A DNA stretch of 64,000 bases, taken from Pseudomonas sp. MPC6 (GTDB lineage Bacteria > Pseudomonadota > Gammaproteobacteria > Pseudomonadales > Pseudomonadaceae). The stretch's first letter is position 1. Each line of letters starts with the position of its first letter. The stretch covers positions 62,001 through 126,000 of the forward strand of contig NZ_CP034782.1 in the NCBI RefSeq assembly GCF_006094435.1, given 5' to 3'. The position numbers were made by a program, and so were the translations under genes. Shown one piece after another: positions 1 to 64,000 of this stretch. Under the pieces are notes generated by a model. The model had not been told where the DNA came from, searched no databases, and saw nothing but the letters and a program-made list of their open reading frames with translations.

Positions 1-2016
1 GTCGTCGAGTGCGTGGGCCAGTAGTTCGTCATCAAGAAGCCCGCCAGGGAAAGAAACCTTCCCGCCGTGATCCACATAACCAGGATCGCCATCCGCTCGA
101 CGAAATACCACAGCTCCATCACGGCGAACGGTACCGACAGAGAACAGATTCGAACTGGACTTGGGATCTATATCCCCGGCAAAAAGGATCGCATTACCTT
201 CTGCATTTTCTTTACGTCTGTGGCTATATGAAAAGCCACGTAATTGACTAATTGCACCAGGGTCGCCATTTGCAGCCCCACGCTCAACCCACTCGCGAAA
301 AGTGAGTTTCTTGTTAGCGGCATCATCTTTTAATTCCCGGCGTAAGACTTGGATTTTAGTTTTCAGTTCCTCGCGGGACCTTAATGTTTCAAACGCGAGA
401 ATACTGTAGAATGCTTTACGATCAAGTGGATTTCTTATTCGAGACTTTATGTCAGCGCGCTGTTGGCAGGCCTGGTCTCGTATAATAATAAATTGTTGCT
501 TGACCCACTCTTTATCAACTCGGCGATATACAAAGGCAGCACGGTAGGCATCGAAACGTGCCCGTGTTGCTTTGCGAAGCTGTGCGCGCTCTTCACGACG
601 ATTTTGACGCTCAAGAGGATCTCGTTTAGGGGAGGCATATTTATCGTAAGTCATGCTGCTCATAAAGCCTTTAAGCAGCTCACGCTCCTGGAACTCGCCA
701 AGACGTTTTACAAGCCGAGCTAAAGACAACTGCTCATGCATGTCACTGGCTTTGATGCCTGTGGCTGAGACTTCGTTAAAATCATATATCGAAAGCCCCC
801 GACCTTTAGGACGAATACCCAATCCAAATTTAGCTAAATTGGAGTGGAGAGTTTGCCATGACAATTTATCGGACTTCAACAATTTGGCTATTTGCTTTCG
901 AGGTTCCCCGCGAGCGTATGAATGGAGACTTTGCTGATCAGCATGACGCTCCATATCAGCAGCCTTGGTTGGAAGTTTGCCTTGCTGCTTTGCTTTACTA
1001 GATGCCCATTGAATGATGGGCTTACCATTCTCTTGGACAACAGTATTTGGCCCATTATCGTGTTGCCAGCCGTAACGCAATTCCAGCTCACGCATTGCAT
1101 AGTCTAATCGAAAGTAATCACGGTCTGGATAAACGGCATTGAATGATTCAGGGTGTACACGGTTTACAGTCATATGAAGGTGTACGTTGTCCGTGTCATG
1201 GTGAATCGCAAATACGTATTGATGGTCTTTCATGCCCACTGCTTCCATGGCATGAAGTCCAGACGCAAAAGCTTGATCGTCAGTTGGTGATTCGTCAGAA
1301 GGCCAACTCAGGATCACATGGTAAACAGGGTCTTTTACTCTCGCATTCTGGGCGGCTACTGCTCGCATCTCTGCAGCCGCGGTAGCCAGGCTTAAGCAGT
1401 TGTGCTGACACGAAACCCCAGAGGTAGATTTCTCGTTTATTGAATCACCCAATAACGAGCCTGATTCGAGTTCCGCTATAGCTTCTTGCTCATCTCCTCG
1501 ATCCCTTCGCTGAGCGGTTGAAGCATGAAACGCAATTGAGGTTCGACGGGCTCGGGCTCGTGCCGCAAAGTCAGGATGATTTCTTGTAGCTTGTCGGAGA
1601 TGACTTGCTGCTGTTGCAAGATGGTTTCGAGCAACGGCAATGCTTCTTTCATGTTCATCGGCATCTAGCTCTTGGTGCTGCTGGTGACTACGTCGGTCAA
1701 CGTTTCCAGAAACTTCGTGTTGAGACGTGACATGTCGACGCCCATCGGTATCAAGAGCCCTTCGAGCACTTCCAAGACGCCCTCGGATGGCATCTGCATC
1801 TGCAAGGCTAATTCGTCCAGTCGCTCGCAGATTGTCTGCTGCTCTTTCGAGATGCGCTCTAGCAGACTCAAGAATTGCGTTGTCTCTTCGGCTGTAGCCT
1901 GGATCGAGCTCATCGGTGAGTTCCTCTTTTTCATCGTCTCGTTGAGTTGCGTATTCAACCAAATCCGCAAAACTGGATTTACCGTCAGCTCTGCGTGGTG
2001 GGACTTTGGCAAGCAT
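1..2016 (-). CDS. traI: TraI-type (MOBP) conjugative relaxase, 3' end outside the window
   Basis: This should be the nickase that cuts oriT and pilots the transferred strand. The frame is open for 672 codons from the ATG at 2016 to the left edge, so the C-terminus is missing. The N-terminus reads MLAKVPPRRADGKSSFADLV, typical of the TraI family. The family block NCLSLATAAAEMRAV lies near 1380 and the metal-binding three-histidine motif HHDTDNVHLHM at 1171-1203. Between the N-terminal tyrosine region and these motifs lies an unusually long linker, rich in Arg, Ala and His, of about 170 residues. It is covered by two open frames on the same strand. The ATG overlaps the traJ stop (TAATG), so the two genes are probably translationally coupled. 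The family call is firm; the exact plasmid type is not known. Confidence 0.9.
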   Translation of the reverse strand, partial: MLAKVPPRRADGKSSFADLVEYATQRDDEKEELTDELDPGYSRRDNAILESARAHLERAADNLRATGRISLADADAIRGRLGSARRALDTDGRRHVTSQHEVSGNVDRRSHQQHQELDADEHERSIAVARNHLATAASHLRQATRNHPDFAARARARRTSIAFHASTAQRRDRGDEQEAIAELESGSLLGDSINEKSTSGVSCQHNCLSLATAAAEMRAVAAQNARVKDPVYHVILSWPSDESPTDDQAFASGLHAMEAVGMKDHQYVFAIHHDTDNVHLHMTVNRVHPESFNAVYPDRDYFRLDYAMRELELRYGWQHDNGPNTVVQENGKPIIQWASSKAKQQGKLPTKAADMERHADQQSLHSYARGEPRKQIAKLLKSDKLSWQTLHSNLAKFGLGIRPKGRGLSIYDFNEVSATGIKASDMHEQLSLARLVKRLGEFQERELLKGFMSSMTYDKYASPKRDPLERQNRREERAQLRKATRARFDAYRAAFVYRRVDKEWVKQQFIIIRDQACQQRADIKSRIRNPLDRKAFYSILAFETLRSREELKTKIQVLRRELKDDAANKKLTFREWVERGAANGDPGAISQLRGFSYSHRRKENAEGNAILFAGDIDPKSSSNLFSVGTVRRDGAVVFRRADGDPGYVDHGGKVSFPGGLLDDELLAHALDD
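1476..1664 (-). CDS. Second small overprinted gene inside the traI linker (62 aa)
   Basis: It starts with ATG immediately after the TAG of the preceding small gene, in the same frame, so translation is probably coupled. Alternatively the two are one gene with an internal amber codon. The protein has MKEALPLLETILQQQQ near its start, then VISDKLQEI, and resembles the neighbour: both carry LLE, a QQ pair, and a hydrophobic heptad. This looks like an ancient tandem duplication written across the relaxase linker. The function is unknown. Confidence 0.45.
   Translation of the reverse strand: MPMNMKEALPLLETILQQQQVISDKLQEIILTLRHEPEPVEPQLRFMLQPLSEGIEEMSKKL
1665..1913 (-). CDS. Small overprinted gene inside the traI linker (82 aa)
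   Basis: This open frame lies in a different frame from traI, entirely within the relaxase linker. The frame is open from a TTG at 2012. The ATG at 1913 is the better start because AAGAGG sits nine bases before it. The protein begins MSSIQATAEETTQF and has a heptad-like helical stretch, LLERISKEQQTICERLDEL, suggesting a coiled coil. The stop (TAG) is followed directly and in the same frame by the ATG of a second small frame with a similar LLE-QQ-I-L-E pattern. By analogy RSF1010 mobB overlaps mobA, so an accessory mobilization role is plausible, but no family was recognised. Confidence 0.5.
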   Translation of the reverse strand: MSSIQATAEETTQFLSLLERISKEQQTICERLDELALQMQMPSEGVLEVLEGLLIPMGVDMSRLNTKFLETLTDVVTSSTKS

Positions 2017-2318
2017 TACGTTCCGATCCTTGATATGGCCGTTTTTAGCTCAACCAGGATCTGTGCGTACTCCTTGGATAGCTTGCCGCCACCTTCGTTA
2101 AACAGGTGCTTTTGAAGCCCCCCAAGCCTGCGCAGCTCGTTGAGGATGTGTCCCTCCATCTTGCTGCGCGTGCGCCGATTCAACGCAGCCGCGAGCATGA
2201 ATTGCCCAACGCTTTGGCCGCAGTCATATGCCTTCTGTCGAACGGTTTCTTCCTCGTCTTCAAAACACCTAATAGGTGGCAGGCGGCCGGTTCGGCGCCG
2301 CTGTTCACTCGTACTCAT
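2016..2318 (-). CDS. traJ: TraJ/MobC-like relaxosome accessory protein
   Basis: The 100-residue basic protein has an N-terminal segment RTGRLPPIRCFEDEEETVRQKA typical of ribbon-helix-helix relaxosome proteins. Its C-terminal helix region (LNELRRLGGLQKHLFN) resembles the MobC/TraJ family. Such proteins bind the arm of the oriT inverted repeat and recruit the relaxase. It is the first gene of the minus-strand transfer operon. Its TAA overlaps the relaxase ATG, and the presumed oriT lies just upstream of its start, which fits the IncP arrangement. Family membership is clear; assignment of the name traJ rests on position. Confidence 0.75.
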   Translation of the reverse strand: MSTSEQRRRTGRLPPIRCFEDEEETVRQKAYDCGQSVGQFMLAAALNRRTRSKMEGHILNELRRLGGLQKHLFNEGGGKLSKEYAQILVELKTAISRIGT

Positions 2319-2329
2319 AAATAGGTCCT

Positions 2330-2550
2330 TCTCTGTTCAAGGGGTCTCGGGGCGCAGCCCTGAGCAGGGAGGTAGGCATCGCAAGGGAGTGAAACGACTG
2401 CAGCGAGGCCGGTTGTACGTACGCCATTTATGGCGGGAGTACAAACCCTACCCTGTCCAAATTTATAGACCTTATTTCGTATGCAGGCTATCGTACAGAC
2501 CTTGACTGCGCAAGAGATGCCCATAGAATCGAGTCAAATGCACATTCTGA
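2330..2550. other. Probable origin of transfer (oriT)
   Basis: This gene-free stretch lies between divergent traJ-traI and traK-traL-traM, as in IncP plasmids. It contains an imperfect inverted repeat (2413-2444) followed by ACCCTACCCTGTCC. The core TACCCTG|T resembles the IncP nick consensus YATCCTG|Y and would place the nick near 2455/2456, about 11 bases beyond the repeat. The position and layout are seen in the sequence. The nick is an inference. Confidence 0.7.
2413..2444. repeat. oriT inverted repeat, 15-bp arms
   Basis: The left arm TTGTACGTACGCCAT (2413-2427) and right arm ATGGCGGGAGTACAA (2430-2444) pair except for a short internal mismatch and are separated by two bases. By analogy with RP4 this is the binding site of the TraJ-type protein next to the nick. 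Confidence 0.7.
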
Positions 2551-2560
2551 GGAAAGGCGA

Positions 2561-3001
2561 ATGGCGATCAGCGTTTCGCAGATAGAAATACTTCGAGGGA
2601 AGCTTGAGGAGATGCCTCAGGTAGAAGATCCAGATCGAAAGGTTTCAAAGCTGGAAGCAGTAAGGATGATGGCCTCGTCTATCCGAGACTTGCAGTCTCG
2701 GGGGTACAACATCGAGAAAATTGCAGAAATCCTTACAGATAGCGGCTTGGACATCGCTCCAACAACGCTAAAAAGCTATCTCACGAAGGTGAAGGGGTCG
2801 CCGGGGAAATCAAATCCGCGCACCAGCAGTAAACCCCGTAGCACATCGAATGGCGCTAGTCGTGGGGAGGGGAAAAAAGCACCAGAAAAGCCCGTTCCGG
2901 AAGTCAATCCGAAACCTGCGAGTAACACGAAAATTGCACCCGGAGTAACACCGGTTACACCTGGTAGTTTCAAACCTAAGGATGATACTGATGAAATCTA
3001 A
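2561..3001 (+). CDS. traK: TraK-like oriT-binding accessory protein
   Basis: This is the first gene of the plus-strand transfer operon, with the strong ribosome site AGGAAAGG before its ATG. The N-terminal half (residues about 25-75) carries the segment SIRDLQSRGYNIEKIAEIL, followed by a predicted second helix ending TLKSYLTKVKG. This resembles the DNA-binding fold of TraK-like proteins. The C-terminal half is a disordered Pro/Lys/Ser-rich tail. TraK of IncP plasmids bends oriT DNA, and this protein is likely to do the same. The gene overlaps the start of the ATPase gene that follows. The symbol is assigned by position and fold, not by close similarity. Confidence 0.65.
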   Translation: MAISVSQIEILRGKLEEMPQVEDPDRKVSKLEAVRMMASSIRDLQSRGYNIEKIAEILTDSGLDIAPTTLKSYLTKVKGSPGKSNPRTSSKPRSTSNGASRGEGKKAPEKPVPEVNPKPASNTKIAPGVTPVTPGSFKPKDDTDEI

Positions 3002-3692
3002 AGACGCTAAAAAAGGTGACATTTACGTCGTCGGCGGTGGTAAGGGCGGTGTAGGAAAAAGTTTCACCACGATTGCGCTTGTTGATTCCCTGGAACAAGC
3101 TGGGGTGAAGGTTCTCGTCATCGAGTCGGACACGTCAAACCCTGATGTTTGGAAAATGTACAAAGACCAGATTGAAACAAGGCTGATTGACCTTGATGAT
3201 GCAAATGGATGGATTGACCTAGTTAACGCTTGCGATGAATTCAAAGACCACGTTGTAGTGATCAATACAGCGGCACGAAACAATAAAGGTGTGGTGGCTT
3301 ACGGGGAGACGCTTAATAGCACCTTAGCGGAATTGGGTCGGGAGCTTACAACGCTGTGGGTAATCAACCGTCAGAGAGATAGCCTTGAGCTACTTAAGGA
3401 GTACCGTGATGCGCTTCCAGGGACCAAGGTGCATGTAATCAGAAACGGATATTTCGGCGACGAACAAAAATTCGAACTCTACAACTTTTCAAAAACGCGT
3501 GAGTCCATTGAAAGTGAAGGGGGAAAATCCCTATTACTTCCTGATCTTGCAGATAGGGTCAGTGACGATTTGTACAGTAAACGTTTGTCGATTTCACGAG
3601 CTATGACCGAACTCCCAATTGGTAATCGTGCAGAACTATCCCGTTGGCGGCGTGATGCAGCGCGTATGATTGGCGAGGTGATTGATGGATGA
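2991..3692 (+). CDS. traL: TraL-like ParA/MinD-family P-loop ATPase
   Basis: The protein has a deviant Walker A motif GGGKGGVGKSFTT near residue 13 and the ParA-like segment VLVIESDTSNPDVWK. This places it with TraL of IncP-type systems. TraL is encoded in the relaxosome operon; its exact role in transfer is not well defined. I chose ATG 2991 (MKSKDAKKGD) rather than ATG 2982 because AAGG lies nine bases upstream. The gene overlaps traK at its 5' end and traM at its 3' end, so all three are probably co-translated. Confidence 0.75.
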   Translation: MKSKDAKKGDIYVVGGGKGGVGKSFTTIALVDSLEQAGVKVLVIESDTSNPDVWKMYKDQIETRLIDLDDANGWIDLVNACDEFKDHVVVINTAARNNKGVVAYGETLNSTLAELGRELTTLWVINRQRDSLELLKEYRDALPGTKVHVIRNGYFGDEQKFELYNFSKTRESIESEGGKSLLLPDLADRVSDDLYSKRLSISRAMTELPIGNRAELSRWRRDAARMIGEVIDG

Positions 3693-4323
3693 CATTGAAA
3701 GCAGTTTTAAGGCATTACTCGGGCGTCAACCATCAGAAAAGGAGGTTGAAAGGTTATACCGTGTTAAAAACGCGCTAAACATACGTGACAATGATGCGAT
3801 GTGGATGATTCTGATGGCTCTAGAATCATATGACACGCTATACAGCAAATACCCTGCGCTCATCGCGGGCCAGGTCGATGTGGTTATCGAAAAACAGAGA
3901 GAACTTATTGCTGAAATCGTTGACGCTGAAAGCAAGAAAGCTTTGAGTACACTTTCCGCCGCGGTGGCTCAAACCAGTCATCTTGTTGCTACTAAAGTTG
4001 CCAATACAGCACGTTGGCAAGCATGGGGTTGGGTTTGTGTCGGGCTGATTGCATTTGGTGCTCTGTGCCTAACTGCTGGGTTCGTCTTAGGCAGTGGTAA
4101 CATGCCTTTTTGGGCATTAACCCATCAGACAAACAATCCGCTCGAAATCGTCGTATCAATTTTGCTGAAAGCGCCGGTTGGTTGGATGATTCCATTAATA
4201 AGCTCTGCAGTTGTTATCGTAACGCTCGCAAGCAACCGTCAACACGCTATTGGAAGGCCTATAATCATCAGCCTATTACTGCTGGTTTCTTTGTCCATCT
4301 ACTGCATACACACGATAATTTGA
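3685..4323 (+). CDS. traM: TraM-like conjugal transfer membrane protein
   Basis: The protein has about 212 residues. An amphipathic N-terminal region is followed by three hydrophobic segments: about residues 112-135 (WGWVCVGLIAFGALCLTAG), 155-180 and 190-210. It is the third gene of the traK-L-M operon and starts within the last codons of traL. In IncP plasmids TraM occupies this slot. The role is probably membrane anchoring of the transfer complex. The assignment relies on synteny and topology. Confidence 0.6.
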   Translation: MDDIESSFKALLGRQPSEKEVERLYRVKNALNIRDNDAMWMILMALESYDTLYSKYPALIAGQVDVVIEKQRELIAEIVDAESKKALSTLSAAVAQTSHLVATKVANTARWQAWGWVCVGLIAFGALCLTAGFVLGSGNMPFWALTHQTNNPLEIVVSILLKAPVGWMIPLISSAVVIVTLASNRQHAIGRPIIISLLLLVSLSIYCIHTII

Positions 4324-4326
4324 TAC

Positions 4327-4345
4327 AAACCCCGGGGGTTTTTTT
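4327..4345 (+). terminator. Rho-independent terminator after traM
   Basis: AAACCCC pairs with GGGGGTTT and is followed directly by a run of T, three bases after the traM stop. It closes the traK-L-M operon. Confidence 0.75.
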
Positions 4346-4364
4346 ATTTGGCCCAATCATTCCG

Positions 4365-4399
4365 TATAATATCTACAATACAAAATTGTTTGATATAAT
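4365..4399 (+). promoter_or_regulatory. Possible promoter for the hypothetical gene at 4426
   Basis: Two TATAAT hexamers (4365-4370 and 4394-4399) stand in an AT-rich stretch just after the terminator. No convincing -35 hexamer is visible, so the start point is open. Confidence 0.35.
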
Positions 4400-4425
4400 G
4401 GCTTACCATATCCACGGAGGTGATT

Positions 4426-4923
4426 ATGAACAGTTATGAAAATATCAAAGCAATTCGTGCTGCGGGTGTAACTCTTAAAGGATACAGCGAATCTGAAACG
4501 CATCGTGGCCTTGCATGGTCGTGCAAGGTTTATTATCAAAACAAGGTTGGACTTGTTAGCAATTCCGGTACTGGCGGAATTACTGCCTGTCACGTTCCAT
4601 CCGAAAAGATACTATCTATCGTAAACGACTTAAAGTTAAACGGTTACAAGCTTACGTTGGATCTGGCAGGACATGAAGGCATTGAGCCAACCGAGCCTGG
4701 CGAATGGTTTGTGGATGCAATCACTCAAATGGTTGACGAAGTTGCACGCCTTAGACAGCTAAAACGCTTGGTTAAAACGCACCTGATAATAAGACAACAC
4801 TCGTCTGAAAATGAATTTTCGTTTTATAAAGTGGTTCCAAGTGACGCTTCAAAAGCTCGACTGGTGAGGCAGCTTGGAAGCGACCTCATAGACTTCATGA
4901 ACGATGAAATACAGCGTTTGTGA
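4426..4923 (+). CDS. Hypothetical protein, 165 aa
   Basis: It starts MNSYENIKAIRAAG, and GGAGG lies five bases before the ATG, an excellent ribosome site. The protein is soluble with mixed charge. It begins with a possible beta-rich region (KVYYQNKVGLVSNSGTGGITACHV) and ends in a helical, basic C-terminal half. I recognise no family. It has its own terminator upstream and probably its own promoter, so it is likely a separate plasmid cargo or regulatory gene. Confidence 0.65.
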   Translation: MNSYENIKAIRAAGVTLKGYSESETHRGLAWSCKVYYQNKVGLVSNSGTGGITACHVPSEKILSIVNDLKLNGYKLTLDLAGHEGIEPTEPGEWFVDAITQMVDEVARLRQLKRLVKTHLIIRQHSSENEFSFYKVVPSDASKARLVRQLGSDLIDFMNDEIQRL

Positions 4924-4944
4924 CGCTGTATGTTATCCAGACGC

Positions 4945-4965
4945 GAACCCGCAATGGGCGGGTTC
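4945..4965 (+). terminator. Hairpin after the hypothetical gene
   Basis: A perfect 8-bp stem GAACCCGC/GCGGGTTC with a five-base loop lies about 20 bases after the stop. It lacks a T-run, so termination is only possible. Confidence 0.4.
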
Positions 4966-5001
4966 CTCATAAAGCCTTTCTAACCTAATTCGTAGAGACC
5001 T

Positions 5002-5256
5002 ATGGAAATTGGTAACCAGCTCCATGATGCCTTTTTGGCCGAGGTGGCCGATATCGAAGCTTGGGCTTTCGGGCACGGACCCCGGGACGTGCGTGAGAAA
5101 CATGACGCCTCGGCTGGTGAACTCAGAGGTACGATCGCCGTGGTTGTAATGACCAGGATTGCTCTGGGGGATCCCGGGTTTGAGGAAGCTTTTCCAGAGT
5201 ACGCACACGCGAATCCCTACAACCATGACTGGACTGCGCCTACAAAATCTGGTTAA
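5002..5256 (+). CDS. Doubtful small open frame (84 aa)
   Basis: The open frame reads MEIGNQLHDAFLAEVADIEA and has no clear ribosome site. An equally long open frame lies on the opposite strand. Neither resembles a family known to me. One of them could be a degenerate remnant, and the stretch 4966-5318 may simply be non-coding. Confidence 0.2.
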   Translation: MEIGNQLHDAFLAEVADIEAWAFGHGPRDVREKHDASAGELRGTIAVVVMTRIALGDPGFEEAFPEYAHANPYNHDWTAPTKSG

Positions 5257-5318
5257 CCCCTCCTCCTCATTAATGGTGATAAAAACCGTTATCGTGAGTT
5301 TTTTCTAAGGATGACGTT

Positions 5319-5588
5319 ATGGCTCAGCAGGTGACTTCCATTCCTACCGCGACCCAATTATGCGCAGTCGGAAATTATGCGCAGTTCGCCCCTACCCGGT
5401 TTCGTGATCGCATAGTCCGTCTGCTTTCCGGGTCTCCTGGCGCGTTTCCGACACGCCATAATTTTCGGTGGTTTCCTGTAGAGTCCGCTCCCTGGCGAGA
5501 CTTGATCGCCGCCATGGCCCCACCAGGAAGCAAGCTCACGCGCTATCGCCCGATTGACGCCCTGCTGAAGTTTCTGGAAAGTCTCTGA
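5319..5588 (+). CDS. Open frame within an inverted-repeat unit (89 aa)
   Basis: The frame begins with ATG GCT CAG, with TAAGGATG nine bases before it. The left 25-bp inverted repeat falls inside its 5' part, so the N-terminal residues are encoded by the repeat itself. The C-terminal half (APWRDLIAAMAPPGSKLTRY) looks like ordinary protein sequence. No family was recognised. It may be a captured gene fragment carried between the repeats. Confidence 0.3.
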   Translation: MAQQVTSIPTATQLCAVGNYAQFAPTRFRDRIVRLLSGSPGAFPTRHNFRWFPVESAPWRDLIAAMAPPGSKLTRYRPIDALLKFLESL

Positions 5589-5675
5589 AATTATGCAAAG
5601 TCGGCAGTGGTGGGCAACCAGGCGCGCTGCCACCACCGCCGCATACCTGACATAATTTCCGACTGCGCATAATTG
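5355..5675. repeat. 321-bp unit closed by perfect 25-bp inverted repeats
   Basis: Bases 5355-5379 and 5651-5675 are exact reverse complements (core TTATGCGCAGTCGGAAATTATG). Variants of the same motif recur at 5455-5467, 5588-5604 and 5676-5690. The repeated AATTATGC(G/A)CAG half-sites look like recombinase core sites rather than a transcription terminator. The right repeat abuts an IS66 remnant. The unit may be a small non-autonomous element or a tandem array of integrase sites. Confidence 0.6.
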
Positions 5676-5891
5676 CGATTATGCACAGCTTGGCATAAAC
5701 GCAAGAACTGGCTCTTTGCAGTTTCACTGCGCAGCGGCAAACGGGCAGCGGAGATCATGAGTTTGATCCAGACGGCGCGACTCAACGGGCACGATCCGTA
5801 TGCTTATTTGAAGGACGTCCTCACGCGCCTGCCGACGCAGCGGGCGAGTGAGATTGCGGAGCTGCTGCCGCATAAATGGCGACCGGTTTAG
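5676..5891 (+). pseudogene. IS66-family transposase (TnpC) C-terminal remnant
   Basis: The frame reads NWLFAVSLRSGKRAAEIMSL then TARLNGHDPYAYLKDVLTRL and ELLPHKW, the conserved extreme C-terminus of IS66 TnpC. Everything upstream of this segment is missing and is replaced by the inverted-repeat unit. It cannot encode a working transposase. Confidence 0.85.
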
Positions 5892-5925
5892 TTGCGCAAG
5901 ACGGGATGGCCGGACGTACCGTTGC

Positions 5926-6873
5926 TCATTGAGCCAGTTTGGCTTTCACCGCATCCGGGCCCGGCTTTCCGTCCCAAGTAGTGACACCGGCCAGCCAAAT
6001 ATCAAGCATTTGCGGATTCTTTTTAAGCCAGGCTTTGGCAGCAGATTCTGGCTCCATCTTGTCATCCAAGATTGAACCCATGATGTGGTTCTCCATGGTC
6101 AAGCTGAAACTCAGGTTTTTGAGGAGTTGACCAACGTTTTGGCATTGATCGACGTAGCCTTTTCGTGTGTTCGTATAGACGGTAGCTTGTCCGAAGTTGG
6201 GGCCAAAGATCGCGTCCCCTCCCGTCAGGTATTTCATGTTAAAGCGTGTATTCATAGGGTGGGGTTCCCAAGCTAAAAACACGATGGCGGACTTACGTCG
6301 TTGCGCTCGCTCGACCTGGGATAGCATGCCGGATTCACTGGAAGCGACAACCGTGAAGCCGGCGTCCTTCAAACCGAAGGCGTTTTCGTCGATGGCCTTG
6401 AGCACTGCAGCGTTGCCTCCATCGCCCGCTTCAAGGCCGTAGATCTTACTACCCAATTCGTCTTTGAATTTGACGATGTCGGAGAAATCTTTGAGGCCGC
6501 GATCCCAAAGCTCTTGAGGTACAGCCAAGGTGTATTTGGCATTTTCCAAGTTTGCGCGGACTGTATCGATTTTACCGGCTTCTCGATAGGGCTTCAGATC
6601 CGCTTCCATGGTCGGAATCCAGGTGCCCAGAAAAACATCCAGGTTTCTACCCTCGGCTAATGCTTTGTAGGTAAGAGGGACACCGAGTAACGTCACCTTG
6701 GTTTGGTAGCCAAGACTCTTCAAAATGGTTGTGGTCAGAGCTGTTGTGCTCTGGATATCCGTCCAGCCAGGATCGGAAAGTTTAACGAGGCGACACTGCT
6801 CTGGTTCGGCAGCAAAAGTTGTGAATGACGCTGTGAGGGAAAACATCAGTAGCATGGGAAGCGAAGCTTTCAT
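5926..6873 (-). CDS. caiX: CaiX-like carnitine/betaine substrate-binding protein
   Basis: This is a periplasmic OpuAC/ProX-type binding protein of an ABC uptake system. The ATG at 6873 gives a signal peptide (MKASLPMLLMFSLTASFTTF with an AEP cleavage region). The open frame extends further upstream but without a signal sequence. Family landmarks include LVKLSDPGWTDIQS, LDVFLGTWIP, YGLEAGDGGN and FLAWEPHPMN. It is the last gene of the carnitine operon, and no permease or ATPase is beside it. In Pseudomonas, CaiX is known to feed the choline/betaine/carnitine transporter encoded elsewhere. The substrate is inferred from the neighbours. Confidence 0.8.
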   Translation of the reverse strand: MKASLPMLLMFSLTASFTTFAAEPEQCRLVKLSDPGWTDIQSTTALTTTILKSLGYQTKVTLLGVPLTYKALAEGRNLDVFLGTWIPTMEADLKPYREAGKIDTVRANLENAKYTLAVPQELWDRGLKDFSDIVKFKDELGSKIYGLEAGDGGNAAVLKAIDENAFGLKDAGFTVVASSESGMLSQVERAQRRKSAIVFLAWEPHPMNTRFNMKYLTGGDAIFGPNFGQATVYTNTRKGYVDQCQNVGQLLKNLSFSLTMENHIMGSILDDKMEPESAAKAWLKKNPQMLDIWLAGVTTWDGKPGPDAVKAKLAQ

Positions 6874-6943
6874 GGCGCGAGTTCCTCGAAAATGTCGACA
6901 ATTAGATCGACAGTTATTGTTATTACATCGACGGTACTTATTT

Positions 6944-7417
6944 TTATTTTCGGATTTCGATCTTTCGGCTACACCACTGCGGACGCGCCAATCCATGGTG
7001 CAGGTTGTACATATCGCTTACGCGCTGATCTGACTGCGCCGTAAAAGGCGCTGAGCGGCCAACACGTTGGTCAATGTTCATCAATAGCTGCTCACTGGCC
7101 GCAAGCAGTTGCGAAGTACCCGGACGGTATAGGTGGTGCACGATGTGAAGGCGTTTGTAATCTCTATCGATCAACTGGGTGCGTACCTGCACCACATCGT
7201 CCAGCTTCGCTTGAAACAGGTAGTTGATGTGCGCTTCAAGCGTGTAAAGCGTATGCCCAGAAATGGCCCGACTTTTTTCATCTAGACCAATATTTTCCAT
7301 TAGCGCGTCGGTGGCATAGCTGAACAGCAAGAAATAAAACGCATCTCGTAAGTGGCCGTTGTAGTCGATCCAGTCCTCTATGATCGGAGTTTCGAAAGTC
7401 ATCAGTAAGTTGTTCAA
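6944..7417 (-). CDS. cdhB: CdhB-like hotdog thioesterase (betainyl-CoA hydrolase)
   Basis: This is a hotdog-fold thioesterase of the 4HBT type. The conserved motif IEDWIDYNGHLRDAFY (Asn-Gly-His then Asp) sits near residue 15. In the Pseudomonas carnitine pathway the corresponding enzyme releases glycine betaine from betainyl-CoA, the product of the CdhC reaction. The likely start is TTG 7417, which has AAAGGA six bases upstream. ATG 7402 (MTFETPII) has no ribosome site. It lies 49 bases after the reductase and 70 before caiX in the same operon. Confidence 0.75.
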   Translation of the reverse strand: MNNLLMTFETPIIEDWIDYNGHLRDAFYFLLFSYATDALMENIGLDEKSRAISGHTLYTLEAHINYLFQAKLDDVVQVRTQLIDRDYKRLHIVHHLYRPGTSQLLAASEQLLMNIDQRVGRSAPFTAQSDQRVSDMYNLHHGLARPQWCSRKIEIRK

Positions 7418-7466
7418 GGGTTATCCTTTAGGAATGAGGCCTGCCCAAGGCTGGCCGAGAACAGCG

Positions 7467-8420
7467 TTAGAGATCAAGTTCGAGTGATTCCGAGATAGCT
7501 CGGGAAACGCAGACCATCATTGAGCAGTTTTTCTTCCTTTCCGTCTCTGACAGCACACTGTCTCGATGATCAGGAATGCCAGCCAGCACGCGGGTTTCGC
7601 AAGACGCATAGGTACCTTCACGACATGAGTTTTCGACGTTGATACCTTGAGCTTCGAGCACTTCGAGGATTGATTTATCAGGAGGAACGTCAAAGATTTT
7701 TCCGCTCTTCGCCAGTTTGACGGTGAAGGTTTGCGCACGAATCGGCGCCGTAGGTTCCTTGGGGGTAAACCATTCGAAATGAACCTGTTCCGATGGAAAT
7801 GATTCTGCGGCAGCTTCGACTGCGAGCATCAGTGGCGTCGGGCCACAGGTATAGAAGTGACTGGTGAGCGGCTGCTGAGCAAGGGCACTGACAACATTAA
7901 ATAATCCACCGGCTTCATTATCGACGTGTAACGTGACCCGATCGCCATATTCTGCTAACTCTTCAAGAAAAGCGGCACGTTGGCGATTGCGCACCAAGTA
8001 ATACAGATGCCATGGACGTTGTTTGGCTTCGCACCAATTAATCATTGAGAGGATCGGCGTGATGCCGATGCCTCCGGCGAAGAAAACATGTCTCGCAGCA
8101 TCCTGCGCGAGGGGGAAGTTGTTGTGCGGAGGTGTGACTTTGATCAGGTCGCCAACCCGCAGTGATTGGTGAACATAGCGAGATCCACCTCTGCTAATCG
8201 GGGAAAGGCCTACGCCCACCCGATAACGATCCCGTTCCCGAGAATCGTTGCAGAGGGAATACTGGCGGATCCCGCCCTCGGCCAGATGCAGCTCTATGTG
8301 TGCTCCGGGAGTGAAGCCTGGTAGTTCGCCACCAGAAGGTGCACGCAGATCGACGACCACCGCGCCTTTCGCTTCAGCAGCGATATCGACAACACGCAGG
8401 GTGAGATGATCGACTGGCAT
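7467..8420 (-). CDS. VanB/CntB-type oxygenase reductase with an altered 2Fe-2S site
   Basis: A flavin- and NAD-binding reductase with a C-terminal plant-type ferredoxin, 317 residues. Motifs are RQYSLCND (flavin), FFAGGIGITPILSM (nicotinamide), YTCGPTPLM, and the tail CETRVLAGIPDHRDSVLS. It should pass electrons from NAD(P)H to the Rieske oxygenase at the head of the operon. The ferredoxin loop reads SCREGTYASCET, where the family has Cys-x4-Cys-x2-Cys: the second cysteine is Tyr (codon TAT instead of TGT). The last cysteine is present (MMVCVSRA). This could impair cluster assembly, so electron delivery may be lost or supplied by another reductase. Confidence 0.85.
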   Translation of the reverse strand: MPVDHLTLRVVDIAAEAKGAVVVDLRAPSGGELPGFTPGAHIELHLAEGGIRQYSLCNDSRERDRYRVGVGLSPISRGGSRYVHQSLRVGDLIKVTPPHNNFPLAQDAARHVFFAGGIGITPILSMINWCEAKQRPWHLYYLVRNRQRAAFLEELAEYGDRVTLHVDNEAGGLFNVVSALAQQPLTSHFYTCGPTPLMLAVEAAAESFPSEQVHFEWFTPKEPTAPIRAQTFTVKLAKSGKIFDVPPDKSILEVLEAQGINVENSCREGTYASCETRVLAGIPDHRDSVLSETERKKNCSMMVCVSRAISESLELDL

Positions 8421-8523
8421 AAATACCTCGTATTACCCAAGTTCAACAAAAGGCTGGCGTCCTGCCCAAGTGGTGAAAGGACGCCAGTGCCTGCGAGTCC
8501 TCACTCCACCTGATCTGTGATCG

Positions 8524-9459
8524 TTAGGCTCGACGCAGACTCGCAGTTGTCTTCAGCATTGCGGTAATCAATGCATCACGAGCGTTTGACAGGTCTGCTT
8601 GAGAGGCCCCTTGTGACTCCTCGTTGACACCTTCGACGAGCAGGGCGGAGGTCTCGGCATCGAGTCGCGGGTTGCCGAGGTCATCCCACCAGCGGTGAAA
8701 GCTTTCGGTGTACTTTTCACAGAATGATTCCAGCCCACCAGGGCCACCACCTAGGTTGAACAGCATCGTCGGCCCCATCGCCGCCCAGCGCAGCCCGGGG
8801 CCTGCCCAGACGGCCGTATCGACATCTTTGACGCTGGCAGCGCCAATCTTCACCAAGTGAATAGCCTCACGCCACAACGCAGCCTGTAGTCGGTTGGCGA
8901 CGTGGCCGGGCACTTCGCGGTTGACGCGAATGGTCACTTTCCCCACCAGTTCATAGAACTTTTCTGCTAGCTCAATGACCCCTTTGGCGGTTTCGTCATT
9001 GACCATCAGCTCCACGAGTGGAATGAGGTGTGGTGGATTGAACGGGTGGCCCAAAATGAAGTGGGATGGGTTTTTCCATCCCGCTTGCATTTCGCTGAGA
9101 GGGAGTCCCGATGCGGAGGATGCGACGATGGCGCCAGCCTTGAGCACTGGCTCGATTTCTGCGTACAGAGCATGCTTGATATTGATGCGCTCAGGTACGC
9201 TTTCCTGAATGAAGTCGGCCGACTTTACGGCCTCGGCTGCAGTCGCATGGAAACTCAGCTCTCCTGGTGCATCGGCTTTCACCAGATCCAATTCAGTCAG
9301 CGTTGGCCATGCCGCTTTTACATAGTCACGTACAAAGGTTTCCATTCCCTCGGCAGGGTCGAAAACAGCCACGTTTCGCCCGGAGGCCAAAAAAAGTGCA
9401 GTCCAGCTCGCCCCGATTACACCGGCACCCAGTACAGCAACGTTTTGGAAATCGCTCAT
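8524..9459 (-). CDS. cdhA: L-carnitine 3-dehydrogenase (CdhA/LcdH)
   Basis: The enzyme oxidises the 3-hydroxyl of L-carnitine to 3-dehydrocarnitine with NAD. It belongs to the 3-hydroxyacyl-CoA dehydrogenase fold. The N-terminal Rossmann motif is VAVLGAGVIGASW. FILGHPFNPPHLIPLVELM contains the catalytic His, and VPGHVANRLQAALWREA follows. About 311 residues, close to the usual length. The start at 9459 overlaps the upstream SDR stop (TAATG). The open frame extends further upstream but the family N-terminus begins at MSDFQN. Identification is strong because cdhB- and cdhC-type genes are in the same operon. Confidence 0.88.
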   Translation of the reverse strand: MSDFQNVAVLGAGVIGASWTALFLASGRNVAVFDPAEGMETFVRDYVKAAWPTLTELDLVKADAPGELSFHATAAEAVKSADFIQESVPERINIKHALYAEIEPVLKAGAIVASSASGLPLSEMQAGWKNPSHFILGHPFNPPHLIPLVELMVNDETAKGVIELAEKFYELVGKVTIRVNREVPGHVANRLQAALWREAIHLVKIGAASVKDVDTAVWAGPGLRWAAMGPTMLFNLGGGPGGLESFCEKYTESFHRWWDDLGNPRLDAETSALLVEGVNEESQGASQADLSNARDALITAMLKTTASLRRA

Positions 9460-10208
9460 TAGAATAACCTCGGTTGGAGCGGGGAAGCGGTGGTCAAACC
9501 ACCATCGACTACGATGCATTGGCCCGTGACAAAACCGGCCTGGTCAGATGCGAGCCAGGCCACCATATTTGCAACATCTTCCGGCTTACCGAATCGACCT
9601 GCCGCGTGACGGGCGAGCGCGTCGGCCTTAGCCAATGAAGGGTTTTTAGCGAGGGCGAAGCCGTCCTCTGCCATGGCCGTCATGATCCAGCCAGGACAAA
9701 CAGCGTTGCAGCGTACGCGTGGCCCGTGATCAACGGCAATGGAACGGGTGAGCCCATGAACGAAAGCTTTCGAGGCGTTGTACACGGCCATAGAAGGGTC
9801 AGCATTCAGGCCGGAAATCGAGCCGATGTTGACGATGACGCCACCGCCTTTTTCCATACCCGGCAGGACTGCTCGGCACATGTTGAACGTGCCCTTACCG
9901 TTGATACCCATGACCAGATCCCAATCGTCATCGGAGGTATCAACGACGGTTTTCTCCACCTGCACGCCGGCGTTGTTGATGAGTACTGTCGGTGAGCCGA
10001 ACAGCTCTTGGGTTTGCGACACAATTCGATTGGCGTCTTCGGCTTTGGAAACGTCAGCCTGAACCCAGGCAACCTGTGCATTCAGATCTTCAGGACGAGG
10101 GCCTCGGCCGCATGTGAGTACACGAGCCCCTTGTTCCAGAAACCGTTCAATAATCGCGCGCCCTATACCTCGGCTACCACCTGTCACAATGATGATGTCT
10201 TTGTTCAT
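9459..10208 (-). CDS. Short-chain dehydrogenase/reductase (SDR) 1
   Basis: A classical SDR of 249 residues: cofactor motif TGGSRGIGRAI, NNAG in the middle, catalytic YNASKAF, and CPGWIMT. It ends VVDGGLTTASP. The chosen ATG 10208 (MNKDIIIVTGG) lies five bases after the aldehyde dehydrogenase stop; the longer upstream frame has no SDR features. It overlaps cdhA by four bases. The core CdhABC route needs no SDR, so this enzyme suggests an added reaction such as D-carnitine or malic-semialdehyde turnover. The substrate is not known. Confidence 0.8.
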   Translation of the reverse strand: MNKDIIIVTGGSRGIGRAIIERFLEQGARVLTCGRGPRPEDLNAQVAWVQADVSKAEDANRIVSQTQELFGSPTVLINNAGVQVEKTVVDTSDDDWDLVMGINGKGTFNMCRAVLPGMEKGGGVIVNIGSISGLNADPSMAVYNASKAFVHGLTRSIAVDHGPRVRCNAVCPGWIMTAMAEDGFALAKNPSLAKADALARHAAGRFGKPEDVANMVAWLASDQAGFVTGQCIVVDGGLTTASPLQPRLF

Positions 10209-10213
10209 AGCTA

Positions 10214-11635
10214 TTACTCGTGAGCAAACATTACGTGGCGAATCGAGGTGTAGGCATCGAGTGCGTAGACCGACATATCGCAACCATGTCCTGAACCTTT
10301 CATGGCCGCCCAAGGCATTTCTGGGGTGGCTATGCCGTGAGTATTGACCCAGGTGAAGCCATAGCGAAGGCGGCTTGTTTCAGCCATCGCTCGACCGTTA
10401 TCACGTGTCCATACTGAAGAGGCCAATCCGTAGCGGCCTGTATTGGCAATGGCGATCGCGTCTTCATTTTTCTTGAATCGCGACACGGTGATGACAGGGC
10501 CGAACATCTCGTTTGTGGCTATTTCCGAGTTGTTATCGACGTTCGCGATCACTGTGGGCGAGTAGAAAAAACCCGGCCCTAATCCCATCGTTCCTCCGGT
10601 GACGACTTCGGAAGAACTGCGCGCTCTATCAACGAAGCTCGCTACCCGCTGGCGATGTTCCGCAGTGACCAATGGGCCCATTTCCGTGCCAGCGGTACGC
10701 GGCGCTCCAGTCCGAATTTCCGACACTACCAACGCAAGTTCCGCGACTACGCGGTCGTAGATCTTGTCGGCCACAATCAGTCGGCATGGTTGAGCGCAGT
10801 CCTGGCCTGCATTGAAAAACGCCGTACTGCGCAAGGTTGCAATCAGCTTGGGGATATCAGCATCTTCGTGAACGATTACCGGCGCCTTGCCACCCAATTC
10901 GAGATGAACCTGACGCATCTGGATTGAAGCTGCGTGCATGGCGGCTTTACCTGTGGATGGTGAGCCGGTGATGCTGATGCCTTCAATCCCCGCAGCATTG
11001 ATAAGACGATCACCGACATTTACCCCGCGACCATGGATGACGTTGACAACACCTTTTGGCATTACGTCCTGCAGCAACTCTGCTAACCGCAATGTCGACA
11101 ATGGCGTGATTTCGGAAGGTTTGAGCACCACGGTACATCCTGCAGCGAGTGGTGCGGCCAGCTTCCAGGCGGCCATCATGAGTGGGTAATTCCACGGAGC
11201 AATGGCTGCCACCGGCCCGAGCGGATCGCGGCGGATGATGCTGGTGTGATTCGTTACGTACTCGCCAGCTGCCGAGCCCGACAAAGTACGTGCAGCGCCG
11301 GCGAAGAAACGGAAGGTATCTATTGTCAGCGGCATTTCATCGTTCAACGCCGATGGCCAAGGCTTACCGACATTCAAGCTTTCGAGCGCGGCCAGTTCGT
11401 TCGCGTTCGATTCAATGACCTGCGCGATTTGCAGCAGTAACGCAGAGCGACTGGCCGGTGTGGTCTTGGAATAGGTTGTGAACGCCTCTTGCGCAGATCT
11501 CACGGCTGCTTCAACTTGCTCGTCACTTGCCTCGCGAACTTGTGTTATTTCCACTCCTCTTGCCGGGTCAAGAATACTCAGCGCGTTTCCTTCGCCTTCA
11601 ATCAGTTCGCCATTGATCAGCAGTTTTGTTTGCAT
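10214..11635 (-). CDS. Aldehyde dehydrogenase, betaine-aldehyde type
   Basis: The NAD-dependent aldehyde dehydrogenase has about 473 residues. It carries APWNYPLMMA, ITGSPSTGKAAMHAA, ELGGKAPVIV and the catalytic cysteine in FNAGQDCAQPCR. The ATG at 11635 gives MQTKLLINGELIEGEG, the usual N-terminus. Related enzymes act on betaine aldehyde, trimethylaminobutyraldehyde or gamma-aminobutyraldehyde. In this operon, trimethylaminobutyraldehyde or malic semialdehyde are the natural candidates. It follows the cdhC-like gene by 23 bases. Confidence 0.85.
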   Translation of the reverse strand: MQTKLLINGELIEGEGNALSILDPARGVEITQVREASDEQVEAAVRSAQEAFTTYSKTTPASRSALLLQIAQVIESNANELAALESLNVGKPWPSALNDEMPLTIDTFRFFAGAARTLSGSAAGEYVTNHTSIIRRDPLGPVAAIAPWNYPLMMAAWKLAAPLAAGCTVVLKPSEITPLSTLRLAELLQDVMPKGVVNVIHGRGVNVGDRLINAAGIEGISITGSPSTGKAAMHAASIQMRQVHLELGGKAPVIVHEDADIPKLIATLRSTAFFNAGQDCAQPCRLIVADKIYDRVVAELALVVSEIRTGAPRTAGTEMGPLVTAEHRQRVASFVDRARSSSEVVTGGTMGLGPGFFYSPTVIANVDNNSEIATNEMFGPVITVSRFKKNEDAIAIANTGRYGLASSVWTRDNGRAMAETSRLRYGFTWVNTHGIATPEMPWAAMKGSGHGCDMSVYALDAYTSIRHVMFAHE

Positions 11636-11658
11636 GGTGCTCTCCGACAGACCGTGGT

Positions 11659-12588
11659 TCAAAACGCGACGTTGTTGCCACCCTTGAGTCCGAGTCTCGT
11701 CCGAGCTTCTTCTGGAGTAGCGACCGTCAACCCAAGGCTCTCGACGATTGAACGAATCTTGCGAACTTGTTCTGCGTTGCTTTTTGCCTTTTCGCCAGGG
11801 CCGATATAGAGACTGTCCTCAAGACCGACGCGCAGGTTTCCACCCAGCAGCGCGGCTTGCGTAGCGAATTGCATTTGGTTCTTTCCGGCGGCGAGAACAG
11901 ACCATTCGTAGTCCTTGCCGAAGAGTTTTTGCGCAATGGTGTGCATGTGCATCATGTTGTCCAGATCAGCGCCGACGCCGCCGAGCACACCGAACACCAT
12001 CTGTACAAAGAATGGAGGTTTGATCCACCCCTGATCGATAACCCAAGCCAGGTTGTAAAGGTGCCCCAGGTCATAGCATTCGAACTCGAACTTTGTTCCG
12101 TGACCTTCTCCCAGCTCTTTGAGGACATACTCGATATCGGCGAACGTGTTTCGGAAAATAAAATCGCGGGTGCTGTCGAGGAAGGCGGGCTCCCAGTCGT
12201 GAAGCCACTTCGTATGTTTACCCTTCATTGGGAAAATACCGAAGTTCATCGAGCCGACATTTAATGAAGCCATTTCCGGGCTGACGCTCACCGCTGCACG
12301 CAGACGCTCTTCGCGGTTCATGCCCAAACCTCCGCCCGTTGAAACGTTCAGCACCGCGTCGCTCTGTTGCTTAATTTTCGGCATGAAATCGCGGAACAAC
12401 TCAGGTCTCGGGTCAGGCTTTCCCGTTTCCGGATGACGCGCATGCAGGTGAATGATTGAGGCACCCGCTTCAGCGGCTTCAATCGAAGATTGGGCAATTT
12501 CATCTGGAGTGATCGGCAGATACTGCGACATGGTGGGCGTGTGAACACCGCCGGTGGTCGCGCAGGTAATGATGACTGATTTAGGCAT
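11659..12588 (-). CDS. cdhC: CdhC-like BKACE enzyme (dehydrocarnitine:acetyl-CoA trimethylamine-acetyl transferase)
   Basis: A member of the beta-keto acid cleavage family (formerly DUF849), 309 residues, Zn-dependent. Family motifs are VIITCATTGG at the N-terminus, ASIIHLHARHPETGKPD with the metal-binding HLH, DAVLNVSTGGG and NVGSMNFG. In Pseudomonas, CdhC converts 3-dehydrocarnitine and acetyl-CoA to betainyl-CoA and acetoacetate. That is the step between cdhA and cdhB in this operon. It lies ten bases after SDR 2. Confidence 0.85.
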   Translation of the reverse strand: MPKSVIITCATTGGVHTPTMSQYLPITPDEIAQSSIEAAEAGASIIHLHARHPETGKPDPRPELFRDFMPKIKQQSDAVLNVSTGGGLGMNREERLRAAVSVSPEMASLNVGSMNFGIFPMKGKHTKWLHDWEPAFLDSTRDFIFRNTFADIEYVLKELGEGHGTKFEFECYDLGHLYNLAWVIDQGWIKPPFFVQMVFGVLGGVGADLDNMMHMHTIAQKLFGKDYEWSVLAAGKNQMQFATQAALLGGNLRVGLEDSLYIGPGEKAKSNAEQVRKIRSIVESLGLTVATPEEARTRLGLKGGNNVAF

Positions 12589-12597
12589 GATGGATTC

Positions 12598-13347
12598 TCA
12601 CAGCTTCATTTGTTGGACTTGAGCGGTCAGTCCGCCGTCCAGGATCCAGAGTTGTCCGGAGGCATATTTAGCTTCATCCGAGGCGAGCCAATTCACCAGG
12701 TTGGCAACATCATCCGGCGTGCCATAACGACGTATCGGATGAACATCGCGTACGGCGGCTTCAAGGCTTTCGATGTCGCCATGGTCACGGAAAAAACTGC
12801 GCAGCATTGGCGTGTCGATGTAGCCTGGGCAGATAGCATTGACGCGAATGCCTTCAGGGCCGTGGTCACAGGCCATGGCTCGGGTCAATGCATGAACTGC
12901 ACCTTTGCTGGCGCAATACGCAGCTAGACCCGGGTCGGCGATGAACCCGTCGTAGGAGCCGAAGTTGATAATGCTGGCCGACCCGCTTTGGCGCAGGAGG
13001 GGAAGGGCATATTTCGATACCAGGAAAGTGCCCGTGGCATTCACCGCAAAGACGCGATTCCATTCCGCCAGGGTGGTTTCTTCAATCGTCTTTTCAATCT
13101 CGATACCAGCAGCATTAACCAGGATATCGAGTTGGCCTCCGAGATTCCTGACGACCTCCATGGCCTCCTTGCAGTCATGTTCTGAAGTCACATCCAGCTT
13201 GATGAAACTCGCACCTGGAAGGGGGTGAGTTTCTTCCAGGTCTGCGGCGTAAACAGTCGCGCCTTCTTTGACGAAGCGGGCACATATGGCTCGGCCGATC
13301 CCACCTAGACCGCCAGTGACCAACGCAGTTTTACCAATCAAACTCAT
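12598..13347 (-). CDS. Short-chain dehydrogenase/reductase (SDR) 2
   Basis: The SDR has 249 residues: cofactor motif TGGLGGIGRAI, VNAAG, SGSASIINFGSYDG, catalytic YCASKGAVHA, CPGYIDTPML and LDGGLTAQ at the end. Its start ATG overlaps the Rieske oxygenase stop by four bases (ATGA), so the two are probably co-translated. This pairing suggests it acts on the oxygenase product. If the oxygenase cleaves carnitine, the product malic semialdehyde would need a dehydrogenase. It is only distantly similar to SDR 1 in the same operon. Confidence 0.8.
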   Translation of the reverse strand: MSLIGKTALVTGGLGGIGRAICARFVKEGATVYAADLEETHPLPGASFIKLDVTSEHDCKEAMEVVRNLGGQLDILVNAAGIEIEKTIEETTLAEWNRVFAVNATGTFLVSKYALPLLRQSGSASIINFGSYDGFIADPGLAAYCASKGAVHALTRAMACDHGPEGIRVNAICPGYIDTPMLRSFFRDHGDIESLEAAVRDVHPIRRYGTPDDVANLVNWLASDEAKYASGQLWILDGGLTAQVQQMKL

Positions 13348-14486
13348 GGTTTTACTCCTTGCCCGTAGGCACTGATTACAAGACCGTGGAAGTGGTGAAG
13401 GGCATGCTCGGATTTACCCGATCCTTTGGGGTCGGTAACGATTCGGCCTTGCTCAAAAGCGGGAGTCTTCATGCCGCGCTGGACGTTCTCGACCAATGAG
13501 ATGTCTTCGACTTGCAGGACTTCATCCAGATAGCGGATGGCTTCCCGCTCCATGTCGTCGGCTTCCGGGGTTTCGAGAAAAAAATCGTAGGTTTCCAGCG
13601 TCAGGTCAGGGCCGACAGGAATGATGTGCAGCACGATCATCGAGCTGCGACCTGGGTAGCGCATCAGGCAGGTGTTTGGCCACAGCCACCACACCGCATG
13701 GGTACGTACCTTAGCTTTGGAGGTGTCATAGGCGGTGTTTTGGCCTTTCCCGGCTTCAGCCATATGGCTGGAGTAAATCCCGTGGGTGTCGACCTTGTAG
13801 GTGTCCATATCCACCAGCGTGCAAAAATCTTTGTGTGCTGTCGGGCAGTGGTAACACTCAAGGAAGTTATCGACCACGTTCTTCCAGTTGGATTTGATCT
13901 CGTAGGTCAGACGATGGCCGAAGGTCAGGCCATCAATGTCCGGGGCCCAATGCAGAATTTCCTTTTTTAGGTCTCCCGACTGTTCACTTAGAGGTCGAGC
14001 ATTTGCATCCAGGTTGACGTAGATAAAACCGCAGAACTCCTCCACTTGAATGGGGCTCAGATGGATCTCACTTTTATCGAAATCCTTGAGCCCGCCAACA
14101 TGAGGAGCAGCAGCCAGTTGGCCGTTCAAGCCATAGCACCAGGAGTGGTAAGGGCAAATGATGCGGTTTACTTTGCCTTCCCCGATGAGCACGGGATGAG
14201 CGCGATGTTTGCAAACGTTATAAAAGGCTCTCAACACGCCGTCATGATCGCGAACCACGGCAACTGGATTCCCGGCTATTTCCGTGGTGGTGTAGGTGCC
14301 AGGCTCCCGGACTTTCTCGACATGACAGACCCACTGCCAAGATTTGGCGATAATTTGCTGCTCGTCGAGCTTGAACCATTGAGGGTCGACGTAAGCCTCT
14401 GAACGCAATGACGAAGAGACTAGAGGGTCTGGGTGGTAGCCTCTGGAGATTTGCTCCAGTTGTTCTTTTGTTATTGCTTCAGACAT
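13344..14486 (-). CDS. Rieske-type quaternary-amine oxygenase (GbcA/CntA-like)
   Basis: A terminal oxygenase of 380 residues. The Rieske centre is CKHRAH with CPYHSW 16 residues after the His. The mononuclear iron site is NVVDNFLECYHCPTAHKDF, with the pair of His and a Glu-containing bridge typical of the betaine/carnitine branch. The C-terminal half is RHO alpha-like. GbcA demethylates glycine betaine; CntA splits carnitine to trimethylamine and malic semialdehyde. This gene heads the carnitine operon and could do either. The matching reductase is five genes further down and has an altered ferredoxin. Confidence 0.85.
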   Translation of the reverse strand: MSEAITKEQLEQISRGYHPDPLVSSSLRSEAYVDPQWFKLDEQQIIAKSWQWVCHVEKVREPGTYTTTEIAGNPVAVVRDHDGVLRAFYNVCKHRAHPVLIGEGKVNRIICPYHSWCYGLNGQLAAAPHVGGLKDFDKSEIHLSPIQVEEFCGFIYVNLDANARPLSEQSGDLKKEILHWAPDIDGLTFGHRLTYEIKSNWKNVVDNFLECYHCPTAHKDFCTLVDMDTYKVDTHGIYSSHMAEAGKGQNTAYDTSKAKVRTHAVWWLWPNTCLMRYPGRSSMIVLHIIPVGPDLTLETYDFFLETPEADDMEREAIRYLDEVLQVEDISLVENVQRGMKTPAFEQGRIVTDPKGSGKSEHALHHFHGLVISAYGQGVKP

Positions 14487-14746
14487 GTCAGCGACCCTCG
14501 GTAATCAGCGCTATTGAAGTTGTGTCCTTCATTTCGTGATTCGATATTGGTGCCTTGCCGGGCAATATAATGTTCAAAAATAGACGAAAAATATCCTTTT
14601 TTAGCCTTTTTCGCTAACGGATATGAGAGATCAAAGATCGACATTCCCAGCGCTCCAGAGCAACTGGAATAGATGGCGGGAGCTGTGACGCATATCGTGT
14701 CAGAAAGGCTGGAATGGGGGAGTGATACAGTGGCAGGGGTGTTGAG
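14487..14746 (-). promoter_or_regulatory. Promoter region of the carnitine operon
   Basis: The 260-bp gap between the regulator and the oxygenase has no open frame of note. It contains an AT-rich stretch (14560-14610) with opposed copies of AAAAATATCC and GGATAT near 14587-14625. The CdhR-type regulator would be expected to bind here, but no defined operator can be proven. Confidence 0.4.
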
Positions 14747-15760
14747 TCAGGGCGTCAGCTGGTGCATAGGCCATGCACGGAAATCGAATGGGATGCGTCC
14801 TTCGAGCCGGTCGCGTCTGGGCGTCAAACCGAACCGCTGGCGATAGGCTTTGCTGAAGTGCGATTGATTGGAAAAGCCGGAAGCAATGGCAATTTCCGTC
14901 AGTGACAATCCCGTCTGTGTCACCAGACCCCGAGCACGATCTAAGCGGATATCACGGTAGTAAGTAGCAGGGCTTTTATGGACTATCTGGCTGAAAAGTC
15001 GGTCGAGTTGGCGTTGTGAAATGCAGATCTGCTCGCAGATCTCAGGAATGCTCACTGCCTCTTCAAGGTGTTCTTCCATGATCTTAATGGCTTGCTTGAC
15101 CATGTCTGGCACAGTACTGCCCAGTGGTTGTGGTACATCGGGATTCTGCTGTGTTCCATGAGGCCGCAAGCTCTGATGGAACAGGTAGCGAGCAGTCTCA
15201 TTGGTCAGGGTATCGCCATGGATATTGCGAATGATGTGCAGGGCAAAATCTGATGAAGCGGCGCCGCCACAGCATGTGATCCGCTTATCGTCGAACACGA
15301 ACATGTCTTCGCAGATATCGACGTCAGGATAAAGCTCCCGCAATGCATCGATGTGCTCGTAGTGTCCGGTTGCGCGCTTGCCTTTCAATAGTCCGGCTTG
15401 CGCAAGAATGAATGTGCCTGTATCTAGCGCTCCCAAAGTGCTGCCTGCTCTCGCCCATCCACGTAGCGCTGCATGAAGGGCAGGGCTATTTTGTGCTTCT
15501 GGCGCCCAACTGGATGACACGATAATGAGGTCTTTGGGAATTTTATGAAGCTCAGCCAACGCCTTTGTCTGAATGCTCATGCCGTTGCTGGCGACGATGG
15601 CCCCGCCATTGGTTGATGCAATTTCCCACTGAAATCGAGAATGCCCGCTGAGGTAATTCGCCACTCGGAATGGGTCTATGAATGCGGTTGTCGCGGCAAG
15701 ATTGTAGTGAGGGCAAACGATAATGAGCAGCGTGAAAGGTATGTTAAAAGTGGTTGGCAT
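14747..15760 (-). CDS. cdhR: GlxA/CdhR-type AraC-family transcriptional regulator
   Basis: The regulator has 337 residues. An N-terminal DJ-1/PfpI-like domain (residues about 10-180; FTLLIIVCPHYNLAATTAFIDP, LIIVSSSWAPE, TFILAQAGLLKGKRATGHYE) is followed by a C-terminal AraC DNA-binding domain with two helix-turn-helix motifs (ICISQRQLDRLFSQIV and LTEIAIASGFSNQSHFSKAY). In Pseudomonas CdhR of this architecture activates caiX-cdhCAB in response to carnitine. It lies upstream of the operon in the same direction. A ribosome site CTGAGGTGATC precedes its ATG. Confidence 0.82.
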   Translation of the reverse strand: MPTTFNIPFTLLIIVCPHYNLAATTAFIDPFRVANYLSGHSRFQWEIASTNGGAIVASNGMSIQTKALAELHKIPKDLIIVSSSWAPEAQNSPALHAALRGWARAGSTLGALDTGTFILAQAGLLKGKRATGHYEHIDALRELYPDVDICEDMFVFDDKRITCCGGAASSDFALHIIRNIHGDTLTNETARYLFHQSLRPHGTQQNPDVPQPLGSTVPDMVKQAIKIMEEHLEEAVSIPEICEQICISQRQLDRLFSQIVHKSPATYYRDIRLDRARGLVTQTGLSLTEIAIASGFSNQSHFSKAYRQRFGLTPRRDRLEGRIPFDFRAWPMHQLTP

Positions 15761-15869
15761 ACACGATCACCTCAGGAATATTGTATTGTTTTATAACGTG
15801 GATGCATGAAGCGTTTCAATTTTCCGATCGTAGCCTCGGTGGCGAGGCGCTCGCCGGAAAAGAGAAGGC

Positions 15870-16011
15870 TCATCCCTGCTTGATGGAGAAAATATCCGGC
15901 ATCTGAAGGTTCTTGTAAATGGCGAAAAACCTGAGGCCGAAGGTGAAAATCAAGGCAATCCAACCGGCGATCTAGGTCGACGGGAACAGGTCGCGCAACA
16001 GCACATAGAGG
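15870..16011 (-). pseudogene. Membrane protein (UPF0126/TRIC-like) C-terminal remnant cut by IS6
   Basis: Reading away from the IS, the frame gives LYVLLRDLFPST, a stop, then GWIALIFTFGLRFFAIYKN and a terminal stop. This resembles the C-terminal pair of helices of UPF0126/TRIC-type inner-membrane proteins. The N-terminal part is lost at the IS6 boundary (16012) and the remaining part has an in-frame TAG. The family call is tentative. Confidence 0.5.
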
Positions 16012-16814
16012 GGTTCTGTCGCACTAAGCCCGTGTGAGGTAACCTGTTGTTTTCCATGAAGCCACTGCCTCAGATGTCGCTGATCCGAAAAACCTTCAAA
16101 CGCCTCCATTATCCCGTTGATGTTATCGCCCAGTGTGTTCGCTGGTATCTGGCTTACGCCCTGAGCCTGCGTAACATTGAAGAGATGATGGCGGAGCGCG
16201 GCATTGTCGTTGATCATTCCACGCTGCATCGCTGGGTTATTAGGCTGGCTCCCGTGCTGAATACGGTCTTGCGTCGATACCAGCGTCCCGTGGGACGCCG
16301 CTGGCGAATGGATGAGACCTACATCAAAATCCGCGGCCACTGGAAGTACCTGTACCGCGCCGTGGACACTGATGGCCAGACCATCGATTTTCTGTTGACC
16401 GCTAACCGGGATGCCAACGCAGCATTGCGTTTTTTCCGCAAAGCCATCCGCCAGTGTGGCAAGCCTGAGGTCGTGACCATCGACAAAAGTGGTGCCAATA
16501 CCGCTGCCCTGGCGGTGCTCAATGCCGACCAAGCTGAAGGGATCACCGTTCGGCAAAACAAATACCTGAACAACTTAGTTGAGCAGGATCACCGCAACAT
16601 CAAAAGACGAATACGACCGATGTTGGGATTCAAGTCATTTCGTCGAGCACAAACGTTACTGGCAGGCATTGAATTGATACAGATGATCCGCAAAGGGCAG
16701 CTTCAACATCCGCAAGGTGAAGGGCTGTCACCTGCCGAACAGTTTTATCTTCTGGCCGCCTAAGCAACAGACTGCCGATTTTTGGCTGCCTATCGTTGTT
16801 AATGCGACAGAACC
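16012..16814 (+). mobile_element. IS6-family insertion sequence, copy A (803 bp)
   Basis: The element is bounded by the inverted repeats GGTTCTGTCGCA and TGCGACAGAACC and encodes one transposase. A copy of the same length and near-identical sequence (one difference noticed next to the transposase stop codon) lies inverted at 35983-36785. No matching 8-bp target duplication was seen on its flanks, which suggests later recombination or deletion. It truncates the gene on its left and supplies the stop codon for the DUF3037 gene on its right. Confidence 0.92.
16056..16763 (+). CDS. IS6-family DDE transposase, copy A
   Basis: A DDE transposase of 235 residues from ATG 16056; a TTG nine bases earlier is also possible. 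It has an N-terminal helix-turn-helix (LRNIEEMMAERGIVVDHSTL), first Asp in WRMDETYIKI, second in VVTIDKSGAN and Glu in NNLVEQDHRNIKRR. IS6 elements move replicatively and form cointegrates, so paired copies can mobilise or invert the DNA between them. It looks intact and its protein is identical to that of copy B. Confidence 0.93.
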   Translation: MKPLPQMSLIRKTFKRLHYPVDVIAQCVRWYLAYALSLRNIEEMMAERGIVVDHSTLHRWVIRLAPVLNTVLRRYQRPVGRRWRMDETYIKIRGHWKYLYRAVDTDGQTIDFLLTANRDANAALRFFRKAIRQCGKPEVVTIDKSGANTAALAVLNADQAEGITVRQNKYLNNLVEQDHRNIKRRIRPMLGFKSFRRAQTLLAGIELIQMIRKGQLQHPQGEGLSPAEQFYLLAA

Positions 16815-17617
16815 ACGTAGCTTTGCGCGAAGGCGGCAATTTCCGTAGTAGCCTCAAAATCGACAAGCTGTATACCGTGATCTCGGATACTGTCCCTCGC
16901 CATCTTCACCGCTTTGCGGTGACGGGCCGATTCATTCTCTGCCGGGGCAGCAACAGGGATCAGCACGTCTTTCAGCTGAATAACGTCTTCCCGCTGGGCA
17001 CGTACAAACTTCATTAGCCATTGTTCGCAGTGGTCGAGGATTGCGCTTGGCTCAGCCTGATCAAAAGCCAAAGGCTTGATTGCAGCTATTACCTCATTGC
17101 GATGAACCAGAGGTAGATGCAGCTTGCTCAGTTCACCAGTCAGGGTGTCGTCGCGAAAGCTACGGATAGAGGCTTCCGAGAAGAGGGTGCGAATTTCGCG
17201 GACCATAATTTCTTCGCGACGATCACGCCCTATGCCTTGGCGCTCGATATAGCGGCCAAAAAGCTCTTCAAGGGTAGCGTCAAAGTTTTCCACGAGGATC
17301 GAGCGCATTGAGCTGAAGCGGATCAGCGATTCCTTGGGCTCGGTCAAGAAGCGGAAGTGGTTAACGATCTGGGTCTCTTGTGCCTCTGCAGTCATAGAGC
17401 GGACGGCGTCCAATTCGTGCTGGGCAATTTCCATTGCTTTGGCAAACAGATTGTTGCATTCGAAAAAATGATTGACTCGTCTCAGATTTTTACGGGCGAG
17501 CTTGTACTCCATACGCCCGATAGCCGGGGCCGATAGAACAATGCCGACATTGGCAAATTCTTCGGTTTCGGCAAAAGGCGCGAAGCGCACGATGCTGTAA
17601 AGGCAGGCGTATTTCAT
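16799..17617 (-). CDS. DUF3037 protein, partner of a HipA-like kinase
   Basis: The protein has about 272 residues and starts MKYACLYSIVRFAPF with the DUF3037 signature ETEEFANVGIVLSAP. The C-terminus runs into the IS6 end: the last residues (VLSH) and stop are encoded by the IS terminal repeat. Only the extreme end is therefore altered. Its ATG overlaps the stop of the HipA-like gene (ATGA). The pairing of HipA-like kinase and DUF3037 is recurrent in bacteria; the function of the pair is not settled and I do not assign one. Confidence 0.75.
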   Translation of the reverse strand: MKYACLYSIVRFAPFAETEEFANVGIVLSAPAIGRMEYKLARKNLRRVNHFFECNNLFAKAMEIAQHELDAVRSMTAEAQETQIVNHFRFLTEPKESLIRFSSMRSILVENFDATLEELFGRYIERQGIGRDRREEIMVREIRTLFSEASIRSFRDDTLTGELSKLHLPLVHRNEVIAAIKPLAFDQAEPSAILDHCEQWLMKFVRAQREDVIQLKDVLIPVAAPAENESARHRKAVKMARDSIRDHGIQLVDFEATTEIAAFAQSYVVLSH

Positions 17618-18357
17618 TGCAGGACGCTCCAGAACTCGTCCGATTTGCAGCGCATCAGGTTACTTTCGATTCCTTGTAACAGAATGTCGAGTCCCTGTTT
17701 ACCGATAGAGTCGTACCATTCATCGGGTATGTCTGAGCTTAGCTCATGAAAGCGACTGGCAGTGTCGTGCATCCGGTGGGTGTATTCAACTTTGTCGACC
17801 AGATCCAAGAGCCATTCCCTATTTTTTGGGCCAAATACATGGCTGTGTGCGAACTCCTGGGCATCCATTGGCCATTTGAACGCTTGGTTGTGATCGATCA
17901 ACTGCAGCTGATTATCAATGCTGGACATCAGCAGATTGGGACGACCACCCATTGGTCCTAGCTGGCGATCACCGTTTCCAACCCAGTAATCAAAAGTGAA
18001 AATGGTTTTCTGCAGGTTGGTAGGAACCTGCAGCGCCTGTGAGTACAACAGGTCAGCAGCGCTCGCGACATAGGCCAGGGCAAAGCTGTCTCCAGGCCCT
18101 AGGTCACTGCGAGCTTCTGGGTTGTAGCGCAGCAGAGCCGGATCAATATAAATATAGCCATGCTCAGGGATTGGTAAGCCGAAATCAGCAGCCAGACGAG
18201 CGCAGAGTAGTTCAGCAATACGCTCGGTGGGGGGTAATTCCACGCCCTTAGCTACATAGTGTTTGCCATTGCTGGCGCGGCATAGGAAGGGGCGTGTCAT
18301 ACCGCCTTGCAGTCGGCGGATGATTTCTACCGCCTCTATGTAGTTACCCACGGCCAT
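17614..18357 (-). CDS. HipA-like kinase domain protein
   Basis: The protein has 247 residues and belongs to the HipA_2-type group. Landmarks are HYVAKGVELPPTERIAELL (nucleotide and ATP-Lys region), DYWVGNGDRQ (the Asn-x-Asp motif of the kinase loop) and QLQLIDHNQAF (metal-binding Asp). It lacks the N-terminal extension of classical HipA toxins and no HipB-type repressor is adjacent. A good ribosome site (AAGGAAG) precedes ATG 18357. It is co-translated with the DUF3037 gene. A signalling, stress or defence role is possible but unproven. Confidence 0.7.
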   Translation of the reverse strand: MAVGNYIEAVEIIRRLQGGMTRPFLCRASNGKHYVAKGVELPPTERIAELLCARLAADFGLPIPEHGYIYIDPALLRYNPEARSDLGPGDSFALAYVASAADLLYSQALQVPTNLQKTIFTFDYWVGNGDRQLGPMGGRPNLLMSSIDNQLQLIDHNQAFKWPMDAQEFAHSHVFGPKNREWLLDLVDKVEYTHRMHDTASRFHELSSDIPDEWYDSIGKQGLDILLQGIESNLMRCKSDEFWSVLQ

Positions 18358-18677
18358 TACCAGCTTCCTTATAAATCAGCTTGCCAGACAAATTGGTCGG
18401 CATCTTACTGCCACATGCCTCGCTGTTCCAAGGCTTGGAGCACGGCCTGAGGAGCTATTTAGGCGAGCGGGGCGGCGAATGCGTCGGGCTGCAGTGGGCG
18501 TTGGCTGAGCGCGTGGAGGCCGCACGCCACGATTGATTGTGGCGGTAACTCATCGCGATTTGCATGCGGCGCCGGGACTGGCTGAGTGCGCTGGGTGTGG
18601 CGTTGGACGAAGAATGCCCCATTGAAAGTAATCCCCCTTGTTTTGTATCGACTCCACCGCCGCCAGGAGCCCAAGCC

Positions 18678-18911
18678 ATGCCGCTGATCCAGATCGAACA
18701 GAACAACCCCACCACTCTGGAAAGAGCGCACAAAAAAATCACCCAGCTCGCGGACGTCACCGATCGGCCTGATCTTGATTCGCGTTTTTCGGTCGCCTCG
18801 GGCTGGTTGTCAGCGTTGCGCCTGGAAGGGCTGACGGATAGCCAAACCCATCACGGCTTGTATGCCGAGCTGGAAAAAGCGCACAAGGCGCTGCGCGGCG
18901 AGCTGGACTAA
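18678..18911 (+). CDS. Hypothetical protein, 77 aa
   Basis: It starts MPLIQIEQNNPTTLERAHK with AGGAG nine bases before the ATG. The protein is a short, helical, charged one with no membrane segment. I do not recognise a family. It is followed by two broken small genes that together look like a decayed accessory-gene block. The stretch 18358-18677 holds only the kinase promoter area and no supported gene. Confidence 0.5.
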   Translation: MPLIQIEQNNPTTLERAHKKITQLADVTDRPDLDSRFSVASGWLSALRLEGLTDSQTHHGLYAELEKAHKALRGELD

Positions 18912-18949
18912 GCCGCGACTACTAACACTTACAGAAAGGAATCCTCGCC

Positions 18950-19208
18950 ATGGCCCTGACCAAATTGAACAAGACAGCCCCGAGTTGGTGGAGGCTGCCC
19001 GCCAGCAAGTCGCCAACACGGCAGCGGACATCCGCAAGGCGCCCGGCAATCGGCTCCGCATAGCGCCCTGGTCATGCATACCACGGGCTACTTGGCCAGC
19101 CTGATGCTGCACGAACTGCTCAACCATGAAACCTACACGCGACTGCAAGAAGAGTTTGGGCAGACCCGGGATGCAGCGGCGGCCGAGGAGGCCGCCGCTA
19201 AGAAGTGA
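18950..19208 (+). pseudogene. Frameshifted hypothetical gene
   Basis: An AAAGGA ribosome site and ATG 18950 start MALTK. The sensible protein then continues in other frames: QDSPELVEAARQQVANTAA, and after a second shift TTGYLASLMLHELLNHETY up to the stop at 19208. Two shifts within 250 bases mean the gene is broken. The original product would have been about 85 residues, helical, with no known family. Confidence 0.55.
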
Positions 19209-19405
19209 GTCCGCGTTACGCAGAACGGCGGTTATGGTTAAATCCAGACGTGGGAAAGCACTTCGCCCCGGGCTGTGTGTAAACGCTTATGAGCGAGCCC
19301 GGTATAAAGTCAAAACTGCGAGAAGGCTAAAGCCGAAGCGAAAACCAACGAGCAGTAGTGGTTGTTGCTCTCCTAAACATGATTGGGAACTCACCGAGAA
19401 AACGC

Positions 19406-19727
19406 ATGAAGACTGAGTTGACTGAGGAAGATATGCGCCGGGCGCTGTTCGGCGCAGAGACCCTCGCTGCGTCGCTTGTGCCGCACGTGCTCGATAAAAT
19501 ACCGGATGTAGTGATATTGCCGCCGCCAGCTGCCCCAAAACGGAATTTAAAGCACGCTAAAGGGAGCCTACAGCCAGATAGCACTGCTGCTCGAAGCTGC
19601 GATCTCTGATTTCACCGAGGCGATTGAAGAGCACCGCCTGGCCAGGGAATTGCGCGCCTCGCCTTATTCAGTCCAGGATAAACTGCTTGCGTTCAATTCT
19701 GCCCAGCTCCCGCAGGGCCACAGCTAG
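19406..19727 (+). pseudogene. Frameshifted hypothetical gene
   Basis: The frame MKTELTEEDMRRALFGAET runs to 19609, but a better continuation lies in another frame: IALLLEAAISDFTEAIEEHR then [20 protein letters not shown] and a stop at 19727. The split suggests one frameshifted gene of about 105 residues. No family was recognised. Bases 19209-19405 hold nothing I can support. Confidence 0.45.
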
Positions 19728-19830
19728 GCCGTTCTGGCGTGGATACCTGGCTTCGCTAATTCCTTGATGGGGCGATTCCAAGAAACATGGATAGCAACGG
19801 GCGTGATGTGATTACTGACCTGCAGCTATG

Positions 19831-19871
19831 AAAAAAAGGAGCGATGCCATCACTGGCATCGCCCCTTTTTT
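19831..19871. terminator. Bidirectional Rho-independent terminator
   Basis: GCGATGCC (19841-19848) pairs with GGCATCGC (19855-19862); A-runs on one side and T-runs on the other make it work in both directions. It sits just beyond the end of the kgtP fragment and probably belonged to it. Confidence 0.85.
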
Positions 19872-19905
19872 TACGCGTTGTGCCGGATCAGTTGTCATCG
19901 AACCG

Positions 19906-20282
19906 TCAGTGTTTGCGGGTGTCTTTCATGGTCACGTAGACCAACAACGACACGGCATTACAGCCGGTCACGTAACAGTAGTAGCCAGACTCCCTGCCGA
20001 CGCTCTTGAATCACAGCGCCACGTATTCAGCGGTACCGCCGAAGATCGACACGGTCAGCGCGTACGGCAGCCCGACTCCCAGCGCCCGGATTTCGGTCCG
20101 GAACAGTTCGGCGTTCACCACTGCGTTGATCGAGGTGTAACCGCTGAAGATGACCAGCGCCGCCATGATCAGGAAGAACGCACCCCACCAGGTCTGTACG
20201 GTCTGGAGGGTGGTGAGGATCGGCACCGTGCACAGCGTCCCGAGGATCCCCAAGACAATCAGGATCGGCCGGCGACCCACTG
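19906..20282 (-). pseudogene. KgtP-like (MHS family) permease C-terminal fragment
   Basis: The frame reads RRPILIVLGILGTLCTVPIL, then FSGYTSINAVVNAELFRTEI and RALGVGLPYALTVSIFGGTA. It continues past an in-frame TGA, in place of an expected Trp, to GRESGYYCYVTGCNAVSLLV and KDTRKH. This is the C-terminal third of an alpha-ketoglutarate/proton symporter. The N-terminal part is missing and replaced by an integrase fragment on the other strand, so the junction marks an old recombination event. Confidence 0.8.
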
Positions 20283-20454
20283 GCTGCGCCATTCGTGCTT
20301 CAGTCACTTGGCCAAGGCCACCGGAGACTTGGTGATGGTCAAGTCCCTGGCCGGCCATATCAAACTGGAAACTACCAGTCGCTACCTGCATTGCGAAAAC
20401 GATGCGTTGCACGCGAGCGTCGTCGACACCTTGAGTACACCACTGCTTAAATAA
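20282..20454 (+). pseudogene. Tyrosine recombinase C-terminal fragment
   Basis: The fragment begins within THWLRHSCFSHLAKATGDL and continues KSLAGHIKLETTSRYLH to the stop at 20454. It contains the HxxR, Gly-His and active Tyr boxes of phage-type integrases. The N-terminal and core-binding parts are absent. The following 260 bases (20455-20715) contain no gene I can support. Confidence 0.8.
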
Positions 20455-20715
20455 CTAATGGCCCAACCCATTTGTCTCCGTGGTGGCTGCCCAGCGACTC
20501 GCGCACGGCGGCACCCTCAAGCAAACCGCAGCCTATCGAAGCTAAGTCCTCAGATGTGCATGAAGTGCATCTCCACCAACCACGAAACAACAAGTACAAC
20601 AGGTAACCGTTACCACCTAAGCAATGGTTCACCACGCCCCGGCCAGCTGCAATTGGGTACTTCTCTGTTGCGTAATTCACGACTATCTACTGCCCTCATG
20701 CGCAGCCCCAAGCCT

Positions 20716-21627
20716 CTAACGTAGGCTGGCCAGAATGGTCTCGAAGTTCGACGTCAGCATGCCAACATAGCTGTCACCGGGCGTGCCGGGCAGGCCCAGG
20801 GAATCGGTGAAAAGTGTACCCGCGATGGCGATGCCGCTCTCTCGCGCGACCATCTGCATGCTGCGCGGGTCGACGCTGGTCTCGACGAACAGGGCCGACA
20901 CCTGACGCTGCTTGAGCTGCCCTAGCAGCGCGATGACCTGCTGCGGCGTGCCCTGGTTTTCCGCGTTGATCTCCCAGATATAGCCGGCCTCAAAACCGTA
21001 GGCGGCGCAGAAGTACTTGAACGCACCCTCGCTGGTTACCAGGTAGCGGCGTGCGGCCGGTATCTGGGCGAAGTCTGCTAGGGCCTTGCTGTGCAACTGT
21101 TGCAGCTGCTCGATATAAGCTGCGGCATTGGCCTGGTAAGTCGCGGCGTTAGCCGGATCGATCTGACTCAGGGCAGCCTGGGCGTTGCGCGCGTACTGCA
21201 TGCCGTTGCGCACATCCAGCCAGGCGTGGGGGTCTTCACTGCCTTCATGGCCACTGGAGGTGAGGTACTGAGGGGTGACCCCGGCACTCAGGCGGAACAC
21301 CGGGGCGTTCTCGCCCGACTTGCCGGCGGTGCGCAGCAGCTTGTCGAACCAGGCATTGCCAGCCTCCAAGTTGAGGCCGTTGTAGAACACCAGGTCGGCA
21401 TCGCTGGTCTTCTGCACGTCCAGCGGCAGTGGATCGTACTCGTGCGGGTTGGAACCTACCGGCGCCAGGCTGTGAATCTCCACCCGTTCGCCGCCGACGT
21501 TGCTGACGATGTCGTAGAGGATCGAATAGGTGGTGACCACCTTGAGCTTGGCGCCGCTATCGGCCCAGGCCGGCGCAAGCCAAGACCCGGTCAGTCCGAG
21601 GGTGATGAGTAGAAGAGTTCTGATCAT
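20716..21627 (-). CDS. Metal ABC transporter substrate-binding protein (cluster A-I, Mn/Zn/Fe)
   Basis: This is a periplasmic metal-binding protein (SitA/TroA/ZnuA group) with a signal peptide MIRTLLLITLGLTGSWLAPA and cleavage after AWA. Likely metal ligands are the His in SNPHEYDPLP, the His in EDPHAWLDVRNGM, the Glu in YLVTSEGAFKYFC and the Asp in ETSVDPRSMQM. It lacks the long His-rich loop usual in ZnuA, which favours Mn or Fe. It is the last gene of a reductase-ATPase-permease-binding protein row and overlaps the permease by four bases. Confidence 0.85.
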   Translation of the reverse strand: MIRTLLLITLGLTGSWLAPAWADSGAKLKVVTTYSILYDIVSNVGGERVEIHSLAPVGSNPHEYDPLPLDVQKTSDADLVFYNGLNLEAGNAWFDKLLRTAGKSGENAPVFRLSAGVTPQYLTSSGHEGSEDPHAWLDVRNGMQYARNAQAALSQIDPANAATYQANAAAYIEQLQQLHSKALADFAQIPAARRYLVTSEGAFKYFCAAYGFEAGYIWEINAENQGTPQQVIALLGQLKQRQVSALFVETSVDPRSMQMVARESGIAIAGTLFTDSLGLPGTPGDSYVGMLTSNFETILASLR

Positions 21628-22541
21628 GGGGTCACCTCGCGTTCTATCATGGCGTTGTCAGGGTCATTGACGGAGCCAGCGGCGCATGGCGCCAGATGGC
21701 GTCGACGCCGGGCTAACAGGGCACGCCAGATCAGGCCCTGGCTGGGTGACAGAAGCAGGGCGGCGAGGAACAACAGGGTCGAGGTCATGACGATGGTGGC
21801 GCCCGAGGCCAGGTTGTAGGTGAAGCTCAGGTAGATACCGCTGAAGGCCGAGATCAGGCCCAGGCCGGCGGCCCAGCAGATCATCAGTGATAGACGGTTG
21901 GTCAGCAGGTAGGCGGTAGCCGCCGGGGTGATCAGCATGGCGACCACCAGCACAATGCCCACCGTCTGCAATGAGGCCACAGTAACCAGGGTCAGCAGGG
22001 TCATAAGGAAGTAGTGGATCAGCTTGACCGGCAGGCCGTAGGCCGCGGCCATGGTGGCATCGAAGGTGCTGACCAGCAGTTCCTTGTAGAACAGGTACAC
22101 GGAGGACAGCACCAGGCTGCCGATGATCAGGGTGATCCACATGTCCTCCGGACGCACTGCCAGGACGTTGCCGAAGAGGATGTGGTAGAGGTCGGTGCTG
22201 CTCTTCTGCAGGGTAATCAGGATGATGCCCAGGGCGAAGGCGGCGGTGAACATCACGCCGATCGACACGTCGTGCTTGATCCGGCTGTGCTGGCTGACGT
22301 AGCCAATGGCGATGGCGGTGAGCAGGCCGGAAAGCACCGCACCGATCAACAGGTTGATACCCAACATGTACGACAGGGCCACCCCGGGCAGCACCGCGTG
22401 GGAAATCGCATCGCCCATCAACGCCATACCACGCAGGATGATGAAACAGCCAATCACCCCGCAGATGATGCCAACCATGGCTGAGGTCAGCAGGGCCTTC
22501 TGCAGGAAGTCATATTCCATAACGGCTTGAAGGAAAGTCAT
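21624..22541 (-). CDS. Metal ABC transporter permease (ABC-3 family)
   Basis: The 305-residue membrane protein has about eight or nine hydrophobic segments. The N-terminal region MVGIICGVIGCFIILRGMAL and the AISHAVLPGVALSYMLGI loop are conserved in the MntB/SitC/ZnuB family. The C-terminal tail after residue about 280 is charged and cytoplasmic. It forms the channel for the adjacent binding protein and ATPase; its ATG overlaps the ATPase stop. Confidence 0.87.
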   Translation of the reverse strand: MTFLQAVMEYDFLQKALLTSAMVGIICGVIGCFIILRGMALMGDAISHAVLPGVALSYMLGINLLIGAVLSGLLTAIAIGYVSQHSRIKHDVSIGVMFTAAFALGIILITLQKSSTDLYHILFGNVLAVRPEDMWITLIIGSLVLSSVYLFYKELLVSTFDATMAAAYGLPVKLIHYFLMTLLTLVTVASLQTVGIVLVVAMLITPAATAYLLTNRLSLMICWAAGLGLISAFSGIYLSFTYNLASGATIVMTSTLLFLAALLLSPSQGLIWRALLARRRRHLAPCAAGSVNDPDNAMIEREVTP

Positions 22542-23284
22542 CAGCAGGCCACTCCTAGTGGATTGATAAAGGGCAAGTCGCCCAGATAGGCCTTGGCCAG
22601 GGCGTCCGGGGTGCAGACCTCGGCGGCAGCTCCGTAGTTGAGGATGCGCTTGTTGATCAGGATCAGCTGGTCGAAATACTCAGCGGCCTTGCTCAGGTCG
22701 TGATGCACCACCAGTACCGTCTTGCCTGCGTCGCGCAAGGACTTGAGGATGCCGATGATGGTGCCTTCGCTGAGCGCGTCGATACCGACGAAGGGCTCGT
22801 CCAGCAGGTACAGGTCGGCGTTCTGCACCAGCGCCCTGGCGAGAAATACCCGCTGCTGCTGGCCACCGGACAACTCGCCGATCTGGCGCAGAGCGAAGTC
22901 CTGCATGCCAACCCGTTGCAAGCACTCCAAGGCCGTCTGCCGTTCGTGGCGACCGGGTTTGTTGAACCAGCCAAGTTTGGGATAGGTGCCGAGTACCACG
23001 GTATCCAGCACATTGATCGGAAACTGCCAGTCGATCTCGCTACGCTGCGGGACATAGGCGACCGTGCGGCGGGACTGCTGCAACGGCCGGCCGTAGATCT
23101 CGACGTGCCCGTGGTCACTGGGAATCAGCTCGAGTATGGCCTTGAGCAGGGTCGACTTGCCGGCGCCGTTGGGTCCGATGATGCCGACCAGCAACCCCGC
23201 TTCGATACTCAGATTGGCATCCTCGACAGCGTAGTGACCGGCGTAGGAGACGCTTAGATTTTCAACCCGCAGGGCCTGATGCAT
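22541..23284 (-). CDS. Metal ABC transporter ATP-binding protein
   Basis: A 247-residue ABC ATPase. Walker A is GPNGAGKSTL, the signature motif GELSGGQQQRVFLARAL, Walker B LYLLDEPFVGID and the H-loop VVHHD. ATG 23284 (MHQALRVENLSV) has AGGGGAAG upstream; the long open frame further up only mirrors the reductase gene. It powers the Mn/Zn/Fe-type importer and lies 48 bases after the reductase gene, so it is likely in the same transcript. Confidence 0.9.
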   Translation of the reverse strand: MHQALRVENLSVSYAGHYAVEDANLSIEAGLLVGIIGPNGAGKSTLLKAILELIPSDHGHVEIYGRPLQQSRRTVAYVPQRSEIDWQFPINVLDTVVLGTYPKLGWFNKPGRHERQTALECLQRVGMQDFALRQIGELSGGQQQRVFLARALVQNADLYLLDEPFVGIDALSEGTIIGILKSLRDAGKTVLVVHHDLSKAAEYFDQLILINKRILNYGAAAEVCTPDALAKAYLGDLPFINPLGVAC

Positions 23285-23331
23285 ATCTGCTTCCCCTCGC
23301 ATGGTCGGGCGCTCGCGACGCCCGACTAATC

Positions 23332-24420
23332 TCAATAGTCGAACTCCACGTCGCCTTCTGCATAGCTGCAGCAAGCCAGGACGTAGCCCTCGTTGATCTC
23401 GGTGTCGCTGATGCCACCACTGTGGTTCATGCGAACGTCGCCACTGACCCGGCGCAGCTTGCAGGACCCGCAAAAACCCATGCGGCAGGCCGAGGGAATC
23501 CACAGGCCGTGCTTGCCGGCGATGTCGAGGATCGTTTCTTCGGCGACCCCACTGACGCTCTTACCGGTGCGGCTGAAGCTCACCCGGTGCGTGGCGGATT
23601 CACCTTCGCTGGCCAGCACCGAGGCCGGGGCCGGGGTCGCCGCTACTGCGCCGCCAAAGCTCTCCTCGAAGTAGCGCTGCATCGGGAAGTCCAGGCTCTG
23701 GAGAATGCCGCGCACCGCACGTATATAGGTTTCCGGACCACACACATAGACAGTACGCTCGTACAGATCGGGGACCATCTGCTGCAACATGGCGGCATTG
23801 AGGAAACCGCGATAGCCCGACCAGGTCGCCCCGCTCAGGCTGCCCGCGCATACCAGCGACAGACGGAACTTCGGCGTGCGCGCATCGATCGCCTGGAGTT
23901 CCTGGTGGTAAATGATGTCGTCCGGAGTACGTGCGCTGTGCACGAAGTGCAGGTCGACCTCGGCGGCGGTGTCGTAAAGCCAACGAGTCATCGACATCAG
24001 CGGGGTGATACCGCTGCCGCCAGAGAGCAGCAGGGCCTTGTCGCAGGGTTGGTCGATGATATTGAAGCCGCCTTGGGGGCCCTGCACCTTGAGGCAGTCG
24101 CCTTCATGGAGGTGCTCGTGCAGCCAATTGGAAACCAGACCGCCTGGAACCTTCTTCACCGTGATGGAGAAGTTGTAGGGCCGCGAGGGCGGAGTGGAAA
24201 TGGAGTAGCAGCGCATCTCCTGACGTCCGTCGATCTCCACCTTGAGACTGACGTACTGGCCTGGCTTGAAGGTGAACAGCATCGGCTGTGTCGCGGCGAA
24301 ACAAAACGAAGCGACGTCGTGGGTTTCCTGAGTGATCTGGATGCAGCGCACGTCCAGCTCGCTGGCAGGCCAGAACGGCAACGCGGGTAGCTGGACGGGG
24401 TCGATCGATAGGCTCTTCAT
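23332..24420 (-). CDS. GbcB-like NAD(P)H:oxygenase reductase with 2Fe-2S domain
   Basis: The reductase has 362 residues in three parts. An FAD domain (KPGQYVSLKVEI, MRCYSISTPPSRPYNFSITV) is followed by an NAD domain (LLLSGGSGITPLMSMTRWL, YVCGPETYIRAV) and a C-terminal ferredoxin with all four cysteines (CRMGFCGSCKLRR and VLACCSY). This is the architecture of GbcB, the electron donor for glycine betaine monooxygenase. No oxygenase alpha subunit is adjacent; candidate partners are the Rieske oxygenase at 13344-14486 or the Rieske ferredoxin at 26699-27055. It heads a row with metal-transport genes. Confidence 0.85.
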   Translation of the reverse strand: MKSLSIDPVQLPALPFWPASELDVRCIQITQETHDVASFCFAATQPMLFTFKPGQYVSLKVEIDGRQEMRCYSISTPPSRPYNFSITVKKVPGGLVSNWLHEHLHEGDCLKVQGPQGGFNIIDQPCDKALLLSGGSGITPLMSMTRWLYDTAAEVDLHFVHSARTPDDIIYHQELQAIDARTPKFRLSLVCAGSLSGATWSGYRGFLNAAMLQQMVPDLYERTVYVCGPETYIRAVRGILQSLDFPMQRYFEESFGGAVAATPAPASVLASEGESATHRVSFSRTGKSVSGVAEETILDIAGKHGLWIPSACRMGFCGSCKLRRVSGDVRMNHSGGISDTEINEGYVLACCSYAEGDVEFDY

Positions 24421-24516
24421 GGAGGACAGGCCTCTTCTTCATCTGCCTGACGGCGGTTTGCCGGCAGTTGGCTGTGAAGATTCTATCAATCAAAATGATA
24501 AAGTGTTTTTGCAATA

Positions 24517-24537
24517 TTAATCGCTATTTACGATTAA
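24517..24537. promoter_or_regulatory. Perfect LysR-type operator upstream of the reductase
   Basis: TTAATCG, seven bases, then CGATTAA form a perfect palindrome that contains the LysR T-N11-A pattern. It lies 97 bases before the reductase ATG, downstream of a LysR gene transcribed towards it. An imperfect copy lies in the divergent promoter at 25446-25466. Confidence 0.6.
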
Positions 24538-24574
24538 CTTAGCCACAGACGGCCTCCGCAGCCGGGCGGGGCGC

Positions 24575-25423
24575 TCAGTCGAGCGCGATCAGGCGCAGGG
24601 CTTTGAGCGCCTTGCTGATCTGCGGGCGGTGGCGGTTCTTGCTGAGAAAGGAGACGAATACCGGCTGCTCGATCTGCGGGGCATCGCCCACCGGGAAGAA
24701 GTCGTGGCTATCGATGTATTGCTGCGCCAGGTCGGCTGGCAGGTAGGCCGCACCACCACGACTGCGCATGTATTCCACGCTCATCACCCCGAGCCCCATG
24801 GATACCGGCGCAAGCTGCAACTGCGGCAACAGCTCCCCATGCCGGGCTACGAAATACGGGCTCAAGGCGACGAACACGTAGTCCTCCGTCCTGACCTGGT
24901 CGAGCGTTTGTGGTCGCGACGAGACCATTACGAAGCGCTCGTTGAACAGGTGCTGGATCTCCAGCTCGGGGCGGTATTGCGGGGTGTAGATCACTGCTAT
25001 GTCCAGGTTGCCGAAGCTCAGTTCGTCGATCATGGTCTTCGAGTAGTCAGCCTCCACATGGATGGCAGTCTTGGGGAACTCCTGGCGCAGCCAGAACACC
25101 CACTTGCTGATCAGGCGCTGCCACAGGCTCACCTGGGTGGCGATGCGCAGCCGGCCCTGGTAGTCGCGCGGCATGCTGATGTCTTGGCGGGCCTGATTCC
25201 AGCACAGGCGCAGATTGGTGGCATAACTCTCGAAGCGTCGGCCTTCGGCCGTCAGCTCAGCGCCAGAACGTCCGCGGATGAACAGCTGGGCACCTATGGC
25301 CTCCTCCAGGCTGCGAATGCGCATGCTCACCGTGGACTGGGTGACGCACAGACGCGCGGCAGTGCGGTTGAAGTTTCGCGTTTCCGCCAGGTCGGCAAAG
25401 GTGTCCAGTAATTCGATCTTCAT
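24575..25423 (-). CDS. LysR-family transcriptional regulator
   Basis: The regulator has about 282 residues from ATG 25423 (MKIELLDTFADLAETRNFNR); the frame upstream is AT-rich and not protein-like. The N-terminal winged helix-turn-helix covers residues 1-60 (NRTAARLCVTQSTVSMRIRS) and the C-terminal effector domain follows. It is divergent from the amidohydrolase gene and lies upstream of the reductase-ABC row. It may control both, which fits the similar palindromes on its two sides. Confidence 0.85.
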   Translation of the reverse strand: MKIELLDTFADLAETRNFNRTAARLCVTQSTVSMRIRSLEEAIGAQLFIRGRSGAELTAEGRRFESYATNLRLCWNQARQDISMPRDYQGRLRIATQVSLWQRLISKWVFWLRQEFPKTAIHVEADYSKTMIDELSFGNLDIAVIYTPQYRPELEIQHLFNERFVMVSSRPQTLDQVRTEDYVFVALSPYFVARHGELLPQLQLAPVSMGLGVMSVEYMRSRGGAAYLPADLAQQYIDSHDFFPVGDAPQIEQPVFVSFLSKNRHRPQISKALKALRLIALD

Positions 25424-25590
25424 CGGCAGTATCCCAGGCAGGTAAATCAATCGTTATTTTGAATTTATACTGCATTATTAATTCATTATAAAAATTTAAA
25501 TCAAGCTCTTAGGATGGCAGTCATCACCCAGCCATGGTGGCCGGGGTCAGCGTTGACCTGCCACCGCGTATAACCACAGGAGCCTGAAAG
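25424..25590. promoter_or_regulatory. Divergent promoter region, LysR / amidohydrolase
   Basis: The gap of 167 bases is strongly AT-rich (25440-25502). It includes TCAATCGTTATTTTGAATT at about 25446, which shares a half-site and spacing with the palindrome at 24517. AGGAG precedes the amidohydrolase ATG. Confidence 0.45.
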
Positions 25591-26682
25591 ATGACCACGA
25601 TCATCGACTGCGATTGCCATAACTACTGGATGTCGGCGGAGGTGTTACTCCCCTACATGGACGGGATCTTCAAGGATTTCTTCATCCGCGGTGAACAGCC
25701 TGGTCCAGTCGGTGCCTTCCCGCATGGTCATCGGCCATGGCTGCATCCGGAGGGCTTCAAGCGTGCGGACATCAATCCGGCGACCCAAGAAGAGCACTAC
25801 AGCATCATGAAGGAGAAGCATCTCGATCGTTTCAACATCGACTATGCGATCCTCACCGGCGACGAGGCCCTTGAGGCCTCGACCCTGGCCAACCCCTATT
25901 ACGCAGCGGCGCTGGTGCGCGCTTACAACGACTGGATGGTCGACTTCTGGCTGCCCAAGGACCGGCGCCTTAAGGGCTCGTTGCTGATCAGCCCGACCGA
26001 CCCGCATGGCGCGGCCGCGGAAATCCGTCGCCTCGGAGGTCATCCGGATATCGTTCAGGTGCTGGCTTCCCATGGCTCCCAACGGCCTTATGGCGACCCC
26101 TTCTACCACCCCATATATGAAGCCTGTGCGGAGATGGGCTTGCCGTTTGCCATTCATCTGGGCGGACAGGGCGGGGTCAACAGCAACCCGATCGCCGCGG
26201 GGCCGACCACCTTCTTCTGGGAAACTCATGCACTGCTGCCGCAGTCGGCCATGACCCACGTGGCCAGCATGATCGCCCAGGGCGTGTTCGAGAAATGGCC
26301 GGACCTTTACTTCGTAGTCATCGAATGTGGCGTGGCCTGGGTGCCGGGCCTGCTCTGGCGCCTGGATGCCAACTACAAGGCGCTGCGCAAGGAAACGCCG
26401 TGGCTGAAGATGCTGCCCAGCGAGTACTTCAAGCGCAACATCCGTTTCACCACCCAGCCACTGGAGCAACCGGGCACCAAGGTCGAGCACCTGTGGGCGA
26501 TTCTCGAGGCAATGGACGGCGAGAACACCCTGCTGTTCGCCTCCGACTACCCGCACTGGGACTACGACAGCGTTGAATCCCTGCACATCCCGCCGCAGTG
26601 GCGCGACAGCATTCTCGGCGGAAACGCTCTGAAGGTTTACTCGCGCCTGCCCCAGCCCAAGCCCCTGGCCAAGACCGCCTGA
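25591..26682 (+). CDS. Amidohydrolase_2 family metal-dependent hydrolase
   Basis: A TIM-barrel hydrolase of 363 residues. Metal-site landmarks are IIDCDCHNYW at the N-terminus (Asp-x-His), PFAIHLGGQGG in the middle and LLFASDYPHWDYDS near the C-terminus. This family includes decarboxylases and hydrolases such as ACMSD. The substrate is unknown. It is followed after 16 bases by a Rieske ferredoxin, and then by a betaine-type binding protein, so it may act on a nitrogenous ring or amide from a betaine-like compound. Confidence 0.8.
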   Translation: MTTIIDCDCHNYWMSAEVLLPYMDGIFKDFFIRGEQPGPVGAFPHGHRPWLHPEGFKRADINPATQEEHYSIMKEKHLDRFNIDYAILTGDEALEASTLANPYYAAALVRAYNDWMVDFWLPKDRRLKGSLLISPTDPHGAAAEIRRLGGHPDIVQVLASHGSQRPYGDPFYHPIYEACAEMGLPFAIHLGGQGGVNSNPIAAGPTTFFWETHALLPQSAMTHVASMIAQGVFEKWPDLYFVVIECGVAWVPGLLWRLDANYKALRKETPWLKMLPSEYFKRNIRFTTQPLEQPGTKVEHLWAILEAMDGENTLLFASDYPHWDYDSVESLHIPPQWRDSILGGNALKVYSRLPQPKPLAKTA

Positions 26683-26698
26683 TAACGAGGAGAAGCCC

Positions 26699-27055
26699 AT
26701 GGATGCGAAAAAAGTTCTGGCCTGCAAGACCCATGAAGTCGCCACCGGCCAGCAGAAGATCGTCAAGCTCGGCAACCTGCCGGTCGGTATCTTCAACGTC
26801 GGCGGCGAATACCACGCCATGCTCAATGTCTGCCCACACCGCGGCGCGGCGCTCTGCGAAGGACCGCAATGCGGCACCACGCAGGAGACGGCGCACTACG
26901 AGTTCATCTACGGCAAGCAGGATGACCTGGTGCGCTGCGCTTGGCATGGCTGGGAATTCGAGATCAAGACCGGCGAGTTCATCGTCGACCGCAGCATCAA
27001 GGCCAAGACCTATCTGGTCAGCGTCGAGGGCGATGATCTCTACGTCCATCTCTGA
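26699..27055 (+). CDS. Rieske [2Fe-2S] ferredoxin
   Basis: The 118-residue protein consists of one Rieske domain. The iron-sulfur ligands are in CPHRGAALC and CAWHGWEFE, separated by about 44 residues, which is longer than the usual 15-20. The insert carries GPQCGTTQETAHYEFIYGK. This spacing resembles Rieske proteins of some ring-cleaving systems. It is co-transcribed with the amidohydrolase and could be an electron carrier for the GbcB-like reductase at 23332-24420, or a subunit of an oxygenase lying elsewhere. Confidence 0.82.
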   Translation: MDAKKVLACKTHEVATGQQKIVKLGNLPVGIFNVGGEYHAMLNVCPHRGAALCEGPQCGTTQETAHYEFIYGKQDDLVRCAWHGWEFEIKTGEFIVDRSIKAKTYLVSVEGDDLYVHL

Positions 27056-27119
27056 ACCCGCTCGGGGTGCCCGGAGCAGGGAGATCACGGCGGCCGGAAT
27101 GCCGCCGGAAGCACTCATG

Positions 27120-27150
27120 CCTTCGCCGCCCAAGGACGGCGCGGCGAAGG
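27120..27150 (+). terminator. GC-rich hairpin after the Rieske ferredoxin
   Basis: CCTTCGCCGC (27120-27129) pairs perfectly with GCGGCGAAGG (27141-27150). It lacks a T-run, so it may be a Rho-dependent or stabilising structure. Confidence 0.4.
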
Positions 27151-27173
27151 CGGCGGCATATGGAAAAGTCAGA

Positions 27174-27300
27174 CATTAGCCCAGCTTGGCCTTAGTGCAC
27201 GAATAGATCGTTTGTCAGCCCCCCCGCCAAGCCGCAGTCTTGGTCTGCATCCGGCCTGAGCCAAGCGCCCCCTAATGGCCGGGCGAGTTTCATTTCCGTC
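27174..27300 (+). promoter_or_regulatory. Conserved upstream element, copy 1
   Basis: The stretch starting CATTAG...GCTTGGCCTTAG and continuing GATCGTTTGTCAGCC is highly similar over about 125 bases to 29409-29535. Copy 1 precedes the binding-protein gene at 27358 and copy 2 precedes the dioxygenase gene at 29561, both in the same orientation. A common promoter and operator is the simplest reading. Confidence 0.7.
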
Positions 27301-27357
27301 GAAGTACTTCAGCGCTCTGCCCCTTTGCCACAACCTAAACTTCACGAGACCACAATA

Positions 27358-28302
27358 ATGAATAAAACAAATCGTATTGCTTTAGTGGCTCTTGCAATGA
27401 CACTCGGCGCCACCTCGTCCTGGGCCCAGGAAGCGCCTTCATGCCAGACCCTGCGCATGGCCGACGTCGGCTGGGTGGACAATGGCGCGATCAACGGCTT
27501 GTCCATGGCGGTGGCGGAGGGGCTGGGCTACCAAACTAAGGTTTCCACCCTGAGCCTGCCGATTATCCTGGCTTCCGTGCAGGATAAGAAAATAGACTTC
27601 TTCCTCGACTACTGGTCGCCGGCTTCTGATCCGATGTTCCAGCCGGCGGTCGCCAACAACAGCGTCACTCTGGCGGATAAACCCAACCTGGTCGGCGCCA
27701 GATTCACCCTAGCGGTGCCGAGCTACCTGGCCGCAGACGGTCTCAAGGACATGAGCGACATTGCCCGCTACAAAAATCAGCTCAAGGGCAAGATCTACGG
27801 TATCGAGTCCGGTGCCGGCGGCAACAAGCTGATCAAGACCATGATCAAGGAGAACCGCTACGACCTTGGCGACTTCGAACTGGTGGAGTCCAGCGAGGCG
27901 GCCATGCGCCTGCAAGTCGCGCGGGCGATCCGCAATAAGGAGCCGATCATTTTCCTCGGCTGGGCGCCGCACCCGATGAACCTGCAGTTCGAGATGACCT
28001 ACCTCAGCGGCGCCGACGACCTGTGGGGGCCGGACGGCGGCGCGGCCAAGGTGCACACGGTGATGGCCAACGACTACCAAACGCGCTGCCCGAACGCCGC
28101 CAAGCTGGTGAGCAACTTGAGGTTCGACGTCGCGATGGAGTCGCACATGATGGAGAAGATCATGAACAAGGAGCCGGCCGTGGACGCGGCCAAAAAACTG
28201 ATCGCCAAGAACCCGCATTGGCTGGACACCTGGCTGGAGGGCGTGACCACCTTCGACGGTCAGGATGGCAAGGCTGCGGTGATCAAGTACCTGAAGCTGT
28301 GA
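27358..28302 (+). CDS. Betaine/choline-type ABC substrate-binding protein
   Basis: The OpuAC-type periplasmic binding protein has 314 residues and a signal peptide (NRIALVALAMTLGATSSW, cleavage after AQA-like sequence). Landmarks are TLRMADVGWVDNGAINGL, KIDFFLDYWSPASDP, IYGIESGAGGNK and IFLGWAPHPMNLQF. It is a paralog of the caiX-like protein at 5926-6873. It has no permease or ATPase beside it. Sharing its upstream element with a gamma-butyrobetaine dioxygenase suggests that it binds gamma-butyrobetaine or carnitine. ATG 27358 is preceded by a weak ribosome site. Confidence 0.82.
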   Translation: MNKTNRIALVALAMTLGATSSWAQEAPSCQTLRMADVGWVDNGAINGLSMAVAEGLGYQTKVSTLSLPIILASVQDKKIDFFLDYWSPASDPMFQPAVANNSVTLADKPNLVGARFTLAVPSYLAADGLKDMSDIARYKNQLKGKIYGIESGAGGNKLIKTMIKENRYDLGDFELVESSEAAMRLQVARAIRNKEPIIFLGWAPHPMNLQFEMTYLSGADDLWGPDGGAAKVHTVMANDYQTRCPNAAKLVSNLRFDVAMESHMMEKIMNKEPAVDAAKKLIAKNPHWLDTWLEGVTTFDGQDGKAAVIKYLKL

Positions 28303-28315
28303 TCCGCTGAGCGTG

Positions 28316-28336
28316 CGCCGGGCCAAGCGCCCGGCG
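28316..28336. terminator. Hairpin between convergent genes
   Basis: CGCCGGGC and GCCCGGCG form a perfect 8-bp stem with a five-base loop, between the binding-protein gene and the convergent LysR gene. It could serve both. Confidence 0.5.
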
Positions 28337-28383
28337 TTCGCGCTGCCACAGCCAAACCCTCGGCTCGACGGACTGCCGTAGGC

Positions 28384-29349
28384 TCAGTCCTGACTGTGGC
28401 TCGCTAACCAGTCCCAGAGTTTCTTCGCCGGCTCGCGCAGTTGACGGCGCAACGGACGCACCAGCCAGAAACGGTCCGGCGTGCTCACGCACAGATCGAA
28501 CACCGGCACCAGGCCGAGGCGCACTTCACGCTGCCAACGCATGAATAGATTACGGTGCGCAAGGGCGATACCCATTCCTTGACGCGCCAGCTCCAGGGCC
28601 ATCACCTGAGTGTCGCAGCTGACCCGACGGGTTCGCCGCTCCAGCTCAGCCACACCCGCCGCCTGCAGCCAGGCGCGCCAACCGACGGCGAAGCCGACCG
28701 AGTGCAGCAGCGTCTCGCCTTCCAGATCCTCGGGGCGCTGCAGCCGAGCCGCCAATTCCGGCGCCGCTAGCACCACCATCTGCTCCTCGCCCTCGTCCAG
28801 CGCAATGCACTCCAGTTCGTCCCAATCGCCACGACCGTATCGGATCTCCATGTCGGCACCCTCGCTGCCAAAGTCGGTGCTCCAGAAGCCGCTGGCCAGG
28901 TGCAGAGCTACTTCGGGATGGGCCTTATGAAAAGTCACTAGGCGCGGCGCCAACCACGCCTGTTGCGCCAGCGGCGTGGCGCGCAAGGTGACCGGAGCAT
29001 CGCGCGACAGCCCGAAGACTTCGGCCGTACTGTCACGCATGCGCACGAAGGCAGACTGGATTGCAGGCAACCAAGCCTCGCCAGCCAGGGTCAGACTGAG
29101 ACTGCGCGGATGGCGCACGAAAAGCTGCTGGCCAAGGCGATCCTCGAGCAGGCGGATGCGCTGGCTGACCGCCGACTGGGTAATATTAAGCTCCCGGCCG
29201 GCGGCGGTGAAGCTCAAGGTTCGTGCCGCCACCTCGAAGGCCTCCAGCCAGAGTAAGGGTGGCAGGTCGTGGATCAGCCCGGGCCAATCCGGGTACTCCG
29301 GCATCGACCCGCCGGTTCTGGCCGAGGCGAGCCGCTGGGAATCGCTCAT
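28384..29349 (-). CDS. LysR-family (GcvA-type) transcriptional regulator
   Basis: A regulator of 321 residues. The winged helix-turn-helix is at about residues 38-90 (LSFTAAGRELNITQSAVSQR), followed by a GcvA-like effector domain (ADMEIRYGRGDWDELECIAL). It lies between the binding protein and the dioxygenase, divergent from the latter. The intergenic region holds ACTAAGCTATGCATTAGT (palindromic ends ACTAA/TTAGT, 29399-29416), a plausible binding site next to conserved element copy 2. It is the natural candidate to control both genes. Confidence 0.85.
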   Translation of the reverse strand: MSDSQRLASARTGGSMPEYPDWPGLIHDLPPLLWLEAFEVAARTLSFTAAGRELNITQSAVSQRIRLLEDRLGQQLFVRHPRSLSLTLAGEAWLPAIQSAFVRMRDSTAEVFGLSRDAPVTLRATPLAQQAWLAPRLVTFHKAHPEVALHLASGFWSTDFGSEGADMEIRYGRGDWDELECIALDEGEEQMVVLAAPELAARLQRPEDLEGETLLHSVGFAVGWRAWLQAAGVAELERRTRRVSCDTQVMALELARQGMGIALAHRNLFMRWQREVRLGLVPVFDLCVSTPDRFWLVRPLRRQLREPAKKLWDWLASHSQD

Positions 29350-29408
29350 GCTGAAGGTTCCTTGCTCAGGGACGATGCTGCCGAAGATAGCAGCATATGA
29401 CTAAGCTA

Positions 29409-29535
29409 TGCATTAGTTTGGCTTGGCCTTAGAGCACGAATTGATCGTTTGTCAGCCACCGGACCAAGCCCCACTCTTGTTCTGTACCGGGCATCAGCCG
29501 AATACGCCACGTCAGGGTCGGCCGGGCACCACTTT
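29409..29535 (+). promoter_or_regulatory. Conserved upstream element, copy 2
   Basis: It matches copy 1 (27174-27300), including GCTTGGCCTTAG, GCACGAAT and GATCGTTTGTCAGCC, before the dioxygenase start at 29561. The 5' edge overlaps the ACTAA-N8-TTAGT palindrome. Confidence 0.7.
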
Positions 29536-29560
29536 CATGCGCGCTTTAGCGGAGATAACA

Positions 29561-30790
29561 ATGAATACCAGCCTCCTTTCCTCAGGTGTCGCGGAAAACT
29601 TCAGCCAGCCGGTCGACATGAAGGAGTACGGCGCCTATGCCGCTTCTCTGCCGATCGTTGCCGCCAACTACACAGGCGCCTGCATCCAGATCGATTGGCA
29701 GGTGCTCGATTCGTTCGAAAGTGCCGCATTTCCGCTGCTGTGGTTGCGCGATCACTGCGCTTGCGACACCTGCCGGCACCCGCAGACCTACGAGCGCACC
29801 CAGTTCATCATCGATCTCGACCCCAACTGCCTAGAGGTGGCCCCGGCCATTAGCGTAAAGGGCGGGCATCTGGCGCTAATCTGGAGCGACGGTCATGCCA
29901 GCCGCTTCGATGCCGGCTGGCTGTATCAGCGGCGCCCGCAGCAGCAGGCCTGGCAGTCGAATATAGTGCCGGCGAACCAGGCCTGGGCGGAACACTTCAT
30001 CCCCCATCGCAGCGACTTCACCAAGTACATAGCCGGCGGCAGTGCTCGCCTGGCATGGCTGCATGCGCTGTGTCGCGACGGCTTCGCGATCCTGCAGAAC
30101 GGCCCCAGCGAGGGCGGCGAGATCGACCAGGTGGCCGCCACTATCGGCCCGATTCGCGCCAGCAACTTCGGCGGTCGCTTCGAGGTTTTCAGCAAGCCCA
30201 AGCCGAATAACGCAGCCTACACCGCCCTGGGCCTGGAGTTGCATACCGACCTGACCAACTGGAAGAATCCACCGGACATTCAGATGCTCTATTGCCTGGC
30301 CAACGACGCCCAGGGCGGAGAATCGATCTTCGCTGACGGCGTCGCCGTGGCAGAGGCCCTGCGCGAGCAGGATCCGGTGGCCTTCCGCCTGCTGGCCGAA
30401 ACGGTTATCGACTGCCGTTTCGCCGACGAGGAAAGTGACATAGTGGTACGCGCCACGGTGATCCATCTCGACGACAACGATCAGGTGATCGAGGTGCGCT
30501 TCAACAACTGGCTGCGCGACAGCCTGCGCCTGCCACCGGCGCAGATCATGCCCTGGTACCGCGCCTACCTGGCCTTCTGGAAGATTCTCCGCTCGCCCCG
30601 CTACCGTCTCGACCTGCGCTTAGCCGCCGGTGAAATGGTCGCTTTCGACAACCGCCGAGTCATGCACGGCCGCAAGAGCTTTGACCCGCAAACCGGACGC
30701 CGCCATCTGCAAGGCTGCTACGTCGACTACGACATGGTCGAGTCGGCCCTGCGGGTCACCGCACGCCAGGCCGGCGGCGCGGCGGTCTGA
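29561..30790 (+). CDS. Gamma-butyrobetaine dioxygenase (BBOX)
   Basis: The Fe(II)/2-oxoglutarate oxygenase has about 409 residues and hydroxylates gamma-butyrobetaine to L-carnitine. The N-terminal zinc-binding domain shows LWLRDHCACDTCRHPQT. The catalytic domain has the iron ligands in LGLELHTDLTNWKNPP (His-x-Asp) and the distal His and Arg in NRRVMHGRKSF and GRRHLQGCYVDYD. ATG 29561 (MNTSLLSSG) has GGAGAT upstream; the longer frame is not protein-like. Its product would feed the carnitine operon at 5.9-14.5 kb, linking the two blocks into one route. Confidence 0.88.
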   Translation: MNTSLLSSGVAENFSQPVDMKEYGAYAASLPIVAANYTGACIQIDWQVLDSFESAAFPLLWLRDHCACDTCRHPQTYERTQFIIDLDPNCLEVAPAISVKGGHLALIWSDGHASRFDAGWLYQRRPQQQAWQSNIVPANQAWAEHFIPHRSDFTKYIAGGSARLAWLHALCRDGFAILQNGPSEGGEIDQVAATIGPIRASNFGGRFEVFSKPKPNNAAYTALGLELHTDLTNWKNPPDIQMLYCLANDAQGGESIFADGVAVAEALREQDPVAFRLLAETVIDCRFADEESDIVVRATVIHLDDNDQVIEVRFNNWLRDSLRLPPAQIMPWYRAYLAFWKILRSPRYRLDLRLAAGEMVAFDNRRVMHGRKSFDPQTGRRHLQGCYVDYDMVESALRVTARQAGGAAV

Positions 30791-30809
30791 CAGCAAGCCC
30801 GGTTGCCGC

Positions 30810-31080
30810 ACACACCAGGCCGCCCAGCTTGTCATAGACCACACGGTTGGCCCGGGAAATGGCCTGCACAGGTAGTGGCCCGTCATGGGCTTCTCCACGT
30901 ACAGGGTGTGGACGCAGTGCGCGTCGAAGCCGGTCAGTGACATGGCACGCACGATCACCCGTTTGAGCGGATCGAGTGGACCCTTGAATTTTTTACAAGC
31001 GTTTTTTGAGCTGATCGGAATAGGTGTGCGGCCGCAACAAGACCCTGAAAGGGGGCGATATTGAGATCGAATGCAACACG
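30810..31080 (-). pseudogene. Type I restriction enzyme (HsdR) fragment
   Basis: The frame reads DPLKRVIVRAMSLTGFDAH and HTLYVEKPMTGH; after a frameshift it continues ISRANRVVYDKLGGLV. These are the conserved helicase motifs V-VI of HsdR. Only this internal piece remains and it is frameshifted, so it is dead. It shows that a restriction-modification locus once lay here. Confidence 0.75.
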
Positions 31081-31154
31081 CCAACCGCGATCAATCACCT
31101 GGTGGCGTAAGCCATCGCGCTAAAAGCGCAGTTGGACGAGGCGGAATCTTCGCG

Positions 31155-31980
31155 ATGAGTCCGCTCATGCTGAGTGCTACGGTGACGCAAGCGCTACCTT
31201 CGCTGATCAGCCAGGCCAGCGCGCAAGCTTGCGCTTTGTGAGCTCTTTACTGCGAACATCCGCAACCCAATATGCGGCAAGTTTATGTGCGCGCCGTGCG
31301 GGATTTCTGCACCTGGTGCGCCTCGGTGGGGGCCCCGATCATCGCGGTCAGCCCATTGCACGTGGCGATTTGGATCGAGCTACAAACGCTGAGCTTGACC
31401 GCCCCACGATTAAACAGCGGCTGGCCGCCATTCAACATCTATACGACTGGCCGGTGATCGGCCAGGTACTGCCGGTCAATCGGGCCGCCTCGGCGGGCGG
31501 TCCGAGTCTTCGTGCATGCGTCAGCAACACCCCGGTGCTCGCTCCCGCCAAAGCGCGGCAGCTGCTGGAGAGCATCGAGGTTAGTATGCCGAGCGGTTTG
31601 CGCGATCCCTCTCTGATCGCGTCAATGTTGTTTTCCTTTGCTCGGATCGGATCGGAGCGGAGCGGTCTTAGCCATGCGGGTCGAAGATGTCTACACGCGA
31701 AATCGACAGTTGTGGGTACGCCGACGATTGGGCGCGGTAACGGGCAGCTGACCCCACCGTCCTGCCGCAGGCTAATGCTCTATGGTGCGCCGGAAAGCCT
31801 TGGCCTCGAGACTCAGATCGGCAAGCACACCTTTCGAGCGACCGGGATTACGGCCTATCTAAAAACGCTGGTACCCACACGGCGGACATGTCCAATCATG
31901 CCTCGACCCGCACCACCCAGATGTACGACCGGCGCCGGGACGACATCAGCCTGGATTAGGTAGAGCGGATTCGGGTGTGA
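31155..31980 (+). pseudogene. Decayed tyrosine recombinase
   Basis: The gene starts MSPLMLSATVTQAL and is recognisable through RQVYVRAVRDFCTWCASVGA and TPVLAPAKARQLLESIEV. Its C-terminal end reads KHTFRATGITAYLK and SNHASTRTTQMYDRRRDD. These parts are spread over several frames with stops between them. Catalytic boxes are present but the frame is broken at least three times. It is an integrase remnant, perhaps from the element that carried the neighbouring hsdR piece. Confidence 0.8.
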
Positions 31981-32112
31981 GTCGCACCTAGTATCCTTCG
32001 ACGGAAATCCCACTCGTGTGCCTTCGGCACGCGCAGCGGCATAAACAGAGGGGCCTTTTCTTTTTACGCCTTCTATGGCCATTGAGGCTGAGAGAAAGCC
32101 TTCTCTGCACGT

Positions 32113-33024
32113 TTACCTACGGGCCTTTGGATCATCTTGGTGTTCTCTCAAAAACACTTTGAGTGCTTGCCAAACAGGGCTGTGGTAGCGCCTCGGGTGC
32201 CAGACGATGTAAAAAGACCGTGTAAGGTTCAGGTTGTTTTTCAACTCGATCAATGCGCCTCGAGCCAGTTCTTCTGCGACGCTGAGTCGGGGTAAGCAGG
32301 CCAGTCCGTATCCGCCTCTGACGGCTTCTTTGATTGCCTCATGCTGACCAAGCTCCATCCTGATTTTCAATTTCTGCGCGTGGCCTGCTATGGCCGATTC
32401 CAGTACCGAGCGGGTACCGGATCCGGCCTCGCGAACGATCCAGGCCTGACTGGCAATGCCGGCATCGTCAATTTTTCCGGTACTAGCCAGAGGATGTTCA
32501 CTGCCGCAGACGATGACCAGTTCATCGTCACACCAGTACTCGGCAACCAGCCGATCGTCCGTGCAGGGACCTTCAATCAGCCCAATGTCGGCTTCAAGTC
32601 GCGAGACATCAGACAACACCTCTTCGGTGTTTCGCAGGCGAGCTTGCAACTCAACGCCAGGGTGGAGGTCGCAGAAACGTCCAATCAACGACGGCACGAG
32701 ATAGGTGCCGATCGTTGCGCTGGCGCAAATCAATAAATTGCCCTGGATAAACCCATCGGGTTCCCGTGCGCTTTCAACAAAGCTCAGCAAACCGTCGAGC
32801 AGTGCTTCGGCCTGACTCAACAGTCGAAGGCCTGCATCCGTCAGAATAAGACGGCGGCCGGTTCGCTCAAACAGCGGCACATCCAAATGCCGTTCCAGAT
32901 CAGACAACGATTGGCTGGTCGCCGACTGGGAGAGGTTCAGCTTAAGTGCGGCAGCGCCGATTGCACCGACTTTGGCGACAGTGACATAGACCTGCAACTG
33001 CCGAAAGCTGACCCTAAAGTTCAT
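32113..33024 (-). CDS. LysR-family regulator, divergent from a YeiH-type gene
   Basis: The regulator has 303 residues with helix-turn-helix AIGAAALKLNLSQSATSQSL and a CysB/CbbR-like effector domain (LLICASATIGTYLVPSLIGR, SGTRSVLESAI). It resembles the YeiE/CbbR group, and the divergent gene is of the YeiH family, an arrangement found widely. It probably controls the divergent membrane protein through the palindrome at 33039-33060. Confidence 0.85.
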   Translation of the reverse strand: MNFRVSFRQLQVYVTVAKVGAIGAAALKLNLSQSATSQSLSDLERHLDVPLFERTGRRLILTDAGLRLLSQAEALLDGLLSFVESAREPDGFIQGNLLICASATIGTYLVPSLIGRFCDLHPGVELQARLRNTEEVLSDVSRLEADIGLIEGPCTDDRLVAEYWCDDELVIVCGSEHPLASTGKIDDAGIASQAWIVREAGSGTRSVLESAIAGHAQKLKIRMELGQHEAIKEAVRGGYGLACLPRLSVAEELARGALIELKNNLNLTRSFYIVWHPRRYHSPVWQALKVFLREHQDDPKARR

Positions 33025-33038
33025 TTCACTTTCTCCGA

Positions 33039-33060
33039 ATGGTTATATCGTTATAACCAT
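33039..33060. promoter_or_regulatory. Palindromic operator between LysR and YeiH-type genes
   Basis: ATGGTTATA, four bases, TATAACCAT: a perfect 9-bp inverted repeat, 15 bases from the LysR start and 60 from the divergent gene. It is well placed for repression of LysR and control of the divergent promoter. Confidence 0.7.
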
Positions 33061-33119
33061 TTTTTCTTTAGGAAGAAACAGGGCTAGTTTTGCGAAGTCG
33101 TCACAGAGGAGACAACTTC

Positions 33120-34112
33120 ATGTTGCGAGGCCTTGTACTGAGCGCATTACTCACCTTGGGCGGTTATGCCCTGAGCCAGATTCCATTGCTTCATCAGAGC
33201 GGGTTCAGTCCGCTGGTGTTCGCCTTGTTGCTGGGTATCGTGGTGGGCAACATTCCCGGGATTAGAGCAATCCCGTCGGCACAGCGTGGCTTGCAGTTCT
33301 GCACGCGTTGGTTGCTGCGCAGCGGGGTTGTGTTATTCGGACTGTCATTGACGATTCAGCAAATTCTGAAGCTTGGGCCGGGGGTTATCGCGCTGGATGT
33401 CGGGGTCATCACCACCGTCATGGTGGTCGGCTATTTCATCGGAACCCGTGTGCTGAAACTGGACAAAGATGTCACGCTTCTGACGTGCGCCGGCAGTGCG
33501 ATTTGCGGTGCCGCAGCGGTGCTCGCTACCGAGGCGGCTATTCGCTCAAGGCCCGCAGCGACATCAATGGCAGTTGCGACAGTAGTGTTGTTCGGAACCC
33601 TCGCCATGCTGGTTTATCCCTTGTTGTATCCGCTGACCGGACTGGACGAACACCTATTTGGGATTTATATCGGCGCGACCATCCATGAGGTTGCGCAGGT
33701 TGTGGCCGCCGGTGATGCGGTGGGACCGGATGCGCTAGCCAACGCAGTCATTGTGAAGCTGGTCAGGGTCATGTTACTGGTGCCTTTTCTGCTGATTGTC
33801 GGGCAGTGGTGGCTTGGCCGGCACGCGCCAGATGCTTCTATGAACAAGAATAAAATCATTATTCCTTGGTTCGCATTCGGCTTTCTGGCGATGGTGGTTT
33901 TCAACAGTTTTGTGGTGTTGCCAGAGGAACTGCACAGCGCGTTGGTCCTTGCCGGACAGATAACATTGACCATGGCCATGGCGGCACTCGGTTACGAAAC
34001 GCGCCTGGACAAGCTTAAAGCATTGGGACTGAAACCGTTTGTGCTGGCGCTGACTCTGTTCATCATGCTGATGGGCGGTGGCTTGCTGACGGTTCACATC
34101 TGGATGACCTGA
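33120..34112 (+). CDS. YeiH/UPF0324-family membrane protein (putative sulfate exporter)
   Basis: The 330-residue inner-membrane protein has about ten hydrophobic segments. The conserved core is LTCAGSAICGAAAVLATEAA and IYIGATIHEVAQVVAAGDAV, typical of the UPF0324 (PSE) family. ATG 33120 (MLRGLVLSALL) is preceded by GAGGAG; the upstream frame has no such site. Members have been proposed to export sulfate or sulfite-derived anions, but the function is not firmly known. Confidence 0.85.
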   Translation: MLRGLVLSALLTLGGYALSQIPLLHQSGFSPLVFALLLGIVVGNIPGIRAIPSAQRGLQFCTRWLLRSGVVLFGLSLTIQQILKLGPGVIALDVGVITTVMVVGYFIGTRVLKLDKDVTLLTCAGSAICGAAAVLATEAAIRSRPAATSMAVATVVLFGTLAMLVYPLLYPLTGLDEHLFGIYIGATIHEVAQVVAAGDAVGPDALANAVIVKLVRVMLLVPFLLIVGQWWLGRHAPDASMNKNKIIIPWFAFGFLAMVVFNSFVVLPEELHSALVLAGQITLTMAMAALGYETRLDKLKALGLKPFVLALTLFIMLMGGGLLTVHIWMT

Positions 34113-34149
34113 GTGTGGCTCACAGCGGTGTCGCAGGATATTTAGGCTG

Positions 34150-34440
34150 GTGAGCCAGCGGTGCCGCGTACGATCAACTAGATGGGCAGGAAATCGCTTT
34201 ACGGGGCTGGCCTGAGTTGATCCATAGCAACAGCATGATGGCGGCCCTCTGCCCCAATTCGTAGGTTGGTAACAAGAGCGTGATTACCCCGGTAACTGAC
34301 TTGGGTGGTGAGGGGCAAGTTGTCGCAACCGACGATGGACAGATTCCCCGGAACGTGCAGCCTGTTGTCGCCGATGCCGAATTGATCTGTGCCGATGCAA
34401 GAATGATCCACATCCAATCGACACAAAGTCAGCACAGGCA
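34150..34440 (-). pseudogene. LacI-family regulator C-terminal remnant
   Basis: Pieces of the effector domain are visible in different frames: VPGNLSIVGCDNLPLTTQVS and then YELGQRAAIMLLLWINSG. The helix-turn-helix part is missing and a frameshift separates the pieces. Confidence 0.7.
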
Positions 34441-34464
34441 ATGGTTCGCAAGAATCAGAATGGC

Positions 34465-34900
34465 TCAGTGACATTTCGGCAACTGGATATTCTCGCTGTT
34501 GGACAGCAGGAAACGCCGTTCGCCACCGAGCAGCAGGGTCGAACGATAGACAGTGTCCCAGGGGGGGATGTGGTCGTTGATACCGGCGACGCTGAAACTG
34601 TCCACCGTGGCCTTCCGCAGGTCGATCGGGGTACTGCAGACCTCCAGACCTCCAGACCGCAGCTGCGGGTGAGCGGGTTGTGCTTGAAGAGGTCGAGCAA
34701 GTCGCCGTGTAGCGCAGCCGGCAAATGGGTGTTGTCGTTGTTCCAGTAGAGGATGTCGAAGGCCGGCGGCTGCTTGCCGAGCAGGTAATTGTTGACCCAG
34801 TAGTTCCAGATCAGGTCGTTAGGGCGGTTAGGGCGCATTCAGGCGAACATCTTCGCCATGTCGCGGCCATTCAGCCCTCCCTGTTGGTAGGAGCGGCGTA
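34465..34900 (-). pseudogene. PHA synthase (phaC) C-terminal remnant
   Basis: The frame reads RRSYQQGGLNGRDMAKMFA, a TGA where the family has Trp, then [20 protein letters not shown] and [21 protein letters not shown] frameshift near 34650 follows, and then [20 protein letters not shown] up to a stop. This is the C-terminal part of a class II polyhydroxyalkanoate synthase. It is broken by at least two lesions and by loss of its 5' part next to a group II intron fragment. Confidence 0.85.
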
Positions 34901-35053
34901 CCGAATAAATCAGCGGGTACATTGTCCCCAAAGCTTCACACTGAGCTGTTACCGGCCCCGCGTGTCCAGGTAGGAAACGGTTGATGGAACAACTGGTTTC
35001 ATCAGGAGAAAACTCTCCAGTAAAACAGAAATTCAGACGACCTCAGGTCGCAC
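34901..35053 (-). mobile_element. Group II intron 5'-end fragment
   Basis: The fragment begins GTGCGACCTGAGGTCG (5' end at 35053). It continues with GTTGTTCCATCAACCG and GGGGACAATGTACCCGC, all matching the 5' domain I of the two complete introns in this window. It stops abruptly at the phaC remnant, so only about 150 bases remain. The following stretch 35054-35284 has no gene I can support. Confidence 0.8.
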
Positions 35054-35284
35054 GGTTCCGTTTGCTTCCCAACGTCTTTAGGTTTTCAGTCGGGATGTGT
35101 GCCGTTTATCGTCATCTCACTATCGCCGCAATGCTGCCCGAGGTCGTGATCTGAGACCTGATAGTTCTCGATGCCGACCTGCCCCTAAATGAGCACCTGC
35201 TATCCGGTGCCCAGGCTACATTCGTCGTTTGGCGCAGCAACCTCCACTAGCGACAGACCCGACGCTGTTCTGACTGTTGCAGAC

Positions 35285-35982
35285 TTATGGCTGAGTGCCG
35301 TCGCAGCTTGTTTCGCCGACGCTCTCTGTGACCGTAAGCTGCTCCGGCACTTCATTCGAGGCGCCGACCGTGGTCTCCTGAACCATGGTCATTACGACCT
35401 GGGAAGTACCGGAGCCAATGGGCACACAGAGTCCCTGTTCGGCGAGCGGCACAGCGCTGCGCCGGGTCATGCGGTACAGGGCGAAGACGCCAATGGCGGC
35501 ATGCACCACGCCCAAATACCAGAAGAACCCGTCTGGTCCCACGACCCCCATGACAAAAGCCGCCAGGCTCGGACCTATGGTCGCACCGATGCCGAAGGCA
35601 AGCACCAGGTTGCTGCTGGCGGCGACCATCTGCCGAGGCTCGAGCGCATCGTTGGTATGGGCGACACACAGGGAATACATGGGATAGGCCAGACCACCGA
35701 ACAGGAACGCCACGGCCAGCAGGCCGAGCGCCGAGACTTCCGCGATCGCCACCTCCACAAACGAGGCCAGCGCGGCCAAGCTCGTCACCACGAAGATGAC
35801 CCTGCGCCTATCGAGCCGGTCGGACAGCCTGCCAATAGGCCACTGCAGCACTACACCACCGACAAACACCAGGCCCATGAACAAGGAGATCCGGCTCAGC
35901 GGCAGCCCCATCTGTTGGGCATAGATCACCCCCATTCCCAGCATCGCACCAATCGACATGCCGGTACCCATACAACCTAGGA
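35285..35982 (-). pseudogene. MFS transporter truncated at its N-terminus by IS6
   Basis: The frame reads from the IS end into NLLGCMGTGMSIGAMLGMGV, then LQWPIGRLSDRLDRRRVIFV and YLGVVHAAIGVFALYRMT, a C-terminal MFS half of the YcaD type with about five or six helices. The first part of the gene is missing beyond the IS6 boundary at 35983, and no other piece of it is in the window. A stretch of 60 C-terminal residues is hydrophilic. Confidence 0.8.
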
Positions 35983-36785
35983 GGTTCTGTCGCATTAACA
36001 ACGATAGGCAGCCAAAAATCGGCAGTCTGTTGTTTAGGCGGCCAGAAGATAAAACTGTTCGGCAGGTGACAGCCCTTCACCTTGCGGATGTTGAAGCTGC
36101 CCTTTGCGGATCATCTGTATCAATTCAATGCCTGCCAGTAACGTTTGTGCTCGACGAAATGACTTGAATCCCAACATCGGTCGTATTCGTCTTTTGATGT
36201 TGCGGTGATCCTGCTCAACTAAGTTGTTCAGGTATTTGTTTTGCCGAACGGTGATCCCTTCAGCTTGGTCGGCATTGAGCACCGCCAGGGCAGCGGTATT
36301 GGCACCACTTTTGTCGATGGTCACGACCTCAGGCTTGCCACACTGGCGGATGGCTTTGCGGAAAAAACGCAATGCTGCGTTGGCATCCCGGTTAGCGGTC
36401 AACAGAAAATCGATGGTCTGGCCATCAGTGTCCACGGCGCGGTACAGGTACTTCCAGTGGCCGCGGATTTTGATGTAGGTCTCATCCATTCGCCAGCGGC
36501 GTCCCACGGGACGCTGGTATCGACGCAAGACCGTATTCAGCACGGGAGCCAGCCTAATAACCCAGCGATGCAGCGTGGAATGATCAACGACAATGCCGCG
36601 CTCCGCCATCATCTCTTCAATGTTACGCAGGCTCAGGGCGTAAGCCAGATACCAGCGAACACACTGGGCGATAACATCAACGGGATAATGGAGGCGTTTG
36701 AAGGTTTTTCGGATCAGCGACATCTGAGGCAGTGGCTTCATGGAAAACAACAGGTTACCTCACACGGGCTTAGTGCGACAGAACC
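35983..36785 (-). mobile_element. IS6-family insertion sequence, copy B (803 bp)
   Basis: It has the same terminal repeats (GGTTCTGTCGCA/TGCGACAGAACC) and the same length as copy A, in opposite orientation; one base difference next to the transposase stop was noticed. It cuts an MFS gene on one side and a group II intron reverse transcriptase on the other. No target duplication was seen. Together with copy A it encloses about 20 kb. Confidence 0.92.
36034..36741 (-). CDS. IS6-family DDE transposase, copy B
   Basis: The protein is identical to that of copy A (MDETYIKI, VTIDKSGAN, VEQDHRNIKRR) and looks intact. It starts at the ATG reading MKPLPQMSL; a TTG nine bases upstream is an alternative. 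Confidence 0.93.
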   Translation of the reverse strand: MKPLPQMSLIRKTFKRLHYPVDVIAQCVRWYLAYALSLRNIEEMMAERGIVVDHSTLHRWVIRLAPVLNTVLRRYQRPVGRRWRMDETYIKIRGHWKYLYRAVDTDGQTIDFLLTANRDANAALRFFRKAIRQCGKPEVVTIDKSGANTAALAVLNADQAEGITVRQNKYLNNLVEQDHRNIKRRIRPMLGFKSFRRAQTLLAGIELIQMIRKGQLQHPQGEGLSPAEQFYLLAA

Positions 36786-37060
36786 ATACAGCGGCATATC
36801 AAGATCAAAGCAAGCGCAAACCCGCATGACCCACAGTGGGAGCAGTATTTCGAGTCCCGATGGGGTAAAAAAATGCTGAGCTCATCGAAAGGTCGCGGGA
36901 AGCTTTACCGCGTCTGGCGCAGGCAAGATGGCATGTGCTCTACCTGTCAGAAACCGATCACAAAGAACACCCCTTGGGATGTTCGCAGTATTGTAAAACG
37001 GACTGACGGCGGATCAGATGCAGCAAGCAACCTGCAAATGCACCATCTCAATTGCCCTAG
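36786..37060 (+). pseudogene. Group II intron reverse transcriptase, C-terminal part with HNH domain, interrupted
   Basis: The frame enters from the IS6 boundary with HIKIKASANPHDPQWEQYFE and continues through an HNH endonuclease domain (YRVWRRQDGMCSTCQKPIT, SNLQMHHLNCPR). It breaks at CCCTAG, where a row of insertion sequences begins. After the last of them at 42806 the same frame resumes NQLHAKNEVG and stops at 42839. Removing 37061-42805 therefore restores the C-terminus exactly. The N-terminal reverse transcriptase domains are lost at the IS6 side. Confidence 0.88.
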
Positions 37061-38239
37061 AGGGTGTAGACAAAATCATGTCGTGAGTCGGCGCGCGAGC
37101 ATGCGGGCCTCTGCCAACCACACCCACGCCTCACTCACCACGAACAACCGGTCGTGATGCATGATTAGTCGCCGAGCCCTCTCATTCCAGGCATGAGTCC
37201 GCTCGACCACCCAGCGCTTGGGCATCACCACAAAGCCGGTCGGAGCAGGTGCCACGGCAAACAGATCTCCTTGCTCCGAGCACCATTGCCCTGTTCTTCT
37301 ATTGTTTGGCCCTCGGATCACTTGAACGTCGACCGTGTGCGTTTGATGCACGCGTTGCGCCCATTTCCCGGCGTATGCACTGTCGACGAAGAGCGTATTC
37401 AATGAGGGATATTTTTCTTTCGAGTACGCCACCGCGTCATCCGCCGCATCACGATCCTGCACGCTTGCTGCACTGATACTCACTGCCAGCAGCAGGCCCA
37501 ACGTGTCGACTATCAGGCTTCTCTTGCGTCCCTTCACCTTCTTGCCGGCGTCGTAGCCGCTGTCACCTCCTTGGGGAGAACTGCGAGTGGATTGGGAATC
37601 CAGAATAGCCGCCGAAGGCTTGTCATCACGATCCTCTCTTTCCCGCCACTGGGCTCGCAAGCGATCATGCATTTGCTCGAATTTGCCTTGGGTACTCCAC
37701 CGGCGGAAGGTCTTATAGACGTTATCCCAGTGAGGAAACTCGCGCGGCAGCATGCGCCAAGAGCAGCCTGTGCGTACCACATAGCAGCAAGCTTCAAGTA
37801 GCGTACGGCGAGAATGGCGCGGTGGCACGCCACGACCGCCCTGGGTTTCAAACAGGTCGGCGACCAGCGCCCATTCAGCATCGGTCAAGCAGCTGGGATA
37901 CCGTTGCTCCGGTAACTGGCGTCGGTGCGTTTCGTTATAGCCGTAGGACTTGCGAGGCTCGGCTGCCACGAAGCTGCCCTTGGCACGCCGCTTTATGCGT
38001 TTAATACCGGCCAGCTTCAAAGCCTTCGCGAACGTGTCGGGATGAGCAGTGATACCTGTCTCAGTGTGAAAGACATCCGCTAACTCTGCCTGACTAGAAA
38101 ACGGATGGGCTTGTGCAAGTTTGACCAGTACAGGGTACTGCTCTGCTGCAATCGCGGGAGGGCGTCCGGTTCGGGGCATATCTTCACGTCTGTGTAGGCG
38201 GGAGGAAGACGCAGTTTAGTTTATTTTGTCTACACCCTC
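37060..38239 (-). mobile_element. IS5-family insertion sequence (about 1180 bp)
   Basis: The ends are perfect inverted repeats GAGGGTGTAGACAAAA and TTTTGTCTACACCCTC, flanked on both sides by CTA. It encodes one transposase and sits first in the row of three elements inserted into the group II intron. Confidence 0.9.
37076..38179 (-). CDS. IS5-family transposase (367 aa)
   Basis: The DDE transposase has an added N-terminal helix-turn-helix region of about 80 residues (MPRTGRPPAIAAEQYPVLVK) before the usual start YPSCLTDAEWALVADLF. Catalytic landmarks are AAILDSQSTRSS, LNTLFVDSAYAGKWA and WVVERTHAWNERARRLIM. It appears intact and fills nearly the whole element. Confidence 0.9.
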   Translation of the reverse strand: MPRTGRPPAIAAEQYPVLVKLAQAHPFSSQAELADVFHTETGITAHPDTFAKALKLAGIKRIKRRAKGSFVAAEPRKSYGYNETHRRQLPEQRYPSCLTDAEWALVADLFETQGGRGVPPRHSRRTLLEACCYVVRTGCSWRMLPREFPHWDNVYKTFRRWSTQGKFEQMHDRLRAQWREREDRDDKPSAAILDSQSTRSSPQGGDSGYDAGKKVKGRKRSLIVDTLGLLLAVSISAASVQDRDAADDAVAYSKEKYPSLNTLFVDSAYAGKWAQRVHQTHTVDVQVIRGPNNRRTGQWCSEQGDLFAVAPAPTGFVVMPKRWVVERTHAWNERARRLIMHHDRLFVVSEAWVWLAEARMLARRLTT

Positions 38240-38242
38240 CTA

Positions 38243-39409
38243 GTGTCCTGAGTTAAAAGTTCGTTGAACTAATGTGATCTGCCTTGATCAACTGTGTCGT
38301 GTGCTAACACAACGAGGTGCTCATCTATGAGAGGCAGACCTAAGACCGAACTGGTGCTCAGCGATGCGGAGCGCGAACAACTCACGGCATTGACCCTGCG
38401 GCGCAAGACTGCGCAGGCCCTGGCGCTACGGGCCCGCATCGTACTGGGCTGCGCCGACGGGTTGGAGAACAAGGTGGTGGCTGCACGCCAGCGAGTCACG
38501 CCCCAGACGGTCTCCAAATGGCGAGCGCGCTTTGTCCAGCACCGCCTGGATGGTCTGCTCGATGCGCCTCGGCCCGGTGTGCCGCGCAGTATCGACGATG
38601 CGCGCGTTGACGCAGTGATCGCTCGTACCTTGGAGTCAATCCCGCAGGGGGCGACGCATTGGAGTACGCGCACTATGGCGCGCGCGATGGGCCTGTCGCA
38701 AACGGCAGTGGTGCGCATCTGGCGTGCCTTCGGACTGCAACCGCACCGCCAAGAGACCTTCAAACTGTCCAGCGACCCGCTGTTCGTGGAGAAGGTGCGC
38801 GACATCGTGGGTCTGTACCTGGATCCACCGCTCCAGGCGATGGTGCTGTGCGTGGATGAGAAGAGTCAGATCCAAGCGCTGGATCGCACACAGCCCTTGT
38901 TGCCATTGGCTCCGGGCATCCCTGAGCGGCGAACGCACGACTACATGCGCCATGGAACAACGACATTGTTTGCGGCGCTCGACATTGCCACCGGCGCGGT
39001 GATCGGCGAGCTTCACCGAAGGCATCGCAGCAGCGAATTCCTGCAGTTCCTGCGCACCGTCGAGGCCAACGTGCCAAGCGAGCTGGACATCCATGTCGTG
39101 ATGGACAACTACGGCACGCACAAGACCCCAACTATCAAGGCCTGGTTTGCCCGCCACCCGAGATTCCATGCGCACTTCACGCCCACCTCGGCGTCCTGGC
39201 TTAATCAGGTGGAGCGCTGGTTCGCCACGCTCACCACCCAGTACATCCGCCGCGGTACCCATCGCTCCACGCGCCAACTCGAGCAAGCTATCAAACAGTA
39301 TCTGGAACTTAACAACGTCAATCCAAAGCCCTTCCAATGGGTCAAATCCGCCGATGACATCCTCGCGAGTATCGAGAGATTTTGTCTGCGAACTTCTAAC
39401 TCAGGACAC
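38243..39409 (+). mobile_element. IS630-family insertion sequence, complete
   Basis: The terminal repeats are GTGTCCTGAGTTA.. and ..TAACTCAGGACAC, flanked by TA on both sides, the standard IS630 target. The TA lies inside the CTAG used by its neighbours. Confidence 0.92.
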
Positions 39410-39412
39410 TAG
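38327..39412 (+). CDS. IS630-family transposase (361 aa)
   Basis: The transposase has a helix-turn-helix N-terminus ([20 protein letters not shown]) and a DDE domain: [28 protein letters not shown] and [17 protein letters not shown] 38327 ([11 protein letters not shown]) is preferred over an earlier in-frame start. The stop TAG is completed by the flanking TA duplication. It looks functional. Confidence 0.92.
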
Positions 39413-39556
39413 GGAGACGCTGAACAATTAACCCGTTCGCGCCGTCCTCCATTTTCAAGCCGTTTTTTCAACCCATCGGCCTTATTCTTCGTTTCTGGGG
39501 CCGATTTCTGCCCTCATTTTGCTGATTTGCGGGCCGGCCTCGCCTTTCAGACGGAT

Positions 39557-39991
39557 TTATCCCGCCGCCCGTTGCAAATACCGCTTGGCCAGCAACAGAT
39601 TGGCCAACCCAAACAGACTGAACAACTGCGCCGTATTCTTTTCTAGTCCACGGTAGCGAACCTTGCGATGATTGAAACGCACCTTAATCACCTGGAAGGG
39701 ATGCTCGACCTTCGCACGCAGTTGAGCCTTGGCGTATTCAATCTTGCGCTTGACCCGGAACAGCACGCTGCCTTTGCCGTGGTGCTGGTAACTGCTTGGC
39801 CGTGCTGCAATCGACCAGATAACGTCCCGTTCAGCATGCTCCGGTCGCTTGGCCGCACCGGTGTATCCAGCGTCACCCGAAACATAGGTTTCGGCACCGT
39901 GCAGCAACTGGTCGACCTGAGTGATATCCGACACGTTGGCGGCCGTCCCTACCAAGCTGTGTACCAGCCCTGACGTGGCGTCGACACCAAT
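39557..39991 (-). CDS. IS5-family transposase, 3' exon
   Basis: After the intron, the frame continues IGVDATSGLVHSLVGTAANV and DAGYTGAAKRPEHAERDV to YRGLEKNTAQLFSLFGLANL and its stop at 39557. The exon is 435 bases (145 codons). Joined to 42171-42731 it gives a 331-residue transposase with no missing base. Confidence 0.88.
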   Translation of the reverse strand: MGVDATSGLVHSLVGTAANVSDITQVDQLLHGAETYVSGDAGYTGAAKRPEHAERDVIWSIAARPSSYQHHGKGSVLFRVKRKIEYAKAQLRAKVEHPFQVIKVRFNHRKVRYRGLEKNTAQLFSLFGLANLLLAKRYLQRAAG

Positions 39992-40032
39992 GTCGGGTAG
40001 CAGCAGCGCATTACTGCGCTGCCGCCCCCTAA

Positions 40033-40066
40033 GAACCGGACGTGAGAGTCACCCCTCATCCGGCTC
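40033..40066 (-). ncRNA. Group II intron domain V (intron 1)
   Basis: The 34-base hairpin begins GAGCCGGATGAGGGG and ends CACGTCCGGTTC, the catalytic domain V of bacterial group II introns, 30 bases after the reverse transcriptase stop. Confidence 0.88.
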
Positions 40067-40102
40067 AAGCCATTTGTCAGCGCCATGTTTTGGCACCGAG
40101 CA

Positions 40103-41602
40103 TCAATCCGAAACGGTCGCGGTGCGACGGCGAGCGAAGTAAGGCATCCACGCAGAATCAAACGGATTCGCCTTGCCGCGTATTTTGACATGACGAATGA
40201 TCGGGATGGTTGCGGTACGAAAGAGCCGCAGTCGTTGGGTTAGCCCGTTGACCTTGGTTTGCGCTGCAAACACCCATGTCCGATTTCCATCTGCGTGGAA
40301 ATACTTTTGCCTTACCCAGCCCGTCCCTTTTGAAGGATGCCGACGCAATGCCCATCTCCATAAGAGGCGCCAAATTTGAGCATCTATCGATGTAAAGCGG
40401 GATTTGGACACTACGTGCCGGTGGTACATACCCCAGCCCCGAATCACAGGATTAAGCTGTAAAATCAGGTTGGATTGAGTAGCTGTCCAGTTCTTTTTCA
40501 CAATTCCTCTGACCTTTTCCAAAAGTGCTTTCTCGCTCTTGGCAGCCGGTTTGATGAGCAGTTTACCGCCATGCTTGCGGACGTTTTGCCCGAGGAAATC
40601 GAAACCCTCATCAATGTGAGTGATTCTGGTTTTCTCTTCCGAGAGTTCCAGCCCCCGCACGGCCATGAATTGCTTGATCGCCGGGAGAACGTTGTTTTCG
40701 AGAATTTCCCTCGATACCCCTGTCACAACGAAATCATCCGCATATCTGTTGACGTTGACCTTGTACTTTCTGCGAGCGCGCTCCATCGGGGCCACGCTTG
40801 CATCTACTGCCGCTTCAAGTCCGTCCAGCGTCATGTTCGCGATTACGGGCGAGATGATCCCGCCCTGTGGAGTTCCAGCTTCCGTCGCAAACAGAGTTCC
40901 TTTGTCGATAAATCCAGCTTGAAGCCATTGGCGCAGGATCGCCTTGTCCATCGGTATATTCTGGAGTATCCAGTCGTGGCTGAAGTTATCGAAACAGCCT
41001 CGAATGTCTCCTTCCAGAACCCATGCTGGCGACATGCGTTTCGCCAGCGTGGTGAAGCAATATTCGATGGCATCAGCAGTCGAGCGGTTAGGCCGAAATC
41101 CATAGGAATTCGGGTCCGCCAAGCTCTCTGAAATGGGTTCCAGAGCGAGTTTCCATAGCGCCTGCATTGATCTGCAAAGCATTCTGGGGATTCCCAACGG
41201 ACGCTTCTTGCCATTACTCTTCGGAATGTAGATACGCCGAAGCGGCAGCGCGCGATAGCTGCGATGCCTCATCGACGCCATCCCGTTCCACTTGGCCGCC
41301 GGGCCCGACCAGATTTTCCCATCGACGCCCGGCGTTCTCTTACCGCGATTTTCCGTCACTCGTTTCACGGCCAACATCTTGCCGCTATGCGAGCGGGTCA
41401 ACAATCGTTGCAAGGCGCTAACCTTGCCCCATCTGCCTTCCATTGTTGCCTTGGCGATACGCACTTGGAGTCGTTTCACCTCTTCCTTGATGCGCGGCCA
41501 GTCTGCCTGGAGCCACATCCTTTCAGCGTGCGAAGGTGCACCAGCATCGAATGCCGTCATCTGCTTTCCTCCATATAACGATTTGCCAAATTCTCTCGCC
41601 AT
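40103..41602 (-). CDS. ltrA: Group II intron reverse transcriptase/maturase (intron 1)
   Basis: The 499-residue protein has the reverse transcriptase core (PLGIPRMLCRSMQALWKLAL, SYGFRPNRSTADAIEYCF, GTPQGGIISPVIANMTLDGL and VNRYADDFVVTG) and a maturase domain X (GWGMYHRHVVSKSRFTSIDA). It lacks an HNH endonuclease domain, unlike the broken intron protein at 36786. It lies within the intron in the sense orientation and should promote splicing and retrohoming. Confidence 0.93.
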   Translation of the reverse strand: MAREFGKSLYGGKQMTAFDAGAPSHAERMWLQADWPRIKEEVKRLQVRIAKATMEGRWGKVSALQRLLTRSHSGKMLAVKRVTENRGKRTPGVDGKIWSGPAAKWNGMASMRHRSYRALPLRRIYIPKSNGKKRPLGIPRMLCRSMQALWKLALEPISESLADPNSYGFRPNRSTADAIEYCFTTLAKRMSPAWVLEGDIRGCFDNFSHDWILQNIPMDKAILRQWLQAGFIDKGTLFATEAGTPQGGIISPVIANMTLDGLEAAVDASVAPMERARRKYKVNVNRYADDFVVTGVSREILENNVLPAIKQFMAVRGLELSEEKTRITHIDEGFDFLGQNVRKHGGKLLIKPAAKSEKALLEKVRGIVKKNWTATQSNLILQLNPVIRGWGMYHRHVVSKSRFTSIDAQIWRLLWRWALRRHPSKGTGWVRQKYFHADGNRTWVFAAQTKVNGLTQRLRLFRTATIPIIRHVKIRGKANPFDSAWMPYFARRRTATVSD

Positions 41603-42170
41603 AAATGACCGTGCAGAAGTCTGCTCGTTTTCACGCCCGACGATGTTTCAGCCGGTATCCACTCCATTACAGAATGGCATTCGCTTTCTCCGCGTTCCTA
41701 TACCCGCAGCACCCACAGCGTTCCTTGCGGTCCGCCTGCCGTTGCCGGCAGCACTACGGGCTTACCCTGTTCCGAATGAATTTCAGAACGAATCGGACCC
41801 TTCCTATTCGCCGGCGGTGTTTTGTCCACGATGGCCCAGCTCACAGAGGCCATACCTTACCGCGTACCGTTTTGGTTCAAGCCTATCAGCACCTTTGGCT
41901 CGTTGAATGATGACGACGTTTATCAGAAGTTCACATAAGTTGGTCGTACTCGTTCATCCCTAGCCCCTCACCGCGTTTGTGCTCGCAGATTTTGCTTACC
42001 CTCGCGGGTTTGCGTACCGAATAGATCGGCGGTTACATTGTCCCCAGAGCTTCACACCGAGCTGTTACCGGCTCCGCATGTCTGGGTAGGGAACGGTTGA
42101 TGGAACAACCGGTTTTGTCAAAACAGATTCGTTAAGCAAAACAGAAATTCAAGCGACTTTCAGGTCGCAC

Positions 42171-42731
42171 GTGGGCCTTCATCCCGAAGTGCCACTGATT
42201 GCCTTTTTTAGCCTGATGCATCTCAGGATCGCGCTTGCCTTCTCGGTTCTTAACCGAGGGCGGCGCGGCGATCAGGGTGGCATCGACAATGGTGCCTTCC
42301 TTGAGCAGCAGACCCTGGCTGGCCAGATGCTGGTTAATCGTTTCAAACAGCACCCGCGTCAGCTGATGGGTTTCCAGCAAGCGGCGAAATCGCAGCAAGG
42401 TGGTGGCATCCGGTGCCGACTCACGGCCCAGGTCGATGCCCATAAAGCCACGAATGGCCTGGCTGTCGTAGACGGCATCTTCGGTACCTTCATCGGAGAA
42501 ACCGAAACACTGCTGCACGACATACATGCGCAGCATGCGCGACAACCCAATTGCAGGGCGCCCACGCTTGCCTGTGGTATCGCTATAGAACGGAACCACT
42601 TGCGCCTCCAGTTGTGCCCAGGGCACCAGCTGTTCAAGGTCAGCCAAGAAGCGATCGCGACGAGTCTGCTTTTTCTTGCCGGTGTATTCGAGTTCGGAGA
42701 AGGTCTTTTGCACGTGCGTAACAAGGCTCAC
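42171..42731 (-). CDS. IS5-family transposase, 5' exon
   Basis: The exon starts MSLVTHVQKTFSELEYTGKK and contains GRPAIGLSRMLRMYVVQQCF and EGTIVDATLIAAPPSVKNRE with the first catalytic Asp. It ends WHFGMKAH at the intron. It has 187 complete codons. Without splicing the frame continues a few residues into the intron and stops. Confidence 0.88.
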
Positions 42732-42805
42732 GGAGAGGGGGCTGGTTGGGGTGCTCAGTGTGCCAAGGGTGGGGACGGTTGGCTATTTTTGCAGCGTCTC
42801 CCTAG

Positions 42806-42946
42806 AAATCAGCTACACGCCAAAAACGAAGTTGGGTAACCGGGTGTCGAAAGATGCCTTAGTGGAGGCTTGAGCCGTGTGCGTTGAAAGGCGCATGCAC
42901 GGTTCTTAGGGGGCTGGACGCGGGTAACCGCGTCTGGCTACCCAAC
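42806..42946 (+). mobile_element. Group II intron 3'-end fragment
   Basis: It begins with the last codons of the interrupted reverse transcriptase (NQLHAKNEVG, stop at 42839), followed by a domain V hairpin, a domain VI-like hairpin and the end CTACCCAAC. With the piece at 36786-37060 it forms the 3' part of one intron whose 5' part is lost. It is inserted just before the coding start of an IS630 transposase. Confidence 0.88.
42872..42905 (+). ncRNA. Group II intron domain V (broken intron)
   Basis: The 34-base hairpin starts GAGCCGTGTGCG and ends GCATGCACGGTTC, the domain V shape with a GAAA tetraloop. Confidence 0.85.
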
Positions 42947-42960
42947 ACCGGGGGTCCTTA

Positions 42961-43936
42961 CCGCTGACTGAGGAAGAGATCCTCAAGCTGGAAGAGATCG
43001 TTCGCAAAGGCAAAGATTGGCGTAGTCGGGATAGGGCAGAAACCTTGCTACGACTTGCCAGCGGCGACTCGCCAAAAGTGGTGGCCGAAACCCAAGGGGT
43101 ATGCACGCAAACCGTCTACGAGCGTCGACAACAGTGGTTGAGCAAAGGCTTTGCGGGCTTGGTTGATGCGCCCCGTTCAGGAGCACCGGGCAAGCTCTCG
43201 GCCTATCTGCCGATTATTGAGGAGTCGGCGCAGGCAAGCCCTATGAGTGCTGGCGAGATTCATCAGCGACTGGTGGAAGAGTTCGAGGTTACGGTGCACC
43301 TGAACACCGTGAAAAATGCACTCAAACAGCTGGGGTTCGTCTGGAAGCGAACCCGCTACAGTTTAAAAAAACCGTGATGCACAGGCCTTCGCTAGAAGCG
43401 CTGAAGAGCTTGAGCAGCTGATAGGGAAGGCGCACGAAGGTGAAATCGAATTGGCTTACGTGGATGAGGCGGGCTTCTCATTGGCACCGCCGGTGCGCAG
43501 CGCCTGGACCTTGCGCGGTAAGACGCACAAGGCCCAGCCCCAGAAAGCCGGCCGACTCAACGTCATGGGAGCGATGTTCAGTTCTGGCGGGCTGTATTTT
43601 TCGGGAACATGGGGAACGATGACGTCGCTGGCCTTTGCGGGTTTCTTGAGTCAGTTGCTAAAGCGGACAGCCAAGCCCTTGGTCGTGGTGGTGGACAACG
43701 CCTCTATTCATGCGGCGAAAGCGATACGGGCACTACTCCAGCTGCCGGAGTTCGAAAGGCTGACCCTATACTTCTTGCCGCCGTATTCCCCTGAGCTGAA
43801 CCGGATCGAGATCCTCTGGCGCAAAATCAAATACGAGTGGCTGCCTTTTCGTAAACACACACGAGCAGAACTGGAGGGCGCACTCGATCGCATCCAAGCT
43901 GGATTTGGCAAGGATTACAACCTGACTTTTTGTTGA
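42961..43936 (+). pseudogene. IS630-family transposase, second type, frameshifted and missing its start
   Basis: The frame begins PLTEEEILKLEEIVRKGKDW right after the group II intron fragment, so its start codon is on the other side of the intron. It runs to YSLKKP and a stop at 43377. The rest (RDAQAFARSAEELEQLIGKA, AYVDEAGFSLAPPVRSAWTL, VVVVDNASIHAAKAIRALLQ, YSPELNRIEILWRKIKYEW) is in the +1 frame. The shift lies at a run of seven A (43365-43371). It is either a mutation or a programmed frameshift site. The element ends near 43945. Confidence 0.85.
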
Positions 43937-43948
43937 GCACTTAGTCTA

Positions 43949-45104
43949 AAAGACAGGCATCCGCCCGGGACGTCTGCCCATCATGGGTACTCAAGCCCTT
44001 CACTACTGGCTGGCTCAACTGAGCCAGCTCAGCACCCAGCAGAAATCCACGCTGCATCATCCCTGCAGAACCCACCCGCGACAGCGGTACTGGATGGCTT
44101 GCCTGCCTTGCAGAGTTGTCCGCATTGCCAAGCCAAGGCTGAGCGTCTTGCTCCCTGAGGATGGTCACGCGGCTTACGTCGCTATCGTTGCCGTGCTTGC
44201 CGCCGGACTTGCTCCGCGTTGTCAGCAACAAGCCTGGCCCGCCTGCATTACCCCGAGCGCTGGAAAGACTAGGCCAGGCACTGATTGACGGCCTAAGCGT
44301 ACCGCAAGGCGGCCAAGACGTGCAGCATCAGCCAAAACACGGCTTTCCTCTGGCGGCACCGCTTCCTGACTTCAGCGGCCCAGCATCACGCCAAGCATGA
44401 AGCAGGAATTGTTGAAGTAGATGAGACGTTCTTTCTAGAGTCCTGCAAAGGTCAACGACAGCTGCCACGGGCACCGCGCAAACGCGGTGGAGTCGGCGTG
44501 ACCCGAGGCACGGGTAAAGACCAAATCCCGGTGATGGTGGTGCGCGACCGGGAGGGGCATACCGCGGACTTCAAGCTGGCCAAGCTCGATGGCAAGCATG
44601 TACGAGAAGCGCTTCTACCGCTGATCGATCAGGAGTCCGTGCTCTGCTGTGATGGGGCGGCGGTATATGCCAGTTTTGCCCGGACGCAGGGCACTACACA
44701 TCACGTAGTGCATGCCCGTCCCGGCCAGCGCGTACGCCAGGGCGCTTTCCATATCCAGAACGTCAATGCCTACCACAGTCGCCTGAAGAGCTGGATGGCT
44801 CGCTTTCATGGCGTGGCCACCCGCTACCTCCCGAACTATCTGGGCTGGCGCCGTATGCTGGAGCGTTACCAGCAGAGTATTCGGCCGGATCACTGCATCC
44901 AGGAGGCGCTAGGGCGCACCATGCAACGCGCTATTGGGATATAGCTATTTATTAGTCGTTAATCGTGACGCGATTCTACCATCAATTGTCGCAAATCATC
45001 TATTCAGGGTGTAGTGATCCGGGTGACGATGGCAACTCAAAATAATTACAAACCAATAGAGATACAGGAGGTGAACTATGTCTAGTCCTCATCGTAAAGG
45101 CCCA
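43949..45104 (+). repeat. 1156-bp direct repeat, copy A
   Basis: As read by eye, the sequence is the same as 48055-49210. It contains a decayed IS1595-family transposase, a 130-base spacer, a ribosome site and the first nine codons of an aminotransferase gene. After 45104 the two copies diverge. Confidence 0.9.
43983..44943 (+). pseudogene. IS1595-family transposase, decayed, copy A
   Basis: The intact-looking C-terminal half (44498-44943) reads [40 protein letters not shown] and [20 protein letters not shown], typical of IS1595 (ISXO2-like) transposases. The N-terminal zinc-ribbon part (LQSCPHCQAKAERLAP) ends in a TGA. The region between has further stops and frame changes near 44270-44320. 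The same lesions occur in copy B. Confidence 0.85.
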
Positions 45105-45375
45105 TACCGCAGCGTTTCCTCCTACGCGTGGTCAAATGTTGGCTGCCGTACCACCAAAAAAGCGATCGAAGAAACAGAACGTCTGTTGCCGTAAGCCTTG
45201 GAAGCGGGGGATCTGCTGGAAATGTCAATATCTATCCAAGCTCACAACCCGGCCCGATTGTAAAAGTCATGCCTCCTCTGATCTTCACTGAAGAGCATGT
45301 AGGCATGCTTCGCTGAAGCCTGGGATAAAACCGTGGCAGCTGCAGAAGGTGGCGGTCATCAGCAGTGGTTCTAAA
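45078..45375 (+). pseudogene. Class III aminotransferase with large internal deletions
   Basis: It starts MSSPHRKGP, like the intact gene at 49184, and jumps directly to YRSVSSYAWSNVGCRTTKKA, which in the intact gene lies about 290 codons later. It stops at 45194 and the sequence then continues as VYPSS-like, PGPIVKVMPPLIFTEEHVG and a final GGGHQQWF-like end at 45375. It is a paralog, not a copy, of the gene at 49184, since residues differ. At least two deletions inactivated it. Confidence 0.85.
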
Positions 45376-45455
45376 TCTCTGAGCCCTTGATTAATGACTA
45401 AACGTAAGGCGCTGGTTCCCTACGTTTATATTTACGATGTGAAGAGTAGATAGAT

Positions 45456-45671
45456 ATGCCTCGCAGAAATATTCGACCGGATTCCAGCAAGGTTGACTTG
45501 AATAACCTGGAAACCTGGTTGCCCGTTTACGATTTCATCGACTACAACCGATTGGGTGATCTGGTTGAGGATAAATTTGTAAAATTTATGGAGACGACAC
45601 CGAAAAGTGCCGAGATGCACAAGCGCGCCAGTAAACATCTGCTGAACGGTGTTTCAGAGAGCTTATACTGA
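45456..45671 (+). pseudogene. N-terminal fragment of another class III aminotransferase (71 aa)
   Basis: The frame MPRRNIRPDSSKVDLNNLET ends SAEMHKRASKHLLNGVSESL and a stop. This end resembles the first helix and loop of glutamate-1-semialdehyde aminomutase-like enzymes (residues before the PLP domain). Nothing of the catalytic domain follows. It could also be a small gene of its own, but truncation seems more likely. Confidence 0.5.
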
Positions 45672-45709
45672 GGCTCAAAAAATAATTAGCATAAATGAAG
45701 GAGAGCATC

Positions 45710-46843
45710 ATGCCTGTAACCGGAAGCCACCCCCTCACTATTGATAACTGGCAATCTGCCCGTGCCGAAGGGATGATCAATCTACAAAGTATAATCCCGA
45801 ACCTGATGACGATTAACGCTCAAACAGTGTATCGGCTTAACTATCAGGCCATAAACTACGATCTGCATGAAATTCCCAGCGTAGCAAGGCTGTTGAGTCA
45901 TCCGGCGGTGGCCGGCCTGGTAGTGATGAAGGCTAGTGGGGAGGTGTTGCTTGAGCACTATAATAATGGCAACGGCCACAATACGACTTTTTCTATTCAG
46001 TCCTCGACCAAAGCGATCGGCTACCTGTTGCTTAATCGTGCGCTTAAGGCTGGCAAAATATCTCTGGACGATAAGGTAGAGCAATATATTCCTGAGATCG
46101 GTTCAGGATTCTGGGGGCGTAGTGTCGCCGATGTGGCAGCGATGGCCGTGCATCACAATGTCGCTGAACTGGCTGCCTATACCGGTGATCCGGAAGCGAT
46201 GGTAATGTATGACCGTGATGAGCGGGTAATCGGACTGGCGCGTAACGATGAGAAGGAAACGTTACGGCAGTTTATTGAACAGATTGAAGCTTCGGGTGAA
46301 GCAGGCTCAAATCAGTGGCAGGGCAAAATCGCCAATTACGCAACGATTAATACCAGTGTTCTGGGTTTGATGTTGGAAAATGCGATGCAGGTGCCTTTGA
46401 TGGCTCAGGTGCGGGTCCTATTGCATGAGATCGGTGGTGAAAATCCGGTTCATATAGGTACCGATTTTGAAGGTGCTCCGGTGATAGGGGCAGGCATGCT
46501 AATGTCTACTGTCGATTTTGCCCGCTATGGTCGACTGCTGATCGCCGACAAGGAACAGGTACTCAGCGACCGGGAAGCGGCAAGCATGCATGGTGAACTG
46601 GTTCCGGCCGATCTTACTTATGTCGATTCTCGCTACTACAAGTCGGCGATCCATAATGAGTTTGGTATTGGTCACAGTGGCTGGGCTGGGCAGCTGATAT
46701 GGGCTGATCCTGAAAGCGACATCGTTATCGCAATGAATGGACAGCTGGCGAGCGAACTGCCGGCTCCATTTGACCACTTTTTAAAGCTTTATCAGGGCGC
46801 GATTGATATTGTTAAGTATTTCCGTTCCGTTCCGAGCCTGTGA
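45710..46843 (+). CDS. NylB-like serine hydrolase (beta-lactamase fold)
   Basis: The enzyme has about 377 residues and belongs to the family of 6-aminohexanoate-dimer hydrolase (NylB) and related esterases. ATG 45710 has AAGGAG six bases upstream. The N-terminal LTIDNWQSA resembles NylB. Catalytic landmarks are SIQSSTKAIGYLL (Ser-x-x-Lys), IANYATINTSVLGLMLENA (Tyr-x-x-Asn-like) and FGIGHSGWAGQLIWADP. No signal peptide is evident, so it is probably cytoplasmic, as NylB is. It could hydrolyse a linear amide of an amino acid. The substrate is inferred from the neighbours. Confidence 0.75.
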   Translation: MPVTGSHPLTIDNWQSARAEGMINLQSIIPNLMTINAQTVYRLNYQAINYDLHEIPSVARLLSHPAVAGLVVMKASGEVLLEHYNNGNGHNTTFSIQSSTKAIGYLLLNRALKAGKISLDDKVEQYIPEIGSGFWGRSVADVAAMAVHHNVAELAAYTGDPEAMVMYDRDERVIGLARNDEKETLRQFIEQIEASGEAGSNQWQGKIANYATINTSVLGLMLENAMQVPLMAQVRVLLHEIGGENPVHIGTDFEGAPVIGAGMLMSTVDFARYGRLLIADKEQVLSDREAASMHGELVPADLTYVDSRYYKSAIHNEFGIGHSGWAGQLIWADPESDIVIAMNGQLASELPAPFDHFLKLYQGAIDIVKYFRSVPSL

Positions 46844-46897
46844 CTGAATGAGAAAGGGCGGCCAGATGCGCACGATTTGATTAATTTACTTCTTTTT

Positions 46898-46924
46898 GCC
46901 CCGCAGGATCAGCGGGGCATTTTT
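46898..46924. terminator. Terminator between convergent hydrolase and AraC genes
   Basis: GCCCCGC (46898-46904) and GCGGGGC (46912-46918) pair and are followed by ATTTTT; a T-run precedes the stem on the other side. It can serve both genes. Confidence 0.85.
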
Positions 46925-46947
46925 CGATACTGCATCACGATTCGCCT

Positions 46948-47973
46948 TTACGCCTTTTTATTACGGTATTTGGCGGGAGTTTCCCCCGTCCACTTTTTAA
47001 ACGCTTTGATAAAAGCACTAGTATCGCTGAAGCCCAGTAAAAAACTAATCTCTTTAATCTCCATCGTTAGTGCTTCGATATTCTGGATGGCCAATTCACG
47101 ACGGGTGTTATCCAATATTTGCGCAAAGTTGATTCCTTGTTCTTTTAACTGCCTTTGCAGTGTTCGCGGTCCAATGGCCATGATATTAGCCACGTTTTCG
47201 AGTCGGCTTTGGCCTCCAGGCAGCGTTTGGCGAATATGGTAGGAAACCGATGCTATCAGATCAAAATCATCGGGAGCCGAATTAATCAAATCAATCAAAT
47301 GCTTTTTGATGATTGGGAACAGCTTTAAATCTGCTGAAGGCACCGGCTTGTCTTCCAGAGTCGCAGAGTAAGTGATGGTGTTGACTGGCTGGTCGAAGTA
47401 GGGGGTGATGCCCAGGAGCTTTTGATAGGTTGATATATCGCCTAGTGGATCATGTTGAAAATACACCCCAGAAGGTGTCACGCTATGCTCACAGAGCTGA
47501 TCGACAACGTGCTTAACATAAGCCATCGCAAACTCAGCATCCTGATTTTTATGCACTACCTTGGGATGCAAGATTGCATACTCGATCCCAATCCTGTCAC
47601 CGCGGTTGATATAGGCCATCCGAGTTCCTCCCTGTGACGATTTCAGAAAAGTGGCCATATTGTACAACGCAGCACCTACAGTCGGGGAGTTGAGTACCAC
47701 ATAACCAAATGCACCCCATTTTGCCGGATTTTGCTGTGCGCCCAGTTCAAGGCCAAGCATCGGGCGTTTGGTTAATAAGGCAGCGAGTTCTAACAGGTGG
47801 GTGAAGTTATCCAGTCTGACCGTCTGATAAGGGTCATCTATGGCCTTGAGGTCGATGTCGGCTTGATCAAACAGCGGCTTAGGATCGAAACCCTCGCGTC
47901 TTAAAATTGCTGCCAGATCAACTGCCACCGACGCGCTGACAGTTGCTATATCGGAAGGCGTTTTATTCTGCAT
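46948..47973 (-). CDS. AraC-family regulator (arabinose-binding-like domain), 1
   Basis: The regulator has 341 residues from ATG 47973 (MQNKTPSDIA). The N-terminal sensing domain (residues about 20-200; KWGAFGYVVLNSPTVGAALY) is of the OruR/ArgR-like type, and the C-terminal AraC domain has NVANIMAIGPRTLQRQLKEQ and IKEISFLLGFSDTSAFIKAF. It is a close paralog of the regulator at 51005-52033. It is convergent with the NylB-like gene. Regulators of this type often respond to amino acids or amines. Confidence 0.85.
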   Translation of the reverse strand: MQNKTPSDIATVSASVAVDLAAILRREGFDPKPLFDQADIDLKAIDDPYQTVRLDNFTHLLELAALLTKRPMLGLELGAQQNPAKWGAFGYVVLNSPTVGAALYNMATFLKSSQGGTRMAYINRGDRIGIEYAILHPKVVHKNQDAEFAMAYVKHVVDQLCEHSVTPSGVYFQHDPLGDISTYQKLLGITPYFDQPVNTITYSATLEDKPVPSADLKLFPIIKKHLIDLINSAPDDFDLIASVSYHIRQTLPGGQSRLENVANIMAIGPRTLQRQLKEQGINFAQILDNTRRELAIQNIEALTMEIKEISFLLGFSDTSAFIKAFKKWTGETPAKYRNKKA

Positions 47974-48054
47974 CAAGCCGTTCCTTTCGGTTAGAAAACT
48001 AATGGTAAGTCATTTTTAGGCTATGTCCTAATAGCCTGTTGTAAGAGCTAATCT

Positions 48055-49210
48055 AAAGACAGGCATCCGCCCGGGACGTCTGCCCATCATGGGTACTCAA
48101 GCCCTTCACTACTGGCTGGCTCAACTGAGCCAGCTCAGCACCCAGCAGAAATCCACGCTGCATCATCCCTGCAGAACCCACCCGCGACAGCGGTACTGGA
48201 TGGCTTGCCTGCCTTGCAGAGTTGTCCGCATTGCCAAGCCAAGGCTGAGCGTCTTGCTCCCTGAGGATGGTCACGCGGCTTACGTCGCTATCGTTGCCGT
48301 GCTTGCCGCCGGACTTGCTCCGCGTTGTCAGCAACAAGCCTGGCCCGCCTGCATTACCCCGAGCGCTGGAAAGACTAGGCCAGGCACTGATTGACGGCCT
48401 AAGCGTACCGCAAGGCGGCCAAGACGTGCAGCATCAGCCAAAACACGGCTTTCCTCTGGCGGCACCGCTTCCTGACTTCAGCGGCCCAGCATCACGCCAA
48501 GCATGAAGCAGGAATTGTTGAAGTAGATGAGACGTTCTTTCTAGAGTCCTGCAAAGGTCAACGACAGCTGCCACGGGCACCGCGCAAACGCGGTGGAGTC
48601 GGCGTGACCCGAGGCACGGGTAAAGACCAAATCCCGGTGATGGTGGTGCGCGACCGGGAGGGGCATACCGCGGACTTCAAGCTGGCCAAGCTCGATGGCA
48701 AGCATGTACGAGAAGCGCTTCTACCGCTGATCGATCAGGAGTCCGTGCTCTGCTGTGATGGGGCGGCGGTATATGCCAGTTTTGCCCGGACGCAGGGCAC
48801 TACACATCACGTAGTGCATGCCCGTCCCGGCCAGCGCGTACGCCAGGGCGCTTTCCATATCCAGAACGTCAATGCCTACCACAGTCGCCTGAAGAGCTGG
48901 ATGGCTCGCTTTCATGGCGTGGCCACCCGCTACCTCCCGAACTATCTGGGCTGGCGCCGTATGCTGGAGCGTTACCAGCAGAGTATTCGGCCGGATCACT
49001 GCATCCAGGAGGCGCTAGGGCGCACCATGCAACGCGCTATTGGGATATAGCTATTTATTAGTCGTTAATCGTGACGCGATTCTACCATCAATTGTCGCAA
49101 ATCATCTATTCAGGGTGTAGTGATCCGGGTGACGATGGCAACTCAAAATAATTACAAACCAATAGAGATACAGGAGGTGAACTATGTCTAGTCCTCATCG
49201 TAAAGGCCCA
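48055..49210 (+). repeat. 1156-bp direct repeat, copy B
   Basis: It is the second copy of 43949-45104, ending in codon 9 of the intact aminotransferase gene. Copy B contains the same decayed transposase. Confidence 0.9.
48089..49049 (+). pseudogene. IS1595-family transposase, decayed, copy B
   Basis: It carries the same stop codons and frameshifts as copy A, so it was duplicated after inactivation. Confidence 0.85.
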
Positions 49211-50458
49211 ACTCAGAAAGAATTTATGGATAAATACGCTCAGTACTTCGGTATTGATCGTGTTAAAGCCACACAGGACATGGGTTTTTACTTTATCGAA
49301 GACGGTGGCGAAGGCGCCCATGTATGGGATACCGCAGGCCGTAAGGTGCTGGATTTCTGGGGCGTGGGTGGGGTTAACAATCTCGGACACCGCAATCCTG
49401 TAGTCATGGCTGAATTTGAAAAAGCCATGAAAGAAGAGGATTTTGGCTCACTGTTCTGGTTCTCAGAGGCTAAGGGTGAGTTGGTTAAGAAATTAGCCGA
49501 AACCACGCCTGAGCGCCTGAAAATAACATTGCCCTGTGTGACCGGTTCTGAAGCGGTGGATGAGGCGATCAAGCTGGCGCGTGGTGCGACTGGCCGGGTG
49601 GAAACGCTGTACTGCTCTAACGCATACCACGGTCACACTGGCATCTCGTTGTCGATGATGACTGCCGATGATTGTCGCTCTTGGTGCGAGCCGCTGGTGC
49701 CTGGCTTCCGTCAGTTCGATTATGACGATGCTAGCTCGCTGGCTAAACTCATCTCCAATCGTACCGCCGCGGTTATTGTTGAAGTGGTGCAGACCGATTT
49801 CAGCGGGCTACCGTCAAAAGATGCAAATTTCTGGTCTGAAGTGCGCCGCCTGTGTGACGAGAACGGCGCCAAGCTGATCATTGATGAAGTGGTAACAGGT
49901 ATGGGTCGCCTGGGTGAAGTATGGGGTTGTAATCTGTGGGATATCGACCCGGATATGATCTGCGTAGGTAAAGGTTTCTCCGGTGGTGTATTCCCAATGG
50001 CTGCGGTTATCTGTGCGGAAGATGTGCTGGACTTCTGGGGTGTTAACCCTTATCGCTCGATGTCCTCTTATGCATGGTCCAATGTTGGCTGTCGCACTAC
50101 CAAGGTGGCTATCGAGGAAACAGAGCGTCTATTGCCAAGTGCTATGAAGGTCGGTGATAAGCTGGAACAAGCGATTCTGGATATTCAGAAGCAGTACCCG
50201 GACCATATCACCAACTTGAATCGCACCGGTATGCTGTTCTCTATTGAACTGAACGAGCAAAACTTCACTGTATTAGAAGCCTTCGGTGGTATGTGGCAGC
50301 GCGATGTCGCTGTGGTTGCCAGCTCGCAGCACGCGCCGATCTTTAAGCTTTACCCACCGATGATCCTGAATGACGAACATGTGGCTGAATTCGCTAACAA
50401 GTTTGAAGATTGTACCAAGCATGCCCAGGGCGGAGGTCATCAAGGTTGGTTTGACTAA
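49184..50458 (+). CDS. Class III (PLP) aminotransferase 1
   Basis: The enzyme has 424 residues and a strong ribosome site (CAGGAGGTG). PLP-binding landmarks are LPCVTGSEAVDEAIKLARGA, AYHGHTGISLSM, LIIDEVVTGMGRLGEVWGC (Asp for the pyridine nitrogen) and DMICVGKGFSGGVFPMAAVI (Schiff-base Lys). It groups with omega-amino acid, dialkylglycine and phospholyase-type class III enzymes. It is followed by ridA, which removes reactive enamines from PLP reactions. Its 5' end lies inside the 1156-bp direct repeat. Confidence 0.88.
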   Translation: MSSPHRKGPTQKEFMDKYAQYFGIDRVKATQDMGFYFIEDGGEGAHVWDTAGRKVLDFWGVGGVNNLGHRNPVVMAEFEKAMKEEDFGSLFWFSEAKGELVKKLAETTPERLKITLPCVTGSEAVDEAIKLARGATGRVETLYCSNAYHGHTGISLSMMTADDCRSWCEPLVPGFRQFDYDDASSLAKLISNRTAAVIVEVVQTDFSGLPSKDANFWSEVRRLCDENGAKLIIDEVVTGMGRLGEVWGCNLWDIDPDMICVGKGFSGGVFPMAAVICAEDVLDFWGVNPYRSMSSYAWSNVGCRTTKVAIEETERLLPSAMKVGDKLEQAILDIQKQYPDHITNLNRTGMLFSIELNEQNFTVLEAFGGMWQRDVAVVASSQHAPIFKLYPPMILNDEHVAEFANKFEDCTKHAQGGGHQGWFD

Positions 50459-50571
50459 TTAATCAGTACCCGTTGAGAGTGGGGCGCCAGAATACGCCTC
50501 ACTTGTTGGTAGATCATCTAGCCAATCAGATGCTCATCCAAGTCCTTTTATTTACTCCGAGGTAATATGTT

Positions 50572-50991
50572 ATGAGCACCTTTATACCCGTCATTCCCAA
50601 AGGGATGGAAACTTATTACAACGACTATCAGTTTTCCCCGGCTGTGCGCAGCGGTGACCTGCTGATTATCTCCGGTCAGCTAGGCTTTAATCCCGATGGT
50701 TCGCTACCTGAAGACCCGGCCAACCAGATCAATAATGCCTTTCAGGCAATCGGCTATATTCTGCAGAGCGAAGCTCTGGATTTCAGCAATATCATCGCTA
50801 TCGACAGTTTCCATATCGGCGATATGCATAAGCAGTTTGAGTTGATGATCGGTGAGAAGGCAAAATTCATCGCTGAACCCCATCCGGCCTGGACCGCTGT
50901 TGGCGTTGCAAGCCTGGCGATGCCTGAGGCCGTGGTTGAGATCAAGGTAACTGCGCGCGTTGTAGATCAGGCTAAAGTCTCCTTCATATAA
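50572..50991 (+). CDS. ridA: RidA-family enamine/imine deaminase
   Basis: The 139-residue protein has the YjgF/RidA fold: FSPAVRSGDLLIISGQLGFN, EDPANQINNAFQAIGYIL and a C-terminal AVVEIKVTARV. The Arg usually found in the active-site motif is not obvious: the family IE(V/A)xxxA is EIKVTAR here. RidA proteins hydrolyse imine or enamine intermediates released by PLP enzymes. Position directly after an aminotransferase supports this. CCGAGGTAA precedes the ATG. Confidence 0.82.
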   Translation: MSTFIPVIPKGMETYYNDYQFSPAVRSGDLLIISGQLGFNPDGSLPEDPANQINNAFQAIGYILQSEALDFSNIIAIDSFHIGDMHKQFELMIGEKAKFIAEPHPAWTAVGVASLAMPEAVVEIKVTARVVDQAKVSFI

Positions 50992-51004
50992 GGTGGCTTA
51001 CTTT

Positions 51005-52033
51005 CTATCCTTTCCTATTTTCCCTGTACTGTCCGGGACTTTCCCCTGTCCATTTCCTGAATGCCTTGATAAAAGCACTGGTATCGCTATAGCCAAGTAA
51101 GTGGCTGATCTCTTTGAGCTCCATAGTTGAGTTACCCAGATGCTCTGTTGCCTGTTCTTGGCGCATCTCCTCTACCATTTGAGTAAACACAAATTTCTGT
51201 GCTTTTAAGTGTCGTTGTAGTGTTCTGGATTCGATCGCTAATGCGGCGGCCACATTTTTCAGGTTGCTTTGGCGAAGGGGCAGGAACTGACGGATCTGAT
51301 AGGTCACAGAGCCAACAAGATCATTACTGTCAGGTTGGGCGTTGGCCATATCCACCAAATGCTGTCGGAGAACCGGGAAAAGCTGCAGGTCCGCGGATAA
51401 AACCGGCTTATCCTCCAGTGGCAGTGGGAAGGTGATGCAGTTAACCGGTTGATCAAAATAGGGCGTTACACCATAGAGTTTCTTATAGACGGATAACTCT
51501 GAGATGGGGGAATGCTCAAAGTGCACCGCAACCGGTGATACACGTTTCTCACAGAGTCTGTCGACAATATTTTTTACATAAGCAAGGGATACCTCGGCAT
51601 CCTGGCTTTTGTGCACGACCCCGGGATGCAGGATTGAATACTCAATGCCAAAGATTCTGCTGTCACGAATGCAGGCGATGTGTGTGCCCGATTGCCAGGG
51701 CTTAAGAAACGTTGCCAGGTTACGCAAAGCCGCTCCGATGGTGGGTGAGTTCAGCACCAGATAACCAAAGGCCCCCCATTTAGCCGGATCCTGATTGATC
51801 CCCATAGTCAGTCCGAAGTGCGGGCTAAGGGTTATGTCAGCCGCCAGTTCCAATAGGTAGGTAAAGCGATCTAACCTGATCTTTTGATAGGGATCCTGGA
51901 TTATTTTCAGATCGATATCTGCTTTCTCGAATACTGTCTCCGGATCCAGCCCTTGCCTACGAATCAGCGCCGCCACATCAACTGCTGCAGCAGCTCGAAT
52001 CATTGGGATGCCAATTGATGGAGTTGGATTCAT
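51005..52033 (-). CDS. AraC-family regulator (arabinose-binding-like domain), 2
   Basis: The regulator has about 342 residues from ATG 52033 (MNPTPSIGIPM); the upstream frame is AT-rich. It shares most landmarks with the regulator at 46948: KWGAFGYLVLNSPTIGAALR, YFDQPVN, and ISHLLGYSDTSAFIKAFRKW. It lies between ridA and the kinase gene, pointing away from the kinase. The two paralogs may each control one aminotransferase block. Confidence 0.85.
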   Translation of the reverse strand: MNPTPSIGIPMIRAAAAVDVAALIRRQGLDPETVFEKADIDLKIIQDPYQKIRLDRFTYLLELAADITLSPHFGLTMGINQDPAKWGAFGYLVLNSPTIGAALRNLATFLKPWQSGTHIACIRDSRIFGIEYSILHPGVVHKSQDAEVSLAYVKNIVDRLCEKRVSPVAVHFEHSPISELSVYKKLYGVTPYFDQPVNCITFPLPLEDKPVLSADLQLFPVLRQHLVDMANAQPDSNDLVGSVTYQIRQFLPLRQSNLKNVAAALAIESRTLQRHLKAQKFVFTQMVEEMRQEQATEHLGNSTMELKEISHLLGYSDTSAFIKAFRKWTGESPGQYRENRKG

Positions 52034-52204
52034 AGAAAAAGCCTCATGAGATGAAATGGCTGAATAACTGTAATGGATTATTAGGCAGATATATTGATCT
52101 GTCGTCAAATGACGGTCATATGTGTTCAATGGACATGATGGTTTGTTTTGACGTGAGTCACAATGAAAAGGTCATCAATGAAAATAAAAAATAGAGAGGT
52201 GGTG

Positions 52205-53230
52205 ATGGCGGATTTCTATCAGCTTGATCCCGATCAACAGGTTGAACGGTTAAAGAAGCTTGGCCTGAAAGCGTTGGAGCAGTGGAGCATTGAGCAGCCT
52301 GAGCTGAGCCTTATGAAGTACCGGGAAAATGCCGTATTTGCCGTGACCGATGCTACGGGTGCCAAGCGGGCATTGCGCATTCATCGTCCCGGGTATCACA
52401 GCACGGTTGCACTTAACTCTGAGCTGGCCTGGATGGAGGCCTTAAAAGCCGACGGCATCCAGACGCCTGAGGTTATCCATACAACAAACGGCAAGCTTCT
52501 GGTAATTGCCGAGGTGAACGAAGTGCCTGAACCGCGTCAGTGTGACCTACTGGGCTGGGTAGACGGTGAGGTACTGGGCACAATTGAAGGCAGCGAAGAA
52601 CAATCGACGCAAGAGCTCCACACTAATTACTATTTGGCTGGCCAGATGGCAGCACGAATCCATTGTCATGCAGGGCAATGGCAGTTGCCTGAAAGTTTTT
52701 TTCGTCCAGTGATGGATGCTGAGGGTTTGGTTGGAACGAAGGGTTATCTGGGTAACTTCCGCCTTTTGTCCGGTCTGGGCGATGATCAGGTGGCGCTGCT
52801 GGACAAAGCTGCTGATGCGGTAATGGATACCTTGAATGTCTTTGGTCAATCGTCTGATCGCTTTGGCTTGACGCATGCCGACTTCCTGCCGGAAAACCTG
52901 CTGATTGATGGCGATATCATACGCATCATCGACTTTGATGATTGTGGTTTTGGCTGGCACATGATGGATATTGCCACTTTCCTGTTTTTCTTGCTGGGCG
53001 AGCCCGGTTATGACGCCGCCTACCAAGGCCTGGTCGAAGGGTACCGTTCCGTGCGTGAACTGCCTGACAGCCATCTGGAGTTGCTGCCGACCTGCCTGCT
53101 GGCACGGGGCCTGACCTATCTAGCCTGGGTTCACAGTCGTTATGAAACAGAAACTGCCCAAGAGATAGCTCCGGTTCTTATTGAGGGGGTTTGCGCTCTA
53201 GCTGGAGACTACCTGACCAATGGTAAATAG
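52205..53230 (+). CDS. APH-family small-molecule kinase
   Basis: The kinase has about 341 residues from ATG 52205 (MADFYQLDPDQQ), preceded by AGAGAGGTGG. The protein-kinase-like fold shows the nucleotide loop NAVFAVTDATGAKRALRIHR and the catalytic loop FGLTHADFLPENLLI, with metal-binding IRIIDFDDCGFGWHMMDIAT. This is the phosphotransferase family of homoserine, choline and hydroxylysine kinases. A kinase beside class III PLP enzymes recalls the pair hydroxylysine kinase and phospho-lyase. The substrate here is unknown. Confidence 0.82.
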   Translation: MADFYQLDPDQQVERLKKLGLKALEQWSIEQPELSLMKYRENAVFAVTDATGAKRALRIHRPGYHSTVALNSELAWMEALKADGIQTPEVIHTTNGKLLVIAEVNEVPEPRQCDLLGWVDGEVLGTIEGSEEQSTQELHTNYYLAGQMAARIHCHAGQWQLPESFFRPVMDAEGLVGTKGYLGNFRLLSGLGDDQVALLDKAADAVMDTLNVFGQSSDRFGLTHADFLPENLLIDGDIIRIIDFDDCGFGWHMMDIATFLFFLLGEPGYDAAYQGLVEGYRSVRELPDSHLELLPTCLLARGLTYLAWVHSRYETETAQEIAPVLIEGVCALAGDYLTNGK

Positions 53231-53241
53231 GAGTTATGACT

Positions 53242-54414
53242 ATGACGTCTCCAGCTTTATCCGTCGCGGCGTTGATTGCCGCCTCTGCACTGTCAGCGAC
53301 AGGGGCACTAGTGTTCAATATTTTTCCTCTGTTCCTCAGTGCAATCGCCGGCCAGTTTGGCTTTGATGATGAGCAACTCGGGCTGCTGGGTAGCGCTTAT
53401 CTGGGCGGTTTTTCCCTGGTGGCATTGACCGCTGTTTACTGGATTACCCGGATACCCTGGAAAATTGCAGGAGTTGCTGGAGTGATCGTTATCTGCCTCA
53501 GCGTTCTTGCTTTGTATAGAGTGCAGGTTCCTGAACTTATCAACGCAGTGGTTGCCCTGTTTGGTGCAGGCAGCTGTGTCATCTTTACTATTTCGCTCCG
53601 GGTGCTGTCTCACGCCCGGGACATTGATAGGGCCTACGGCATCAAACTGTGTGCCGAGATGATCCTGGCCGGTACCGTCATGTTTGTAATGAGCAGCTAC
53701 GTTCTCAGTGCGTTCGGGTTTACTGGTTTTATAACCGGCCTTGCACTGGTCTACGCCGTTTCTGGTTTCGCATTGATCTGGTTACCTCAGGCGGGCGATT
53801 TTGAGCCGGTCGAGAATCAGGCTTTGACCAGGTTGTTGTTTACCAGGGGAGCATTGCCTGCCTGGCTGGCTTCTGCAGCCCTGTTTATGCAGTTTGCTGT
53901 GATGAGTGCTTTGTGGGGGTTTATGGAACGGATAGGCACTTCCGCGGGCGTTGCTGACTCCGTTGGCAATGTGCTGACGCTGGCGCTGGTTGCCGGCTTA
54001 GGTGGCGCCTTTCTAGCGGTTTTACTGGGTGATCGGTTCGGTCAGTTAAAACCTCTGTCGGCTTGCTTTGTGGTTATTGTTGCTGCAGTTGGATTGCTAA
54101 TTAATGGTAACGGGGTCGTAGTTTATGCCCTATGTGCCTGTCTGATCTCTGCAGCGTTGCAATTTGTCGTTGCCTACCAGATGGGGCTGATCACTGCCCT
54201 TGATCGGCATGAAGTGTTTACTACCCTGATCCCCTTCTTTCTTGCTGCAGGCGGTGCTGTCGGCCCGGGTGTAGCTGGCCTGATGTTGGATGGTACTGGT
54301 TTTACCCCGGTCTATATGGTGGCCGTTGTTGTGACCATTATCTGCTTACTGATTACGCTCTGCGTCGTGAAGCTGGTGCCGAGCACTGAATTGCAACCCG
54401 TAGGATTAATTTGA
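53242..54414 (+). CDS. MFS transporter
   Basis: The 390-residue protein has about 12 hydrophobic segments, beginning MTSPALSVAALIAASALSAT. The cytoplasmic loop typical of MFS is weak (YWITRIPWKIAG between helices 2 and 3). I chose ATG 53242 because AGGAG lies eight bases upstream; ATG 53236 is too close. It is 11 bases after the kinase stop and two bases before the SDR start, so it is in one transcription unit and probably imports the substrate of the cluster. Confidence 0.8.
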   Translation: MTSPALSVAALIAASALSATGALVFNIFPLFLSAIAGQFGFDDEQLGLLGSAYLGGFSLVALTAVYWITRIPWKIAGVAGVIVICLSVLALYRVQVPELINAVVALFGAGSCVIFTISLRVLSHARDIDRAYGIKLCAEMILAGTVMFVMSSYVLSAFGFTGFITGLALVYAVSGFALIWLPQAGDFEPVENQALTRLLFTRGALPAWLASAALFMQFAVMSALWGFMERIGTSAGVADSVGNVLTLALVAGLGGAFLAVLLGDRFGQLKPLSACFVVIVAAVGLLINGNGVVVYALCACLISAALQFVVAYQMGLITALDRHEVFTTLIPFFLAAGGAVGPGVAGLMLDGTGFTPVYMVAVVVTIICLLITLCVVKLVPSTELQPVGLI

Positions 54415-54415
54415 G

Positions 54416-55252
54416 ATGAATAAGTGTTTGACTGGAAAGGTCGCTCTGGTGACCGGGGCTCGCTCCGAACGTGGTATGGGTTATGCCGCTGCACTAAAAC
54501 TGGCTGAGGAAGGAGCGGATATCGTTATGACCACCCGCTCGGGAAGCTTTAAAGGTGATCCCGCCGAGTTTGAAAGTGACCAGAGTTTTGAACAATTTCG
54601 TTCGCTGGCCAGGAACGTTGAAGCCCTGGGGGTGCGCTGCTTTGCGTTACCCATGGATGTCACCGACCGGGAGCAAGTAAATCGTGTTGTTGACTACAGC
54701 TGTGAACAGTTGGGGGGTATCGATATCCTGTTTAACAACGCTGGTATTGGCTTTGGTGAATTGTTTATGGATACCTCTCCTGAACAGTTCAACAATGCCT
54801 GGAACATTAACGTCATGGGGACGATTCATGTTTCCCAAGCGGTAATTCCGAGAATGCTGCAGCGTGGTGGTGGTTCCATAATCAATAACGCTTCAATTTA
54901 TGGCTTAGGCGGTGCCGCATATGTATCAGCATATGTGGCGACCAAGCATGCGATTGTCGGCCTGACTAAATCCATGGCGTTGGAGCTGGGTGAACAGAAT
55001 ATTCGCGTGAACGCCATTTGCCCGGGCATGGTTGTGACTGAGATGGGCGATATTGAATATCAGTTGATAGCTGATGCAGAAGGTATCATTTTTGAAGAAG
55101 CAAAACAGGGTTTAGCTGATCAGAACGTACTTAAACGTGGCGCAGAGCCAGCTGAAATTGCCGATGCAGTGGTTTATCTCGCAAGTGAAAAATCGAGCTT
55201 TGTCACAGGCATTGCGATGCCGATTGCTGCAGGTCAGTCAGTCGGACTCTAA
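54416..55252 (+). CDS. Short-chain dehydrogenase/reductase (SDR) 3
   Basis: An SDR of 278 residues: VTGARSERGMGYAAALKLAE (an unusual Glu-Arg in the Gly-rich loop), DILFNNAGIGFG, SIINNASIYG, catalytic YVATKHAIVG and CPGMVVTEM. It starts right after the MFS stop and 32 bases before the second aminotransferase. It likely oxidises or reduces an alcohol or aldehyde of the pathway, for example a semialdehyde produced by transamination. Confidence 0.82.
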   Translation: MNKCLTGKVALVTGARSERGMGYAAALKLAEEGADIVMTTRSGSFKGDPAEFESDQSFEQFRSLARNVEALGVRCFALPMDVTDREQVNRVVDYSCEQLGGIDILFNNAGIGFGELFMDTSPEQFNNAWNINVMGTIHVSQAVIPRMLQRGGGSIINNASIYGLGGAAYVSAYVATKHAIVGLTKSMALELGEQNIRVNAICPGMVVTEMGDIEYQLIADAEGIIFEEAKQGLADQNVLKRGAEPAEIADAVVYLASEKSSFVTGIAMPIAAGQSVGL

Positions 55253-55284
55253 ACCCCTGCCTGAAGTGTTAAGAATAGAAATTA

Positions 55285-56616
55285 ATGAGGTGCGTAGTGC
55301 ATTCAATTAACAGAGAAAAAACATTAGAGCTGTACACGCAGTATCTGCACAAACACAAGCTTCCGGTGTACAAACAGTTCAACTGGGAGGTGGTTGAAGG
55401 TAGACGCGAAGGCGCTTTTATCTGGGATATGAATGGTAAACGCTATTTCGACTGCCATACCTGTGGCGGAACTTATAACCTAGGGCACCGTAATCCTGAA
55501 GTGATCAACGCGGTGAAAAATGCTCTGGATCATCTGGATCTGGGAAACCATCATCTGCCGTCGCCTGTTCGCGCATTACTGGCTGAGCAGTTGGTAAAAT
55601 CTGCCGGTGAAACGCCTGACGGTGAAAAAATGGGCCGCGTGATGTGGGCCAGTGGCGGTGGCGAAGCGATGGATTTTGCGTTCAAGATGGCCCGTGGCTA
55701 TACACGCAAGAACAAGATCTTGTGTCTGGATGGAGGCTACCATGGTCATACCGGGCTAGCGATGGGCGCTGGCGATAAGAAATATACCAAAGCCTGGAAT
55801 ACCAACCCACCGGACTTTGTAAAAGTGCCATGGCAAGATCTGGGCGAGATTGAAAAATATTTTGATGATGATACCGCTGCGGTGACTCTGGAAAGCATTC
55901 CTGCGACTCTGGGGATGACAATTATTCCTCGCAAGGTGATGCAGCACATTCGTAAGGTAACCAAAGAAAACGGCATCCTGATGATTCTCGACGAGATTCA
56001 GACGGGGATGGGGCGCAGCGGTAAAACCTGGTGTTTCCATCACTACGGCATCATGCCCGATATCTTCGCCATTGGTAAAGGCTTCTCCGGTGGAGTGATG
56101 CCCAGCGCAGCTACCATCTATCGCGATGAGATGGAGCAGGTGTTTGCCGAAAACCCGCTGATCCACTTCTCCTCTTTTGGTGGTAATGAGATCTCCTGTG
56201 CAGCTTCCAGTGTTGCACTGACTAAGGCGACTGACCCTGAATGCCTGGCGTATACCCGTAAGCTAGCGGCATTCTTTCGCGAAGAGTTCGATAAGTTAAG
56301 GCAAGAGACCGATAAAATAGCAGGACTGCGCCAGCTTGGGTTGTTTCAGGCCATCGAATACAAGGATGTGGCGACCTGCATCTCCGCCGTTGAGCGCCTC
56401 AATAATAATGGCGTGTTCTGCCTGTTCTCCAACAATGACCGCATCAGTTCCCAGTTTATGCCGCCATTAACCCTGACTATGGATGAGGCCCGTGAGCTGA
56501 TGGATCTGGTGCGTAAGAGTGTTAATGAAGCCGAGAGCTTTGATCTGGAAGGTTCGGATTACTTCAAGACACAGACTGAATCCCGTATCAAGAACGTGTT
56601 GCATCAGCTGGACTGA
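55285..56616 (+). CDS. Class III (PLP) aminotransferase 2
   Basis: The enzyme has 443 residues. Landmarks are GRVMWASGGGEAMDFAFKMA, GGYHGHTGLAMG, ILMILDEIQTGMGRSGKTWC and DIFAIGKGFSGGVMPSAATI with the Schiff-base Lys. ATG 55285 has no clear ribosome site; GTG 55297 with GAGGTG before it is an alternative. It shares with aminotransferase 1 the GKGFSGGV signature and a similar N-terminus (LYTQYLHKHKLPVYKQ). It ends the kinase-MFS-SDR-aminotransferase unit. Confidence 0.87.
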   Translation: MRCVVHSINREKTLELYTQYLHKHKLPVYKQFNWEVVEGRREGAFIWDMNGKRYFDCHTCGGTYNLGHRNPEVINAVKNALDHLDLGNHHLPSPVRALLAEQLVKSAGETPDGEKMGRVMWASGGGEAMDFAFKMARGYTRKNKILCLDGGYHGHTGLAMGAGDKKYTKAWNTNPPDFVKVPWQDLGEIEKYFDDDTAAVTLESIPATLGMTIIPRKVMQHIRKVTKENGILMILDEIQTGMGRSGKTWCFHHYGIMPDIFAIGKGFSGGVMPSAATIYRDEMEQVFAENPLIHFSSFGGNEISCAASSVALTKATDPECLAYTRKLAAFFREEFDKLRQETDKIAGLRQLGLFQAIEYKDVATCISAVERLNNNGVFCLFSNNDRISSQFMPPLTLTMDEARELMDLVRKSVNEAESFDLEGSDYFKTQTESRIKNVLHQLD

Positions 56617-56715
56617 TACAGCCCCCGAATATTACTGATTACGTACCAAGCTCAGTTACTTCATTGGAATCTCCTGCTACGGTTAGCTGTATGAATAACC
56701 AGTAATGGGTGTCCC

Positions 56716-57348
56716 ATGGCCCGTAATCAGGTTCAATTCCAGCCCGGTCTTTCGCTCACTAACTTCCTTAAGTGCTACGCAACCGAGGAGCAGTGTCGCG
56801 AAGCGCTCTTCAAGCTACGTTGGCCAGCCGGTTTCATCTGCCCCGATTGTGGCCATCAGGGCGCCTGCTGCCAATTGGCGCGGCGGCTGTATCAGTGCAA
56901 CCGCTGCCATCATCAGGCCTCGCTGACCGCGCGGACAATTTTTGACAGTACCAAGCTCCCTCTGACCACCTGGTTCTTGGCGATCTACCTGCTGACTCAA
57001 CGTAAGAACAGCTTGTCGGCCTTGCAGCTCTCGCGTGAACTGGGCGTGAGCTACAACACGGCCTGGCAGTTCAAGCACAAGATCATGCAGGTGATGTTCG
57101 AGCGTGAACGAAACACGGTGCTCAGTGGCCGCATTGAAGTCGATGATGCCTATCTGGGTGGTGAGCGGCCGGGAAAGCGCGGTCGCGGCTCGGAGAACAA
57201 GGGCGGCGATTTTTTCCGGCTCGATGCATCCATCACACAGTTTAAAGGCGGCTTGTATATCGACCGGGCGTACTGTGATCTTGCTCCGGAGAAAGTGGAG
57301 GCGGTGATTAATGTCGCCAAACAGGTAACGGGGATTTTGAGCAGTTAG
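56716..57348 (+). pseudogene. IS1595-family transposase N-terminal part fused to an unrelated C-terminal segment
   Basis: Residues 1-160 are an ISXO2-like transposase: zinc ribbon CPDCGHQGACCQLARRLYQC NRCHH, then LTTWFLAIYLLTQRKNSLSA and IEVDDAYLGGERPGKRGRGS with the first Asp. After ENK the sequence changes to FFRLDASITQFKGGLYIDRA YCDLAPEKVEAVINV and stops, which does not belong to a transposase. The join is a deletion endpoint. The origin of the last 48 residues is unknown to me; they may be the end of a former neighbour gene. Confidence 0.75.
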
Positions 57349-57413
57349 GGAAACTCTGAAAAAGACTTCCCGATTTTGGCAAAATAGCCGGACACCACCC
57401 GCCGAGTTTTCCG

Positions 57414-57936
57414 ATGAAGCAGATGACCTTCGCCGACGCCGAGTACGCTGGCAAGCGCAAGCAGACCCGCAGAGAGTTGTTCCTGATCGAGATGGATCGG
57501 GTGGTGCCGTGGAAGGGTTTGATTGCCCTGATCGAGCCGCATTACCCCAAGGGTGAAGGCGGTCGTCCGTCCTACCCGCTGATGGCGATGTTGCGGGTAC
57601 ATCTGATGCAAAATTGGTTCGGTTACAGCGATCCGGCGATGGAAGAGGCGCTGTACGAGACGACCATTCTGCGCCAGTTCTCGGGGTTGAGCCTTGAGCG
57701 TATCCCTGACGAAACCACCATCCTCAACTTCCGTCGGCTGTTGGAGAAACACGAACTGGCTGCTGGCATCCTCGCTGTGATCAATGGCTACCTGGGCGAC
57801 CGAGGTCTGTCACTACGCCAGGGCACCATCGTCGATGCCACGCTGATCAATGCGCCCAGCTCGACCAAGAACAAAGAAGGTAAACGCGACCCGGAAATGC
57901 ACCAGACCAAGAAAGGCCAGCAGTACTACTTCGGCA
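57414..57936 (+). CDS. IS5-family transposase, 5' exon
   Basis: The exon starts MKQMTFADAEYAGKRKQTRR and contains GRPSYPLMAMLRVHLMQNWF and GTIVDATLINAPSSTKNKEG. It ends QQYYFG plus one base (A) at the intron. Joined to 60119-60576 it gives a 326-residue transposase; 1 + 2 split bases make the ATG (Met) codon. Confidence 0.88.
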
Positions 57937-58497
57937 GTGCGACCTGAAAGTCGCGTGGGTTTCTGTTCCGCAGGTTAACGCCCGACGGAACCGATTGTTC
58001 CACCACTCGTTCCCTACCCAGACAGGCGTGGCCGGTAACAGCTGGGTCTGAAGCTCTGGGGACAATGTAACCGCCGATACTTCGGTAGGTCGAACCGCGA
58101 GGCCAGACTGAATCTGCCAGCATCAAGGCGGAGAGGGGCTAGGGATGAACGGGTACGGCTAACACACGTGAACCTCATATAAACGTCGTCATAGTAACCA
58201 AGCCAAAGATGCTGACAGGCTTGTACCAAAAGGTGTGCGGCCAGGTAGGGGCTCTTACCGATAGCCCCTCGTGGATGTAGTGCCGCCGGCGAAATCGAGG
58301 AGCCCGACCCGCTCGGAAATCCATGTGGAACAGGGTAAGCCCGTAGCGCTGCCGGTTTCGGCAGGTGAGCTGTAAAGCAAGCTGTTGGTGCTGCGGGTAA
58401 AGGAATGTGGAAAAAGCGAAGGTCACCCTGTAATGGGGTGAATACAGATTGAAAGATCATCTGGCGCGAAAGCGAGCAGACTTCCACACGGTCTTCC

Positions 58498-60045
58498 ATG
58501 GCGAAACAACCTGATCAATCGTTGCACGGAGGAAAGCAGATGGCAGTGTTCACACCCAATGCGCAGGCAGCGGCGAGCACTGGTGCACCTTCGAACTTCA
58601 TATCGGCCTGGCCCCAATACAGGGGCCAGGCCGAATCGCAAGTGAAACGACTCCAGATCCGTATCGCCAAGGCAACACGAGAAGGCAGGTGGGGCAAGGT
58701 GCAAGCCTTGCAGCGACTGCTGACTCGCTCGTACAGCGGCAAAATGTTGGCCGTGAAGCGAGTGACGGAAAACAGAGGCAAGAGAACACCGGGTGTCGAC
58801 GGCAAAATATGGTCGACCCCGGACGCCAAATCGAAGGGAGCGCAGGCGTTGAGGCATCGTGGTTATCGACCACAACCGCTGAGACGCCTTTACATACCCA
58901 AAAGCAATGGCAAGAAGCGCCCGCTGGGAATCCCAACGATGCGGGATCGTGCAATGCAGGCGCTATGGAAACTGGCACTTGAGCCGGTTGCGGAAACGCG
59001 TGCAGATCCAAATTCGTATGGGTTTCGGCCGCAGCGATCCACTGCCGATGCAATCGCACATTGCTTCAATGCACTGGCGAAACGTGGTTCGGCGCATTGG
59101 GTACTTGAAGGTGACATTCGAGGCTGTTTCGACAATATCAGTCACGATTGGCTGCTCGACAACGTACCCATGGACAAGGTGGTTCTGCGCAAATGGCTTC
59201 GAGCGGGGTATGTCGATCAGGGAGCCTTGTTCGCAACGGAGGCAGGAACCCCGCAAGGGGGAATCATTTCTCCGGTACTTGCGAATTGGACGATGGATGG
59301 CCTGGAAGATGTCGTCAATGCAAGCGTGGCTTCGACAGCGCGCAAGCGTAAGCCATTCAAGATACACGTCGTGCGATATGCCGATGATTTCATCATCACG
59401 GGGGCCACGAAAGCTGTTTTGCAACATCAGGTTCGTCCTGCAATTGAGGCGTTCCTGAAAGAGCGAGGGTTGGAACTCTCTGATGAAAAGACTCAGATAA
59501 CGCATATCTCACAAGGCTTCGATTTTCTGGGCCAGAACGTACGCAAGTACGCCGGCAAGCTACTCATCACTCCGGCTCGTAAGAGTGTGAAGGCATTGCT
59601 GGATAAGGTCCGGGAAATCGTGAACGCAAACAAGACGGCGACTCAAGCGAACTTGATCTTGACCCTGAACCCGGTGATCCGAGGATGGGCCATGTATCAT
59701 CGCCATGTTGTCGCCGCCAAGCGTTTCGCATGGATCGACCATCAGATTTGGCAAGTGTTATGGCGCTGGGCTGTTCGTCGGCACGCCATGAAAAGTGCCC
59801 ATTGGGTAAAACAACGCTACTTTCGTGTCGTGGGTCGACGGCACTGGGTTTTCGCCACCCAGGAGAAAGCGCGCGGCATGAGTCAACCCGCTTGGCTTTA
59901 TGCCGCGGCCAGTGTTTCGATCGTGCGGCATATCAAAATATGCAGTGCAGCGAACCCGTTCGATCCGGCATGGACGTTTTACCTTGAGCGCCGAAGAGCG
60001 CATCGTCAGGTAGCCCGGTCTTATTCAGGCTGCTGGAAGGCTTGA
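58498..60045 (+). CDS. ltrA: Group II intron reverse transcriptase/maturase (intron 2)
   Basis: The 515-residue protein has the reverse transcriptase core (SYGFRPQRSTADAIAHCFNA, GTPQGGIISPVLANWTMDGL, VRYADDFIITG) and domain X (GWAMYHRHVVAAKRFAWIDH). As in intron 1 there is no HNH domain. It appears intact. The stop overlaps the first bases of domain V. Confidence 0.93.
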   Translation: MAKQPDQSLHGGKQMAVFTPNAQAAASTGAPSNFISAWPQYRGQAESQVKRLQIRIAKATREGRWGKVQALQRLLTRSYSGKMLAVKRVTENRGKRTPGVDGKIWSTPDAKSKGAQALRHRGYRPQPLRRLYIPKSNGKKRPLGIPTMRDRAMQALWKLALEPVAETRADPNSYGFRPQRSTADAIAHCFNALAKRGSAHWVLEGDIRGCFDNISHDWLLDNVPMDKVVLRKWLRAGYVDQGALFATEAGTPQGGIISPVLANWTMDGLEDVVNASVASTARKRKPFKIHVVRYADDFIITGATKAVLQHQVRPAIEAFLKERGLELSDEKTQITHISQGFDFLGQNVRKYAGKLLITPARKSVKALLDKVREIVNANKTATQANLILTLNPVIRGWAMYHRHVVAAKRFAWIDHQIWQVLWRWAVRRHAMKSAHWVKQRYFRVVGRRHWVFATQEKARGMSQPAWLYAAASVSIVRHIKICSAANPFDPAWTFYLERRRAHRQVARSYSGCWKA

Positions 60046-60077
60046 GCCGTATGAGGGGAGACTCTCACGTACGGTTC
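60044..60077 (+). ncRNA. Group II intron domain V (intron 2)
   Basis: The 34-base hairpin begins GAGCCGTATGAGG and ends CACGTACGGTTC, the conserved domain V. Confidence 0.88.
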
Positions 60078-60118
60078 TTAGGGGAGGCAGGAGTGGTAAC
60101 ACTCCTGCTTTACCCGAC

Positions 60119-60576
60119 TGAAGGCCCACATCGGCGTGGATGACGAGTCGGGCTTGGTGCACAGCGTGGTGGGCACGGCAGCCAATGTGGCGGATGTCAC
60201 CCAGGTCGATAAGCTGCTGCACGGCGATGAAAACATGGTCGGGGCCGATGCCGGCTATACCGGTGTCGAGAAGCGTCCCGAGCATGAAGGCCGTCAAGTG
60301 ATCTGGCAGGTTGCAGCACGTCGCAGCACCTACAAGAAGCTCGATAAGCGCAGCGTGCTGTACAAAGCCAAGCGCAAGATCGAGAAGGCCAAGGCTCAGG
60401 TGCGCGCCAAGGTCGAACATCCGTTCCGGGTGATCAAGCGCCAGTTCGGTTATGTGAAGACGCGCTTCCGTGGCCTGGCCAAGAACACGGCACAACTGGT
60501 GACGCTATTCGCGCTGTCAAATCTGTGGATGGCGCGCAGGCATTTACTGACAAATGCAGGAGAGGTGCGCCCGTAA
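60119..60576 (+). CDS. IS5-family transposase, 3' exon
   Basis: The exon continues MKAHIGVDDESGLVHSVVGT, DAGYTGVEKRPEHEGRQVIW and FRGLAKNTAQLVTLFALSNL to the stop at 60576. It holds the second catalytic Asp and the Glu region. It is in frame with the 5' exon if the intron is removed. Confidence 0.88.
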
Positions 60577-60797
60577 TATGGGCAATAGCCGCCGCGAGGT
60601 GCTCGCGGCGGCTAGAAACACCGAAATGAGCGGGTGATCTGATCGTTTTTGATCGATTTGCCGCTTTCAAAATCAGCGGGGGCTGAAGTCGGCCAGAAAT
60701 GCACGGCTACTTCAGAGGATCCTTAGGTGTTGATCGCTAGTGTCGTTACCAGACACCTCTGACAGAGGCTAAGGTGTCCGGCTACCCCAAAACGCTA

Positions 60798-62390
60798 TTA
60801 CTTACCCATCAGGATGCGCACTATGTCATCCCAGACCGGCAGCCATTTGGCAGTATCTTCCTTGCTATGCTGGGGGGTTACGATCAGCATATTGAAGTAC
60901 GGCATAATCATGATGCCGCGGTTCCAGGCGTAGGCGTGGCTGAATTCAAACAACCCGCCAAAACCGATGCCGACTGACGCCGAAATAGGGTCGTGGCATC
61001 TTTCCGGAATGAAGGTATAGCTGATGCGGTTGCCCATGGTTTCAATCAGAAACGGAGCGTTGTATTTTTCGATGGATGCGTTCATTTCATCGACAATATC
61101 TTGCACATGCTTACCAACCGAACCATAAACTTCGTCGGTCAGCACTTCTTCCAGGGTCACACGCAGTGCTTTGGCAGACATAGTATTTCCGGAGAGCAAG
61201 GTGCCTAGCCTACCAAAGGATGCTTCACCGAATAGACCCGCAGCTTCGGTCTGACGATATACCTCTTGGGCGATCTCTTCGGTCATGCCGAATACACCTG
61301 TTGGGATGCCACTGGCAATCGCTTTGCCGCAGGTCCAAAAATCATAGTGGCCATGAAGGCCAAGCTCTCCACAGGCACCTGAGGGGCCGGCAGAAAGCGT
61401 ATGAGTTTCGTCATAGGCCAGTTTGGTGCCGTACTTTTGACAAAGCCTATAGGCTTTTTTATTCCAGTCATCTTTCGGCCATGCCCAGCCGAAGTTACTC
61501 ATGATAGGTTCCATCATCACGCAGGCAACTTGGCCGTCTTTAAGCACGGCTTCCAAAGAATCGAGATCGTTAAAGCTGAAGATCCGTGTGCGATCTCCAA
61601 CGTCAGCATACTGATACACGTTCATTTCGTGCACGCGTGTTATCACACCCTCCGCGGGCATGATTTTCTGTGTCTCATCAAGGTTGCCGTGGTAGGTAAA
61701 ATTTGGGATGGCAATGATGTTACGACCGGTCACTTGACGGGCAATTGCCAGTACTGCGCGGTTGGAATCCGAGGCTGACAGGTTGGCCATCCAGTGGCTG
61801 AGACCAAATTTTTTGGCCATTAATTCACAGCAGATCACACCGTCTTCATTGCCTGACATGGTGTGAATACCATTTTCCAGCATCAGGGCGGCTGCCGCTT
61901 TAATGGCGGGGTTGAGACCGCCATGGCCAAACATGTCGGGAGTATCGCCCAAGCAGAAGTCGAGGTATTCATTGCCATCGATATCCCAATATTTATTGCC
62001 ATAAGCACGCTCGCAATAAATGTTCTGGGGCATATTGTTCCAGTCTTTTTGGTGGTTGCCTAGCACCCCAAATGGCGATGATTTTTTGGCGCGAACAGTC
62101 ATTGCTTTACTTTTAGGCTGCTTAGCAAACCATGTTGCCATTTCATGCTCTGCCAGTTTCATAACTTCTTCGCGCGGTATCACACCGGGCAAGTTGGTGG
62201 GATAGGAGTCCTCAATGGTTGCATTGGGTGAGTATTTCAGCGCTGTTGGGGTCATGATGCTACCCCCGGCAGCGGCTGCCACTCTGGCTGGAACCGTGGC
62301 CGCTATGGCGCCAATACTGGCTATTCCCGTCATATTTATGAACGACAGGGCGCCGGTTATTTTTATGAAATCTCGCCGATTTGTAGCCAT
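60798..62390 (-). CDS. Class III aminotransferase 3 with a Tat-type signal peptide
   Basis: The protein has 530 residues. The N-terminus carries a twin-arginine motif (NRRDFIK), a hydrophobic stretch (TGALSFINMTGIASIGAIAA) and an AxA-like end, so export to the periplasm is predicted. The mature part is glutamate-1-semialdehyde aminomutase-like: NLSASDSNRAVLAIARQVTG, TYHGNLDETQ, AYDETHTLSAGPSGACGELG and FWTCGKAIASGIPTGVFGM with the Schiff-base Lys. AGGAG precedes the ATG. It is downstream of the amidase gene in the same direction. Periplasmic PLP enzymes are rare; PvdN of Pseudomonas is a known Tat-exported example. Confidence 0.85.
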   Translation of the reverse strand: MATNRRDFIKITGALSFINMTGIASIGAIAATVPARVAAAAGGSIMTPTALKYSPNATIEDSYPTNLPGVIPREEVMKLAEHEMATWFAKQPKSKAMTVRAKKSSPFGVLGNHQKDWNNMPQNIYCERAYGNKYWDIDGNEYLDFCLGDTPDMFGHGGLNPAIKAAAALMLENGIHTMSGNEDGVICCELMAKKFGLSHWMANLSASDSNRAVLAIARQVTGRNIIAIPNFTYHGNLDETQKIMPAEGVITRVHEMNVYQYADVGDRTRIFSFNDLDSLEAVLKDGQVACVMMEPIMSNFGWAWPKDDWNKKAYRLCQKYGTKLAYDETHTLSAGPSGACGELGLHGHYDFWTCGKAIASGIPTGVFGMTEEIAQEVYRQTEAAGLFGEASFGRLGTLLSGNTMSAKALRVTLEEVLTDEVYGSVGKHVQDIVDEMNASIEKYNAPFLIETMGNRISYTFIPERCHDPISASVGIGFGGLFEFSHAYAWNRGIMIMPYFNMLIVTPQHSKEDTAKWLPVWDDIVRILMGK

Positions 62391-62581
62391 ATGTGAACTC
62401 CTAGAATTCCTACATGCAGGTTGTCGGTAGTAGGCTTGGTGTTATGTTGGCCCGATAGATGTTGAGTCGGCCAATGCGGGCAGTTGGGAGCGCAAACTTC
62501 TTTGTTACCAACGTAAAAATAAGCATCAATAAGGGAGCGAACCTTACGGCTCGCCCAATGGCCGATGACTTTCTTCAGAAA

Positions 62582-64000
62582 TTACTTGACCACGTTCAGC
62601 GGTGGACGCTGGTCAAACCACTCAGGCCGAGCCCGTTCGATTTGGCCGGCTAGTTGGAAAATTCGGTCTTCTCTGCACCAGGGAGCGTTGAGCAGCACCC
62701 CAATGGGCAAGCCGTTGGGGGCTAATCCTGTGGGTATGCTCATGGACGGGATGCCGGTTTCGTTGCCTGGGATAAGGTAGCGCGAGTCCCTGATCATCCC
62801 CCGCATCCATTTCATCGCGGCTTCGGGAGTATCGCAGAGGTCAAAAGGGGAGAAACCGGAGCCTGCACCGGCTTTGGCGGTCAGTCCTGTATCTACCGGG
62901 GTCAGCAGCAGGTCATATCGATCGAAAAGACGGCCGAAACCGCGGGTGAAACCGCCGTTATTGGCGAAGTGCGCCAGGGTGTCTTCGGCGCTAAACTCGC
63001 TTCTGGCAGCCTTTACCAGCTGTCGGAAAACCGGCTCCAGGCTGTCGTCCGTCAATCGTTTGCCGAACTGTTCGGCGAATGCTGCCCAGTAACGGGCGCT
63101 CCCGATCCAGGTGCTTTCGACACCTTTCCACATTGCCTTCCAGTCGCAGATGTCATCACCGTTGACCTCCTCTACCTCATGGCCAAGCCCGATCAATAGC
63201 TCGGCTATTTTGCGGGTATTGGCGATGATTGTGGGGGCGAGATCTTCCTCCTGACCCCATCGGCCAGTGCTGAACGCGATGCGAAGTTTGCGAGGCTCCT
63301 GATTCACGTCCAACAGATAGCTGTGGCCCGGGTCTGGGATCGGCATAAAGCTGTCGCCGGGCCGATGCCGGCACAAGTAGTCGTAGACACCTGCCTGATC
63401 GCGCAGGGTGCGGGTGATCACTCCTTCGTAGACGAAATGTGTGCTGAGTTCATTACCGCATGAAGGCGGAAAGGGCAGTCGACCGCGGGTTGGTTTGAGT
63501 CCGATCAGGCCGCAAATCATCGCAGGGCTGCGGGTAGAGCCTCCGCCGTCGCTGGCCGAAGCAATGGGCACTATGCCAGCGGCTACTGCCGCCGAGGATC
63601 CCCCCGAGGAGCCTCCAGAGGTATAGTCCAGGTTCCAGGGGTTGAGGGTGATGCCATTGATCAGCGATTCAGTGGTAGCAGCGTAACCCAGTGGGGGCAC
63701 CGCGGTGCGTCCCAGCAGGTTGAAGCCGGCATTACGGAGGTTGAGGGTCAGAGGGTCATCGGTGTTGCGACGTATGCCCTGCATAAAGAGCGCGCCACAC
63801 TCCTGCAGACGGCCTTTCATACCCGAGCCGAGGTCCTTCATTAGGCTGGGGACCCCGTAGAATTGTCCCTCTGGATTGATACCGTCTCGGTGAGGAGCTT
63901 CAACTACATCTTCGAATACCTCGAGTACGGCGTTAATCTGGGGGTTAACCCGCTCGACTGCGCCGGCGCACTGCTTTGCCAGTTCTTCGGCAGTTACTTC
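62582..64000 (-). CDS. Amidase-signature hydrolase, NylA-like, 5' end outside the window
   Basis: The frame is open from the stop at 62582 to the right edge (473 codons seen). The start lies beyond the edge. The amidase signature is [20 protein letters not shown] with [19 protein letters not shown], and the catalytic Lys is in [19 protein letters not shown] and LKPTRGR are also found in 6-aminohexanoate-cyclic-dimer hydrolase (NylA) and related amidases. It would hydrolyse a linear or cyclic amide, and together with the NylB-like enzyme and aminotransferases forms a plausible amide-to-semialdehyde route. The substrate is unknown. Bases 62391-62581, before the aminotransferase, contain no gene. 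Confidence 0.82.

Follow-up and report, generated by a model that had tools for sequence, protein, structure and literature searches.

A kinase-linked class III PLP enzyme and a possible amino-alcohol catabolic core on a contig of Pseudomonas sp. MPC6

The window analyzed here is a stretch of 64,000 nucleotides from Pseudomonas sp. MPC6. It includes an island of genes whose conserved core is an APH-family kinase, an SDR oxidoreductase, the class III PLP enzyme AT2, an AraC regulator and a porter (Table 1). On a judgement only slightly better than even, this core (AraC regulator 2, kinase, MFS carrier, SDR and AT2) is read as a unit that breaks down an amino alcohol or the corresponding amino ketone. 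Uptake of the compound would fall to the carrier, and its sensing to the AraC regulator. The SDR could convert the ketone and alcohol forms into each other, the APH kinase would phosphorylate the hydroxyl group, and AT2, which lacks the Glu/Arg pair of aminotransferases, would remove phosphate and ammonia to leave an aldehyde or a ketone. AT1, the RidA-family protein, the PLP enzyme with a Tat signal, the amidase and the PF00144 hydrolase may serve peripheral steps or belong to separate modules. The reading is drawn from protein families, linkage, fusions, residue changes and clade membership, all of them seen in sequence. A wider proposal is more tentative and somewhat less likely than not: the clade of AT2, marked by Thr and Gln, could be a second family of amino-alcohol phosphate lyases with an evolutionary origin of its own. 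Fusion would wire it to the kinase, and the kinase to the SDR, in a so far undescribed route whose substrate, a non-aromatic amino alcohol, would enter by TonB receptors or MFS carriers.

Gene Content and Layout of the Island

Table 1. Features of the island and their positions in the window.
Feature	Position	Strand	Family or remark
1156-bp identical repeat, copy 1	43949-45104	.	IS1595-family element and AT1's first nine codons
Frameshifted remains of another AT1 copy	about 45102-45371	+	three pieces by blastx, at 83-90% identity to P0131
PF00144 serine hydrolase, distantly NylB-like	45695-46843	+	PF00144
AraC regulator 1	46948-47976	-	PF12625+PF12833
1156-bp identical repeat, copy 2	48055-49210	.	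between AraC 1 and AT1
AT1, class III PLP enzyme	49184-50458	+	PF00202; Asp/Lys at switch positions
RidA-family protein	50572-50991	+	PF01042
AraC regulator 2	51005-52129	-	PF12625+PF12833; divergent from kinase
APH-family kinase	52163-53230	+	PF01636
MFS carrier	53236-54414	+	PF07690
SDR oxidoreductase	54416-55252	+	PF13561/PF00106
AT2, class III PLP enzyme, predicted phospho-lyase	55285-56616	+	PF00202
Further IS1595-type piece	56716-57348
Group II intron reverse transcriptase	58498-60045	+	PF00078, PF13655, PF08388; between AT2 and Tat-signal PLP enzyme
GSAM-like PLP enzyme	60798-62390	-	PF00202; Tat-type signal RRDFIK at start, read in sequence
Amidase-signature enzyme	62582-64000, cut by window end	-	PF01425

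The island lies on a plasmid, a contig of 328,214 bases in a 7.22-Mb genome of four contigs. All the genes named in the first-pass annotation are present: the PF00144 hydrolase, the amidase, PLP enzymes, the kinase, RidA, the MFS carrier, the SDR and two related AraC regulators. That annotation treated them as a single island, which is not borne out, as insertion elements and an intron part the genes into three blocks: the hydrolase with AraC 1, AT1 to AT2, and the Tat-signal PLP enzyme with the amidase. The intron reverse transcriptase is itself flanked by transposase pieces. With the island divided in this way by mobile elements, the hydrolases could represent modules of their own.

The elements between the blocks suggest that the three could be unrelated modules set side by side by mobile elements, which is compatible with the reading of the core as a catabolic unit and has a substantial chance, somewhat below even. 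The loci of AT2 relatives in five Hyphomonadaceae point the same way, since no relatives of AT1, the PF00144 hydrolase or the amidase were found near AT2 in the 18.5-39 kb read there. Against a mosaic stands a second gene set of partly parallel content, carried by this contig some 20-35 kb past the end of the island. It also unites a kinase (49% identical to that of the island), a PF00144 protein, an MFS carrier (48%) adjoining its kinase, a GSAM-like PLP enzyme (at 50% identity to the Tat-signal enzyme) and an AraC regulator. A Colwellia locus (L032) combines the same five types, together with two aldehyde dehydrogenase-family genes. Moreover, the two AraC regulators of the island are 59% identical, and the AT1 remnant sits immediately upstream of the PF00144 gene. 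A simple 16-base comparison between the blocks for a common operator gave a sole full match, which falls within the 1156-bp repeat; the remaining pairs listed reached at most 13/16, with no shuffled control.

A protein with 97% identity to AT1 occurs in an Amphritea MAG, and the contigs of AT1 relatives match in size those bearing relatives of the kinase and AT2. With about four first-look candidates scored per genome, AT1 was found in 1 of 369 genomes of the class, its own; it was found in none of 116 genomes from the family that includes the Amphritea genome of L013, and no plasmid match was seen at E 1e-50. The RidA-family protein scores 43.7 bits against TIGR00004 (cut-off 106.25) and reads PAW at what is presumably the site of the key Arg of RidA. 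A role as imine deaminase serving the lyase was dropped on these two grounds. The GSAM-like enzyme reaches 357.6 bits against PRK07046 (cut-off 425), and AraC 1 reaches 217.5 bits against QhpR, below the cut-off of 250. The SDR has generic matches, with carveol dehydrogenase as the best solved one, so its identification as an aminopropanol dehydrogenase is unsupported.

The Kinase and Its Neighbors

The best solved match of the kinase is 6ef6 (E 2.6e-45, 158 bits, residues 37-353). The structure listing names this protein only as an aminoglycoside phosphotransferase; we take it to be the (S)-1-amino-2-propanol kinase of Mycobacterium smegmatis. Otherwise, the solved matches are limited to amicoumacin kinases (best E 8e-15, 58 bits). 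H233, D235 and D252 are invariant across 26 aligned rows, its own included.

Relatives of the kinase were collected from genome contigs by a scan with an alignment, and the best 80 of 569 confirmed relatives were kept; a contig scan with the kinase sequence alone as query found no relative. The counts given here were made with tblastn. Among these best 80, a class III PLP enzyme lies within 1.5 kb of the kinase in 71 and on the same strand in 68, and an SDR lies within 4 kb in 25. At most of the 71 linked loci, the enzyme adjoining the kinase is of the phospholyase clade. In Paenarthrobacter aurescens TC1, the kinase relative adjoins a PLP enzyme that is none other than 5g4i, a phospholyase of solved structure (446/446 residues).

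Genes for phenylacetate or homoprotocatechuate adjoin the kinase at 17 of the 80 best loci, all with phospholyase-type partners, and 15 of these 17 are from Rhizobium or Mesorhizobium. The kinase/phospholyase-type pair likewise adjoins such genes on four annotated plasmids. Such neighbors are expected if an aryl-ethanolamine is converted to an arylacetaldehyde. On this evidence, rhizobia, Sphingobium, Paenarthrobacter and Pseudomonas may have a route for aryl-ethanolamines; among the titles listed by a literature search short of most subscription papers, none describes it. At the AT2 and B-type loci among the same 80, aromatic-catabolism neighbors were found in 0 of 15, so the substrate is not fixed by them.

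The APH and PF00144 families, and the amicoumacin kinases among the solved matches, could also be taken as signs of detoxification, in which the kinase and the beta-lactamase-fold hydrolase would inactivate an antibiotic or toxic amine and the MFS carrier would export it. This is very unlikely: 6ef6 outscores the amicoumacin kinases by 158 to 58 bits, and the linkage to PLP enzymes and SDRs, the fusions described below and the presence of ring-cleavage genes next to some of the relatives all speak for breakdown.

AT2 and Its Thr/Gln Clade

The best solved matches of AT2 are putrescine and acetylornithine aminotransferases, and many of its named relatives carry one of these labels. Class III aminotransferases have a Glu/Arg pair that, in our understanding, handles the keto acid (E211 and R398 in GabT). 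These positions are occupied in AT2 by T208 and Q390, each in 45/45 aligned rows, which comprise 31 relatives of AT2 (its own sequence included) and 14 B-type proteins. The PLP enzyme of the second set, within these rows, has the same Thr and Gln. Left out of the 45 were L050 (PSS/Gln, on a long branch), L057 (a frame change inside), L046_154 and L032_188 (GSAM-like) and L011 (its protein is already among the 31). K265 and D236, presumably the PLP residues, are kept in all 45 rows and invariant in an alignment of 31 rows.

In the residue table, the Glu/Arg pair is retained in E. coli PatA, GabT and ArgD. Lyases without it show Thr/Lys (5g4i), Cys/Lys (human 6tor) or, in one protein of the PbfA model, Thr/Thr. 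The pair is also absent from the aminomutase HemL of E. coli and from a rhizobial enzyme (Agro_L098a), which indicates that its loss alone does not mean a lyase.

Trees were built from 89 and 39 chosen rows, the larger one without L122, a locus of the PbfA model. AT2 falls into a supported clade, outside the fully supported clade of 6tor and 5g4i. In the alignment of the phospholyase motif, which omitted 12 of 13 near-duplicate rhizobial loci, AT2 reads GGTYN and lacks the YNN motif of the phospholyase clade. At the position of K412 in 5g4i it has Gln390 and no Lys. As AT2 lies outside the known clade and lacks both YNN and the Lys, a phosphate-holding site can only be hypothesized.

AT2 might instead be an ordinary transaminase. 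The amine would then be deaminated first, and the kinase would act on a later product, as in the Aut schemes. Membership in PF00202, the solved matches named above and the absence of the Glu/Arg pair from non-lyases such as HemL are all consistent with this, and the accessible part of PMC6620236 proposes transaminase-first schemes for an aminopropanol locus that has enzymes of these types. The alternative is nevertheless rather unlikely, because Thr and Gln are uniform throughout the clade of AT2 and because an enzyme of the phospholyase clade stands beside the kinase at most of the 71 linked loci among the best 80 of 569. At the Colwellia locus, such an enzyme replaces the Thr/Gln enzyme at the equivalent place.

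Fusions are likewise in line with a kinase-coupled lyase. Five clear fusions of a PLP enzyme to a kinase are seen in the clade of AT2 (L047, L053, L056, L058 and L059), and a sixth, L057, is less clear. A kinase-SDR fusion is present in 5/5 Hyphomonadaceae genomes bearing AT2. A relative of AraC 2 (50-52% identical) lies near AT2 at four of these five loci; the fifth contig stops too early.

Two rhizobial relatives of the clade sit behind a solute ABC transporter and a gene of the PF01663 phosphodiesterase family, and no kinase homolog was found in the 19 kb read there, which fits a substrate that is already phosphorylated. On the Phyllobacterium plasmid among these, however, a relative of the kinase (H7) does occur some 63 kb off. 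PF01663 is broad, and the two genes score 36 and 35 bits against the PhnA model (cut-off 408).

With about four first-look candidates scored per genome, AT2 was found in its own genome alone among 369 of the class and, equally, among 390 of the order. It was found in 5 of 105 genomes of the Henriciella family and in none of the 140 from the family to which the Kineobactrum genome of L025 belongs. No experimentally tested member of its group of PLP enzymes was found.

The Hydrolases and the Nylon-Oligomer Reading

In the first-pass annotation, omega-amino amides, whether cyclic or linear, would be opened by the hydrolases, and aminotransferases and the SDR would take the product to a dicarboxylate. 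NylA is the best solved match of the amidase (E 1.5e-69), whose gene extends past the window to C3:126117 (window 64117), and NylB is that of the PF00144 hydrolase (E 2e-8). Catalytic and substrate residues are compared here as named in the accessible text of PMC7019077. Lys72, Ser150 and Ser174 of NylA are kept in the amidase as K94, S170 and S194. The Ser-X-X-Lys motif and Tyr215 of NylB are kept in the PF00144 hydrolase as S103, K106 and Y215, and Asp181 corresponds to Asp173 in a weak alignment. The substrate residues are changed: Cys316 of NylA is Thr336, and Asn266 of NylB is Gly265.

These solved relatives, the conserved catalytic residues, the several PLP enzymes and a precedent in Pseudomonas sp. 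NK87, whose nylA and nylB are plasmid-borne according to the same source, could favor the omega-amino amide reading. It is very unlikely, however, and the residues and linkage rule it out as the main one. In addition to the two substitutions, Pseudomonas JG-B has similar homologs of NylA and NylB, at about 30% identity and with altered substrate residues (accessible text of PMC7019077). Among the best 80 of 569 kinase relatives, a PF00144 gene lies within 6 kb of the kinase in only two and an amidase within 10 kb in only two (tblastn). Looser matches are a PF00144 gene about 8 kb off at L043 and weak amidase-family matches in L044, L052 and L055 (45-52 bits), which stand outside these counts. 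Neither hydrolase was seen near AT2 in the five Hyphomonadaceae loci.

Also against this reading, AT2 lacks the Glu/Arg pair, and no aldehyde dehydrogenase was found among the island proteins scanned. One Aldedh gene is located in the window at 10217-11662, among other genes. What stands of the annotation is an unusual gene set with PLP enzymes that can be read as amine-catabolic, and the kinase, porter and regulator that it had placed outside the known nylon route turn out, with the SDR, to be the conserved core. That core does not seem to include either of the nylon-like hydrolases, and the PF00144 hydrolase is probably outside it.

Comparison with Known Systems

Class III PLP lyases are few, as far as the accessible part of a 2021 source goes (PMC8154272). 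If our proposal is true, a further kinase-coupled clade would add one group to them and correct database names. Thanks to the fusions, two or three proteins suffice for a test of the pathway.

With the ethanolamine-phosphate phospho-lyases (6tor, 5g4i), AT2 shares PF00202, a place beside the same kinase family and the lost Glu; it differs in belonging to another clade, in having Gln for Lys and in lacking the YNN motif. PbfA, the (R)-1-hydroxy-2-aminoethylphosphonate ammonia-lyase, is a class III enzyme that, like AT2, has neither switch residue (Thr/Thr, from one row). PbfA is linked to aminophosphonate genes, whereas AT2 is linked to a kinase and scores 177 bits against the PbfA model (cut-off 525). 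NylA and NylB are the nearest solved relatives of the island hydrolases; catalytic residues are kept, Cys316 and Asn266 are changed, and linkage to the core is rare.

The RMM/AAUM (Aut) aminopropanol locus of Mycobacterium and Rhodococcus brings together an APH kinase, an SDR, a class III PLP enzyme, a carrier, a regulator and hydrolases, according to the accessible text of PMC4207490, and the island shares all of these types. It differs in that no aldehyde dehydrogenase was found among the island proteins scanned. No microcompartment shell gene was found among the proteins scanned, which cover part of the plasmid. The Aut locus has a GntR regulator and an amino acid permease, whereas the island has AraC regulators and an MFS carrier. 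The Aut schemes, as given in the accessible part of PMC6620236, use the same kinds of enzymes but with a true aminotransferase.

Organization of the Island

The window was placed at positions 62001–126000 on a contig of 328,214 bases in a genome of 7.22 Mb and four contigs. The genes named in the first-pass annotation were found in the island by gene and family calls. Mobile elements split the island into three gene blocks, the second of which includes two class III PLP enzymes, AT1 and AT2. The PLP enzyme of block 3 carries a Tat-type export signal, and a periplasmic location of a PLP enzyme would be unusual. The contig also has a second set that parallels the island in part, and the relative of this enzyme there (C3:147756–149342, 50% identity) shows no such start. 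Elsewhere in the window, there is a gene set of the carnitine or betaine breakdown type.

Table. Features of the window and of the second set (C3 indicates positions on contig NZ_CP034782.1)
Feature	Coordinates	Strand	Content or remark
Carnitine/betaine-type set	5926–15760		glycine betaine binding protein, 3-hydroxyacyl-CoA dehydrogenase, aldehyde dehydrogenase, BKACE, Rieske oxygenase, GATase-AraC regulator
TauD/gamma-butyrobetaine hydroxylase-like gene	29423–30790	+
Group II intron reverse transcriptase	40106–41602	-	flanks partly like those of the other
Group II intron reverse transcriptase	58498–60045	+
Remnant of second AT1 copy	45102–45371		frameshifted; behind first copy of 1156-base repeat
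Short ORF (MPRRNIRPDS...)	about 45450–45670		between AT1 remnant and PF00144 gene
Block 1			PF00144 hydrolase, AraC 1
Block 2			AT1, RidA-family, AraC 2, kinase, MFS, SDR, AT2
AT1	49184–50458	+
Kinase (APH family)	52163–53230	+
SDR	54416–55252	+
AT2	55285–56616	+
Block 3			Tat-signal PLP enzyme, amidase
Tat-signal PLP enzyme	60798–62390	-	class III
Second set (L006)	C3:142109–160952		kinase, Thr/Gln PLP enzyme, PF00144 hydrolase, three MFS carriers, GSAM-like enzyme, arginase-family gene, AraC, acyl-CoA dehydrogenase, AMP ligase

Hydrolases

The amidase and the PF00144 hydrolase had been taken as NylA-like and NylB-like enzymes around which a pathway could be built. NylA and NylB are their nearest solved relatives, and the catalytic residues are retained in the alignment. 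However, the substrate residues are changed: Cys316 of NylA is Thr in the amidase, and Asn266 of NylB is Gly in the PF00144 hydrolase (positions and their meaning follow PMC7019077). Linkage to the kinase is also rare. Kinase neighbors were counted at 80 relatives kept from a scan of genome contigs, the best 80 of 569 confirmed. By tblastn, a PF00144 gene lies within 6 kb in 2 of these 80 loci, and an amidase within 10 kb also in 2. Looser matches add one more PF00144 gene, ~8 kb off (L043), and three weak amidase-family ORFs. Based on the changed residues and the rare linkage, the two hydrolases do not seem to be central to the island. In one caprolactam route of a Pseudomonas strain (PMC6061476), the steps are carried out by an ATP-dependent caprolactamase together with an omega-aminotransferase rather than by NylA/NylB, although NylA and NylB homologues are present in that strain as well.

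Kinase and Its Neighbors

Among solved structures, the top match of the kinase is 6ef6 (E 2.6e-45), listed only as an aminoglycoside phosphotransferase; we take it to be the kinase that acts on (S)-1-amino-2-propanol in the RMM/AAUM microcompartment of mycobacteria, the work on which is cited by title in two papers. A class III PLP enzyme lies within 1.5 kb of the kinase in 71 of the best 80 relatives, on the same strand in 68 of the 71. The top PLP match at these 71 loci is of the AT2/B type (AT2 and the similar enzymes of its clade) in 15, of the phospholyase type (relatives of 5g4i and human 6tor) in 41, and a rhizobial extra PLP enzyme in 15, each adjoining a phospholyase-type enzyme. In Paenarthrobacter aurescens TC1, the neighbor is the solved phospholyase 5g4i itself (446/446 residues). 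An SDR is seen within 4 kb in 25 of the 80 (tblastn); many of the 80 loci are short, and thus absences of neighbors are weak evidence.

Fusions were checked by blastp. Five PLP-kinase fusions are clear (L047, L053, L056, L058, and L059) and L057 is less clear. In Hyphomonadaceae, AT2 was found in 5 of 105 genomes, and all five have a kinase-SDR fusion, followed by AT2 and a putative TonB receptor ORF, called from its sequence start. An AraC 2 relative is present at four of these loci, and the fifth contig stops before that position. For the 24 nearest kinase clusters (P0002–P0025, own excluded), the longest contig is exactly equal in size to that of a close AT2 relative in 9, of a close AT1 relative in 4, and of either in 11. 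Equal sizes down to 7.5 kb imply tight linkage, with the reservation that each cluster is represented by its longest contig alone.

Phenylacetate or homoprotocatechuate genes are seen at 17 of the best 80 loci; 15 of the 17 are from Rhizobium or Mesorhizobium and are therefore not independent. These genes are absent from all 15 AT2/B-type loci, although many loci are short. Kinase/phospholyase pairs that adjoin such genes, and are candidates for an aryl-ethanolamine route, also occur on Sphingobium, Paenarthrobacter, Mesorhizobium, and Agrobacterium plasmids (L010, L096, L097, and L098).

Residues and Phylogeny of AT2

In all 45 rows compared (31 closest relatives from the database search, P0241–P0271, own included, and 14 B-type), the class III Glu of the QGE motif is replaced by Thr and the Arg by Gln. 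The Gln is also present in all 89 more distant relatives listed, and PAT is read in all 17 of those aligned. Known lyases have also lost the Glu/Arg pair, by other replacements. The pair is likewise missing from HemL, an aminomutase, and from Agro_L098a of rhizobial origin, so its loss alone is no proof of a lyase. AT1 and 18 aligned relatives have Asp/Lys at the switch positions. In the trees, AT2 and the B-type rows group together (97 SH-aLRT in one, 96/94 in another), and the phospholyase enzymes form a separate clade (100 and 100/100). AT1 belongs to a neighboring clade; the deepest forks are weakly supported (74/86 in the second tree). No characterised member of the AT2 clade turned up among the matches found here.

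Colwellia L032 matches the second set in gene kinds (PF00144, kinase, MFS, a GSAM-like enzyme with 76% identity, and AraC) and also has two aldehyde dehydrogenase-family genes. Its kinase partner is a phospholyase-clade enzyme. Phyllobacterium and Mesorhizobium (L123 and L124, about 7703–10260) have two near-alike B-type relatives, both with PAT and Gln, downstream of family-5 solute ABC transporter genes and a PF01663 phosphodiesterase-family gene. The 19 kb read there yielded no kinase homologue; the Phyllobacterium plasmid has one ~63 kb away. Both the partner swap and the loci where no kinase was found are consistent with, but do not prove, an enzyme that acts on phosphorylated amines.

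History of the Island

The two copies of a 1156-base repeat are identical and carry an IS1595-family element and the first nine codons of AT1. Among the compared sequences, the AT1 remnant is closest to P0131, which is encoded in an Amphritea MAG. The longest contigs of P0131 and of P0121, which is 97% identical to AT1, are of equal size (56,678 bases). These observations suggest that marine bacteria and this plasmid exchanged DNA recently and that one of two copies of AT1 was lost afterwards. The short ORF behind the remnant, read from its letters alone, may be the truncated N-terminal part of a PLP enzyme of the GSAM-like kind.

Proposed Pathway

We propose that the island core encodes an amino-alcohol kinase/phospho-lyase type pathway. 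The compound would be taken up, the SDR would interconvert amino ketone and amino alcohol, the kinase would phosphorylate, and AT2 as a phospho-lyase would release ammonia and a carbonyl compound. The latter would be oxidised later by enzymes outside those seen in the island; no aldehyde dehydrogenase was found among the island proteins scanned. No phosphate-binding residue was identified in AT2. The published RMM1 set is similar in composition to the island core (PMC4207490). In alternative RMM1 schemes (PMC6620236), the PLP enzyme acts as an aminotransferase, unlike the role proposed here for AT2.
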